Assembly (NCBI RefSeq): GCF_032854445.1
Contig: NC_088295.1
Location: 29,570,470-29,634,469, forward strand
Origin: Liolophura sinensis
Lineage: Eukaryota > Mollusca > Polyplacophora > Chitonida > Chitonidae
DNA length: 64,000 nucleotides
Direction of reading: 5' to 3'
Every line of letters begins with the position of its first letter. Positions within the stretch are counted from its first letter, which is position 1. Shown piece after piece: positions 1 through 64,000 of the stretch. Position numbers and translations under genes: made by a program. The notes beneath the pieces were generated by a model. The model was not told the origin of the DNA, did not search any database, and was given only the letters and a program-made list of their open reading frames with translations.

Positions 1-289
1 AAAAACAAAACAAAAAAGAACAACATGCTTCATGTACTCCAAAGTGGGTGTGTTACTTCACTGTACTATAAAAGGACGCCTTCAGACATTATGAATTAAA
101 AATAGGATTTTAATTGCATTTTTTTGGTAATAATATGGAAGTTCAACATATCAGTGTGTAGATCTTGTGTTGTTACGTGTCACTGACTAAAGGCAATTTG
201 GTAGCTAGATTTTACAGACAGCTAAATATCGGCAACTCGCTTAAAGAAATAGAGTATAGATACATTACTTATTAATATGGTGCCACAAT
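1..289. repeat. Direct repeat, left copy (about 290 bp)
   Basis: Nearly identical to 3600-3888, with only a handful of substitutions, mostly in the last 60 bp. The left end is cut by the window. Identity stops abruptly after GGTGCCACAAT. Confidence 0.95.
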
Positions 290-639
290 CTTCCATAACG
301 AACATAATTTGTAATTATTATTCCTTAAACAGGCATAATGGGATTTTTTGGCTTAAAACTTTTCTGTAAAGGCTCCTACCTTTTCAAGTGCGTGCTCTGC
401 GGGAAGGCTATTCACTTGTCACCTGACAAAGAAAGACTTGTCGTTGACGTCTGCTCGCAGGATCTTAACAAAATGGCTACGTCATGTTGCCTCGACTTCT
501 CGGCAAATGATTTCGCGACAACGACTGGAAGAATACCAGCAAATAATAAAACAATCGATCACACGTACTTTCATTAGCGGAAAATTATAGGTCTCCGTCT
601 CAGACCGTTCAGTGGATTAATCTAAGCTCAGACTGTATT

Positions 640-1015
640 GGGTCATCTTAAGCAACGGGACTGTCCCCGATAACACAGTTGTTAGAGTGTCCGCTTCGGA
701 AGCGGTAGATCCAGGGTCGAGTCACACCTAAGACTTTAAAAGAGGAAGTTGTAACTTCCTCGCTTGGCGTTCAGCATGAAGGTGATAGTGCAACAACTGG
801 TTGACCCGTATCAGTATAATGTCCCTGGCGGGGCGACTTACTTGCCTTCGGTAAGTCGTCTCAGTGAAGCTGCACTAGATAAAAGAGCGGTGGAAATCCG
901 TCCTGCAACAAGGAGGCACATCACATGCACACTAAGGATTCCTTCGTCGTCATATGACTGAAAAATTGTTAAATACGATGTTGAACTCCAAGCACTCACT
1001 TACTCACTCAAGCAA
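640..1015 (+). mobile_element. SINE family B, near full length
   Basis: A tRNA-like head at about 655-725 (GATAACACAGTTGTTAGAGTG, then GGGTCGAGTCAC as B box) is followed by a core and the tail TTAAATACGATGTTGAACTCCAAGCACTCACTTACTCACTC. The same core is seen in reverse at 46788-47140, 38603-38860 and 13216-13345. The short ORF crossing it (764-961) is not a gene. Confidence 0.8.
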
Positions 1016-1457
1016 CGGAAAATCAGGTCATTTATACTTAAATATATGCAATTGCCTGGTATTTCTAGTTTATACATGCCGGTGAAATAAAATCCCTGGA
1101 ACATAAACAAGGCTGTTGTATCAAAGATAATAGTCCAGGTACTCATACGTAGGCACTCAATGTGGCCAAACATCGGTCCCTCATTGAAACAAACACGAAA
1201 TTATTCCAGATATCGCTAATCATGATCTCCGTTTGGTCTCCATAGTTGTGGACTCACATATAGGGGGATAAGCATTAATACTAGGCGTGATAAATGTTAT
1301 GGGGATTCTTGTTCAGAATATTTCAGAGATTTATTAAAATGATTTTGATTTGCAGTTGGTTAAAAAAAAGAATGATTGTGTATATATTAAATGATTAGTT
1401 TGAGTAATTCTATACCAGATAGATCGTAGCTGGGTTCTAGAGGATGTGTCAGTCCCT

Positions 1458-1584
1458 GCTATTTAAGCATTTACATGAACAGTTAAAATAAAAACCCAAA
1501 CTCATTTAAAATCACAAGAGGCCGGATTTTATCGGTTGCCTGTGACCATTTGCCAACTATCACACTGTCATAGCTGCTCTGGTC
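1458..1584 (-). repeat. Repeat family C, partial copy
   Basis: Reverse complement reads GACCAGAGCAGC..ACAGTGTGATAGTTGGCAAATGG..AACTGTTCATGTAAATGC, matching the copies at 6901, 26680 and 61850. Confidence 0.7.
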
Positions 1585-1589
1585 TTATA

Positions 1590-3190
1590 TTAAATATTTT
1601 GATGTGTTTATTCCATCTATAGTTTGGAGGGTACATGTCACTGATTCTGTTGGACATACGCGAGGGTTTATATTTAACGTTCCAGTTAAGAAACAATTCA
1701 TGTAGCAAAGCATTAGGCATTATGCAACAATCGGCTCTATAGAATGGCTATGGACAAGATCTATGGTAGTTGATCCGATTGCAAATTCCTTATCAAACAT
1801 ATCATATGTAATATTGAGTCTTAATAATCGACTCCTTTGAAGCTTGCAACGCAGGTATACCACTGAGCTGTATTCATAACCCTCTTTGAAAGCAAGGTGC
1901 TCCTGCAGAATTCACGCAAAACCATGCAAGTCTGTTTCCAGAGCTTCTAACAAGGGCCAGACATTTCGTCTCTCCGAATAAGTGAAAGCCATGGAGACGG
2001 CGCATGCCCGTCTCTAGTCATTAGGGAAAGATTTACTGAGAATGGCCTAGGTCATTCCAGCAACAACCATGATGATCTCTCTGTGTGGCACTAAAGCCTT
2101 GGCGGCAGGATGGCTTGATGCTGACACCAGTTGAACAGCGGCTTATAGATCGGTATTGGGCTGCGTGGCTCGCCTGCGTGGCTCGACGGGCTCTGAGCAA
2201 GGCAGTCCTGGCGGTCATTAGCAAAAGACTTTGTTAGACTGGCAAGCAGCAAAGGCCAAGTTCAGGCCATCCATCCGGAAATAGGGCTTCGTTTCCAGGC
2301 TGATCCAGAATATACCTGATCTTGCTGTTTTAAGCGCCAAAGGCTTAGTCCGCATCATCGTCAGTTACTTGAATTACTGTAGAGCGGGTCGTTCTCGAAC
2401 AGTTGAGACGCTAACACCAGTTGCCCGTTCAAATCTGGACTCGGGCAAGGAATTTGTAAGTGGGCTGCGGTCGTGGAAGCTTATGTAGCCGTGTGCACAG
2501 TCTAGTGTTCACCGAAGGCAAGGTTATCTTCCACCCAATATGGGGTTCGTGTCTGTAGGTCGTACATGGGACAGTTGGTGTGTAACGTGCCAAACGTTGG
2601 TAGTTTATTCTGCCAATAAAACTTTGAGGTATGAAAAATACTTAAACAACTATCAAACAAATATATATTCATGCTTGATAAATTAATGATTAATTATATG
2701 GTTATATGTACTACACGGACGTCAGACTAATTAATCGTTTCCTGTCACAGCGTGCATGTCAACCGGTGAGGAATCCAGACATATAACGGATCACTTCGTG
2801 AATCAGCTGATAACTCTGTTATGTATCTTTACATTTATTTAATTTCCTCGTAATTTCGGCGTATATATTTCAGGTGGAATTGAAAAATCCAGTTTTCCAA
2901 CTGAATTTGGGACCATTCCTGTTGTGTGGTGCTAGTGAAGGTACATATTATTTTGTCTGTAAAATATCCCAAAGCTGGATATCTATCAGCGGTGGATTAC
3001 CGTAACGATTACCTAATGTATGCAAAAGGACCTGGTATGCTAAGGCGGGGAATAAGTCTCTGTGCAAGAAACTGTGCACCTGAAGAAGAGAAAATGACTA
3101 TAGCCGTGAGTGGCCTTACACTCGTACACTCGTAAGGCCACCTTTTTCAGTGCTGTTTTACTCTTCTTTTCCTGTTATATGGTAATCATG
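1590..3190. other. No gene recognised
   Basis: Mixed sequence without a convincing exon. The part at 1980-2560 is more GC-rich than its surroundings and may be an old mobile-element remnant, but no domain is legible. Confidence 0.4.
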
Positions 3191-3201
3191 CAACTTATAA
3201 A

Positions 3202-3402
3202 GGGTGGCCGAGATAGTTAATAGCCCAGACGCCTTTTATCGGCTGTCAGTTCAAGTCCAGTTCACGCTGGTTTCCACTCGGCCGTACTTGGATAGGTCTT
3301 CCAGCGGGCTCTCTCCAGTTTTCTCCCACCATAATGCAGGCCGCCGTCGTATAAGTGAAATACTCTTGAGTACGGCGTAAAACACCAATCAAATAATTCA
3401 AC
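3202..3402 (+). mobile_element. SINE family A, diverged copy
   Basis: Head GGTGGCCGAGATAGTTAATAG, GTTCAAGTCCAG B box, CCACCATAATG core, and tail GAGTACGGCGTAAAACACCAATCAAATAA. Confidence 0.8.
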
Positions 3403-3599
3403 TTATAAAGCTCCAAAATGCATTGAAACAAAATGCATTAATCTCATGAAATCGAGAAATTGTAGCCCACTACAGTCACACTAAAATATCTTTTTTGTAT
3501 TAGACACCAACTAAATAAATATATCAAAACTGGTATTTTTTAGTCAACTTAATCATATTCGATATATAACAAACAAACAAAAAAGGAAACAAAAACAAA

Positions 3600-3888
3600 A
3601 AAAACAAAACAAAAAAGAACAACATGCTTCATGTACTCCAAAGTGGGTGTGTTACTTCACTGTACTATAAAAGGACGCCTTCAGACATTATGAATTAAAA
3701 ATAGGATTTTAATTGCATTTTTTTGGTAATAATATGGAAGTTCAACATATCAGTGTGTAGATCTTGTGTTGTTACGTGTCACTGACTAAAGGCAATTTGG
3801 TAGCTAGATTTTACAGACAGCTAAATATCGGCAGCTCGCTAAGAGAAATAGAGTACAGATACATTGCTTATTAATATGGTGCCACAAT
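3600..3888. repeat. Direct repeat, right copy
   Basis: Partner of 1-289. It is preceded by an A/C-rich simple sequence (CAAA-type, about 3570-3619) that is probably present at the left copy too. The spacing is 3599 bp. Confidence 0.95.
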
Positions 3889-3899
3889 ACGCTAGAAAT

Positions 3900-5600
3900 A
3901 CGTATTGGCCAAAATATAACAAAATTGATCACTTTATGAAGTTTATGTTTTACATATGAAGACAAACGTTAACCAAAATGAAATACAAACATTGAATAAG
4001 TGAAACTTTTAGTAGAAATATTTTTTTGGTTAACGTCGATTCACATACAGTAGATGTTTGAGACAAAATTGGCGTTTCTGATCGAGAGTGCAGTTTGGGC
4101 GGGTTATTACTGAGCAGCCATCTCCTTTAAGGGAGTATAACTTTTATGGCCGCTTCGACCAAGTTTTATACTTCTGATTCGGAAATTTACAGAATTCTGT
4201 CGAGTATTTTGAAATTTGCACTATCTTACCGATTCCCTGCTGTAGCATACCAGATCCTTTAGCTGAACTGAAAGTATACTATATTCAGAAGGACTGAAAG
4301 TAAGTTCACCTGGCTTTTACTAGCTGCAGTACTAATTAAGCGCTTGATCTCAGTAAAAGTTGTCCAGAGATCATCAGATGAGCAACTATTATCTTCAACC
4401 GCAGCATGAAACCTTTTTGACAAAAATGAAAACACATCACGCTATCCCTTTGTCTTCAACTTTTTTCTGCAAAATGTCCGACAACTTTAAGTACACAAAG
4501 TGCTAACTGCTACGGAAAATCTGTTGAAACATTTGAGATGTATGTTTAATAGTTGCCTCATTTGCAAACATGAAAAACGGGCCAATTACAAGAATTGATA
4601 CGTAATAGGTTTGGGCCTATCCAAAGTAGATAAGTCCACAAATCAAACGTACAATATTTGATTTATCTTTGCCTGGTTTACCACTATGAATTAACAAATA
4701 CTTGGAAATCAAAATCATAGATTTCAGTGCACGAAATACTCATTCATTAATAATTTTACAAATTCTACTAGCATTTCTACAGAGGCCGGCGCGGTGGATT
4801 CCAAATCAACGTAGGCCTATATGTACAAGCAGCAGAGCACATTAGGAAGTACCTAAGGCAACGCTGTAATGTGTCTCTGGCGAAGACGTGTGCCGATGGC
4901 TGGACCTTCAAGCACTGGAATTGTATATTTAGATTCGCTCAAAAATGCTGATGTAAAAAGTACTCAAGGCTGGGAAGGAACATAACACAGACATGTGGTA
5001 CATGTGTTAAAGAGACGATCATACGCACTTCCTGGCGGAGATGCTAGATTTATATCTGAGCAAAGCCATGCTGCAGAAACTAAATGCCTCGTATTAAATA
5101 CTCGAAAGGCCGTAACGAGAGGGCTTGCTCTGCTGAGCTAATACAAAGCCTTACGCTGAGATCAGAGCCTGGTACAGCCCGTATCCATGTGTACGTCAAT
5201 ATCTCCCTGAATACCCCAGAGCGAGTGGGAAAAATCGATGGACGAGTTCACGGTCCCCTGAGACGGTGAGCTTTATGTGACGCGTCCATGTTCCCGAGAC
5301 AACGATAGGTCCGACTCAGCCTTGGCCAAGCTGCAAAAGGGTTTTCAGTCGCGTGTTTTGGACAAAACCATATTGCTGCTGGAGGACCAAATTACTGGAA
5401 CCGTTCATTGCCTGTGTCCATAGACGGCGCTAATTGAAGCTGTCAATATTTAAACATACCTGGAAATACCACGGACCCCAAAAGCGAATGGACCGACCTT
5501 GTAGGTCAATGCTGAGCCGAGATACTAGTTTTGTTTTGATTCCGGTCCAGGCTATCTCTATGTGGTGAGGAATCCACCATCTCTAACAAACACATCTAGC
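3900..5600. other. No gene recognised; presumed upstream region of the iGluR gene
   Basis: AT-rich to about 4780, then more balanced composition. No TIR, LTR or coding exon is evident. The promoter of the gene starting at 5684 should lie here or nearer the start. Confidence 0.35.
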
Positions 5601-5683
5601 TTAATCGAGCAATCGCTCGTGTCGGATTTTGCAGAAGTACGGATTTTACAGGATTCAAAACGGCGCCATTGCACATCGCAAGG

Positions 5684-5732
5684 ATGACATTCAAGCTTCT
5701 CTTACTTGGAGTCATACTCGCTGCAAATACAG
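5684..5732 (+). CDS. iGluR exon 1: signal peptide
   Basis: ATG at 5684 starts MTFKLLLLGVILAANT, a short hydrophobic signal sequence, and runs into a good donor (ACAG|GTAAGC) in phase 1. The split codon G+AT (Asp17) joins cleanly to the exon at 19195. The sequence from about 5600 to 5683 is probably 5' UTR. No TATA box or other core promoter is obvious. Assigning this exon to the receptor rests on phase, on signal-peptide character and on the lack of any other downstream partner. A transcript would settle it. Confidence 0.65.
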
Positions 5733-8700
5733 GTAAGCAGATTTATTCCAGTGATGTTTTTTATTATGACTTGTGGGCTAGTAGCCGGATGACATGACGT
5801 CATCGGGGGACAGCTGCCAATGTTGGAATGTTACATGGAGGTGAAAGGAAATGCCACATTGCAGGGAGGCCTCTGATTATAAACAGTGTTATTTTGCTAG
5901 CAGAAATACCCCTACAGATGCTGTACGCGTGTATTGATTAAATGGTATATGCAGTGAGTACGCCCTGATTGCGGCTTAACAACCACTGCACACAGGTAGT
6001 GGCAAAAAAAATACTTCACTAAGCATCAGTGAACAGCGTTGCAGTGAAGCCTGGGCTGAGCTACTGTAGTTTATTTATGAGGATGGCATACTTCTGCAGC
6101 TTAAAGCTGACGTACATTGCCGCCATGTTAAGTCCTCAGCAGTATCCTTCTGCCAGTCTATGCATGTTATCACCTACGTTACCCAATCAACAACACCCGG
6201 ATAATCAAATGTCAATGCATTTAATTGATCTTAATGATTTATTGTTATGCGCTAAATTACCACAGTTCAATGTAATACATTTATATATTATACTAAGCGC
6301 AACTCGAATAAAGGCAATCTTTCGTTTGAGTTGGTGGGGGATCTAATATTAGGGTAGTAGTAATATTAATATGGGTTTTCCAGTTCTAATTGATTTTTTT
6401 TCTTTTGATTCTAAAATACTTTGCTGCTCATAATCCTTTACGTGCTGCTGTGTGTAAGAAGTCAAATTTATGTTACAGAAACACTTGTTGACACAAGAAA
6501 ATTTCCTATATTTCCAAGGAACAGTTCTCAGCTAATGAAATTTGAATGATTTAGATGGCAAGGAACCGAAGGAATTATCATATGTATTGTATATAATTAA
6601 AGATGTATAGCACAGAGTAAAACAAAGCAGTGACGGTTCAGAGTGGCTCAGTCGGTTAGTGCGCTAGCGCAACGTAATGACTCATGAGTCTCTCACCAAT
6701 GCGGTCGCTGTGAGTTCAAGTCCAGCTCATTCTGGCTTCCTCTCCGGCCGTACGTGGGAAGGCCTGTCAGCAACCTGCTTATGGTCGCGGCTTTCCCTCG
6801 GGCTCTGCCCGGTTTCCTCCCACCATAATGTTGGCTGCCGTCGTATAAGTGAAATATTCTTGAGTACGGCGTAAAGCACCAATCAAGTAAATAAATAAAT
6901 CAAAGCAGTGACGACTGTGTGATATCTGGCAAATGGTCACACTTAACCGATAAATTACAGCCTGTTGTCTATTTACCTCGGTTAAGGATTTACCCTAACT
7001 GTTCATACAAATGCTTAAATAGTAGCAAATTACATGCTCCCTAGTATCACGTTTATGAGTTATGTAAAAATGTAGTATCAGGGTTATGTAAAAACAATGA
7101 TGTTAAGCGCAATTTATTTGACGTCACCGGTCTAGACTACTTTGAATGCTATGATGTCATCACATTTAACACTCAGTAACATAAAAACAATGCAAAGGGA
7201 CATTGACAATGGCATTGGCAGAGCTCAGTGATGTTGCAGTCGATGGCTACCAGCTATCAAGCGAGCTATGTACCCACTTGTTGCCCATATAATGGATTGG
7301 TGAATGTGTCATGATCCTTACGTAGGATATGTTTGTGCATAAATACCTCGCATGGAAGTTTTTTTTTGTTTCAAATGGAGGTGGGCATGCGCAATTGAGC
7401 GATGTTCATTATTATGCGAATGAGACTGTAACCTTCAAGAAAAATACCTCATTATGTTTAGACTGTGTTATAGAACGACGGAAGTGTTTCTTTCAGATAG
7501 ACAGAGGAGGCGTTTTTACTTAATAAAGATACCAACCGCTTCTATTTCCGTTTCTGGAGAGTTAATATATCCTTCAGATCGAAATGGTATTTTGTGAATT
7601 ACTCTTCAGTGGAGGTGTTGTTGATAGACAGGAAGGAGGAAATCTGTGAACCAAGCCTAAACTTACAAAGTGCATGTAATCCAAGGAAGTCGGTCAGGAT
7701 ATATATAATCCGTTTTGTTTTGATGGTTATCTTCTCTTTGTCTGGAACTCTTTCGCTTTTAGCAAATGTTCCCTTCCAGAACACTTTGCAAGAGTTCGAA
7801 TAAGAGATAATGATTATTTGCAGAAGCTTAATAAGGTGATGATGTGCATCCAATCAGCCGATCCATTTCACAGGTGATAAATTTAACCGCCCAGTGATCG
7901 GTGTCGGTGACAGTCAAAGCGAGAGAATTCAGTCAGTCAGCTGTTTAGTGAAGCAGCCATGTCTGGCAAAGGAAACCAAACGAATCGATCATATATAAGT
8001 AGACAATAAGCCAGCCAGGCAGCCATCCGCAGCAGACTCTCGTTCTATATCACCCTGCTATGTGGAATGAGATGGTAATCAGTCTCTTCTTTTCATCACA
8101 CGACCCATCATGTCCATCACGCCGAGCAATGCTTCAGTTTGACTGAAACGGCGTCAGACTATATGCGGATATTTTTCATTTTAACTGAAGGTACATTCAA
8201 GTTTACAAGTATGTCCAAAGGATTTGATCCCTATAAATCGGTTCGGCAAGAAGGAATAAATAATCTTTCGTGATTTTGACTAAGATTGAGTTGAATTATA
8301 TATTATTTCTGTGTAGGAAAATCAATTGTAATTCTTTTTGTTCGAAGAAATCATTTCAGAAGAGTCTCTATATATTAACTGAAAGACAGTATATCATAGA
8401 CTGGCTATTAAAACATTTCTTGCTTTGTGGCATTTTACTGTCACTTATATGTATGGCAATTGTGCAAGCTTACTCTAATCCAGGTGACTTTTATTTTCAA
8501 AACGTTGCCTCTACATTATTTCAAGAGGTTCTGTCAGTGAATCAACCCTTCTTAATACAAAATGTTGTCCCCTGTATCATAGAAAGATGTTCTGTAGTTG
8601 AATCTGTCCTACCTAATATCAAATTTTGTCCTCTATATTATAGAAAGAGAATCTATCAGTGAAAATATCCTTCGCAATACAAAATGTCCCCCTATATTGT

Positions 8701-11700
8701 AGGGGTTCTGTCAGTGAATCAGTCCTTTTTAATATAAACTGTTGTCCTCTATACCATAACAAAAGGTTCTAGCAGTGAATCAATCCTTCTTAATACAAAA
8801 TGTTCTCCTTTGTATCATAGCAAAAGATTCTAACAGTGAACCAGTGCTTCATATTACAAAATGTTGTCCTCTATATTGTAGCAAGAGGTTCTAGTAGTGA
8901 ATCAGTCCTTCCTAACACAGAATGTCTTCCTCTATACATTAGTAATTCCTTCTTAATTCCTTCCTTCCGTCCTTCCTAATACGGAATGGTGTCCTTTGTG
9001 TCATAGCAAGAGGTTATATAAGTGAACCAGTCCCTTCCTAATACAAAATGTTGTCCTCTATATTATAGTAAGAGATTCTAGCAGTGAATCAGTCCTTCCT
9101 AATACAGAATGTTGTCCTCTGTGTTACAGTATAAGGTTCTATCAATAAATCAGTCCTTCCTAATACGGAATGTTGTCCTCTGTGTTATAGTATAAGGTTC
9201 TGTCAGTAAATCAGTCCTTCCTAATACAAAATGTTGTCCTCTATATTATAGCAAGAGGGTCTAGCAGTGAATCGGTCCTTCCTAATACGGAATGTTGTCC
9301 TCTATGTTATAGCATAAGGTTCTATCAGTGAATCAGTCCTTCCTAATATATAATATTAACAAGGAAACCAGAGGATTACAAACAAATCCGCTTAATAGTT
9401 TAGGTGCGATATGTATCCTTGACAGTAATATGAGAGTAAATTGACACGTGAAAGTCTCATGTATTTGTATATGATATGGAACGATTTGAACGATGACGAG
9501 AGCTATGGAACTAAGTGCTATTCCATTGCATTAATCAGGAGTACAGAGCCTATAGACATCACAGTCTAGGGACACGTTTTCATTATGAGGTAGATTAGAC
9601 ATAACAATACAAGCCTCATATCACATCCGTCAGTGTTTATTGTACGAGGTCCCGTTTACAGGGCGTTAACTGATATACTGACTATTATATAAACAAGGCC
9701 GTCTATAAACTGACGGACTGATTTACCCAGCCAGCCAGAGCACGGGTAATTTCCAGCAATAATTAATTTGTCTGCATTGGCTGTTTCCTAGCTACATATG
9801 AAAATGGATTTGAGCGACAAACACACGACAGAGAGCTTTGTTTGCACGCTTCAGTTGTGGTATAGACTACTGCAGACACTGTACCCACCTGATGTCGTTG
9901 CACACGCAGATTTGCCAAAGTTACACGCGTATCCACTATGCCATTTTATTTATCAGCATGTACCATAGAGACTCGCTTTTGCTCGATCGACCTCATGATG
10001 ATGATGATGTTATTAATTACGCCGGGACAGGGAGGAGAGTTTACGGTGGAATGTTGATAAAGCTCGTCTAGCTCTGACCTAGCCCTTTGGGGGTAGAGAC
10101 TGTCCACACGGCATACTCCCTGATCGATGGCCAGTACCACGTTATTTACAAAGATGCTCAGTCTGTATTGGCCGGTACATTGATGTAACGTTGGAGTAGC
10201 CTTTGGGTCTACTGAACTGGAGATCCAGGTTTGCTCTCTCGCCTATAGGCTGACAGGCACTCGGGACACAAAAGCAGAAGGGCATTAGCAGATTCAACCT
10301 TCCGTGACCAAACCAGCGATCGTTACGTATCGATTTCTAGGCTACACGGCCTACGGAACTCAACAGATTGAATATAAATAAGTAACCACGTGACTCCTAC
10401 ATAGATGTTTTAACAATAGAGTCTGGTGGAATTTAAAAAAAAGGTACTGTAGCTTGTAAACTCGAGTAGAAAGGCTTTATAGTTTACCATTGCCACACAA
10501 CAGAGGCTATTGGGATACATTCCGATGGATGTCACCACCCTCACGTTGAGTAAATATTGACATATGTGTAGAAACTAAAAGGCTAACAGCCTAAATAATT
10601 CTGATCACCATTTTGGTACCAAAAGAATGGTATGCAAATATAAAGTTATTGTTAATTTTCAATAATAGTTATTTAACCACAATGTTTGAAATTTGTTTCT
10701 GACATGTATTCTGGTTTTTTTTTATTAATTTAATATAATAGTGTTATAAGAAAGAGCACACCAGATAAACTGACACATCACCAGATAAAATGACATCTCA
10801 AGGAGACCAATCATTGTAGTACAGTGTGTAATAGTTCGTTAGCAGCTGGTACAGTTACAATCCGCTCAGTCTTCCCCCCCCCCCCCCGGGAGGGTTCAGT
10901 CATATCAAGCGTATCATTGACCCAAAGGCATCAGCGCGTGACAAAATATGACCTTTAATACTTTATAAGGGTAAATGTCAGACATTGGATAAATGAAAGA
11001 ACGACAAAAAAGAAAGATTAAGCCGCTTATCAACGAAATTATAAACTAATAAATATGTGATCAAGATGATGATTGAACGAATAAACGTAAACTAAACGTA
11101 AAAGCGACAGTTCGAAAAACACCACGTACATGAATAAATTAATAAAAGAACGATAATACAAATTAGAGGTTGAAAGAGGAAAGAATTTAGGAAATAAAAC
11201 CTTCGTTTTGTCCTGAATCACAGATGTGTTTCTTGCCGATAAACATGATGTAACGTTCATTTTGTCCTGAATCACAGATGTGTTTCTTGCCGATAAACAT
11301 GATGTAACGTTCAGATCCAGTGACGAAAGCGCGTTCTGTATTGCACAGCACTTTCAATCACTTTTCATTCAGGCCTGCTAATAAAGGAAATCTAATGATT
11401 TCAGTAAAACTAGTTAAACTTTGACAGCAATTGCTGAAGCTTCTGGAACAACATAGTGGTTCTCTTCTTTTCATGGCTGCATGGCTGCATGAATGCATTT
11501 CAGTCTCCCGTAAATCGCTACAGAATACAAGAAACTGATATATTTCTTTATTCAATTTTAAAATACTTCGATCATTATAATTGATCTTTCCCCCAAGGGA
11601 AATAAAGGAACTAATGCAGACTCATTCGTTTCGCCTAAAATAGCGAAGAAAGCATGGAATAATACCAGCCCGTTTTATTGATACTGACGGAAACGTGCGT

Positions 11701-14700
11701 GGTACGGTAAAATATTAACTGGTGTGTACAGAATTTTGGACCATGTTGGTCGCTGTAGAGAAGACTGAAAACCTTTAGCATTGGTTATAAAAGTCCGTGG
11801 GTATAAATGTTCTGTGTGTGCACAGAATTGGAATATGAGCACAAAAACCTTTAGGTAATCTATCTGGCTTCTTAGTTTGCCTTCCAAGAACCGGTTCTGA
11901 TTAAAACGTATCTGTGCGCTTGGTTATAAGTAAAGGCTAATGGCATATCTTGGAAACTGATTTTCTGCGTCCAGCAATTTTGCTTAGCGTTATAAATGCT
12001 TTCGGCTGTGGATGGTAGTGTGACAAGTGATGCTCAGCTGTAAAGCGAACGAGAATATGAAGGAGTTAGACGTTGTCATCTAAATGTAGACGAGAGGGCC
12101 TCTTGATGTCCAAGCCTTTAAACGCGACGTCATGTGTCAAGAAACGTTATAAAATATGCTATCTGAATAAGGGGGCATTTTTTAAATAGCGTCACCTAGA
12201 TGGTATTGGGTATATAAGTAATGTTATAATGAAAGTAAAATATTTTTGAGCTTCTAGATTCAGAGAATGGCCTGGTAAAATAACACGAATCAAATAATAT
12301 CCCCTCATACGACATTCTAATAATATTAGCCCTATCTGGCAAAATGTGACATTTTTAACATGGTTTGTAAGTAGAAAGTAAATCACTGGTTGAAATCAAA
12401 AGACATTGTTTCCCAATGTGTACAGATGATTGGCAAGTTTTTCTATACCTTTCTGTCAGCATCATAGTTACATTTTACATTTTAATAAAGCGTCCCAAAA
12501 TATGTGAAAGCAATTGCATTTAAATGTAACAAAACCCAACAGACTTTTTATCCGCAAACTACTGAAAGATTGGGTGTGCAGTGGAAGACACTTTCACTCC
12601 TACATGGCAGGTAATTGCGTCCAAACGAAAGTTTTCTTAGTGATAAGGCAACTGGAGATGTAGGTAAATTAGGAGTGGTTCCTTTAATTTCTTAAAAAAT
12701 ATGGTTTTTGAGAGATTTGACTGCTGGACTTTGGCATTAAGATTGTTGAATTCAGATATTGGCTTAGAATAAGTGATACCACTTGCAATTAATTCTCCAA
12801 AGAAATGACAGACATCTAGTGAAATAGAGAATTGATTATCAGTATTAGTTTTCTATTCTCGACAAGAGTTTGATGGATTGGCTGAACGTCGCTGGGTCAG
12901 TATCGGCTCACCTTTGTCTGCGCTGTATCCTGTCAATATTTCTCGGGAAAATTAGGTTGTTAGAACACCCGGGCACAGTGGAGGCGAGAGAACCTATATA
13001 TTAAAAGTACATATCGGATATACAGGTGTCTGTTTCCAGGGCTATGTTGGCAACGTGGGGTGGAAAGATTCTTTGAGGCTTTTTGTGTGGCTTTACATGA
13101 AATTCAGTAGATCACGTGTTCCATGCCAATATGACTACTTCGTGTTTTACTTCGTCCTTGACCTTTTTTAGAGTACGGCGCACAACACCTATCAAATAAA
13201 TAAATAAATGAAATGAACAAATTTTCAGTCATATGACGACGAGAATTCAGTAGGCGTGTGCACGTTTCCTGTGACAGGGCCTCCACAGTGCTGCCGTCAC
13301 TGAAGTTTCATGCCGGAGACAGCAACCAGACATGACAACTTACCCCCCCCCCCCCCCCAGATCTGTGGGTGAAAAGCCGTGGGTCACACGTTTTTAAGAT
13401 CGACATTAAGATCGGTCATGCCACTTCATGTAGGTAATCATTGTAGTAAATAGTAACTGTCAAGTCAGAAATCAGCGTGTATAATGTCTGTGTCGACTCT
13501 TATTATCAACCGTAGGCCAACTTTAACATATTGATATTTTAACTATTTCGTTTTTGTATCTATCAAATGCAGACTATCTAATTTAGAATAAAGTCTGTGA
13601 TTTATGATAGCGTCATGTGTGTTATGAACTCCTCAAGTTTTTGGCCACGCCTTGTTTGTTACTTATTATCAACAGTGGAAAATAGATTTATTTATTTATT
13701 TGTTTGATTGGTCTTTTACGCCGTACTCAAGAATATTTCACTTATACAACGGCGGCCAGCATCATGGTGGGAAGAAACTGGAGAAAGTCCGGGGAAAGCC
13801 CATGCCCATCCGCAGGTTGCTGACAGACCTTCCCATGTACGGCAGGAGAGGAAGCCAGCATAAGCTGGACTTGAGCCATCGCATTGCTGAGAGGCTCCTG
13901 AACCATTGCGTTCCTCTGGCGTACTCACCACTTCGGTCATGGGGGTAGGTGATAATTATATACAAACATCTTGGAATACATTGTCGTGGGAGTTTTATAT
14001 ACAATCGACAGTGTTGCTGACATTACTGACGGTCTACGGGGCTGTGAAAGGTAAAGTCGACAGTGTTGTGGAAGTTATAGCGGGAAGGTACTATCGGCTG
14101 TGTGGTTGATGTTATAGTCGACAGTGCTGCCCCAGTTACAGTGGGTACACTGGTGAGAATTAGGTTTTGCAGGGGTAACAGTAGACGGTGTTTAGAGAGT
14201 TACCATCGACGGTGCAGTGTCAGGCGCTTATATGGATATCTATGGATATCTATGGATAACCATGGGTATCACTTGCTACGGTAATGTAACATAAGCAGAA
14301 TATGGGTCGCAAATCATACCATGTATTATAATGTGGTTAGTTTTTTTGTGACCATTGTATAACAAACTTTTATTCATTTCTACACAAATATTTGTGTAAA
14401 CAGAGCCCTGTTTATAAGTATTTGTTCAAGGCAGAATTTGCCGTCTGCCATGAGCTTACATAAGACGTGATCGGCCTGCAACCTGCGGATGGTTGTGGGT
14501 TTTCCGAGGCTCTGTCCAGTTTCCTCCCACCGTAATGATTCTCACCATCGTGTAAGTGAAATATTCTTGAGTATACGGCGTAAACTACCTATCAAATAAA
14601 TACATCAATGAATACATTAGGAGTTGGTCGGACTCTCCCTGGATCAGTCATCTAAGGTGTTGGCCGTCAACGTGTATCACAAACTCTTAACATGACATAC

Positions 14701-17700
14701 TATGATGGCATCCAATTCCCGCTGATTCCGCATAAATTTGTCTGGTAGGCTACCTAACGATGTGGTGTGGTCTCATCTGGGCTCTGTCCATTTATTCTCA
14801 GCCGTGTATTTTTAGATCGGACTAATAGAACATTCGTATTATCTTACTATAGGTATACAGGAGCCTATCGCTGGTTTATAAATATATTAGGTCTTGAAAT
14901 TGAAGATAGATCCGTTGCCTCTGTGGCTCAGTTGGTTAGCGCGCTAACGCAGCGTTATGACCCAAGAGTCTCTCACCAATGCGGTCGCTGTGAGTTCAAG
15001 TCCAGCTCATGCTGGCTTCCTCTCCGGCCATACGTGGGAAGCAACTTGCGGATGGTCGTGGGTTTCCCCCGGGTGAGATAATCTTGAGTACGGCGCAAAA
15101 CACCAATCAAATAAATAAATAAATAATAATAGAAGATAGGTCAAACACACAGTATGGGCTGGTTGTATCGGTGAACGTTTATGACTTTGAAAAAAATATT
15201 TTTTTTCAGCATAAGATGTAGGTAATGAGAATAAAGCTTTTTGGAAACAAATTGTTTTATAGTCAAAAGAAGGTATTTTCAAAACTTCCCAGTGGATCCT
15301 CCCTAATAAAATAAGAGTTAAACAGATTTGGGAACACATTCCAATTGAATACATGTGTGTTATATTATGGGCACATATAGTAACACATATTACAAAAAGG
15401 TACAAAGCACTCGGCGAAGGTAGCAGTTGCTACCCATAATGTAATAATGTTACTTTACGAGTGGCAAAGTCTATCCATATTGTAATATTATTACATTATG
15501 GGATTGCGTTACATTACGGGCGTCTAAAGGGAAGCGACCAGCCATTTGACCGCAAAAAGCCGCACGCTCAAGTCCAACTCTTTCCTTCTCGATCTCGGTT
15601 TCAAGCTAGAAGTTTTGTCAGGTTCCCAGCTACTTATAAGGGCCCCCATTAGTATTGTCAGTGTTGTATGCTGTATGAGCCATCCACGGTTTTATTCGAA
15701 TGAACAGTGCTCTAAATTAGCTAGAATTCCAGCAGTAGCTTTCCGGGCTAAGGACCCTTGAGATATATCATGGTCACTGAATATTAATACGATGTTAATT
15801 CCGCTGTGGCCAATGTTATTTAGTTCTTTGGTCTCTGGTATAGATTTACTAACGGATGGTATGTGTCGGATGTTTCTCTTCATCAAACTGACCCTACCGG
15901 TCAGGGACCCTTGAGAGTTATAAATATAAGGACTCATGTTAGCAAGGCGAAGAACAAATCCGACGAAATTCATGTCCTGGCTTCCAGCGAGTTACACAAA
16001 TGTGTGAACATGCAATATCCCGCGGAATCCCCACATATCTTCTTTGGTTCGGAAGTATATATCATGTAATTTTGTTTTATAGAACAATTTTATTTCTCAT
16101 GGCTTTCCATATTTTCTGCGTCATTCTCTAACGGTGATATTAAGCGGATCCAAAATGCAAATATTTATAGCGCCAGATGTCATGACAATACTCTGGAAGA
16201 ATGAGAATAAAACTGGAAAAGATTAACAAATTTGGAATACGCCTGGATAGCTATAGCGATAACGAAGTTCACGAGGTTTATGAGTAGCGCACTGCGTGAT
16301 GCGATGCAATTTCCGCAGTTTTCTGAACCATTCTCTAGCATGGCACTAATAGAGTTAGATATCTACTGGTCAGGTTTTGCAGCTGCTTTAGTAAACGCTG
16401 ACCAGTGAAATCAATCTAAACTCAATTGCCCGGACTAGACGAGGAAAACACGTCGCTTATATATGGACAACTGGAACGCTGGAGTGTGATTAGCCTGTGG
16501 TCTTTGAGGCGCTTATTTCATTTAGCTATACGAAGGTAAACACTGTGTTGGATCCAGTCACTCAGGGGAGTCTTGACTAACTTGTGGTATTAAGGAACCC
16601 ACGGGAAAGAAGCGGACGACGGCTCCACAATGCAAACATAGCATGCCAGTTAACCATTCCCGAAATGATGAAGGATTCAGCATTAAAAGTGACCACCATT
16701 TGTTCAACGCGCACACAAGGTCATTCCATGTACCGTGTTTTTTGTGTTATCATACAGTATTAAGAACTGTATACTTTTCTAATCGGTGAATTTCCTACCA
16801 CTCTCTCTGTTTATCTCAAATGTACTTCAATATCCGTTTATTTTCTGGAGAAACAGAATGCATTGTGTAGGAGCATGAACATTTAGGAGACAGGTAATAT
16901 TTGACCAGAAGTATTCATTAACTCGATTCTTCGAATATAGGTCTTATACATTTAAACAGATTAAGTGGCTAGTCTGTTATGTTCAAAGATATTTGGATAA
17001 TGCCTGACTTACGTTGAAACACAGGCATCCAACATGTATTCCCCTGAGGCCTTAATTTGGGGAGTTGAGATAAAAGTTCCTGGCTGTTGCCAGTTGATGG
17101 ATGACACTCTGGCAAGCTTGGAGAAACTAATATCTTATTCAAGTCTGACATATGAACTGGTATGATTTGCCCTTGCGTTCATTCACAACTTACGTCGGTG
17201 TTGTGCTCTCGGGTACGTGGTTATAATACTATATGGTCAGTTGTCAATTTGTTCGCTTTTTTCTCAGCTTAAGACATCTTCCAGGCTGTTCGTCATCGTT
17301 CGGCCACTATTCACATACATATAGAGTGATACAGATGGTTTTCTGTCTGAAAAACACAAACGCCAGAAACACCGAGGTAATGGGCTTTTGTTGCTATGCC
17401 TCCCAAGGGTGGGCGGCTTCCGTTGTGTACACGCCTGCCTGGTTTAACCAATCTAGGTGTGTTAGAAAGGGTTTGTGTGGCTGCACATCAGCCAGGCATC
17501 GTCCACGACAATAAGCCGGGAGAATCATCGGCTCTTCCCCGGGCCGGATTGAACATCAGTGGCCGAGTAAATTAGGTTTTCTACGAAGACTAATCTCATT
17601 GGCAGATTAAAGATTTTTCCTTTCTTTAGTTGTCGATAGAGAGCAATAGTCGAATAAAACAGAAGTAAATCGGTATTTAAATTTGTCCTGCTGGGACCCC

Positions 17701-20700
17701 ACAATCCGAAAGCAAAAATCGATTTTTCCAGAGTGAAGATTTGGAATATGGGTTTATTCTCCAGCGAGTTCTGATAACCAGGGATGTTCAGGTTTGCAGG
17801 ATACATTAACATATCGGTGGCATCGTTCGTTCACTGATTTGGTGACAAGTATTATAGTACTTTCCAGACAAGCCTTGCACTAATCGGTTTCAGTATGATA
17901 CACTCAGTGCATTGCTCTCCGATTTACGTCGTTAAGTGCCAAGATATGTTAAAGTTATGTCATTAATTCCTTCCTCTGTATGGTTTACTGTAACGCTACC
18001 GTGAAATACAAAATTCAATATCATTGCACAAATATCACTGAAAGGTCAAGTTCTGTACACAATGCCAATGTTGATTGCAACCTCAGTGCAAACTTTTGCC
18101 GAGAAAGGCATTCCAGTAAACAATGCCGATGTGTATGCCAGCTGAGAACTCACTGCCACTCTGACGCTTACCGTAGCTGACAATGTCGCTGGTTGTTTCA
18201 GCGCATCCATGTGAACAATGTTGCTGGTTGTACCAGTTCAGGCTGCCACTGTGAAGGCTATCTGAGTGAGCAGCAATCTAAGTGAACAATGTCATTGCTT
18301 GTCTCAGCGCACGAAACCACTGTGCTGTATCATTCAACACCGAGACTGGTTCAGTGCTCAATGAATAATGCCATTGTGAAAGCAATCTAAGTGGGAAATG
18401 CCATTATGGAAGCCATTATGGAAGCGCAAAACACATCTACCAAGGCCATTTTTATGGAAAATACAAGTGTTAAGTACATTTCAGAAATATTGCAGCATCT
18501 GCGAATGAGCCAAGATGGACTGGTAGGGGTGTACAGACAGATTGGGGCCTTTAATTTATTTATCATTTTGGATCGGTGTCGATTGCTGTTCTTGAGAATT
18601 TTGCACTCATATATCAAGTTTATGGATGGAAGAAACTGGAATGCCCGGAGTAAGTGCCTTTGACAATATGTTCGGTCGCCGTTGTATAATATTCTTGAGG
18701 ACAACGTAAAACACCAATCAATTAAATAAATAAATCAAATAAAAAGGCCTCGTTTTTGGTCATTCCAAAAACGGCCTGCTGCAGTAGAAACTCGTATCGT
18801 GGGTATGTCTGTTTTTGGTAATAAATACCCCAGCTGTCACCTGAATCATCATGGTGCAACTTTTTACAACCTTTATCTCGTTAATGTAAGTTATCCTCAG
18901 ATAGTTAATGAAAAATTAGTTCTCAGGTCGGATAGAAAAAAGCGAAAATATCAACTTTTAATGCCACAAATCGATCTCAAGCCGTACATCATTGTCAATT
19001 ACACGAGACCGAATATAATCCGGTGCGTTGACAGAGTAGAAAGAAAACATGTGGAGGGAAAATTAACAAAATCGATTAAAGTGGGACATGCACGGTGTTG
19101 AAATGCTGTTTTCATCAAGTTTTTCAATAATTAGACAAGAAAAGGAAATAAATTTCACCCAATACCTAATTTCCGCTCTGTTTATTTTCCACAGATCCTG
19201 CCTGGGGCGATAAGAAGAAGGTGGCTGTAATTATCGTGAGTGTTGCTGTTTTCATCTTCACCTACACATAACAACATGTAGGAAAGCTCAACAACAGCCA
19301 CTGTATTTCTATTTCTTAGAAGCCGTACATACTTAACAGTTTTAGCCTTGGCTATTTAAAGACAAAATCTCCGTCCATTAGATTGCTGAATAAGCCATCA
19401 GTCTATTATCTTGAGAAAATAACCAATTGTACCTCGAGAGCCTGGAGTCTTGACATCTGATAAACTGGCGATGGACATGCAAACAGCAAGAAGAAATGGC
19501 TGTTTCCAAGTGGGTTGGTCGAGAAAATTCCAGCAACTTTTAGGAGATATTCGTGAATATATAACCAGATTATTAATTTGTATTCTGTCAGTAAACATAT
19601 TGTGTCAACCAAGGCTGTGTGAAGAAATCCTACTTCTCTTGATATTTGGCATATATATTAACTTGTCATCACCTGTCTCTGAAGCTCGTTAATCCTAATA
19701 ACATTTCACATTGACCAGCACGGATGTTTGGCTTTTTCCACAGGCTCCTCCGTTTATATACGAGAGGGATGGAGGAGGTGACAACGTGACGTATGAAGGG
19801 TTAATCCCCGACGTTCTGAAGGATGTCACACGCCGGACAGGCATAGAGTTCACCATTACCCCCTTGGGCAAGGGCAAGTTTGGGGAAGCCGCTAACGAAA
19901 CATGGGCGAAAATGACAGACGTCGTCACCAACCAGGTCATTGTTTCATGATTCATAGAAGCCGGATACATTTGTTAGGTTGTGAGAGAGTTATATACACT
20001 TGTCAACTGGAGGGGATGTTGGACAGTTGATCAAAGAAAATAATTTTAACCAGATCAGAAAACATATAGCTTAGCTGGTCATACACATGTCAACTGTACA
20101 CAACATAAGTTGCTTTATCGTCCTATACAATTGCATGTAGGGCCCTACACTGTTCACGTAAGTTCTCGGTTAGTCAAAAGGATCTTAAACGAAGCCGGGA
20201 AGGGTGGGGTGCATTTCCGGGCAGTGGTCGAGGTGAAGGGTATAGAATTTTGCCTGTATGAAGTGCGTCATCATATAGAATTTAGCAATGAAAACAAAAA
20301 CAAGAAACCAGCTAGCAGTAAATTGTCTTGCTTTACCAATGCCACTAATCTACTTATACAACCGATAAATACCTGTATTAGACTTGTATGATTGTTCACT
20401 TTTCACATTATACTGTCTTTCACAGGGAATTGCTTCCAGCAAAGTTATCATGCCATATCTAGCCTAATCTCTAGGCTCGTTTTATTATAGTTTGAATGTT
20501 ATTTGTAATTCGACCACATTAACTTCTTGTACTCAGGAGGCTTACGTCGGCGCCGGTCCCATTCCTAAGACCCGATCCCATCCTCGAGGGATGCACTTCG
20601 CATCGACGCTGGTAGAGCATAAGGGCTGGGCAATCTTGATCAGGAAACCAAAGTTTCCTGCCAAGAATTACCTCAGAGAGGCCCTGTCACTGTTCAGACC

Positions 20701-23700
20701 ATTTGATCCCTCCGTCTGGCTCGCCCTGCTAGCTGTTTTCATCATTGTACGTATACGTTTTTATATTTATCTTATCGTCGAAATACATCTTCATTTTTCA
20801 AGTTGAACCATTGTTTAGAATTTAATTTGGCAGTTGTTAACAAGTAAGTAAAGTAAATAAATATTATAAGATGCCTTTTACGGTTGTCACGGCAAGGAAA
20901 GTTAAAAATGTGGACCATTTTATGGAATGCCCTGTCTCTTCTAAACTTGTCACCCTGGTCAAATTTTCCAAATTGCACCTTTATTTCTTTGTTCAGGTGA
21001 ATATTTTATTCCAGAGGGCTGCTAGTCAGAGGCCTTTTGGTTACATTATAAGCAGCTAATAATCCGACATGTACTTTCTATCTAACTGTTATTGGGCATC
21101 AAAGGCTGGACATTGTAGCCGTACCTATTATTTTCGTGTAAACGGGTAGCACTTGTACTGACCTTGAACATCTATTGTTTTCATGTAAATAGGTAGAACT
21201 TCTACTGACCTAGAACATCTATTGTTTTATGTAAACAGGTAGCACTTCTACTGACCTTGAACAACCTAATTAACCCCAACGAATACAGATACCTGTACAA
21301 GAGGGACAAGCTTCAGAAGAAAGATGCGAGCCACTTTGGACCGTTTGGGAGCTTCCTCTTTGCCTTCAGCACGCTGACTTGGCAAGGTAATGATCCTTTA
21401 TACCCTGATTCTGGTGCAAGTTTGCAATACATGTAACTTGTCATTTATTTTTTAACCTATTGATCATTAGTTTCATCCCACCATAATGTTAAACACCAGT
21501 TATATAAATAAATATTAATCATCTTCTTGTTCAACTTCTAATTTGATATGGACGACCTGTCATGAATTAATATCATGAATCCGGCCATAACATAGAAGGG
21601 CTACAGATACTTACAGATAATTTCCCCTTTTAAAATTAACATATATTGAGTTGGGTGAATACGATTTTCTTTGGGATGTGGTAGTGGGAACAGAAAACGA
21701 TTCTTCATTTCCCGTTATCGTTTGACCTGCGTTTGTATTCACGACATGGGCCCGCGGCCAAGCTGTGTAGTTGTTTACGTCTGGTTGGCCGCTGTGGTAG
21801 TCGTCCGCCATAGGATGGTTGCTTCAAGGGTGAAGTTGTATCCACAGCTGCTCCGTACCAACATTACCTGACAGGACAGACGGATCAAGGCACTTGGGCA
21901 TCAAACAGAGGCCGGCCAATCAATAATTACTCCGGCTTGTAAAAAATGTTGACGTGCAACATTTAGAATGAAAAAAATGTAACAGGCAATCTCCTCCATC
22001 GATTTTACGCAATGTGTAATTCTGCTGTAAAGGAGCTTATTTTCAGACAATGTGAAAAAACAAGTAGTGGGAAATGCATAAATTCCACATAAAAGGAACA
22101 CAGATAAAGTGACATGGTTCATTGTGATAAATGATTCGGCAATTAATCATTTTCTGGGACGACTGGTATATTCATGGAAGGGCTCTAGAGGCTTTTACAG
22201 TGATTGAAAATGTATTTTTACGATAAATTTACTCTGCCTCCTCATATTCACTTTAATCGAGTCAACCGATTTTTTTTCTTTCACATGTGAGAGATTGAGG
22301 TTCAAGCCCGAGTCAAGGCATGTCTAGCAGTGGTGTGTACATTATGTTGACTAAAATCACGGAATACATGAACAGTGACCGTGTTGAACAAATTCGCCAT
22401 GTTGGATTATGTGAGCCCAAATGCATATTTTTGATTAACAACAATTTAAAAACTAGCATGACACATGCTTTAAATTTTGACAAAATGTACGTGCATAAAG
22501 CATATCCATTTCATATATTTATTTGATTGATGTTTTACTCGGTACTCAACAATATAGGCCTTACACGACGACGGCTAGCATTATTGCGGAATGACATCAT
22601 CTGCAGACTCTCAGTATGTCTCGCGTGTTTGTGTTAATGCTGGACATATAGATCTCAGTCACATGCTAAATCAGTTGTATGTACGTCCAGCATGTAATTA
22701 AAGACATACTTAATGCGAGCTGTATTAAATCTTATTCATTGTCGAAGTGGACAGAGGACTAGCTCACGTTTTGAGTCTTTGATGTTCAGATTTACTCTCA
22801 TGCCAAGCACCAGTTGCGTGTGTGTATCAAGTCAATACACGAGCAGCTGTACGCGTATGCTTATGGTATAAATAAATAATGCGACTCCCGTTACCAGGTT
22901 ATGTCAGAAACATCGTCAAACATCAAGCCCAGCTAAGCTATTTTTATCTAGGGCAGAGATTGTAGACATCACGCTGTTAACCGGCTATTGGGTAGCGTGA
23001 ATCAGACTCATTTTCAGTCATCACACACGCTAAGTAACTGTATGCTTAAAACACTAGCACTATTATACAGTACATTTAACATTGAGCATTCGTTTACATC
23101 ATGATGTAAAAATACACTTATGACATAGTGGTATTCAAAGGTTTTTAATGCGGGAATTTCCTCCAGCCATTGTCTTGTATGCCGAGAACTAATATATCTG
23201 AGTTATCTACCCTCAGGCATCATCCAGATGGCGCTATGCCGATATTTGTCATGGGCCATGACTGAGTATTGCTTCCTATTGAGATTCCTCAGTCATGCAG
23301 AACAGAGATAAACAGTACGAAATATAAACTGCTTTTGGTATAAAATCTGCCACTTAAAAGGTACAGAGCCGTTAAAGATAATCAAATATATACACTTTGT
23401 CTACTGCACTGACACAATGCAACCAAGCATGTAAATACAACATTTTGTCTATTGTAACGCTGCACTGTCACATCGCAATCAAACATGTATATACAACACT
23501 TTGTCTACTGTAACTCTGCACTGTCACATCGCAATCAGACATGTGAATAAACACTTTATCTACTGTAAAGCTGCACTGTGATATAGCAATCAAACATGTA
23601 AATACAACAGTGTGTCTACTGTAATACTGCACTGTCACATCGCAATCAAATATGTAAATAAACACTTTGTCTACTGTAACGCTGCATTGTCACAGCACGA

Positions 23701-26700
23701 TCAAATATGTAAATACAACAGTTTTTCTTCTGTAACGCTGCACTGTCACATCGCAATCAAACATGTAAATACAACAGTTTGACTACTGTAACGCTGCACT
23801 GTCACATCACAATCAAACATGCAAATACAACACTTTGTCTACTGCAGAGCTGCACTGTCACATCGCAGTGAAACATATAAATACAACAGCTTTTCTTCTG
23901 TAAAGCTGCACTGTCAAATCGCAATCAAACATGTAAATACAACACTTTGTCTACTGGTACGCTGCACTGTCACATCGCAATCAAACATGTAAATAAACAC
24001 TTTATCTACTGTAACGCTGCACTGTCACATCGCAATCAAACATGTAAATACATCACTTTGTCTACTGGTACGCTGCACTGTCACATCACAATCAAACATG
24101 TAAATACAACAGTGTGTCTACTGTAAAGCTGCACTGTCACATCGCAATCAAACATGTAAATACAGCAGTTTTTCTTTTGTAACGCTGCACTGTCACATCG
24201 CAATCAAACATGTAAATACGACACTTTGTCTACTGTAACGCTGCACTGTCACATCGCAATCAAACATGTAAATACAACAGTGTGTCTACTGTAACGCTGC
24301 ACTGTCACATCGCAATCAAACATGTAAATACAAAAGTTTGTCTACTGCAAGGCTGCACTGTCACAGCACAATCAAACATGTGAATACAAAAGTTTTTCTT
24401 CTGTAACGCTGCACTGTCACATCGCAATCAAACATGTAAATACAACAGTTTGTCTACTGCAACGCTGCACTGTCATAGCGCAATCAAACATGTAAATACA
24501 ACACTGTTTGCTGTAACGTTGCATTGTCACAGCGCAGTCAAACATATAAATACAACACTTTGTCTACTGTAACGCTGCACTGTCACATCACAATCATATA
24601 ACATGTAAATACAACACTTTGTCTACTGTAACGCTGCACTGTCACATCACAATCATATAACATGTAAATACAACACTTTGTCTACTGTAACGCTGCATTG
24701 TCACATTGCAATGCACTTTCAGATCATTTGTACATGAGTCTAACTAGCAATTATTGATATTTCAGCGTAATAATGCCTTATACTTTAGGTCAGCATGTTA
24801 TAGCCACAGTCCCACTTAAAGGGATATGGAATCGACGCTGATTAGCTGAGAGTGGAGATTGGGTTTCCTTGGTTACATGTTGCAGCCTTGGTATAAATGA
24901 ATAAACCTTACCTAAAATTCAGTTTAAACAAAGCCTAACCTGACCTTTTCTATCTCTCACACCAGTCAGTCAGAATCCTCTCTCGCTCGCCGATCAGAAT
25001 CGATACTGTTTCCCTTTAAATGTGTGAACCAGTTAAATCTGTCATTAACTTTAAATAATAAAGTAATAATGTCCCTCTAACGTTGTATTAAGACAAAGCT
25101 GGTATATTGAGAGTTAATTCTGACGTAAATTATGAAAAACTGGCCTATCCTGCAGAAAAAAAATATGTAGTAGAATCAACAAGATATTTGACGAAGGATA
25201 GAATAATAATGGCTGTCAATGAAAAAACAGACCAACAACAATCCGAAGTGATGAGTTAGACGACCGAGACAATATAATTTAAGCAAACTTAATATGAAAG
25301 TTAACATGGAAAGAATCATGGTATGCGTTTTGTTTCTCTTTATAGGATACGAAAAAGCACCTCGGTCAAACAGTGCCCGTGTTCTGGTCATGTTCTGGGT
25401 GGCTTTCGTGGGAGTAACACTGGTGGCTTATGTTGCTAACTTATCCGCATATCTGATGACCGTCGCCAACAAGCCAGCATCCCGCTTAACCCCGCCTGTC
25501 CAAGGTGTTCACGATCTGATTGCCAGCAACATCAAATTCGGGACGATCGGTGGCTGGCCAACTCTAAAGGCCCTGGCGTCCTCCGGTAACAACTCCGTGT
25601 CTGAGCTGGCCCAAGCCCTGGAGAGCAGAGGCCAGCACGTGAGCACTGTCCAGGAGGGCATCAACAAGGTGACCAATGAAAACTACGCCCTAGTCATCGA
25701 TAGTGTCATTGCGGACAACGTCGTCAACAGTCACTGCAACATCATGTCCGTCGCAACTATTCCGTCTGATATTAAGTGGTATGCTTTTGCCACAAAACAT
25801 CAACATCACCAGGACTTTGAAACAGCCGTCGCTGAAGCTAAAGAGGACGGCACCATGCGCAGAATAGGCAAGAAATGGCTACAAGAGGAGACGTATTGCA
25901 AACCCGAGCCCAAAACCGATGTCATTGGGGGCGTCTACTTCGCTCCCATCAACATATATCAGTTTGTAGGTCCACTGTGCATCGTAGGTGCTGGCATTGT
26001 CCTTTGCATCGTTGTTACCCTCGTTGAAATCTTCATATATATGTTAGAAACACGGGTAAGTCAGCATGCTAAAAATGCCAAATTCTACAGCAGAACTATG
26101 GTTTTGTAACGTTGTAAAGTGCTAACATCTTTCCGGTGAACAGAGGTTTTCTTTCAAAATGCCTTGTGCAAAGGGAGATAATATAAGGGCAGATAACTCG
26201 TATGGAAGCGTGATGGTCTTCCCTCGAACATGACTGCTATCCCACTGACATGGCTAACAAAAAAGAGTTAAATGCTTTATGAATATGGCGTTCAACGCTA
26301 ATTAATCAGTCAGTTATTAAAGGAACCAATCGTTGTTTGGATGTGATACAATTTTACGAAATTGACGGTTTGAGCATTTGTTCGGCTCGGGGAACTGACA
26401 TGTACACTATGTCTTTTACCAGTGTTTCCGTAAGAGAGATGAAGTAAGCATGCAAGCGTTGAGAGACGAGACTCACTCTGATAACATTGACGGTCTTCAC
26501 TATGGACCAGCCGAGCAGACCGAACCAGCCCCTGCCCCACGTCAGCCCGAGCACTGGGTGTGCTCCTCTGTAAGTTGATGTTTCTTACACTTATATATAT
26601 ATATATGTCATGTATACGAGCAAATATATTTCAAAACTGATTGGCTCATACCCTATTCTAGGTTCACTCTGTACCATTACGACGTACAGCATAGAGAGAG

Positions 26701-27678
26701 AAACCAGAGCAGCGACGACAGTGTGATAGCTGGCAAATACTTGTAGTCAAATACTATTTTAAATACGAATCTTGTTAATTTATGTCAGTTAGGGTTTTAT
26801 TCTAACTACTTGTGTAAATGCAGTTTATTATACGCCACTGGTCTAGAATCAGGCAATACGCTGTGTTCTCATCACATTTAACATAACATTAAAACAATGC
26901 AAAGGGGCTGGGAGAAGTAGTCCACCAGCAGGATCCTGGTTTATACAGGAATACAATAAACTTAAAAATGTACAGCGTAGGGGATAAAACCAGAGCAACG
27001 AGAACAGTGTGGTAGCTTGAAAATGGTTAGACGTAGCACAAGAGGCCGGTTGTTTAAAAGTTTATTGAAAGATAAGGCACACTTAAATCTCGTTACAAGT
27101 CTCATCTTAGTATAACCAAATAACGCTGTAGACTGGGCTAAAGTTAATACAAGATTTAAGTACTAATACACTTAAAAGTGAACAGGCCTTCTCTACGGTT
27201 GTGTGATTGTCACATCTATATTTTCCTGATCGCATCCCCATAAGCCGATAATGTTATCTTGCTCTCAAACGTATGGTAATTTGATAGCCTTTGATGCCAA
27301 CCATTCAATTAAGGAACTGTCAGAAATACATGTACATCGGAATTGAAAATGTCCAGGTCATTATTATTTTTATTATGTTTTATTACATCAGTTTACTGCC
27401 CTGTATTCAAATATTCATTTTTGTTTTCATCCCATCTTGATTAATGATTAGATGTAATGAAGGATTCAGTGGCTGTGGCGTTGTGATGAGCGATATTCAT
27501 TAAACATGACTGCTATTCTACAGTTGTTGCTGATCCTCTGACTTTAACAATGTATTCTCCACCGCTGCGATAGGTTCGTCAAGCACCACTCGCCGGAGGG
27601 CGAAACAACGCGTCAAAGGACGAGATGAGGCGTCTCCATGACAACCTGCAGGATATTCCTGACATCGATGACATCTAA
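5684..27678 (+). CDS. Ionotropic glutamate receptor subunit lacking the amino-terminal domain (8 exons, 533 aa predicted)
   Basis: Ligand-gated cation channel of the plasma membrane. The exons are 5684-5732, 19195-19235, 19744-19935, 20537-20746, 21239-21386, 25346-26055, 26423-26569 and 27574-27678. All boundaries are AG..GT and phases agree at every junction (1,0,0,0,1,0,0). Layout: signal peptide 1-16; S1 about 24-150; M1 about 150-174; pore loop 200-214; M3 225-252 with AYVANLSAY (241-249) for SYTANLAAF; S2 253-400 with the conserved disulfide pair C344/C398; M4 about 417-446; cytoplasmic tail 447-533. Only about 14 residues separate the signal peptide from S1, so the usual 380-400 aa amino-terminal domain is absent. 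Known families with this shape are the rotifer AvGluR1 type, prokaryotic GluR0 and protostome IR receptors. Odd residues: H109 where the carboxylate-binding Arg sits, P104, P285, and W212 at the Q/R site. Extra exons inside the 13.5-kb intron 1 cannot be excluded. Confidence 0.9.
6605..7200 (+). repeat. Repeat family C, copy split by a SINE
   Basis: The segments 6605-6635 and 6901-7200 form one copy: TAAAACAAAGCAGTGACG, TGTGTGATATCTGGCAAATGG, AACTGTTCATACAAATGC, ATGATGTCATCACATTTAAC, AACATAAAAACAATGCAAAG. It is the most complete copy in the window. Confidence 0.8.
6636..6900 (+). mobile_element. SINE family A, full length, with target-site duplication
   Basis: tRNA-like head with A box (GGCTCAGTCGGTTAGTGCGC) and B box (GTGAGTTCAAGTCC), core CACCATAATGTTGGC, tail ending AATAAATAAAT. 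The 13-bp CAAAGCAGTGACG occurs on both sides (6623-6635 and 6901-6913). It splits a family C repeat. Confidence 0.92.
8495..9352. repeat. Minisatellite, 61-bp period, about 14 copies
   Basis: The unit contains GGTTCTGTCAGTGAATCAGT and CCTTCCTAATACAAAATGTT. Unit starts fall near 8528, 8589, 8650, 8705, 8765, 8825, 8889, 9012, 9066, 9135, 9196, 9257 and 9318, with a disrupted stretch at about 8940-9000. It lies in iGluR intron 1. The 130-codon ORF at 8270-8662 runs into it and is not a gene. Confidence 0.92.
10874..10887. repeat. Poly-C tract (14)
   Basis: Uninterrupted C run within intron 1. Confidence 0.95.
11206..11313. repeat. Perfect 54-bp tandem duplication
   Basis: Two adjacent identical units, 11206-11259 and 11260-11313, starting TTTTGTCCTGAATCACAGAT. 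Perfect identity implies a recent event or an assembly artefact. Confidence 0.95.
13171..13209 (+). mobile_element. SINE family A, 3' tail fragment
   Basis: GAGTACGGCGCACAACACCTATCAAATAAATAAATAAAT. A family B core fragment follows directly. Confidence 0.7.
13216..13345 (-). mobile_element. SINE family B, core fragment
   Basis: TTTTCAGTCATATGACGACG and CAGTGCTGCCGTCACTGAAG match the B copies at 38630 and 46830. It ends in a 16-base C run (13343-13358). Confidence 0.65.
13684..13930 (-). mobile_element. SINE family A, minus strand, nearly complete
   Basis: Starts with TTATTTATTTATTTG, then ACGCCGTACTCAAGAATATTTC and the core, and ends in a degraded tRNA-like head. The short ORFs on both strands here are SINE translations. 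Confidence 0.9.
14000..14260. repeat. Degenerate short repeats
   Basis: Several spaced copies of GTCGACAGTG(T/C)TG with GT/TA-rich linkers, then TATGGATATC three times in a row (14229-14258). They are too diverged for a firm period. Confidence 0.5.
14466..14605 (+). mobile_element. SINE family A, 3' half
   Basis: CAACCTGCGGATGGTTGTGG, TTTCCTCCCACCGTAATG, GTGAAATATTCTTGAGTA, and the AATAAATACATC tail. Confidence 0.85.
14915..15129 (+). mobile_element. SINE family A, internally deleted
   Basis: Intact tRNA-like head (GGCTCAGTTGGTTAGCGCGC; B box GTGAGTTCAAGTCC). The core jumps from TTTCCCCCGGGTGAG to ATCTTGAGTACGGCG, losing about 60 bp. Tail AATAAATAAATAAATAAT. Confidence 0.9.
15433..15502. 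repeat. Imperfect 20-bp inverted repeat (hairpin)
   Basis: CCCATAATGTAATAATGTTA (15433-15452) pairs with TAATATTATTACATTATGGG (15483-15502) with one mismatch over a 30-nt loop. It may be a small foldback element. Confidence 0.75.
15510..19190. other. iGluR intron 1, right part: no further exon recognised
   Basis: Several short ORFs but none with splice sites in a usable phase plus receptor-like motifs. At about 18050-18320, short diverged repeats around GAACAATGT(C/T)..TTG are present. A SINE A tail lies at 18676-18742. Confidence 0.45.
18676..18742 (+). mobile_element. SINE family A, 3' fragment
   Basis: GTTGTATAATATTCTTGAGG..ACACCAATCAATTAAATAAATAAATC. Confidence 0.7.
19195..19235 (+). 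CDS. iGluR exon 2: start of S1
   Basis: This 41-nt exon lies between a strong pyrimidine tract ending CCACAG and the donor ATC|GTGAGT. It encodes D-PAWGDKKKVAVII, the typical first beta strand of an iGluR ligand-binding domain, just before the APPF motif of the next exon. It enters in phase 1 and leaves in phase 0. It is too short to find by ORF length and was placed by motif and phase. Confidence 0.8.
19744..19935 (+). CDS. iGluR exon 3: S1 ligand-binding lobe
   Basis: This exon gives 64 codons in phase 0/0, between TTTTTCCACAG and CAG|GTCATT (a weak donor). Residues 31-94 begin APPFIYERDGG and hold YEGLIPDVLKDVTRRTG, which matches the S1 pattern YEGFCxDLxxxxAxxxG. F34 lies where AMPA receptors have the ligand-cage Tyr; GluN1 also has Phe there. 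The end, TWAKMTDVVTNQ, aligns without a gap to the W-x-GMxxEL region that precedes the ligand-binding TxxxxR segment. Confidence 0.9.
20537..20746 (+). CDS. iGluR exon 4: rest of S1 and start of M1
   Basis: This exon gives 70 codons in phase 0/0, with acceptor TACTCAG and donor ATT|GTACGT. Residues 95-164 include GAGPIPKTRSHPRGMHF, which corresponds to APLTITxxRExxxxF. By that gapless alignment the Thr that contacts ligand is P104 and the invariant Arg is H109 (codon CAT, one transition from CGT). FASTLVEHKGWAILIRKP follows as expected, and WLALLAVFII begins M1. Confidence 0.92.
21131..21265 (+). repeat. Triplicated intron-exon junction (46-47-bp unit) at iGluR exon 5
   Basis: Three tandem units, each a T-rich stretch, GTAAA(C/T)(A/G)G and then GTAG(C/A)ACTT(C/G)TACTGACC. 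The exon-like part starts at 21146, 21193 and 21239. Copy 1 has GG instead of AG. Copy 2 has a usable AG but runs into TAG after six codons. Copy 3 is the coding acceptor. Confidence 0.9.
21239..21386 (+). CDS. iGluR exon 5: M1 end, pore loop
   Basis: This exon is 148 nt, entering in phase 0 and leaving in phase 1 (CAAG|GTAATG). Residues 165-213 finish M1 (VALLLTLNNL), cross a charged cytoplasmic linker (YKRDKLQKKD) and form the pore helix FGSFLFAFSTLTWQ. With the next exon the filter reads TWQGYEKAPRS, against M(Q/R)QGCDISPRS in AMPA receptors. That places W212 at the Q/R site. The acceptor region is triplicated; only the copy at 21239 continues into open frame. Confidence 0.92.
22516..22592 (-). 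mobile_element. SINE family A, minus-strand fragment
   Basis: TTTATTTGATTGATGTTTTACTCGGTACTCAAC, then ACGACGGCTAGCATTATTG. Confidence 0.75.
22593..23390. other. iGluR intron 5, no feature recognised
   Basis: Unique-looking sequence between a SINE fragment and the 57-bp minisatellite. Confidence 0.4.
23395..24716. repeat. Minisatellite, about 57-bp period, about 23 copies
   Basis: The unit reads roughly CAATCAAACATGTAAATACA, ACACTTTGTCTACTGTAACG, CTGCACTGTCACATCG. Units vary by substitutions and small indels; the last two carry an extra ATAA (CAATCATATAACATG). It sits in iGluR intron 5. Confidence 0.95.
25346..26055 (+). CDS. iGluR exon 6: M3, S2 and M4
   Basis: This 710-nt exon runs from CTTTATAG|GATAC to ACACGG|GTAAGT. 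It encodes GYEKAPRS, M3 with AYVANLSAYLM, the whole S2 lobe and M4 (about 417-446, ending LVEIFIYMLETR). In S2, GTIGGWPT puts P285 and T286 at the Ser-Thr pair that binds the gamma carboxylate. D332 (YALVIDS) replaces the AMPA/kainate Glu, as in NMDA-type subunits. C344 and C398 are the conserved disulfide. If the donor is not used, the frame stops at 26107-26109 after 17 more residues, giving a possible short-tail form. Confidence 0.95.
26423..26569 (+). CDS. iGluR exon 7: cytoplasmic tail
   Basis: This exon has 49 open codons in phase 0/0 between GTCTTTTACCAG and CTCCTCT|GTAAGT. It encodes CFRKRDEVSM and then an acidic, Pro-rich stretch ending HWVCSS. Basic residues straight after M4 suit the cytoplasmic side. 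Composition is more GC-rich than the flanking intron. It was found by splice sites and phase, not by homology, and could be alternatively included. Confidence 0.75.
26680..26906 (+). repeat. Repeat family C
   Basis: ACAGCATAGAGAGAGAAACC, AGAGCAGCGACGACAGTGTG, CATCACATTTAACATAACAT, ACAATGCAAAG. Lies in the last iGluR intron. Confidence 0.8.
26968..27058 (+). repeat. Repeat family C, 5' part only
   Basis: ACAGCGTAGGGGATAAAACC, AGAGCAACGAGAACAGTGTG, AGAGGCCGG. Directly follows another copy. Confidence 0.7.
27574..27678 (+). CDS. iGluR exon 8: C terminus and stop
   Basis: The acceptor is CTGCGATAG. The exon then has 34 codons, VRQAPLAGGRNNASKDEM to DIPDIDDI, and TAA at 27676-27678. It joins in phase 0 to exon 7, and would also join directly to exon 6 if exon 7 were skipped. 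The acidic C terminus ends in DDI, which might act as a weak PDZ-type ligand, but that is speculative. Confidence 0.75.
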   Translation, partial: VRQAPLAGGRNNASKDEMRRLHDNLQDIPDIDDI

Positions 27679-27697
27679 TCAATGCTCAGAATTTATC

Positions 27698-27703
27698 ATT
27701 AAA
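27698..27703 (+). promoter_or_regulatory. Possible polyadenylation signal (ATTAAA) of the iGluR gene
   Basis: ATTAAA lies 20 nt after the stop codon. It is the common variant signal, but so close to the stop that the true site may be farther downstream. Confidence 0.3.
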
Positions 27704-28720
27704 GTTCTTAAAGCTATCACCGGTCTCCCAACGTACCTGTGCTGAGGAGAGGGACGTCTTAGACTCGTGAACGGAGCAGAAAGCCAAGTTTTTAAATCTG
27801 AAAACGAATCTACCATCTGATGTTTGGGTTAAGGAGAAAATTGTTTTGCAAAACCTCAAACGGCCTCGTGTAAGACTTTGTCCACCATTACCCTGTATTA
27901 TCACATCACGTGCGAACACCTTCAACTGTCATTTATTGACACTCTAGGGAAGTGGTAACAAAGCCATACTCTGTAGGATAAGGGTCCAAAAAGCATAATA
28001 CTACATTAACAACTCTGTTGCCCAAAATGCGTGCTGTGTAATGAACAAGTCATTTGAGGTTTTGTTGAAATAGTATAATATGATGGCTCTCAGGAAAACA
28101 ACAGAGCGAAAAGAATCCGCCATAATGAGTCCGACGACAAGTCCGAACATAACTGATCAAAGGAATGCCCCAATCACAACAGAGTGTATGTCATCCTATA
28201 AACTTTGCCATATATTGCATTTGAGATTTGAAGAAATACTTCATGTTTTGGTGGATGTGTTGAACAAACAAGAAGACCTTTCATTAGAGGCGCACTTAGT
28301 TTTTAATGGCTGCGCTGGAGCTTTAACACACACTATACCTGTACGTTGTATGAATGTAGTACTTGTATTCTGTCATATCGCGTACAAAACTCTATGTTTG
28401 TCGAAAGTATTCTGGCTCAGATTCAGTTACTTTTCGCAAATGGAGACCCATTTTCTGGATATAATATAGGTGTTATCTAATTTTTCAGACTTCATTGTCA
28501 CGAAAGTGTTTGGTAACTGCTTGGCATAGTTTAAACTTCAGTCATGACAAACACATATTTCATGTGTCGATCGCTACTGCTGCACATTTTCCCAGACTTA
28601 CAACCCTCAATTTGGCAAGATAGCCGTATTTAAAGATTTGACCAAAGGATAATTGTTGGTTTATAATTCATCCCACTGAATAGATGCCATGATAGTCTTT
28701 TGGATTTGAACTGTTCTGAT
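27704..28720. other. Downstream flank of the iGluR gene, no gene recognised
   Basis: The 129-codon ORF at 28080-28469 has no recognisable domain, signal or supporting splice pattern. Confidence 0.4.
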
Positions 28721-29270
28721 CAAAATACACAGTAATAGCCCTCTGGATTCCATTTATGTCGAACATAGATTTGTGACAAGGGCAAGAAAAAAACTAATGG
28801 AATGTTGCTGGAATAGGCGTTTCAAATCCAATTATCCGAAACATAGATTTGTCGCTATCTTTAACATAAGACCCAGTAAACACCATGGAAACACTGCTGC
28901 AGTAGGCCCGTGGATTCAAAAGTTTTCGGAACATAATTTCCCGGCAAGCCATGTGAAAAAAAAGGAAATGTTGCCATACTAGGCCTTTAGATTAGAATTT
29001 TCCGGAACGTATGTTTGCAACAAAGAGAAAGTTAAAATCTGGCAAATGCTGCCGTAAAATCTTTTGGATTCGAAATGTCCGGAACATACTTTTGAGACAC
29101 AGGCCAAGTTAAAATCACAGAATGTTGCAGTAATACGCCTTTCGATTCAAATTGTCCGGAACATTGATTTACATCAAGGAAAAGGCAAAATCAAGGCATT
29201 GATGGCATATTAACTCTTCACATTTGAGTTATCCGGAGCATTAAAGTTAAAAAGGACCAAGTTAAAACCG
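28720..29270. repeat. Degenerate tandem repeat, about 77-bp period, 6-7 copies
   Basis: The core TTCAAATT(G/T)TCCGGAACAT recurs near 28845, 28928, 29003, 29081, 29156 and 29233, each followed by a purine-rich stretch and (G)AATGTTGC(A/T)G. Confidence 0.85.
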
Positions 29271-29299
29271 AGGGAGACGCTGTGAAAAACGAATATTTT

Positions 29300-31190
29300 T
29301 TTAATTTATCAGTTTTAATGCCGGGTAAATTTTTACCCATAGTAAATGTCACACAATGTATCCTCCAGTTAAGACGGAACATACGTTGCTAAACAGATCT
29401 CGTATATACTCACTTAAGCTTTACGCGGGTAACACACATGACCTATTTATTAAATTATTAAACTCAACTGTTATCAATATTGCGTTTCTCATTTTTGAAA
29501 TCGCATTCGTTATATATATATATCTATAAAAACATGTACATATGTTGGTGGACATCTTTTCGCGCATTGTTGTTTGTAGCCTGTAGCAATCATGATGTTG
29601 TGGATGTACTGAATAAAACAGAAGACTGTCTAGTGATGCTAAGTGTGGAGTTTGTGTGCTTGATAGGTGGCGGCTTCATATTAATGCATACTACCTCTTA
29701 TGTCATGTAACGCTTATAGCGTCCGTAAAGAAAGCTATTAGCGCTTTATTTTGGTACACTAGTGATGAAAACATTTTGCTAAATTTGATGTATATCTTCG
29801 ATTTTGGACAATATGTGTAATATTGTGTGTAATACTGGGCATTAAAGGTCCACATTTTAGGCATTCCCCCAGAAGAATGTCATCCTTTATTTTATTCTTG
29901 GAAAAAGGTAAGAAAAGGTGCAAAAAACAACAAAAAAGCAACAACAAAACATTGCGATACCATTTTGTTCATTAGCACATAGCTTGGTTACATTAGGAGT
30001 ATAACAAAACAGTATGTTTATCTTCATCTTGCTCATTTTGTGGTAATATTTCATTAATTTTAAGAAACTGCTAATATTTGAAGATTTGTTGGCTGAACAG
30101 TTATAAAATACATTTAATAGTAAAGGTTAAAACACCTTCACTTTCTTTGAATGTGTTAAATAAATAGCAGTAGTGAATTTGTAACTTGCATGTTTTGCGC
30201 GCTATTTTTTTTTTACATATTTAATCGCATATAACTGTGCCAAGAAGAACTGCTATGCTGTTGATGTTGTCTAGTCGTTGTTAGTAATACGCGTAGGCAA
30301 TGTCAAATAGATTCAAACGCTTTTATAACTGAGATTAAGACATTAGCTACTATATATTCCCCTTGTTAGTATGTTTACCTGTCTTAAGCAATCTCCTGTG
30401 TTCTCTTCCGGCTCCAATATATGTACTTAGCTATTCAGCTTGTGAGTTAGCATTAATAGCTATATAAACTTACTACCTGTGACACACGATGTTGTACCCT
30501 TCCTAATGTTAACTGTATGGGGTGATTCGAAAACGGATTTTTATGTAAACGCACAAAGCAGTGCGGTAAAGACAACAAAAAGTGCCAATGCCTAATCCAT
30601 CGAACCCCGTAAGACCTGAATTTATTCACGGATAATGAGTCAGATTTTAAGAATATCACGAAGGACATGTGTACTTTGCCATCGTGCAAAAAGGATCATG
30701 TGGTTCATATCTTGCTCATATCACTGTGGGTGTTGGTGTGGACATAGGTTTTCTAATGTTAAGTTGAACAGTAACTCTACATTCCGTACCCTAGCACCTT
30801 CTCCCAATAGTGACCCCATCGACTGTTGTCCACTCTATTGTTTTGTAAACTCTGTGCCTCTCTGTAACTCCCTTTGAAGTCCGGTCTTCTAAAGGCAGCG
30901 CGTGTGTTTAACCTTAACGTATGTACAAAGCAGACGTGGTGTTTATTCCGTGTTGATATTACGGTGAGTGTACCTCTAGTCATTGATCACATCTCAGAAC
31001 AACTTTAACTTAGAATCAGATGAAGGTTAGTGGGACGTTGTGCAATATCTAATTCTACTTGTCGTTACCCGTTGTCTGTTTACTATTTTGTTATACAAAT
31101 AAAACTATTCGAACATGATACATAATCTGCCTCGTCTCTAATTTCTTAAATAGATTTATGTGTGTTTATTGCATAACCAGAGCTTCTGCT
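29300..31190. other. No gene recognised
   Basis: AT-rich sequence with a short (AT)n at about 29512-29523 and poly-T/poly-A tracts. No repeat or exon could be supported. Confidence 0.4.
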
Positions 31191-31199
31191 TATCTCCTA

Positions 31200-31470
31200 C
31201 ACTCAAAAAGTTAATCTGTTAATTTTAACGGAAAGTCTGTTGGCATAGTGATACTAAAATGCATTCTATTATTATAACACCCCATTGTGTCATATTCAAC
31301 ATAATATTTTGTTGAATTAATAAAATCCTTATGTTGAATTAACAGAATATATGTGTTCTACTTAACACATTCATTATTAACAGAATAATGTGCTACAATA
31401 ACAAAACACATTCTAGCAATACTCAGACAACAGACTTACTTTTAAAATTAGCAGATTAATTATTTGAGTG
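31200..31470. mobile_element. MITE with about 45-bp terminal inverted repeats and TA target
   Basis: The left end CACTCAAAAAGTTAATCTGT and the right end (reverse complement) CACTCAAATAATTAATCTGC stay similar for about 45 bp. TA dinucleotides flank it at 31198-31199 and 31471-31472. The interior is AT-rich and made of AACAGAAT/TGTTGAATTAA palindromic pieces. It has no coding capacity. TA duplication suggests Tc1/mariner-type mobilisation (inference). Confidence 0.88.
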
Positions 31471-31472
31471 TA

Positions 31473-34290
31473 AGTATGCTGGCATGCAACATGAAATGGA
31501 CGTTATCGCTTAACACTTTCACTAGCCGGTTCCCAGGTGTGTAAAAACGCCCTCATTGTCTGTTGTTACGTTACCGTGCTTGTGAACTACCTCTTTGCGA
31601 GCACAGCTAAAACCCCCTTTGCCCACTTAATTAGGCAGGCAATGTTCCCAACTGAGTGGAACAGAAACATATTTTCTACATTTATGTATGGGTATATAGC
31701 TTGAGTTAATCTAATAGTGCGAGAAAGGTCAGATATAATGTGGAATACGAGTAATATCCTATATTTTTCATATTAATATTGTATTTCCACTTTACATGAT
31801 TTTGCCTGGTCCCATGGCGTATAGGGGATATGTTACTGAAGGAAGCTGCAACTATTGCCAAATCCTCACGAATCATGCTGTCTAAAAACTGCGCGTTATC
31901 ACCTATAACCCGCCTACTCCACAATCACCGTTATGCCCAAGGGGTGAAGGCAATGTTTTGCTGAGTTAAATTAGACTAACAATCTACATAATACCGATGA
32001 GGAATGTCATAAACGAACCAATCACGGTAGTCCTACATAAAAATATTTTCGGTTAGTTGGACAAATTCTCTGACCCTAAAAAGTGTCTACAAAGGTTGTC
32101 TAGAATCAATGTTGACTTTCTACAACCCAACAAATTTAATATAAATATACATCTATATATAATTATACATCGACACTGCTTTGGTAATAATTTTGTAATG
32201 TCGACTTTTCCACGGGAGACGTTTTTCAACAAATGTACGTTATATGTTTTATGCACTGTAAAAGCAAGTAAAATCAAGGGACGCTACTCGTCCAAGTGTT
32301 TTCGTGCCAATATACTCGTGGTTATGACCCCTTATGACAAGCATCAGTGTCGTCTATTCATCGCTGAAACAAACGTCATTCAAAAAATATTCTTGGACTA
32401 CACATTCCAGGTCGACTCCTACACATTGTAGCAGAGCAAGAAGCAGAAGTGGAGGTTTTTGAAGAAAATAACGCGACATATTTTCTTACTTATGCACTGC
32501 ATAGGCCTACATTACAACCGATCTCGTCTGACATGTGCCTGTGCAACATTTAGGGAATAACTATTAATATTCGTTAAGAAATTCGTACAAATTTCAAATC
32601 ACATATCCGCAAATAAAAGGTCATCTCAGACAAAAAAGTAAGGGCATGGATTCATTCGTTTAGCCTTACCTCGACCTTAGATCATAAGCAAGATGTAATG
32701 TTCACGCATGCGTATAGCTTCCAACCATTCAGTACACGTTATATCTCTGATCCCAGGTGCCACATATGTGATAGCAAATAGTCAAGACAAAAGGCTGTGA
32801 TTCAAATATGGCGAAAATACCTTTTCATTACTGAGCACAAAGAGCGAGTAATAACTACGACGTCCCCTTAAAATCATACCAGAAAGTTCATAGCCCCAAC
32901 ACAGCAATATATTCTGTGAGCGGCAATTGCGACAAAGCCAATACACATGTATGTCTCCCAAAAATGAGTTTAACTCGGACATCTGGGATAGAACTTATCA
33001 CAGTAAGTTGATGCCTTGAAACCATACATGTGGATCTCGTTGCAGGCAGGCCTTCTGCTTGAAGCAGAGCTGTGAAGGGGCTAGTGAAAGGGTTGGTTGG
33101 AGAAAAACGTGTGAACACCGGCAAGATGACTTAGTAATATATATATCGCCCATCTTTTGGTAAATTCGTCACCTTAGGTGAAACGTTTAAGTATTTGTTA
33201 TGTTGTCATAAGGTATCGTTCATTTTACCGCCTATTTGTCAATTTTTTGTTAATAATTTTTATTTCAAAACCTCTTTTAGGACAAGATCACATAAACTAC
33301 TGCAGAGTTTTTGTCAGTTATGAAATGTCATGGTAATCTCTGCATATTTTAATAAGGTTAAAGTTTTAATTTTTATCCGAAATAATATAAAAATAACCTC
33401 CAATTCACAACATCAAGATATCGGTTCCTCTAAAGAATAAGAATCTGTTGATCAATCACTGGTTTTGAATTTTACATGCTAAATAACCGACGTAAACTTC
33501 TTGATGCTATGTTACCATTTTAAACGTCCCAAGGAAAAATCGCCCACCAACTGTTACCGATTATAGTCAAGCGTTTGAAGCGAGGAGTTATCAAAGTGCA
33601 TTCTTGCAGCTACTGGACCCTTAACTTTGGCATCTGACAAATGATCATTGGACACAATTACTAGGGGATGCAAATAGTTTCATACACTGAAATACCCTGT
33701 CATAGACAATTACGCCTTGATGCGAAGACCAAGCAACCGGAAAATGGAACGTTAAATTGATTATCTAGATCGCTTGTTTGTTCAAGGTTTTACATTTCTG
33801 TACCCAGCGGTGTTAGTGCCATGCTTTTAGGAATAATAATCCTTACAGTACATTAGATATATGTGGGATGGTAACCTAACTGTGTCACCAATGAATACCC
33901 TATATTACCGTCATATAAACATGGATTTTCAGTTGACAAACTGAAATGTCGATAGAGTGTCAGTGAATAAATCTCTGGTTTGGGACATATCCTCCGGCAA
34001 CTGCATTCCAGCATTAATTTTACTTCACTCGATGAGCAACTGACAAGTGTTCAGGATACACAAAGCCCACGTGAAATTAAACGACACATTGGGCTCCGCT
34101 GAAAAAGCCATCTGATTTAGAAGAGAACCAATTCCAAAGACAAATCATACTTTATTCAGAGCCTCAAAGGAATGTTTTACTGAGATGGTGTTCAAGTTTA
34201 TGTCACGCCGTTGCCATATTTCTTTTCTAAGGACTTATTCAATATCTTTTGCAGAAATCCCCTGTTGAAAGAATAGGAAAACATTGTGTT
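31473..34290. other. No gene recognised
   Basis: The overlapping ORFs at 32057-32431 (124 codons) and on the opposite strand show no family features. Confidence 0.4.
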
Positions 34291-34298
34291 CGTACAAA

Positions 34299-34435
34299 TT
34301 ATTTATTTATTTATTTGATTGGTGTTTTAAGCCGCACTCAAAAATATTTCACTTATACGATGGCGGCCAGCATTATGGTGAGAGGAAACCGGGCAGTACC
34401 CACAACTATTCGCAGGTTGCTGGCAGACCTCTCGT
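34299..34435 (-). mobile_element. SINE family A, minus-strand 3' half
   Basis: TTATTTATTTATTTATTTGA, CCGCACTCAAAAATATTTC, GGCGGCCAGCATTATGG, GCAGGTTGCTGGCAGACC. Confidence 0.88.
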
Positions 34436-34819
34436 ACAAATTAACATTGACTCACATATTATACATGTGTATTGCTCATCAACGTAAAGGAAGTTTTGAA
34501 CAATGAACTGTGTAAAATATCATCAAATGCTATTTTATGCGAAATATCAGATATATGAACTGACTCCGTGAGTTAAATTTAACCAGCCTTTTCAGCAAAT
34601 TAATACCAAATTATTGTAGAAAAACTTTGTTTGAAGCATATTCCCATGTGCGACAAGCGTCATACACGAATTTGTTTTGAGACAACGAAGAAAGTTGAAA
34701 AAACACGTGAGCCATGAATGGCATCAACTGCACATGTAATAAGTGTATAGAAACGTTACACATTGTGTTCTGCACACTGACCAAAAACCACCAAAGTAAT
34801 ACCTCGATTGACTGCAGAA

Positions 34820-35705
34820 CAATGCGAGAGGGCCCTGGTATGGTATCCTTGGGAGCCACCCATGCCCACATTGTAAGCACCTTCGGCTGCTACCGTGTAA
34901 CTGTGTCAAACTTGATGCAACGTTACAGACAGACAGGGCAGACATCGGACAGACCAAGAAGAGATACCTGCGCACCTTACACCTAAGGAACCGCTTCCTG
35001 ACAGTGACCCGTCATCGTCAATCAGTGTTTTAGGTCACCGGGTCAATCAGCAAATCGTGTCCAGGAGACTCATGTTAGGAGACTCAGACGGAATTAGGGC
35101 CTATCTCCCATTCAGAGGGCAGTTGTTGACAGCCGAACATCGTTACCAGAGGTTGCGATGGGCTGAAACTGTACGCCGTTGGCAGCGACGTGATTGGCAA
35201 CGTGTTGTTTTCACGGATGAAAGCCACATCTGCCTGTTCCAGGAGGTTGTACCCTTTGGTGGCGGCAGCGTGATGGTGTGGGGTGGAATTTGTGGAGAGG
35301 ATCGGACACCACTGGTCATCATCTACGGGAACCTAACAACTCAACGTTACGTGGATGAAATTCTTCGTCCTGTTTTTCTGCCATTCCGTTAACAGCAGCA
35401 CGTGGTGTCCTGTACCAGCATGACAACGCCAGACCCCATACAGCACGAGATGTGCAGAACTTCCTGGACGCCAACGACGTCAACGTCTTGCCGTGTCCTG
35501 CACGTTCCCAAGATGTGTCCCCCATAGTACACCTTTGGGATATCATGGGTCGTCGAGTAAGACAACGGTCACACCTTGCAGCCAACTGACAAGAACTGGC
35601 GTTCGCTCTCCAGGATGTATGGCAACGAATCCCACGTCATCTCATCAGACGACTGAGAGTTTTTGCATGCATTGAAGCAAGGGGTAGCCACACGCGATAT
35701 TGATT
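34820..35705 (+). pseudogene. Tc1-type transposase, decayed
   Basis: A DD34E DNA transposase read in broken frames. An N-terminal helix-turn-helix region (34830-34950) is followed by a frameshift. Then comes RLRWAETVRRWQRRDW..VVFTDESH (first catalytic Asp, about 35218) and GGGSVMVWGGI. After another frameshift the frame reads HDNARPHTARDVQNFL (second Asp, about 35422) and PCPARSQDVSPIVHLWD. The usual SPIEHLWD has Glu as the third catalytic residue; here it is Val (GTA). About 25 codons between TDESH and the VPFGGG motif are missing, and a TGA interrupts at 35587. Terminal inverted repeats were not found. It cannot be active. Confidence 0.9.
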
Positions 35706-36049
35706 GGTTTTGATATTGACTGATTTTAAAAATAATCAACTTTTTGTATACTCTGCCCATTGTTAACCAAGATGGAATGGCTATTGTTCTACCCCTGCTC
35801 TGTTTTGTTCGCTTATAAAAGGATTTGGGATCTGTTTGTCCGTTCTTACTCAAGGCTTTCAATATCTAAAGGCATTGGTCTTTTCAATATATTAAACTCA
35901 GTCATCCTGTTTTTTGCTTTGGCGAAATAAATTGATTTGAACTCTTTGTAAAGTATCTTTTGGCCGACAGTTTATTTAATATGATGTGTTCAGTGAGCAA
36001 GCATTATGTAAGGGTATCATTATCGGGCAGTGGGATAGTCAAAAGATAC

Positions 36050-37400
36050 TTGTAGGTAATGCGTATGGTAATCAATGAGCACCTTGCTGAAAGGTTCACC
36101 AAAAGCAGGAATTGGAATTATTGTTGCAGGCCTTACACTATGCTGGGTCTTTCCTACCAGCTGACAGGTGTGACATGTCTTACAGAAATTTTCCACATCC
36201 TTGTAAATCTTAGGCCAGTAAAATGGCGAGTGATTTTACTTTCTGTCTTTCAAATGGCTAAATGTCCACCTATTGGGATCTTATGAGCCATCATACGTAC
36301 TTCCTGTTTATAACTTGGAAGTAAGACCACTCGATTAAACATTGCCCAATCAGCGTTAGCTGATACATGAGGGGGTTCATACCTTTCTTCTGAACAGCTC
36401 ATCCTCCATGTAATAACCAACAGGCACATCAGTTATTTCCTCCAAAGATAAAGCAGACATACTCGATGTTTAACCACATCGGATCGGGAGAACACAGGGT
36501 CTGTCTAACTCCTGACCCTCTACACCATCAATATCATGAAAGAAAGTTTCAGCCAAACTAGTATTACCCGCTGAATCCCCAGTGGTAATAGAAGAATTGT
36601 CTTCCTTCCATCTAGCTCTTTTCTGTGATCTGGTAACCACACAAGGGGGAAATATACCTGAAAACTCCTCCTACATGTCTTCTGTATTTCCCTCCAAAAC
36701 CGGAACATTACAGACACGAGGACACACCTTAACTTTATATCCTGCTAAGTCATTACTCACCAAATAGGAAATACCCTCCACAGGCAAAGTATCAACTCCG
36801 CCTACAGTCACTAAACCAGTAACCAAATCAGAAGTATGGGTAACCTCCGATAATGGAACAGAGATCTCCACTCGTGGCCCTACTGGTTTACAACTAGAAT
36901 TAACAAAAGCTACTGACTTTCGCTTCTCTTTCCTTTTCAGGGCTGGACAGGTGGATACTAGATGTCCTGTGACTTTACAATAACCGTGAGAAGGTGGACT
37001 TATATCTTGAGGTTTGGACTGGAAGGTATTCTTGTCAGAAGAAAACCCACATTTGACTTATGCTTCTCATCGTTCTCCTTGTCAGTACTAAAACTTGAAG
37101 TCTTCTTACCAGAATTCCACTTCTTCTGAAATTTAGGCTGAAATTTTTACCCATTAGTGTTATGAATTAACTCATATTCATCATCCAAACTAGCTGCGGT
37201 CTTAACGTCCTTGACCTTCTTCTCACATAATTGAACCTTGACCTCATTGGGAACACTGTTCTTAAATTCAAGAGAACAACGTCCGATAAATCCGCAAAAG
37301 AATGATCTAACTTCAGGGCTCTGTACGAGGTATCAAACAGTGTTTCTAATCGTCCGTTACTGAATTACAATCTGTTCGGTTAAGATCTGTAACGGTCGTC
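36050..37400 (-). pseudogene. Gypsy-type retrotransposon remnant (gag knuckle/protease and integrase zinc finger), internally deleted
   Basis: Read on the minus strand. At about 36980-36925 a zinc-knuckle-like GHLVSTCPAL follows a Cys-rich stretch. At 36870-36670 a retropepsin-linked segment runs VGGVDTLPVEGISYLVSNDLAG. At about 36290-36130 lies an HHCC integrase finger (IGGHLAI, KT, FTGLRF, CxxC-like spacing, one Cys altered). Reverse transcriptase and RNase H, which should lie between, are missing, and several stops interrupt the frame. No LTR pair was recognised. Confidence 0.8.
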
Positions 37401-37983
37401 ATTTTCGAACTGTATCTAATACCGCTCAAGCTGGGGCTAGGGGCCGTAAAGGTCTCCATGCTCATAACATCTGCATGATGCCTTTATGAACAGTTGCAAT
37501 CAAAGCGCGACTAAGATACCTTGTTTAATTGTTATTTGACCTGGAACTCATTCATGGACTACGAATTTGAACTTTGATATGGAATTCATGCCTGGAATAT
37601 CCACTGTCTGCCCGGCATAATTGAAAACTGATGACCGCTTCTCTATTGTGTGTTAGCGGCTTTATTTAATATTTGTATAATTTCTTACATATCTTTGTCT
37701 TTGGGAGCTAGTGTTAAACGTTGTTTTGGAAATGAATCTTGCTATTATCGACGTGGAACGCCCTTTTCAGACCACGAATGGTATGCGAATGTCGGACATG
37801 ACGCTAATATGTACCCATGCCCCATCTTTACCCCATCCTCAATCTACGGATGAATGTCCAATACGTGGTTTATTCCCCAACTGCCTGTGAATGTGTAACT
37901 TCTCAGGCCGGACGGGTTGACAGTAGCGTCCGTGATGCCGAGCTGTCGATGTATATTTCCTCGAAAATATACACAAAATCACT

Positions 37984-38270
37984 TTCAGGATAAACTGGGA
38001 TGAAATGCACGTGACTGCACAAAGAGACAATGAGCGATACAAGCTCCAAAATAACGTCTACAAAATAGCAAGTGGCGAAACACAAGCTCACAAAGTGCTC
38101 TGTACAGAAAATTTAGTATAAATGACGAATGTCGCATGTCGTAAAAGCCGATATCTCCAAAACCAAGCAAAATCCTTCACAGTGAATGACAGTAAATATG
38201 ACTGCTCTCAACTGGACTATTTATAGACCAAAGTAAAAGAAAATTCTGGATGGTTTGATCGTAAGCATGT
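37984..38270. repeat. Repeat family E, copy 1
   Basis: About 80 percent similar by eye to 38864-39080 and 39205-39270. Shared blocks: AAAGAGACAATGAGCGAT, AAATGACGAATGTCG, CAAAATCCTTCACAG, TTCTGGATGGTTTGATCGT. Confidence 0.85.
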
Positions 38271-38602
38271 TTAGAAGACCGATACATATTTCCAGAATGT
38301 AAACTCAACACAGCCAATAACTTACTCAGAAAAGAAAATGCAGGTCAGACACTGAAAAACCTAAACAATTAAAAAATATGATACAATATTTACAGACGGG
38401 GTTCGTAACATATGGGAGCTAATAACTTAAGTGATTCACAAGAAGAGTTCATTTGAAAGCACGAGCTGTGGAACTGACGTTCGTGTATCATACGTATACC
38501 ATGGAGTTATGTTCAAATTTGATCATAGCCAAACCCATTTGTACAACATCCTGAAATGAATATGTAATAAATAAATAATTATATAAATATTAAATAAAAT
38601 GC

Positions 38603-38860
38603 TTGAGGTTTAACGTCGTACTTAACAATTTTTCAGTCATATGGCGACAAGGGGGGGTCATTAGATGTGTGTACATATACTGTGTCTTCTTGTGGCCGGG
38701 AGAGTTCATACCGCCAAAGTACTGCCGCCACTGAAGTATTATGCTGAAGACACCAGACATGACATCCCACCCAGATACATTATATACTGACACCAGACCA
38801 GCGGGTCTTTTTTCCATGCTGTAGCCTCTCAGTGTTGAGCGCCAAGCAAGATGGCAACAA
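38603..38860 (-). mobile_element. SINE family B, headless copy
   Basis: Begins with GGTTTAACGTCGTACTTAAC and AATTTTTCAGTCATATGGCG, then the B core, and ends near GTTGAGCGCCAAGC before the tRNA-like head. A family E copy starts directly after it. Confidence 0.75.
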
Positions 38861-38863
38861 GTA

Positions 38864-39280
38864 AACTGGAATGAAATGTATCTAATGACGCAAAGAGACA
38901 ATGAGCGATTCAAGCTCCAAGATAACGTCTCAAAAATTAGGAAGTGGCAAAACACAAGGTCACAAAATGCTGCGTACAGAAACTGGAGTACAAATGACGA
39001 ATGTCGAATGTCGTGAAAGCAGATATCTCCAAACCCAGCAAAATCCTTCACAGCGAATCACAGTAAATGTGACTACTCTCAACTGGACTTGAGTAAATGG
39101 TTGCTTGCAAGTAGACTTGAATGAATGATTGCTCTCAAGCTGACTTGAATAAATGACTGCTTAGAAATGGACTTGAATAAATGATTGCAAGCTTTACAAC
39201 TCCATCGCTGATATTTATAGACCAACTTGAAAGAAATTTCTGGATGGTTTGATCGTCAACATGTATTCAACACCGTTACA
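38864..39280. repeat. Repeat family E, copy 2, interrupted
   Basis: Matches copy 1 until 39080. A stretch with four diverged units of GACTTGAATAAATGATTGC (39085-39190) follows, after which the match resumes (GACCAACTTGAAAGAAATTT, 39221-39240). The 153-codon minus ORF at 38590-39051 is made of repeats. Confidence 0.8.
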
Positions 39281-39289
39281 TATTTCCAG

Positions 39290-40790
39290 AATGTACATTC
39301 TCTTTAGAATGACAATAAACTCATAAACACCGAAGCCTGGAGAGCGTTCGATTGAATCACAATGCAGGCTATGCACAGGGAGAAAAATGTAGGTCGGACA
39401 CTGACAAAGAAAAAAAAAAACAAACAAAAAAATGTAATACAATGTTTACAGACATTGTTCGGAACAATTATAAGAATGTCGAATTTGGGCTGTACCTACC
39501 TTAGAAATAATTTATAAGACGAGATTAAATTACAATGCAGCAAAATAAAAAACACAAAGCTTAACGCATATATGTACCCGTTAAATGTAATTTCCGATGA
39601 AGATGCCTCGCAAAAAATATTACTAGCCATTTAGTTATTATTATAAACACATTTAAAAGAACTACGTGTCATAATAATGGATATGATGAATCAAAAGGAA
39701 CTTTACCGAGTGACATTTGTTTCTAAGGCTTCAAGCGCCGGGATCTAATACATCAAAGTGATGCCAATAAATGTAACGGAAGATAAATCACATATAATGT
39801 TAACCAGACGTGTTGACTGATTGCTGGTCATTTGATGAAGCTACGTTTTGCGTGTCAGTAGGTAATATTTCTGCAGGGCAGAATAAACAGTCCATGCTGA
39901 AGCTGATGTCTAAATAACTTAATTACTCCTAGACTGTATAATGCTTCTGGGCTCTCAGGATGATATATATCACGCACACCGCCTACGTGCTCTAGTAGAC
40001 TTATGGTAAAAGCTTTTCGATAAGTACAGTTTTTTTACCATCCCAGTCTAGTTCTTTACGTGTACTTGCGTGACTTGCCTATGTCATACACAAGAGGCTT
40101 TCTGGTTCTGTCTCAAGTTCTGTCACATAAGCAAATTACCTCAGGGCAAATTATCTCTAGTTGACCTCGGTGGACTTTTTGAGACATCCCTGGACTCACT
40201 CCAGTAATGAGAGCTGTAGAAAAAACAATAAAAGAAAAACATTGCGCAGCGAGCAAGAACAGAATACAAGCAGTATGTTTAAGACAAAGAGTAAATCAAG
40301 TGTAGGAAATGTGACAGATAACAGCTGGATCGCAGTGGGCTAAAAAGCTTTTTCCGCGAAATGAAGTCTTTTTTATTATCTTTCTGAGCCTGTGTAAGGC
40401 ATATAAACACCCCCGGCCATCGGCCTTATTATAATTACCCATGGATACGTTTTAAAAAGTAGTAGATATAACATGTAAGGTAGCAAGAGTAAAAAAAGCA
40501 TGAAATGTGACGTTATTTCCCGTGTACCCACAGTAGGAAAAGAATGACAGCCGCCATAAACACACGGTGTTAAATTGCCGCTAAAGGCAAAAGAAAAAAG
40601 ATTCTACTGACTGATTTGTCAAAAAAGTCTGATAACTGTAATGACATTAGTATATCGATCACCTGCCTCGCTATGTATTCATCTCTTTCCTTCAGGAACG
40701 CCGGAAGTTCACAAACGCTCAGCCTTTCAATTTTCTATGTAGTCCGTATGTTCTAAAAAGGATTTTTCAGACGTCCATAACATCGCAAAC
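39290..40790. other. No gene recognised
   Basis: AT-rich, unique-looking sequence with an A-rich tract at 39408-39431. Nothing supportable. Confidence 0.4.
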
Positions 40791-40794
40791 GCAG

Positions 40795-40948
40795 CTCGTG
40801 CTTCCCGGTCGTGCGTGGGAAGGTCTGTCAGCAACCTACGTTTCTCCCAGGCTCTGCCCGCTTTTCTGTCACCATAATGCTGGCCGCCATTGTTTTTTCA
40901 AAACATTTTTGAGAACGGCGTAAAGCACCAATCAAATAAATAAATATA
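40795..40948 (+). mobile_element. SINE family A, 3' two-thirds
   Basis: CGTGGGAAGGTCTGTCAGCAACC, CACCATAATGCTGGCCGCC, GAACGGCGTAAAGCACCAATC, AATAAATAAAT. Confidence 0.88.
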
Positions 40949-41099
40949 ACAATACATCCAACGCCTGGTTGCCTAATATTTCTGAAAATCACATAGTAGG
41001 GAAACCGTTTTATCTTAGAAATAAAAGAGTTCGAACTCGAAAATCTCTTAATATAGATTACAGTAATCATGACCGAAAGACGAAAATGAGTAATGTCTA

Positions 41100-44000
41100 A
41101 ATACAAGACCTGTTTTGGGGCCTACAGTGTTGGTCTGTATCATTTTCTACAGAATAATACATTTTTATACACAGACACAGAGGAAATATCAATGAATTTA
41201 TTTTTGGTCGTTGCTTAATGCTATACTGAGAATGTCACAGAATAACCAAAGCAAGCACCAATTCGCATTAATACGCCATCGTGCAAAAAAGTTAAAGGAA
41301 TGGCCTATGTTAAGGGGACATATTGTCGGAAGAAATTCAGATTTTTTGATTTGGCTCAGCTAGATACTAAACTGAGTTACAATTGACTCTTAACTAAACG
41401 CCCATATTTTTTGGAAAAGTTCCAGTTAAGAGAATTACAAGGGGCAATTGGTCACTGGTGTAACCTGAGATAACATGCAAGTGAGGCAGCACAGAGATTC
41501 CAACAGTGTAACGTTCGCTCGTGTATCGCATACGAAACATTGAAATACGATCTACCTTTCCATGACTACATTTTATTAAAACTTTGGTAATTTCCCTAAT
41601 GATCTGTATTAAAGAATACAAATTCTTTGTAGAAGTTAAAGCTAGCTGCAAGGTAGGTTGCATAATTACAACACAACGCCATGTGTGACATTTGAAATTA
41701 ACTGAATGCAGACCATCATCTATACAACATATGGCGGTACAAGGGAGGAAAATCATTCAACAAAGTAAATCCTTGGGCATGATTCTAAATATGGAATCAG
41801 GGCCCCATCAGTAATGCAATGTGATTCTGTGTATTTTAGGGTGTGATGTCTTTTTTCGCCCCCACTCTGCCATTTTTTGGTGTACAGGTGCATGCTTGGT
41901 ATCAAAAAGTGGTGAAGAGGCTGTGAGTGATATCCTAATGGCGTTGCTAGCCACGTCTCTCAGGTGCCGACGTTTGATGGATAATCTATGTCAAGATTTT
42001 TATGGCTGCTTTCTCACAGGCTGGGCCAGGTATGTACCAAAGCTTATCGGCCACGGAATGTTTGGGACTGAGCTACAGCGCTAAACTTTAACATTGTCGT
42101 TTGTGGAAAATTAATGGGTATCTGAGGCCTGTACTAGGGACTATAGCAAATGGATGGGCCGAAGGGCCAATTGTCCACTCAAGGTCAAATATATGTCATT
42201 AGTCATCTGGAAGTCTTAACTATGTGTAGATGATGTTTAAACTAGGAGCACAATCTTTTTTCCGTCGGTAATATGTCCATATAAAAGGTAGGATGTCAAC
42301 TCTGGGCCTAACCACAGACAAGCCATCTGACAGAGAGAAAGGCTGAGACTTTTCTCAACGCCTTTACAAAAGCAACCAAGGCTTACCTATCGGCATGAAA
42401 GTGTTACCTATAACAATACTATACACGATACCAGGGGATTGCTTGTCATTGCTTTCCAGACACGTGATTTCCTGGGTGCAAAGAGCGAAAATAAATAAGC
42501 AAATAAATAAATGTGATATAACGACAGACGCATTCAAAGCAAATACCACATATGTTTTATTTGTTTTTTGTTTAACGTGTATCCAAGAATTTTTCATTGT
42601 AGGATATCAGTTTTATAGACTGAGTACCCCTGGGTATACACAGGAAAAAACACCAAACTTTGGCAAGATACTGACGAACTTCCCTACCTGTCACGTGCAG
42701 GTATGCACACCATATAGGTAGCCGAAGGACCAGAGAAGCGTTGTCGACCACTTACTGTCAACAACTCCTCATGAACTTTGACAGCAGAAAAATCTCCAAA
42801 TTCCCGGCCCATGGTCGGATTTGAACCCGCACTATTTCCTTAACACGTGGTGCTCTGTTATATGATAAGTACTCGTATTCCTTGTATATTAAACCGTTAA
42901 AATATGTGTCTTTGACAGCATCAGATATTATTAAGCCAGATGTTAAATTATGTATTGGTGTTTTTGCTCCTTGGCGTTGCTTTAGGATTGGCAAGTTGAC
43001 AGAAAATCATGATGACGTCATTATACAAGCCTTAATCAGTAATTAGTGCTAATCCGTTGCAGTGAGCACTAACGTTACTGCTAAATTTAATATCGGGTCT
43101 GCTGACGTCTGAATAGGTGTTGATGGACCACGTAGATTCACCTTTAAACTGTAAACATGCACAATTCATTCCAAGAATAAACTACGAAGCCTATATTACT
43201 CGTGCATATTGACGATATTTTATACAATTTTGTTATATGAACATTTCCTTTGTGTGGTCTCCTGTAAAACAATTAGAAATGGTTAACAAAAGTGGACTTA
43301 TTAACAGTATTATCGGTTATTATCTTTGTCGGATGTATATCACAGATTATATTGTTGAAAAGTAGTTAGCATCACTTTGGAGTTTAAAGAAGTGACTTCA
43401 GTGAGTGAGTTAGTGCTTGGGGTTAAGAGACTTCAGTGTCAGACACCTGATGAGCAGCACCAAATGTCCAGATCATTCGGTGAACAGGCTTCCCACAGAA
43501 CCAGGTCGCAGGTGACCATTACATTTAAGTGTAACCATTATCTCTATGAAACCACACTGGTCCCATCGCTGCAAAATTGTAGTTATTGGATGAATGTCAA
43601 GCGAGTGGTTTTCGTAATGCTACCGGTACTATTCGGGATTGCGGTTTGGAAGTGTGTAGTGGTCTCAGCGAATGCCAGATTGTTCATTATATATTTATTT
43701 GACTGATACGAGGACAATCCCGTTTCATGGGTAAAGGAAACCGGGATGACTGAAATCAACTGACCTCTGACAAGTAACTGACAAACTTTTCACAGAAGAG
43801 TGAGCCCACGGCTAATACCATAATAATGGGAGACCCTACGGGCTATATGTAAGACTACAACAACGGCTTATAGCCAGCAAGGCCACCAGAGCCATATAGA
43901 TTATGGCCAGAACATGTGCCCAAACACGTGCAAACCAAAATAACAATAATGTTGATAATCCATGTGTTGTACATCACAAGAAGTTGTCAGGATTCGTCTT

Positions 44001-44690
44001 GATGAAGATCTAAAAATTAACTGCTGCTGATTACGTCTAGATTCTCTAATAAAATCATGTCTTGCCTTCTTGTTTTTGCAGGCATCTTATTTACATAATG
44101 TACAGAGCCGCTTGTATTCAGACTATAACTTAGCTAACAGATGCTACTGATAAAGTAAGTGTTTTCTCTTAGGGAATTAGCATCATTCAATGTCAATAGC
44201 ACAATTCAAGAGCTTCATCAAATGCGACCTTTCCAACGAGGAGAAATCTCTAACGTAATGTTAGCAAAACAAATTGTCTTTTTGTCGATCAACATCACTT
44301 TCAGCCCATTTTCGGTGGTATCTGTGATCATCTGTTGCAGGAATGTAGCAGTGACTTTATAGAATATTGCATTTTAAATACACTGGACATAACGATGAAG
44401 TATCATTGGTCTGGTTAGGCCTGGGGCATTACCACAAACGCTAAGCACCAACCACAAGTATCCTGTTAGAATTTTTCGGCATGCTCCTACAAAACTAGCC
44501 TAGTGCTGATCCTATACGACAGACCAAATGTCTTTGATATCTACAGTCGTGTTACGGTTTACAAGCAAATCTGCCAAACTTTTTAGCCCCTTTTATTGTG
44601 TTTATTTCTGAAAAAGTCTGCTTCTTTATAGTACTAAAAAGGCAGATAATCCCAAATAACTAGTGAATACAGCCTCCCTGTCACCTAAAA
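41100..44690. other. No gene recognised
   Basis: Several ORFs of 80-120 codons, none with a recognisable domain or exon-like boundaries. A GTGAGTGAGTTAGTGCTTGG block at 43399 resembles the tail of SINE family B. Confidence 0.4.
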
Positions 44691-44696
44691 TGAGTT

Positions 44697-44901
44697 AGAG
44701 CTATATTCTAACCGTTCATATAAATACATAAATAGCACCACTTTACATATCTCTTAGCACCGTGCATGGCTTAAGCAGGTTTAGTTACAAAGATGATCTG
44801 ATGTCAATTGCAAAGTGTTATGAGAAGTCACTGTCCTAGAACTACCCAAAATGCTGTGATGTCATCACTTTTAACACAAAATAACATAAAAACAATGCAT
44901 A
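44697..44901 (+). repeat. Repeat family C, diverged
   Basis: CTAACCGTTCATATAAATAC, GATGTCATCACTTTTAAC, AATAACATAAAAACAATGCA. Confidence 0.75.
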
Positions 44902-45529
44902 GAATAGCACCCGTTAGACTAGAGATAGTCTAATATAAGCTATTAGATCAGGTAAATAAGAAAAGTTTGCGGAGTGGTGAAATTCAGTGGACCATGACCA
45001 GACGGTTCAGATTAAGCAATCTATTACAATTATTCCAATACAAGTTTAAATTCATTGTTTACTCATACCTACAAATAAAGGACGGAAAAAAGTTTATAAA
45101 AAATATATCTATCCCCCAATTAGGAAAAAGGGAAAACAGAAGAAAAAAGTTAGAAGAAAACAACAATATAACAAAAGCTGTACCTTGGATACAATCACAT
45201 TTATACAAATAAATATACAGCCTTACTGCAACCCGCTACATGAACGTAACGGAGCAATCTGGGAGGTCAGCGAACTGGTCATCGGTAATTAACACATATT
45301 CTGTATATTATCTGCTTATCGAATTACAGAGCATTGAAAAACCTAATTGCTGCTTCAGGTGCAAATTATACTGTAAATTGCACTTCTACATTGACAAGAA
45401 GGTGAAAGGTTGACATAAAGTCTAAAGTCTCACACCGTCAGTTTTGCCAGAGCCTTTGTGAATAAGTAATGAAATGTAATAGTCATATGAGAAATAGGTC
45501 GTAGCTGATAGTATGAAAAACTTGTTGAC

Positions 45530-45580
45530 AATCTGCGGATGATATTTTTGAGTACGGCGTAAAACACCAATCAAATAATA
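45530..45580 (+). mobile_element. SINE family A, tail fragment
   Basis: TTTTTGAGTACGGCGTAAAACACCAATCAAATAATAA. Confidence 0.75.
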
Positions 45581-45630
45581 ACTAATTATTTTAATCAAAA
45601 ACTTGTAGATCCACCAGTAAGTTTATCATC

Positions 45631-45809
45631 GTGCAAATGCATAGATACTCTGAGAAGTCTGAGAAGTCGCATATGCGAAGTTTCAATATTTCGACAAAAT
45701 TTATTTGTCATCTTCAGAATTATGACATATAACATTGTGTGGAAATATTGAAACATCAAATGATAGTATGTAATTTCTCAGTATTTTTCGAGTATCTATG
45801 CTTCTGCAC
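45631..45809. mobile_element. Foldback/MITE-like element with inverted ends
   Basis: Left GTGCAAATGCATAGATACTC; right (reverse complement) GTGCAGAAGCATAGATACTC. Looser pairing continues inward through TGAGAA(G/A) and GTTTCAATATTT on both arms, leaving a loop of about 45 nt. Total 179 bp, non-coding. No target duplication was recognised. Confidence 0.75.
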
Positions 45810-46450
45810 TATGCTGAATTAGTGGTATTATAAGATGATCAATGTACATGGCTATACAGAATGTTTACGTGGGTAGAACTAGTAGAAATTAAGTACTCAG
45901 GAAATCAAAATGAGGACATCACATAGAATTAGCTTAAGAAGATGGAAAAGCTTATAGAAAACTCACTTGTATACTTTTAGTCGTAAAACTAAATGTAAAC
46001 ATACTTTTGTGAGTGCGATAAAAACGCAGCTGTCTACAAGGAAATTACATTCAATCCTAAAAACTTCTTAGTAAATTGTCCTGCGTTTAAGGTAATATCA
46101 TATTGGATAGGGTGGGGTGAGGTAACAACAAAGGGGTCGACATCATTCTTGTGACCCTTCGCGCAGTTTATTGCTCTGGGAAGATCACTTGGCTTTCACC
46201 AAAATATCCTACACAGTGTATATAAATGCGTGCCATTTGTACGTGGGAAAGCTGTTCAGTATCTTATGTGAAGACAATTTGATATAACACCACATGCGCA
46301 CCTACAAAAACCTGTATTGTCCAGGACCACAGCATTTTACCGAGATCAGCCATGTACTTGTTGATTTACCCGCATCTGCAGACATTTCTTGCAGCAACAG
46401 GGAAGCAAAAACAGTTAATGCTAGATTCACCTTCCAGGTGACAAATTCAA

Positions 46451-46688
46451 AAATTCAAAATTTAACTCTCTGTCTTCTTCAGAGACGCCGGTAGTCGCAT
46501 GTTCAACGGCACGTGTTCATATGTGTGCAGTCTCGAATATAGCTACTTGTTTGACTTCTGCAAATGTTCAAAATTCAAAATTTAACTCTCTGTCTTCTTC
46601 AGAGACGCCGGTAGTCGCATTTTCAACGGCAAGTGTTTATATGTGTGCAGTCTCGAATATAGCTACTTGTTTGACTTCTGCAAATGCC
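46451..46688. repeat. 120-bp tandem duplication
   Basis: Copies 46451-46570 and 46571-46688 differ at only a few positions (for example CATG/CATT and CACG/CAAG). They contain CTTCAGAGACGCCGGTAGTC. Confidence 0.93.
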
Positions 46689-46787
46689 TTTTCTTCTCTT
46701 TGATATGGGTCATGTGAAAACCAATCATTTAAACTTTAGTCCATGTTTCATGATTGAAGTTGCCAATTGTTTTAGTCACACTTAAGA

Positions 46788-47140
46788 GTGAGTGAGTGAG
46801 TGCTTGGGGTTTAACGTCGTAATTAAGAATTTTTCAGTCATATGAAGTCGAAGGAATATTTAGAGTGCGTGTAGTGTGCCTCCTTGTTACAGGACGGATT
46901 TCTACCGCTCTTTGATCTAGTGCTGCTTCACTGAGACGCCTTAACGAAGGCAAGTAAGCCGCCCCACCCAAGCCATTATACTGATACGGGTCAACCAGTC
47001 GTTGCACTACCCCCGTTGCTGCGAGGAAGCTGCAACTTCCTCTTTTAAAGTCTTAGGTGTGACTCGACCCAGGGCTGACCCTGGATCTACCATTCCCAAA
47101 CTGTGTTATCGGAGCCGTTTATTCAGTTAAAGAGGGACTG
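46788..47140 (-). mobile_element. SINE family B, full length
   Basis: Starts with the tail (GTGAGTGAGTGAGTGCTTGG, GGTTTAACGTCG). The core includes GAGGAAGCTGCAACTTCCTC, and the copy ends in a tRNA-like head (GGTGTGACTCGACCC as reverse B box; CTGTGTTATCGG as reverse A box). Confidence 0.85.
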
Positions 47141-47355
47141 ACACAAATTCTGTATTCCTTTATGTACCTTGATAGCTATAACGGACTTAAATGTGGGATT
47201 TAATATGCAGTTGTTAACTGGAATAGAAACTGGTAAATTTTCTAGATGTAATCGTGCGCTTTAGCACGTCCTTCATTCAGTGAATAGCCTAGGTTAAATG
47301 ATAGGATGACAAAAATCGACCCATCGACAGGCACACCGAGCAACGGACATATTGA

Positions 47356-47450
47356 CTGACAGAGACAGAGTGACTCGAACCAGGATTGGCCCTGCATCTA
47401 CCGCTCCTGAAGCGGACGCTAGACCAACTGTGCTATCGGGGCCGATGCCA
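47356..47450 (-). mobile_element. SINE family B, tRNA-like head
   Basis: Reverse complement: GCCCCGATAGCACAGTTGGT, CTAGCGTCCGCTTC, GGTTCGAGTCACTC. It has pol III A and B boxes. It is not a functional tRNA: the 3' arm does not pair and the same head is fused to SINE bodies elsewhere. Confidence 0.75.
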
Positions 47451-48106
47451 CACGTTAGTTGGCTTTGTTATATTGGCACCTAGAATTTCATGACGTACGA
47501 TTAGGAGTTAATGTATGCTGTGTTGGTCGCCATCGACACCAGTGTGCATTACGAAGATATGTTAAGTTACCACATAATTTTTATAGGAACGGTGAATTTG
47601 TGAGTGACCTTTACGTCAGTAGTAAGGCAGAGATGTACGATAAAAAAGTGCAAATTTCAAAATCTCATTACAGTTTTGTAAATTTCCAAATCAGAAGTGT
47701 AAAGTGTCCAATCACCCACAAAACTTATATAGCCATAAAAAGATGGTGGCTTAGTAATAACCCGCCAAACGTTCATATAACCCACGAGAAGGCCCTAACA
47801 TTTTTTTGGAAAACCATACTCTAGTCTACAACGCCTTTAGACATCCATGTTTTAGACTGCATAACATTTTAGACCAAATCAAATTGTACTCTGACAGAGT
47901 CTGACAGCGCATGCACCAGACTTGAGAGATTTTGCTCTGACCGCCTTCAGCATTTGACTGGCTGATAACATAAGCCGATATTCTAAAGAAAAATTAAATT
48001 ACCCGCCAGAGTTTATCATTTCCTATTTATTTATTTATTGTAGTGTTAAACTCAAATTTGCATGTTTGCACTTAACAAATTTCCATGAGAAACATAGTTA
48101 ATGAGA

Positions 48107-48215
48107 TTTATTTATTGATTTATTTAATTGGTCTTTTACGCCGTACTCAAGAATATTTCACTTATATAACGGCGGCCAGCATTACGGTGGGAGGAAACCG
48201 GACAGAGCCCGGGTA
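48107..48215 (-). mobile_element. SINE family A, minus-strand 3' half
   Basis: TTTATTTATTGATTTATTTA, ACGCCGTACTCAAGAATATT, GGCGGCCAGCATTACGG, GGACAGAGCCCGGG. Confidence 0.88.
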
Positions 48216-48219
48216 AAAA

Positions 48220-49530
48220 AACGATCTTAATGAGATTCATGCTCCATATTATCTTTCACTGTTTTAATTTATTTACATTTACACTACTTCTTTGGAGAGC
48301 GATAGTTCAATCTAACATCGTTAAATCCATTCGCAGTATCTCTCCCATCGCTTTGCAGTATCGTTCCATGGATTCGCAATATCTTACGATGATGGCCTTA
48401 ACCGGCTTATATGCAAATGACAGCTGCATATTCTGTGTTCAAACGCATCAAACCTTTGTACATAATATCAAGACATTTTCTATTAAATAGATAATTAGTT
48501 TCTAGTTGCTAATAAAAAAAGAGTCCGAGAAATGGAACTGGATAAACAGATCATGTAAAAAAGAGAAATTCGGTCGCATAATTATGCGTTACACTGCCAT
48601 ATTTTCTATGCCGAAAGGAAATCTTCTTTCTATAGAGAGCAACTGAGAATTAAAAAACGCTTTAAAGAGGGCTTATTAATTATTTAATATGTTAGCTTTT
48701 TCTTGTTATCGCTTTCATAAGTCCCATTTAATAAAAGTAGGGGTATATCAGTGAAACACCTGTCCCAATGGTTCAAAAATTATTTGTCAATTTTCCATCA
48801 CTGTTAGCTGACAACACTGGTTGTTGTTGTATTGGTGTTTATTTTTTTAAAATATATTTTTCTATTATATAATAAGAGAAGTAACATATTTAAATTACGC
48901 TGATTTTCATATTATCAAATTTCTTTGTCTGGGTTAACTTGCTGTGAACGTGTGAAAAGATTTGCGAGCAATTTTATTTGCAAATTTCTTTCATGAGTAA
49001 TCTCACCCTAGTTTATCTATGAGGTTAACTATTGTATTAAATATGAAAAGCAGATTGCCTTTCATCAGGGCCATGCATGGCTTGAATGTAAAGTAGACGA
49101 ACGAAATGGTTTTTCGAAGTTTGTTCCAGCCCGCGTGCTTGTAGTGCCCTACATGTCTTGCCAATATGTCTTGTATAAGGTGTCTTGTATAAGGTGTGTT
49201 TCGTAATAGCTGTAATTCTGAAATTTGGTCAGATTGTCAAAGGCCCATATTCACTGAGTCAAGGTTTTCACCGATACCACAAATATTCAAATAAACTACA
49301 CCATTTTTAGTTCAGGATAAACTCAGTATCATGCCATTCTCGATGTTACCGATTGTTAACATCAAAGTCATTGTAGTAAGAAATGTTTTACATTGGCTTT
49401 TATTTATAGAGAAAGACGTACTTCTGTTCTTTACATGACATGTTGCAGTAAATTTACAGTTACAGTAGGACTGACCTTGTAGAGGAAAGTATTTTACGTC
49501 TTATGAAGGATTTCGCCCTTCAATTAAACC
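48220..49530. other. No gene recognised
   Basis: AT-rich with poly-T stretches. No supported element. Confidence 0.4.
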
Positions 49531-49539
49531 CTATGGCGA

Positions 49540-49616
49540 TTTATGAAAACTGCCTTGAAACTCTTATTCAAGGGTTATATAAGTCTTTATGAAAACTGCC
49601 TTGAAACTCTTATTCA
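49540..49616. repeat. Short tandem duplication, 46-bp period
   Basis: TTTATGAAAACTGCCTTGAA..ACTCTTATTCA at 49540-49570 and again at 49586-49616. Confidence 0.9.
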
Positions 49617-49921
49617 TGAGTTTTACACGCTTTGTCACATCTTATTTGAAAGCCTTTGTTGTTATTTAAAAGACATTTTAACAGAACTTTCTGGATGTAT
49701 TATAGTTGCATTAGATATGATATCTACGATTAATATTCCAGTCAATTCTTTCTGCTAAACCTGAGCGATATCATTGCGTGAGGGCGGCAGGTGCGCAGGA
49801 ATATGTGTTAATGACGCATGAGCTAAATGAACGACTGAGTTCGCGGATAACAGCGCTAATGAGAGGAATATGTGGATTCCGACAGGTCATTTGGCCTTGT
49901 GGAGAGGGGGGGGGGGGGGGA

Positions 49922-50053
49922 GGTCCGTGAGTCGTTAGCGTACCAGCGCGGTCCACTTATCAAGTAGCATCTCACTAATGCGGTCGCCGTGAGTTCAAGT
50001 CCAGCTCATGTGGACTTCCTCTCCGACAGTACGTGGGAAAGTCTGGCAGCAAT
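49922..50053 (+). mobile_element. SINE family A, 5' half, interrupted by another SINE
   Basis: Follows a 15-base G run (49906-49920). A diverged head, then GCGGTCGCCGTGAGTTCAAG, TCCAGCTCATGTGGACTTCC, CGTGGGAAAGTCTGGCAGCA. It stops where the copy at 50065 is inserted. Confidence 0.85.
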
Positions 50054-50064
50054 CTCCCATGAGA

Positions 50065-50259
50065 TTTGATTTGATTTGATTGGTGTTTTACGCCGTACTC
50101 AAGAATATTTCACTTATACGACGGCGGCCAGCATTATGGTGGGAGGAAACCGGGCAGAGCCCGGGGGAAACACACGACCATCCGCAGGTTGCTGAAAGAC
50201 CTTCCCACGTACGGCCGGAGAGGAAGCCAGCATGAGCTGGACTTGAACTCACAGCGACC
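50065..50259 (-). mobile_element. SINE family A, 5'-truncated, with 11-bp target-site duplication
   Basis: Tail side TTTGATTTGATTTGATTGG, then a very well preserved core, ending at AACTCACAGCGACC inside the head. CTCCCATGAGA flanks it at 50054-50064 and 50260-50270. Truncation of the head with a TSD fits LINE-driven target-primed insertion. It is one of the youngest-looking copies here. Confidence 0.92.
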
Positions 50260-50476
50260 CTCCCATGAGAGATAACCAATAAACAATAGGTCATGGAAAG
50301 GTTCACATTTTGTTGACAAAACGGTGAACTATCACTCTCTATGTTAATGTGCAGTAGCTAAAAATGATGGCGTAACAGTTTTTCTTTATGCATCTTGCCG
50401 CATCTATTAGTCTGTGACAATCTGTTATGTGCACAACTGCCGTCAACTTCTAAATCTAGCTTGCCACTGATTACAT

Positions 50477-50935
50477 ATGCTAAGTTCAGGGCCTACTGTC
50501 TGCCTCTACCTTAGAATGTTCCAGAATACGCTCAGTTCGGGGAAAGTGTTCGGGAATTCCACAAGTCTATATAAGACCTATGAAAGCAGGTCAAAGGAGG
50601 AGAAAAAAGAATTATTGAGAGTTTTGGATGCTTTCGCTGTATATTACTTTAGTAGGCGTTTAGTGCTTAATTTTGGTGTCTTTATAGCCCCTGGCTTTGT
50701 TATATCATATCTCCACCGAGCACTTGTTCAGTCTGAACTTGTATATTTAATTTGTGCTCTTGTGTACACAGTGCTTATTAGTACACGGGCCCTGTCTGTG
50801 GAATTTTGTGTATATTTCGTCACACACTCAGTTATACTGTGGATTTTCCCTCTTATTTGTGCATTTATACCTGTATGGTTTTCCGCATTGTGGAATATAT
50901 GTGTCCGTTTGGACTTGACACCGTTGTACATGTAA
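50477..50935 (+). other. Unassigned 152-codon ORF, hydrophobic C-terminal half
   Basis: One of the longest open frames outside the two genes. After a charged stretch (ESRSKEEKKELLRV) it has about three hydrophobic segments between residues 65 and 140. No start context, splice site, homologous motif or neighbouring copy supports it as a gene, and AT-rich DNA gives such frames by chance. Confidence 0.2.
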
Positions 50936-51028
50936 GTACTTTAGTATTTGTATAGATACTGCTATCCTTTCTTGTTAAATTTAAGTACTTTAGTATTTGT
51001 AAAAGTCTTGTTATCTGTTCTTGTTAAA
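50934..51028. repeat. Imperfect tandem duplication, about 51 bp
   Basis: AAGTACTTTAGTATTTGTA..TTCTTGTTAAA occurs at 50934 and 50983. Confidence 0.8.
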
Positions 51029-51299
51029 CGTAATAAATTGTTGTAAAATAAAATCTGCTGGTTTCGGTTACTTTTTTGTGCGGCTAAACTGTCGTGTATT
51101 TCGAACAAGCCATGTCTTTATAATACAGACAGTTTGGGTCGTAACACAATCCCACACCTGTTCACCCTGGATTGGTTTCTATTGTTCTATGGAGGTAACC
51201 GCAGAAGTGTGGAAACACTCGTATATTGACTATGCCTTTCCACAGCGCATGCGCGAAACGGATCGAAGATTTATCGCTCTATTTGTCATTGATTGCTAA

Positions 51300-54200
51300 C
51301 CTGCAGTCAGAGTAAGGGAAAGGACCTGTCAGCCATTACAGCAGGAAGAGCGGCTTCCCGAACATAAGGTTGGTACATTTACTGTTTCACTCTTGCACCA
51401 TAGTGTCTGTACAAGACCAAACGTTTAACATTCTAGTAATGTTTAGTGAGCTTTGTCTTATCTTCACAAGCCAGTGTCGTCTTCATTATTCTGCCTGAGT
51501 TCAGTTACACTGTATTCTGGGAACATCGTGGAACAAGCCTCTATGCCGTGGTGATGGCATCAGAAATCGATTCGGGCTATTCTACTGAGAGGTTCAATAT
51601 AGACAGCAAGATTCACTTCCATAAAGATATCAATGAAGTTAAAGTGGTCGTCTTACCATAAACAATGCTCTATAGAAATCCTATAACCTTCAGAAATATC
51701 AAAATTTTAGGTTTGGAACGCCATCCTCAGCGCAATTTATTGTATGTATAAAGTGCTATTTGAACAATAAGGTAACGAATGGACTTGAATAATATGTTGG
51801 ATAAGAATGATAATAAGAACGCTGAGATTGACGACCGCTCTAAAAAATGTGAACTCAGATGTCTTTAAGATAGGTATGTAATTCTTACATGTTTACAAGT
51901 CGCTAGCAAAACCTGGTTGATCTATTCAGACAGAACATCCAGATCATATGATGAGTTTTTTTCATCTCTCAAAGGCCAGATGTTAGAACAGAGTCTAATA
52001 TCATTTGTACGCAGAATGCACGCAGCTGTCTTTACGCAGCTGTCAAATCTAGTTTCCGTGTGTGATATCAGTATGACCAATATCAGATGCCAGTATTAAG
52101 CATCTTGCCATCGCAAGTATAAGGGAATAGAACAATTTGCGCTGATTTTCTGAACTCTTCTTGGCTTGGGTTTAATGCCACATGGCTGTCTGGCTTGCAA
52201 GTCAAATGTCGGCATACATGTGATAAAATAAATAAGCTATCACTGAGTGTGGGTGTCTTGTCCACACAAAATCAACAGTTCATGAAACAGTAAATCATGA
52301 CGTTGTTTTCTTTTCCTCATTTTTCACAACGGTGAAAAGAACACGGATCACCACGTCAGGCCTGTTCTGGATGTATACTTGTATATCAAGTATACACAGT
52401 CTATCTAGTTTATTTATTATTTCGGAAACCAATATCTTGCTTCTGTTGGGATATCTTCATAGTTCTTCCAATGTGTAATTGTTTAACTAACGATTGTAAC
52501 GTTGATCTGGTAGCGAGAGATTCATGCGAAAATACAAGCCTGACCTCTATTCAACGGTCAGTGGGCACTCCATCCACTCATTATATTTGCAGGGACCTAT
52601 ACAGGGTTATCCATATCGAACGCTCAGTCTGTGGTTGCCTGGCAACGCATATTAGCGATCGTATTACTGCTTTGAACAGGCGTGTTGTGACCACCTGCTC
52701 GGTATTAGGCAAACCTGTGACGTCACTGAAACGTATCCCGGTACTGGCCTTCTTGTGCTGGCCACAGCAGGCGGACACAATCTGCCAATCATATGTCCAT
52801 GTCATCGCCTCTCCCTGTTTAAACTTGGGTATGTCGCCATGAAGTGGCATTAAATGGAATACTGGTATTCATTAGGGTTATTGACATTCAAGTTAGCGGA
52901 ATGTTTCCAACCCACGCAAAAGTCAAGCCGTCAAAAGTGGACAAATTAGCTCTGTGCTAGCGGCAATACGAAAAAGGCGGATGGAGGGAAATTTCTCAGC
53001 CGAATGCACTTGTCAACAAAATTTTCAAAAAATGTCTTTTTCAGTAGAATCCTATTGAATTGGGCGTATTCAACGTTGATTTGATTTGATAGTGTAGATT
53101 TGATTTGTTTGCAAAATAAAACCTGTATGGATTGTTAGCAGACGTACACATGTCTACTGATTATATAACATACTACCTGGAGGGCATACAAAGCAAGTTT
53201 AATGACGTGTTTGCAAGCGAGTCAGTTGTTACAGGAGCCTCGCCATCGAATGGTACATGTTTGAAAAGGGAAATCGGAGCGCTGAACAACAGCGTGGACA
53301 ATCAGGCCTAATGCTGATTTGTCAATCTTGCGTAATAAGTGTTACATGATATGTTATCAGTGGTGTTTTGTCCTTGTGTCCACAAGGCTGATTAATCAGA
53401 TGTCAGTATAGAGTAAGGCACTTGGTTGCTGTGTCTGGTGCCTTGGTTGAATTCTACGCTACCATGCACATGACTGAACGAGTATATCTCATTTAGATGC
53501 TGGGAATACCACCATGAAGTGAATCGGATCAACAGTGCGATAGAGTTTTTATATATTTTTATATGTTTACAAACTAACATTTCTCAAACTGCTTTTTAGA
53601 CTTAACACTAACTACAACAGAACGGTTTACATGCACTAGATAATTGCAAAGCCAAGACAGTTACATTTTCTCTTTGTGTACACATCTGTTTACTGCCACA
53701 CACCATCTAAACATAATCAATGCCTGAGTGTCCTTCCACTCGAAGATCTACTTCGTCACTCATACTAAGACGGCATCAGTCCGAGCTTTATATACCCAGT
53801 CGCTGAAAACATCATTTGCATATTAACATAATACAGCACGTATATGACACTTTTTAAAATATATTAGTGTCTTTTTTGCTTTCTTTATGAACACGATATG
53901 CAAGTTATCTGTCACACGTTGTTAGACAGTGTAAATATAGCATAGCATCTAACCATTCCCTGACCGTTATCTCATGTTATGACGCGGCGGGACTACTGCA
54001 CGATTTAGGTGTCATTGGTTGGAACTAAATTATCCACGAATCACAATTTATAATGGGGATATTTTTGAAGTTTCAAGTATCAAGAGAAAATCACCTTAGA
54101 TACCACAGCAAAGCATTCATGTAGACGGAAGGCTATTTCCGTGGAAACAAAATCAATACCAAGATCGGAGATGGGCGCTAACATTCCAAGGTTAACTTAA

Positions 54201-55170
54201 GCAGTGGTATTTTATTTCTTCATTGCCGTTAGATTTTTGTTTCTAACAGAAATATTGTACGATTCCATTTTCTTTAAGTAACCTTGAGCAGACTTGTTTA
54301 AACAACATATGTTTTGCAATCACTGAGAACATCCCCCAGATATAAAGATTATAGATTTTTATCTGGTTTCTCGTATATATCAGAGAGTAAACAAAAACAT
54401 TAGCGCTAACAAAAACTAGACAACAATATTTATAAGCGTGATTATGGCATACATAGCCTGAGACATTCGTTTTTACCATGGCGCCATATGAAACCTACAG
54501 GACCTTAATTGATTCTATCTTTCTAGCTTATTCAGGCTACCGTGTGGAGTTTGTAATAATGCTGTAATAAAACGCTGTCTTATATTAGACCACATTCTAA
54601 ACAGAAAATAAATACATTTTTGTGTATCACAAAGAGCGTATACGAAGAAAAAACAAAACAAAACAGAAAAAAAAACAAATAAATGAAACTCAATAACACG
54701 TCAATTTGTGTCGTACATCTCACTTAGTGACGGAAAAGCCGTGTATCAATAAACTCACAGCCGTAACAAAATTTCTTTCTTAAATAAAAAGAACAAGCTT
54801 TGGTCTAAGTTGAGAAATAATTCTCTTATACTTTACCTGCCTTTAAGGGTTGATGAAACACTCATAGTGCTTGTACTCTTCATATAGTTAATGGCGTGTC
54901 CTCACGTTTAGAAGTAGTGGCGTTCTCAGCATTGCTACGGTGTAAGAATGGTTTTGAAAGATAGCAGTGATTCAAAAAAGTTGTCATTTATAAAAATTTA
55001 TCGTAATTTAAAGATAGCAAATTTGCCTCCAAAAAGAAAGAAAATCTTAACAGCGTTCAACGTTTATACCCATTTCTGTATTTCGCAACAATGTGGGTGT
55101 AGTATTGCTGAATTGGGTGCAGTTAAGCTAGAATAGTTCAACCATTTCTATATTATTTGATTAAATGCAA
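51300..55170. other. No gene recognised
   Basis: Mostly AT-rich. ORFs of up to 123 codons (52471-52842) lack recognisable domains. A/C-rich simple sequence at 54646-54685. Confidence 0.4.
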
Positions 55171-55177
55171 ATACACA

Positions 55178-55440
55178 AGCCTACAGCATAAGGAGTGACA
55201 CCAGAGCAGCATTAGTTGTTAAATGTCACACTCAACGGTTGAAATCCGATGTTTTGTCAATTACCCCAATTAATGTTTTATTCTAACAGATCATGTAAGT
55301 CCTTAATTATAACACCGGCCCTCTCGCACCAAGGCTTAAGCGAAATTATATAAAAAAAAACAGTAATGTTAGTTCCAATTTGTCAGACGTCATTGATCTA
55401 TAGTTACTCAAAATGCAATCAGCATATATATCTAATGAAT
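55178..55440 (+). repeat. Repeat family C, diverged
   Basis: ACAGCATAAGGAGTGACACC, AGAGCAGCATTAGTTG, GTTTTATTCTAACAGATCATG, AAATGCAATCAGC. The weakest of the C copies. Confidence 0.55.
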
Positions 55441-57283
55441 AATCAGATAGAAACAAAGCAGAGGGAATCATGGTTTGCACAGAAATACAAGATAAAAAAC
55501 TACATCCTATTCACACAATCATTGCTTTACAGTTACGTTTAATAATTGTCTTAAATGTTGTTATACCCCATATTTCCAAATTAACCGTCTGTAAAGTCGT
55601 TTACAGAAGTTTATATGACAACATTGTGTCACTTTACTACAAACGGAACTGAAGTTATCGCGATTATAGATAGGTTAAGCGTAACGCATTTACATGCTTG
55701 TATAGACGCGGAAAACATGGTCTTGTATGTACCGTATATTAATTTAACGCCAGCTTGAAATGCGCCATTACATGTACACAGTTTTTCATCTGTCTGATTA
55801 AAAGGAAAGGTTAACACTTATATTTTATGATCTAACGCCTACTCTGTGGAAATATTTCTTACGTTTGTGGAGGATGCAACATTCATAATTCAGATCACTG
55901 ACGCACCAGAAGCATTATTGCCACAACAGGAAGATACCACCCATTACTGTCACCTACACAAAGCATGCCTAAAATGTCACCAATGTCTATAGCGGCAGGT
56001 CTGAATCTGTGGTTAATCAAAGTGGTCAATATATGCGTAGCCGATCTGCAAAGCTGTGCTTGTCCCGACAGATTCTGAGAATCCATAAAGTATGCGTGAA
56101 AGCTAGGCTGTTTTGCCCTGACAGACCCCTTGTGGGTTCATTACTGATGCATATGGAGTCTTAGGTAACGGGCGACAAAAAAGAGATAGAGGCAAGGTTT
56201 TGCTGGGAATAATGATTTTTTCAACCGACATGGCCTGTGTACAGTTATATGTGGCATTTAAAGTCTATGCCCATTTTACTGTTGAATTTGTATTGCCCAT
56301 AAACAACTTTCCGAATAAACGACATTTGACAGTAAATATCAAGGTATGGCCTGGAGATAAATGGTAATCCACTAGGAATCGACCAGTATCTGTGAGACCC
56401 AGTTTTATATCCACCGCCAGTCCTATCGATCAGGGCAAAAATAGACGTCAAGACAAATCCTCACGTTGTGTGACGTACTCGCTGGTGGACACCGGTAAGC
56501 TGTAGAGAGCGGAAGCGAAGAGGATGTAGCTGATGGTGGCCGTATTGATTTGTGTGGAGAGCAAATTACTGCCAACGCAACTGGGTCATGTTTGCCACCA
56601 CCAAGCTAGCAAGCATGATATTTTTCACAAAGGCATGCTGACCAAACTTGCTGTAGCCAGAGCACGTCCAGAGATAACACCGACCAGTTGGTGACTGTTT
56701 CGTAGTTATGAAGAGACGAAGAGCATTTATTCTTGCGATCCTTCAAATCAATGTACACCAATTTTTATAATGACTAGTGATAGAATGTAAACGATAATTT
56801 TCAGTTATTTTCCTAAACTTGTTGTTCTTTGATATTGCTGTAATTTGGATAAGTGGGATGGGCTTGATATGTTTTATTTCTGTCATTTAGCATGGGCAGT
56901 TTACGCTCAGTGCGGTTCATGAATATAGCCTGGGTCCTAATGGACAAATAGCCAGAATGGACTCGCCCACTTCATGACAATAATGAAGATCGTGCATCTT
57001 GAGGCGACAGGCTAAATTAGATAATGAGAAGTAATATTGCGGCAATGCTGCATTAGGACTGACTTTAACGAAGCTACAGTTTACTGCTAAGCACTTTATA
57101 CCCGCTTAAAGCATGAAATTGACTACTTTAACAGCAACTGATTCACAGTTATATGCAGAGTTTCAATATAGACATGATTTATTCATTCTATGCATTGCTT
57201 TTATCAATATAGAATCATATAATTTTCAGGCAATTTTATTTTATTTTTTATATTTATCTAATTGACGGAATTGTCCATGACAG

Positions 57284-57546
57284 AATTTATTTATTTGATT
57301 GGTGTTTTACGCCGTACTCAAGAATCTTTCAATTATTCAAAGGCCGCCAGCATTATGGTAGAAGGAAACCGGGCAGAGCCCCGGGGAAACCCACGACCAT
57401 CCGTAGGTTGCTGTCAGACCTTCCCACATACGGCCGGAGAGGAAGCCAGCATGAGCTGGACTTTAACTCACAGTGACCGCATTGGTGAGAGGCACCTGGG
57501 TCATTACGCTGCGCTAGCGCGCTAACCAACTGAGATACAAAGGCCC
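57284..57546 (-). mobile_element. SINE family A, full length, minus strand
   Basis: TTTATTTATTTGATTGGTGT, ACGCCGTACTCAAGAATC, GCCAGCATTATGG, ACTCACAGTGACCGCATTGG, and a complete head ending CTAACCAACTGAGATACAAA. Confidence 0.92.
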
Positions 57547-57668
57547 CCCAGAGTTCTTAAGGTGGCTGCCTTAGAATTCTTAAGACAAACCAATAGCTAG
57601 TTTAAGACCGGCTCTTGTGACGTCGATCAAGTTTGTGGGTGAAGAGTAACCCAGTTTTTAAACCATAG

Positions 57669-58085
57669 CACCATATCCTAGACAATGTCTTCACGAAAAA
57701 TGTTACCAGAAACGTCACTTACGAAGCTTCTGGAATAATAATGTCTCCCGTGTTCTTCGTAAATCAATTTTTCATAACTTTTTCCCCTAGATGACGTCGC
57801 CTTCTGGCACCATATCCTAGACAACGTCATTCACGAAAAATGTTATGAGAAAAGTGACTTACAAAGTTTTGTGAAAGTGACCCAAGATAACGTTACTTGA
57901 CGTTTGATACTTTGATCTTTGCAACATAGCTTCTGGAATAATAATGTCTCCCGTGCTCTTCGTAAATCAATTTTTCATAACTCTTCTCTAGGTGACGTCG
58001 CCTTCTGGCACCATATTGTAGACAACGTCTTTCACGACAAATGTTACCAGAAAAGTGACTTACGAAGTTTTGTGAAAATGGCCCG
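57669..58085. repeat. Compound tandem repeat, modules X-Y-X-Y-X
   Basis: Module X (CACCATAT(C)CTAGACAA(C/T)GTC..TGACTTACGAAG) starts at 57669, 57808 and 58008. Module Y (CTTCTGGAATAATAATGTCT..TGACGTCGCCTTCTGG) starts at 57728 and 57930. The second X is followed by extra sequence (57867-57929). Confidence 0.88.
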
Positions 58086-58588
58086 TCTCTCCAGTGATAA
58101 TTAATTCCGTTCTCTATCTTATAGTTAACTTCAGATGATTGTCACATTGCTCACAACTTTCTAACGAATAGAATTACAGTTACAGTTTTACAGTTGAATT
58201 AGTCAAAACGGATGTAAGCAGTATCTTAGTATTAAGCCAGCGATTAACAGATCAGTGCTTTCACCAGGATATTCCTCAAATAAATATTCTTCTTGTAGGA
58301 AAATTGATTTTAGTTTGTTTTGACCAGGACACCAATGATCCATTTGTCCAATTCAGATAGTTTGTGTGGCTATGAGCGGAACGTGCTTAATACTAGCCTT
58401 GGTATCAAAGATGCCTTATTCCGTTGAGACCAGTCAACCGTTCGCTCTATCTGTGAAAACAACGCATGCGTATTAGGAATCTGCCACCCAGTAATAGCCT
58501 CTACCGTGCCTCCTAAATCCCCAGGCATGTATTCATTACACTTTGTGGCATTTAGCCAATCTGTCTATCTCTTGTCTTTCCATCACAG

Positions 58589-58671
58589 GTCCGGCAAAAC
58601 AGAAGGCACAATACCATCTTCCTGGCAAGGTCGCCGTGACATTAATAAAAGGGATAAGGTAAAAAGTGACA
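58589..58671 (+). other. 5' UTR part of exon, prohormone gene
   Basis: A pyrimidine-rich acceptor (CTTTCCATCACAG, ending 58588) precedes 83 nt of untranslated sequence before the ATG at 58672. A non-coding first exon and the promoter must therefore lie upstream. I could not place them. Confidence 0.45.
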
Positions 58672-58774
58672 ATGAAGGTCTCCATAGTACTTGCCGTTCT
58701 AGCCACGGCATATGCGGCTCCCATTCAAGAAGGAACGGCTGGGAAAACAGCTGAAGATATGATACATACCGTTT
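58672..58774 (+). CDS. Prohormone exon A: signal peptide
   Basis: This exon has 34 codons plus 1 nt and ends at CCGTTT|GTAAGT. The ATG is the first in the exon with a coding continuation and is preceded by GTGACA. The h-region VSIVLAVLATAYA is followed by a plausible signal-peptidase site (AYA|AP or YAA|PI). Confidence 0.82.
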
Positions 58775-61700
58775 GTAAGTACACCCAGCTATTGTTGTCT
58801 TACTGCTGAGCGTATGCCAGACTACAGACATGTCATTGTGTTGAGGTTGATTGAACTGTATTTCAAAATTATTGATTTAATCAATTATTTGTTACCAGAG
58901 TCAGTCGACGAATGATCTAGTCTAGCCTATAGGACATACTCTTCTCTTCTGATTTCTTCCATTGTATACGTTGTAAATGCTTTGGTGGTTTGTGTTTTGG
59001 GAAATTAGTCTTGCCTTTATTGAACAGGGACGACTATTTTGTTTGACGGTTGTTATACGAATGTTTCGAAACGCTAGGCCTATATACAATACAAGGATCA
59101 CGTGAAATCCACTGAACCTGCTTCTATTACCATACACAATATACCTAAAAGACTTTACAATTTAAATCACAGGGTAAACATAAAGTGTCTAAACAATGCA
59201 TTAGAATTTAACATTTATTTACTTTATTTGATTTTTGAATAACGCCATACTTAAGAATTATTCACTTATAAATTAACAACTGGAATATAAAAAAAAAACA
59301 ACTTGGATTAGGATGTTAAATATAAATTGAAAATTTATCCAAATTAAACTTATCATATCATCAACACTTCCATGAAAAGCTTTATCACTGTCTGAATAGA
59401 TCATTATGTGTGTATACACATTCACCTTAAGACTGGTATTGAAATTTCAATTCAACGGGAAATATGTTGTTGACATATGTTTATTATTATCTGTTTGAGG
59501 GCCTTTGGAGACGTTACGCCAAACATAACAAGACTTAGATGAATTTGCAGACATATAAATATAGTATTGGCTCGAACATGAGAAACACAAGGATTTGGTG
59601 CATAGTGCTGCTATTCTTCTACATTATAAAGACACTTTCTAAATATGAGGTATGGAGAGGGCGTAGTCCTGGTTCCATCTATTTCACCTTGGAAATACAT
59701 GTAGCTTACCTCAGAATTCCATCCACGTATACATATAATGCTCACGCCATCCCAAACGACGTAAGAGAAGTCTGAGCAAACAAGTATAACACTCTTTGTT
59801 TAAAAACACTTGCTTGGCGATTACTGTGCGAAATGTACCACATTACAATAACACGTTGACTTGATTCCTTCCTTCCAGATAGACGATAGGCAGGTGGGTC
59901 AAAACGTGTATTTACAGTTAAGCCCGGTATTATCCTTAGTCCGGGCTAATGAGATTTCTATTATTAATATACATTTAGGATAATGCACCTTGGAACAACA
60001 ACCCTTCAACCCTTCGGCCCTTCAACAACGGTATGTTCATCTGTAAATCTCTAAATTTCAACATTTTCTTTGCAGCAAAACGAACGGATGAACAAATATT
60101 TTTTGGAAATCAACAAAACGCTCCTCGTGTTAAAAAGGCAGATCCTGAAACTGATTCCAGAGGTTTAGTGAGAGCTTTGCCCGCTGATGAGATACGCGAT
60201 GTGAATGAGGAAACGTCTGCTTCAGAGGAAACACAGCCTACAGAGGCACGAGAACCCCCAAAGAACCCAGTAATCCAAAATCAAAACTCACATCCAGAGG
60301 ATGAGTCAGTTGTTAGTGAAAAACAGGATCAAGACACCGCGGATAAAACTACCGACGAGGAAGTTCTGAAAGAAGATCAGCTGTTAAAGGCAGAGATGGC
60401 AGGTGAAGCAGAAGATAGTGAAAACAGCGCGCCTCTCGAAGAGGGATCAGGGAGTGTGAGCGAACCAGCTTCAGACGAAATGTCCTACGATTATTTACAG
60501 AAACTTTACAGTAAGTACAACTAAACAGAGGCCTTACAGTAAGTAAAATTAAAATATCAGCCTTACAGTAAGTAAAACTAAAACTGAAACCTTACGGAAA
60601 GTAAAACTAATACAGAAGCCTTGTTGTAAGCAAAACTAAACAGAGGCCTTATTGTAAGAAAAACTAAAACAGAAGCCTTACTGCAACAACAACTAAAATG
60701 GATCCTGTAAAACATCTGCATTTTTCCTTGACGGAAAAGTATCCGTTTTTGCACACACATTATAACATATCAGAAGCTTTCGACGGTAACTATATCTCTA
60801 GATCATTGTTAAAGCTAGATAACGATTCCCCCAGTTCACATACAGCTGGCGCAGTGTGGTTCCCCCTCTCCATATACCATGGCAAATGATTCTATGACAT
60901 ATATGTGTCATGTTTTTACAATGGTCTGGGTTAAGTGAGTTATGTTGTCCTGGTAATTACGATGATGTTAGCTGAGCAAGTTTGCACAAGTGAGCCATGG
61001 AACAAGAGGAAAGAATTGAATCATTTATCGCGTGACAAAACAAATTAACATTCTGTGAAATGATATTCGTTAACAATTAAAATAGATTCATTGGAGAAAA
61101 AATTTGAGAAAACAAATGTACGGAGTGACGAATGAGGGTTTCAAGATTGACTGTTGACATTATCTGGGAAAAGTCAACAAATCTCCTAGTTGTAATGCTG
61201 TTCAGAGAGAATGAACCCTATGTCATCTCCTTGTGTCCAATAAAAAAACAAAACAAAACAAAAAGCCAAAAAAACAAAAAAAAAAACAAAAAAAAACAAA
61301 AACAAACAAACAAAAAAATACAACAAACAAACAAAAAAACCCAAAAGCAAACAAAAGAAAAAAGCGTTACCATACCAGAGATCAGCACAGCGAACGCCTC
61401 ACCCTGTAACCCGTTCAACAGTTATTCTGTAGTTATAACATGTCCATGAACCGTGTTACCACTGAACTATATTTTAAATATTGTAAATTCACTCTGTGGT
61501 CAGTTGTTAGAGTTTCTGGCGACATCTGCCACAGTGAGTAACCTCTCGGGTGGTCGTGGATTTTCGCCTGGCTCTTACTCCAACAGTGATGCTGGCCTCC
61601 GTTGTGTAAGTGAAACATTCTTGAGTACAACGTAAAACACCAATCACATATATGCATAAATACATAAAAAAACAAATAATATCAAAGTGACAAACTCTTT

Positions 61701-63915
61701 GAATGCTATGACTGTGGTAATGTGCGCTTTAATTCCAAACCAGGACGCACGTGATATAAATGGAACGCTCAACATAACATATCTTAAATACTGTACTGTT
61801 TTGGCGGACCAGTAAATTGTAAAGACCATCATGTATTAAGCTAAATACAATTAACTACAGAATGGATAGTAAAACCAGAACAGCGACAACATTGTGATAG
61901 TTGGAAAATTTCTACCTCTTGTCAGTTTATCTCAGTTAGGGTTTTGTTTTAATTGTTCATGAAAATGCTTTATATAGTAGTAATTTAGACATTCCCTTGC
62001 ACCATGGTTTAAACAGAATTGAGTAAACAATGCAGTGATGTTAAAAGAAATTTGTTAAATATCTATATTGCCATTAAACATGTAGCCATAAAAAAGTAAA
62101 GTCGTGGTAATTCCCAACAGACGCATGACAGCAGTGAATAATTGATGAATATGCCCCTAGCCAAAATGTCATGACAACGAATTTGAAACAAAAAAGGAAT
62201 GCGATTTTCTTCGGGCAAAATGCTTATGACAAAACATCTCAGCATACAAACACAACCGCTGGAAAATTCCAGCGAATTTTCACCACCACAGGGATAAATA
62301 TCACATGGAAGGTCATCATATTACCAGAAGGTCAGGTCAAGAATACTAAAATTTGTGTTGTCATCAATTATATATTAGCACATTATAATTATTCAAGATG
62401 TTGTTATATAAATATAAAAATGTTCTTTGGTTTTGGGAACACCAATCAAATAAATAAATATAAATGTAAAAATGTCAACATTTCTTAGCTAACATGCACC
62501 CCGCCATGTGTAATTTCTACAACACTAACAAGAATTTCTTTCAGTTTGAAATAAGGTAAAGAAACTTCAATGCCCTTTTTGTACATAGCTGTTTCCGCCG
62601 TACCATTAACATGACCTTTTGACCTTAATCTCGTTAGGCCAGTGTGTGTTACAGAATAAAGTAGATTAGCTTAGGTTTGATTCTGCCTTGGAACCAAGCA
62701 GTGGAGGAAATCAATAAGATCCATGGCAAGGAACGCTAGAAGGTACCGGCACTCAAGTCCTAATCATAGCTGACCATGGGGTATTGTAGCCTGTGCTCTC
62801 ATCAGTAGGTTCTTTTAACGGTGTTAGTAAACTGCTATTTTAATTAGACTGTTGTCACCCTTATTCAACAAGGTTCTCATACAGAGAACCGAACATATCG
62901 TGCAGCAAAACAGCCGTAACACTTCTGTAGAACCGAATCTCTTTCCGAAATCTAACTTAGCCAAACAATGGAGAATGTTTAGCTAATGAGACGTCCTTAG
63001 AAAAAACTTTTAAGTTTTGAGATTTTAATGTTCAAGCATTAGAGATTTCATGACATAAAGAGTAGGCTGTTTCAATACCAGCCCGACATTTCACTTTGTT
63101 TTAATAAAACGTTACAAAATGACAGCACTCAAGACGCCGAAACATCCGCCAATTATTGACAAAATGTCATCAAATTGTGAAGGCTGAAACCTTATTGTGC
63201 TATATGTCTAAATGTTCCCTTCTGTGTTACAGACGAAGCATCGGATCGCATGCCTTACGACTACTACTACCCAGAGTATTACGTTAACTACAGGAAAAGA
63301 CGGAATACGCCAATGAACATGGACGACGAGGAAGACGTGGTGAAGAGGAACCACCGTGCTAAAAGAGACCTAGGCTACGACGACCTCTCAGACTCCTACT
63401 TCCCATCAACATTCAATGATGATCAATACTACAACGAGGTCCTCCGCAAACGCGTGGTGGAGGCAGCCCTTGATGAAGCCATGGCGCGCGAGTTAGCTCC
63501 CTTGTTAGAGAACTACCAGAACGAGGAGAGTGAATACCCTGAAAGATATGACGTACCCAGTTACATGGAGTACCTGCCTGAGAGCGCAGAAAGCTTTGAA
63601 CAGTCCCCATATGACGATGACAGGTGGGAGACGGAGGATACGCTCCTCGGTAGACCTTACGACGCCCCGTACAGACAATCCTTCAGGCCTCAGGCACCAA
63701 GCCTTGTACCGATTAAACGTCAGATGTTAAGCATGGTGCCGGGATCGAGACGGAAGCGATTTAACTACCCCTACTCACAGGAGCCCGGAAGCCACTGGGG
63801 CGCGTTTGTGGAGAGCGAAAAGCGAGGACAAGAGGCCGCCTACGAGAGACTGTATCGATTAGCCAGAGCTCTAGCCACCAGACGATCACCATACACCGCC
63901 TACTTTGGCGACGAC
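58672..63915 (+). CDS. Acidic secreted precursor with dibasic sites, granin- or neuropeptide-prohormone-like (3 coding exons in window, 407 aa)
   Basis: The exons are 58672-58774, 60076-60510 and 63233-63915. The first two junctions are phase 1, so Ser35 and Asn180 are split codons. Residues 1-17 form a signal peptide (MKVSIVLAVLATAYAAP). Residues 36-180 are strongly acidic, rich in E, D, Q, S and T. Residues 181-407 alternate Tyr/Asp/Glu-rich stretches with basic cleavage sites: K36-R37, K54-K55, R200-R203, K217-R218, K223-R224, R251-R253, K341-R342, R352-R355, K376-R377 and R396-R397. There are no cysteines. This is the layout of regulated-secretory-pathway proteins such as granins and neuropeptide precursors, cleaved by furin/PC-type convertases. 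The peptide Q343-S351 (QMLSMVPGS) is flanked by KR and RRKR and could carry a pyroglutamate. I cannot name the family. The gene may continue past the window. Confidence 0.8.
59214..59275 (-). mobile_element. SINE family A, degraded tail
   Basis: TTTATTTACTTTATTTGATT, ATAACGCCATACTTAAGAAT, TATTCACTTATAA. Lies in prohormone intron 1. Confidence 0.6.
60076..60510 (+). CDS. Prohormone exon B: acidic domain
   Basis: This exon is open through 435 nt, from CTTTGCAG to CTTTACA|GTAAGT. It starts with the dibasic site SKR and contains RVKK. The rest is an acidic, low-complexity, probably disordered region (for example SASEETQPTEAREPP) ending MSYDYLQKLY. The donor is copied several times in the following intron. 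Confidence 0.88.
60503..60700 (+). repeat. Tandem repeat (28-30-bp unit) founded on the exon B splice donor
   Basis: Seven units of about CCTTACAGTAAGTAAAACTA plus AA(A/C)AGAGG. The first is the exon-intron junction itself. GTAAGT donors stand at 60511, 60539 and 60568; later copies have decayed (GGAAAGT, GTAAGC, GTAAGA, GCAACA). Use of the later donors would include TAA at 60522-60524. Confidence 0.9.
61240..61366. repeat. A/C-rich simple repeat, (CAAA)n-like
   Basis: About 125 bp of almost only A and C on the + strand, with stretches of CAAACAAACAAAA. It resembles the tract beside the repeat at 3600. Lies in prohormone intron 2. Confidence 0.9.
61518..61672 (+). mobile_element. SINE family A, diverged
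   Basis: GGTGGTCGTGGATTTTCGCC, GATGCTGGCCTCCGTTGTG, TTCTTGAGTACAACG, CACCAATCACATATATGC. Confidence 0.8.
61850..62040 (+). repeat. Repeat family C
   Basis: AGTAAAACCAGAACAGCGAC, ATTGTGATAGTTGGAAAATTT, TTGTTCATGAAAATGC, AAACAATGCAGTGATGTT. Lies in prohormone intron 2. Confidence 0.75.
62428..62466 (+). mobile_element. SINE family A, tail fragment
   Basis: GGGAACACCAATCAAATAAATAAATATAAA. Confidence 0.6.
63233..63915 (+). CDS. Prohormone exon C: Tyr-rich region with most cleavage sites
   Basis: The acceptor is TGTGTTACAG and the exon is open for 683 nt. It holds eight dibasic or multibasic sites and a possible amphipathic helix, VVEAALDEAMARELAPLLENY (254-274). It ends either at the strong donor GACGAC|GTAAGT (63915) or, without splicing there, at TAA 63964-63966 after 16 more residues. 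The first reading puts further exons outside the window. Confidence 0.85.
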
Positions 63916-64000
63916 GTAAGTACTGCGACTGATTATCGCGCCTATTGGCTTCCAAACACTACCTAAGGTAGGAAACGACAGGAAACGCCAGGAACTGTGT

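Follow-up and report, generated by a model that had tools for sequence, protein, structure and literature searches.

A chiton gene for a probable Ionotropic Receptor-like subunit of the glutamate receptor family with no detectable amino-terminal domain

The window analysed here, a 64,000-nt stretch of the Liolophura sinensis genome (NC_088295.1, positions 29,570,470 to 29,634,469), carries a protein-coding gene of the ionotropic glutamate receptor (iGluR) family on its forward strand (Table 1). Its eight exons, spliced from 5684 to 27678, yield 1602 nt (533 amino acids plus stop); every border is GT..AG, and coding scores are positive in exons 2-8. The protein runs, in order, through a predicted signal peptide, the first half of the ligand-binding domain (S1), M1, a pore loop, M3, the second half of the ligand-binding domain (S2) and M4. 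Pfam finds Lig_chan-Glu_bd (PF10613, E 1.9e-8) and Lig_chan (PF00060, E 2.1e-20), both above cut-off and in the order S1, pore, S2 that marks the superfamily. Residues 27-446 and 27-453 align to the GluA2 and GluK3 chains of solved structures at E ~1e-27, so the S1-to-M4 part lies far beyond chance. The 533-residue iGluR channel of the initial annotation is thereby upheld, as is its in-phase path from a signal-peptide exon through a 41-nt exon to S1, the first of these exons being a prediction.

Table 1. Exons of the window gene and its long first intron (positions within the window)
Feature	Position	Strand	Content
Exon 1	5684..5732	+	start codon and predicted signal peptide MTFKLLLLGVILAANT; phase-1 end, donor CAG/GTAAGC
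Exon 2	19195..19235	+	41 nt, DPAWGDKKKVAVII, first beta strand of S1
Exon 3	19744..19935	+	ligand-binding domain, S1 lobe
Exon 4	20537..20746	+	S1 end (His at the GluA2 Arg position), most of M1
Exon 5	21239..21386	+	M1 end, pore loop TWQG with Q at the Q/R site
Exon 6	25346..26055	+	M3 (AYVANLSAY), entire S2 and M4 in a single exon
Exon 7	26423..26569	+	cytoplasmic tail; basis is frame and splice borders
Exon 8	27574..27678	+	tail end and stop codon; ATTAAA motif within 30 nt downstream
Intron 1	5733..19194	+	13.5 kb; search for an ATD exon negative

The two ends of intron 1 are not equally secure. The 41-nt exon (KKVAVII) ends at a phase-0 intron just 5' of the PF/PY of S1, and by eye an intron occupies the same place in 12 of 12 other loci compared, so this exon is supported by homology. 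Exon 1 was the only candidate between 1 and 19194 for a strong signal-peptide first exon in phase at the chosen stringency, and neither the antisense strand nor the remainder of the window contained any. Dinucleotide shuffles produced at least one such candidate in 23 of 200 cases and an equally strong donor in 6 of 200, and looser settings admitted one weaker rival first exon (18505-18649). As a prediction moderately better than chance, exon 1 is the weakest link of the gene model. If it is right, only about 7-8 residues seem to be left between the signal peptide and S1.

In place of the R, T and D/E that contact glutamate in iGluRs, the window gene reads H, T, D. The threonine and the aspartate are kept, and the arginine, which in iGluRs holds the alpha-carboxyl of glutamate, is lost. 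ATD-bearing receptors for amino-acid ligands pair an Arg in S1 with an Asp or Glu in S2, and here the former is His; one or more missing contacts of the triad is instead a mark of the Ionotropic Receptors (IRs; PMC4890853). With H, T, D at these sites, the receptor probably departs from the usual mode of glutamate binding, and since the key gripping residue is absent, its predicted ligand is some other chemical. The pore reads TWQG, with Q at the Q/R site and no potassium filter TXVGYG, and the M3 motif, AYVANLSAY, is degenerate relative to SYTANLAAF. In its anatomy the subunit is IR-like, and the IR-type layout together with the loss of the contact arginine fits a chemosensory-type receptor.

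The initial annotation treated this as a single odd gene, a picture that does not survive comparison with the rest of the genome: at least three relatives (L005, L007 and L008) have a like anatomy and group with it in trees. The nearest relatives in the genome, these three among them, are 26-30% identical to the window protein. Those three begin in the same way, with a signal-peptide exon, a tiny exon for the first S1 strand and then S1, and no ATD was found in any of them; they also have a W-Q-G pore and M3-S2-M4 in one exon. The undivided M3-S2-M4 exon is present throughout L005-L008, but an intron-free S2 is not unique to this group, since in L002, L003, L010, L011 and L012 one unbroken exon covers late S1 through S2, M1 included (in L010, M4 is on a separate piece). 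A loosened pattern for the first S1 strand gave exactly one candidate each in the window, L005, L007 and L008 and none in L006 or in L009, a locus that by a motif is presumably IR25-type (IR25b-like). Loosened further and run over eight loci, it gave candidates in L011, L012 and L006 only, the single L006 match being unconvincing. L006 is an uncertain member of the group, as it has no start exons, N/T/N contacts and a long branch. Exon 1 of the window gene joins in phase 1 and that of each of L005, L007 and L008 in phase 0, so these junctions may not be homologous. The L007 first exon fell below the donor threshold (3.6 against 4) and was accepted on inspection. First-exon candidates that were left unused occur in L008 (at 13182 in phase 0, and in phase 1) and in L007 (phase 2); an antisense control of the scan gave two matches for L008.

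How the gene came by its anatomy is a question for the trees, which were built on 44 of 46, 39 of 46 and 41 of 48 rows (L004, a copy of L010, was dropped throughout, along with short rows) and have no outgroup. They do not show the early branching suggested in the initial annotation, and in them the gene sits on a very long branch among the iGluR classes. The strict reading is that it is a molluscan IR, descended from the IR25a lineage and orthologous to gastropod IRs, and to this we give somewhat less than an even chance. Its nearest tree row by plain identity is L009 (29% over 259 columns), and the AU test does not reject a constraint that unites it with the IR25-type rows (p 0.116). Published snail IRs have a like layout and size, and their contact residues vary (PMC4890853, PMC12837371); mollusc IRs of about this length and without an ATD are already on record. 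Against strict descent, the tree without outgroup places it with L005-L008, to the exclusion of L009, at support 96/92 (96/96 for the set minus L006), and three of those relatives keep R, T and E. Union with either of two large divergent clades is disfavoured as well (AU p 0.043 and 0.042), though the "IR-like" label of those clades is itself unsettled, since one includes L033 (C1:18.80 Mb), and an ATD exon lies 9 kb upstream of that gene. The 41-row tree does not resolve the deep order among iGluR classes.

A different origin can be put forward tentatively, at somewhat under even weight: chitons may hold a small non-IR clade, related to AMPA and kainate receptors, with a shared loss of the ATD. 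L005, L007 and L008, with their full contact triads, would then be natural ATD-less glutamate receptors. Subsequent loss of the contact arginine in the window gene would make it a second, independent route from a synaptic-type to an IR-like receptor. If true, natural ATD-deleted receptors with intact sites would show how iGluRs manage assembly and trafficking without the domain regarded as guiding assembly. A group outside the IR lineage would also mean that IR-like anatomy has more than one origin and that absence of an ATD alone does not mark an IR.

That the gene is a non-NMDA iGluR of ordinary build with overlooked ATD exons, whether diverged, hidden in the 13.5-kb intron or behind another first exon, is in our view improbable. 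Conservation of the ATD among iGluRs is poor, the intron is long, and the moderate standing of exon 1 and its weaker rival start leave some room for such a reading. On the predicted protein of eight exons, Pfam finds no ATD family, PF01094 included. Genome-wide, a PF01094 search gave 158 candidates, of which 115 were scored and 103 matched; all matches among those scored are more than 2 Mb away from the window gene, and for 11 of 68 iGluR-like loci the same search locates an ATD exon no more than 40 kb upstream. A home-made ATD model of AMPA/kainate type, which recovered 6 of 6 training exons in a leave-out check (E 1.4e-31 to 7.6e-11), reached at best E 0.81 in the window and E 0.47 around L005-L008. 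That said, the model is weak for other ATD types, missing two of 11 fetched ATD loci (L054 and L059) and scoring L055 and L056 weakly. Coding potential in intron 1 is as high or higher on the antisense strand, and several of the best-scoring segments, though not all, fall by eye in stretches that recur within the window. In coding potential the true ATD exon of L053 did not rise above intron background, and so, given also the model's misses, a diverged ATD may still lie undetected. Of the 25 plus-strand intron-1 ORFs of at least 60 residues, ten were compared with Pfam and matched no family, save one stray at E 0.086. Among the relatives, a 143-codon high-scoring segment upstream of the L005 S1 was rejected as an ATD exon because it is a PGKPPDLEPQTTSE tandem repeat, and high-scoring ORFs upstream of L008 belong by eye to a neighbouring LRR/EF-hand gene and to a transposase of Tc1 type. 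The ~1.0 kb between the signal-peptide exon of L007, accepted on inspection, and its tiny S1 exon is too small for an ATD to fit, and DNA similarity between L007 and L008 spans S1, M1-M2 and M3-M4, whereas upstream it consists only of repeat-like, multi-site stretches. The metazoan iGluR-family subunit of the initial annotation, without a detectable ATD, is supported. A decaying gene copy is very improbable: the gene has the longest branch in the trees (~2 changes per site, no outgroup), and the lost arginine and degenerate M3 motif would suit decay, but 533 codons stay open across eight exons with canonical borders, and exons 2-8 score as coding.

We regard the window gene as quite probably encoding an ATD-less iGluR-family subunit that works like an invertebrate IR. 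Its clam-shell ligand-binding domain would close on a small molecule that is not glutamate, or, if the subunit is a silent partner, on no ligand at all, and closure would open a non-selective, probably calcium-permeable cation pore. Its ligand-binding and membrane domains would mediate assembly, most likely into a heteromer, in a sensory cell, with an ATD-bearing co-receptor such as L040 of this genome, by a motif presumably an IR25a-type subunit. ATD-less tuning IRs do partner with co-receptors (PMC6472016, PMC5615767), and the pairing step is drawn by analogy only, since IR76b, a fly IR without an ATD, may act without IR25a or IR8a (PMC5615767).

Among known systems, the IRs come closest. 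Most fly IRs, and by definition most members other than co-receptors, have no ATD (PMC2924276), and none was found for the window gene. BglaIR3 (517 aa) and BglaIR5 (506 aa) of Biomphalaria are full length without one (PMC4890853, table 1), sharing with it the ligand-binding domain, three membrane helices, pore loop and a length of ~500-530 residues. Incomplete glutamate contacts are common to IRs and the window gene, whereas L005, L007 and L008 keep R/T/E. Most fly IRs differ in carrying ~200 residues 5' of S1 (PMC2924276), far more than appear to follow the signal peptide here. GluA2 and GluK3 are the best solved-structure matches and share the Q/R-site glutamine, and the kainate-type locus L001 of this genome also carries the intron that precedes the PF/PY of S1; receptors of this type differ in their ATD, contact arginine and intact M3 motif. 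GluR0 and AvGluR1 likewise fuse a ligand-binding domain to a pore, and GluR0 also has no ATD (PMC11479355), but both have the TXVGYG filter (PMC3483616, PMC12332018) and GluR0 has no M4 (PMC11479355). A receptor of GluR0/AvGluR1 type is rejected on pore and M4, and the literature consulted does not bear out AvGluR1 as ATD-less. Of the minimal "GluR0/AvGluR1/IR-type" layout first proposed, then, kinship with GluR0 and AvGluR1 is not supported and the IR-type layout is.

The gene in the window is a real, and to judge from its sequence probably functional, IR-like gene. The initial annotation had a signal-peptide exon passing through a single 41-nt exon straight into S1, and with candidate exon 1 its model proved exact to the base, with eight exons, GT-AG at all of the introns, and a 533-aa product. 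Pfam finds both iGluR domains in this protein and no ATD, and residues 27 to 446 or 453 align with solved AMPA and kainate receptors. The genome searched is an assembly of 609,464,459 bases in 632 contigs, and the haemocyanin beta-sandwich family, a molluscan family, is matched in it eight times, in keeping with a mollusc. The published Liolophura chiton genome is given as 609.5 Mb in 632 scaffolds (PMC11068029), and the identity of the chiton in that paper has since been revised to L. sinensis (PMC12441733).

The first beta strand of S1 comes from the 41-nt exon, and the phase-0 intron at the end of this exon falls directly before PF. An acceptor just before PF or PY, judged by reading the letters, also occurs at 12 other loci examined. 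Candidate exon 1 is the sole strong signal-peptide exon in the correct phase across 19.2 kb, and there is one weaker rival first exon (see table). Such a candidate arose in 23 of 200 shuffled controls, and together with an equally good donor in 6 of 200.

The ATD, which the initial annotation had described as apparently lacking, was detected neither by PF01094, nor by a purpose-built ATD model, nor by tests of coding potential and of ORFs against Pfam. The genome-wide PF01094 search scored 115 of 158 candidates and gave 103 matches, the closest of these on the contig lying 2.1 Mb from the window gene, at 31.78 Mb. ATD exons are detectable in this genome, since for 11/68 iGluR-like loci the same search places one within 40 kb upstream, at a distance of 2-12 kb from the channel exons. 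The ATD model, built on a GluA2 ATD and exons from this genome, recovered left-out training exons in 6/6 cases (E 7.6e-11 or better), and on both strands of all 64 kb it found nothing below E 0.81. Its reach is limited: among 11 ATD loci fetched, a first version missed two (L054, L059) and gave weak scores for three more, L055 (E 0.39), L056 (0.0097) and L057 (6.7e-4). Codon-based coding potential within intron 1 peaks at 17.6 on the plus strand against 19.7 antisense, no excess, while control ATD exons of other genes reach 27-36 on the coding strand in five of six cases and only 14 in the sixth (L053). Intron 1 has 25 plus-strand ORFs of at least 60 aa; the ten that were put to Pfam matched no family bar one stray (E 0.086). 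The window gene may still carry an ATD of diverged sequence.

By BLAST, the nearest genes in the genome are L005-L008, at 26-30% identity. No ATD was found in the 14-16 kb upstream of S1 in any of them (best E 0.47, ATD model). Three have one first-strand exon apiece, of 39 nt (L005), 45 nt (L007) and 51 nt (L008), in frame with a signal-peptide exon that was found by scanning in L005 and L008; that of L007, about 1.0 kb from its first-strand exon, was taken by inspection because its donor is slightly under the cut-off. The exon 1 junction is in phase 0 in these three genes but in phase 1 in the window gene, and therefore they may not have inherited this junction from a common ancestor. DNA similarity between L007 and L008 covers the S1, M1-M2 and M3-M4 exons, and upstream it is confined to stretches with several matching places. 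M3, S2 and M4 share a single exon in the window gene and in L005-L008; S2 is also free of introns in L002, L003 and L010-L012, but there the exon layout differs. A W precedes Q-G in the pore of the window gene, L005, L007 and L008, and in 0/44 of the remaining rows of 48 (the letters of L019 and L039 there being partial).

Trees unite the window gene with L005-L008 at 95/92 (44 rows), 95/93 (39 rows) and 96/92 (41 rows with GluD2 and GluN3A), and at 96/96 when L006 is left out. The evidence for this grouping is fair but not strong, because the window gene has the longest branch (about 2.0), the tree program warned of its meeting with the long L006 branch, the trees carried no outgroup, and by plain identity the nearest row is the IR25-type L009 (29% over 259 columns). 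Forcing the window gene together with the IR25-type pair was not rejected (AU p 0.116), and placement in either of two large divergent clades was disfavoured (p 0.043, 0.042).

Measured against GluA2, the glutamate contacts of the window gene read His for the arginine, Thr for the threonine and Asp for the glutamate. The same positions carry R, T and E in L005, L007 and L008, and N, T and N in L006. The window pore loop is TWQG, with Q at the Q/R site and no K+ filter, which, from established iGluR knowledge, suggests a non-selective, Ca2+-permeable cation pore.

Several further features were recorded in the window and elsewhere in the genome. Only the last of the 47-bp copies serves as the exon 5 edge, since by reading the upstream copies lack AG or contain a stop. 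Neither iGluR/IR-like cluster on C1 has a PF01094 match within 40 kb upstream among the 115 of 158 candidates scored. The ATD-like exon upstream of L033 means that its divergent clade is not simply ATD-less.

Coordinates of features in the window and at other loci of the genome
Feature	Position	Remarks
Window	C1:29570470-29634469	
Rival first exon	window 18505-18649	weaker
Direct repeat	window 1-289 and 3600-3888	289 nt, 98% identity, starts 3.6 kb apart; possibly ends of a mobile element
Tandem repeat, intron 1	window 8498-9348	about 14 copies of about 61-bp units
Tandem repeat, exon 5	window 21125-21263	47-bp unit x3, spanning acceptor and first bases of exon
Minisatellite	window 23404-24712	23 copies of 56-bp units, intron ahead of exon 6
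ORF	window 34916-35389	weak similarity to Tc3-type transposase HTH (E 3.9e-4), under curated cut-off
L005	C6:4.73 Mb	close relative
L006	C1:57.11 Mb	close relative
L007	C6:14.36 Mb	close relative
L008	C6:14.40 Mb	close relative
iGluR/IR-like cluster	C1:6.07-6.31 Mb	13 loci
iGluR/IR-like cluster	C1:47.48-47.87 Mb	9 loci, five scoring nearly alike
L057, L033	C1:18794819-18804393	divergent-clade gene with ATD-like exon 9 kb upstream
L012	C6:45.55 Mb	first-S1-strand exon doubled in tandem (IVKVVTVV, IVKVVTVL); possibly alternative exons

In the fly an ATD is described in IR8a and IR25a only (PMC2924276); the N-termini of IR21a, 40a, 64a and 93a are long and unlike an ATD, and those of the others measure about 200 aa (PMC2924276, Croset et al. 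2010). Fly tuning IRs without an ATD pair with ATD-bearing co-receptors, IR76b being a possible exception (PMC6472016, PMC5615767). Animal iGluR surveys distinguish epsilon, lambda and AKDF group II receptors (PMC6307864, PMC12226733). No chiton IR or iGluR paper appeared by title among the best ten matches of a literature search on chitons. A partial literature search, which does not imply absence from print, found no mollusc iGluR with the same short layout and an intact glutamate site; the Biomphalaria study calls no ATD in BglaGluN12, a full-length iGluR with R/T/D, and its 1092 aa leave space for one (PMC4890853). The same study lists BglaIR3 (517 aa) and BglaIR5 (506 aa) as full length, without an ATD and with incomplete contacts, and gastropod IRs are put at 436 aa and up in another report (PMC12837371). 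The window gene resembles BglaIR3 and BglaIR5 in its similar size and in having no detected ATD. A mollusc receptor of this size without an ATD is thus an already known kind. The anatomy of the window gene itself is ordinary for an IR; less ordinary are its ATD-less relatives that look glutamate-competent.
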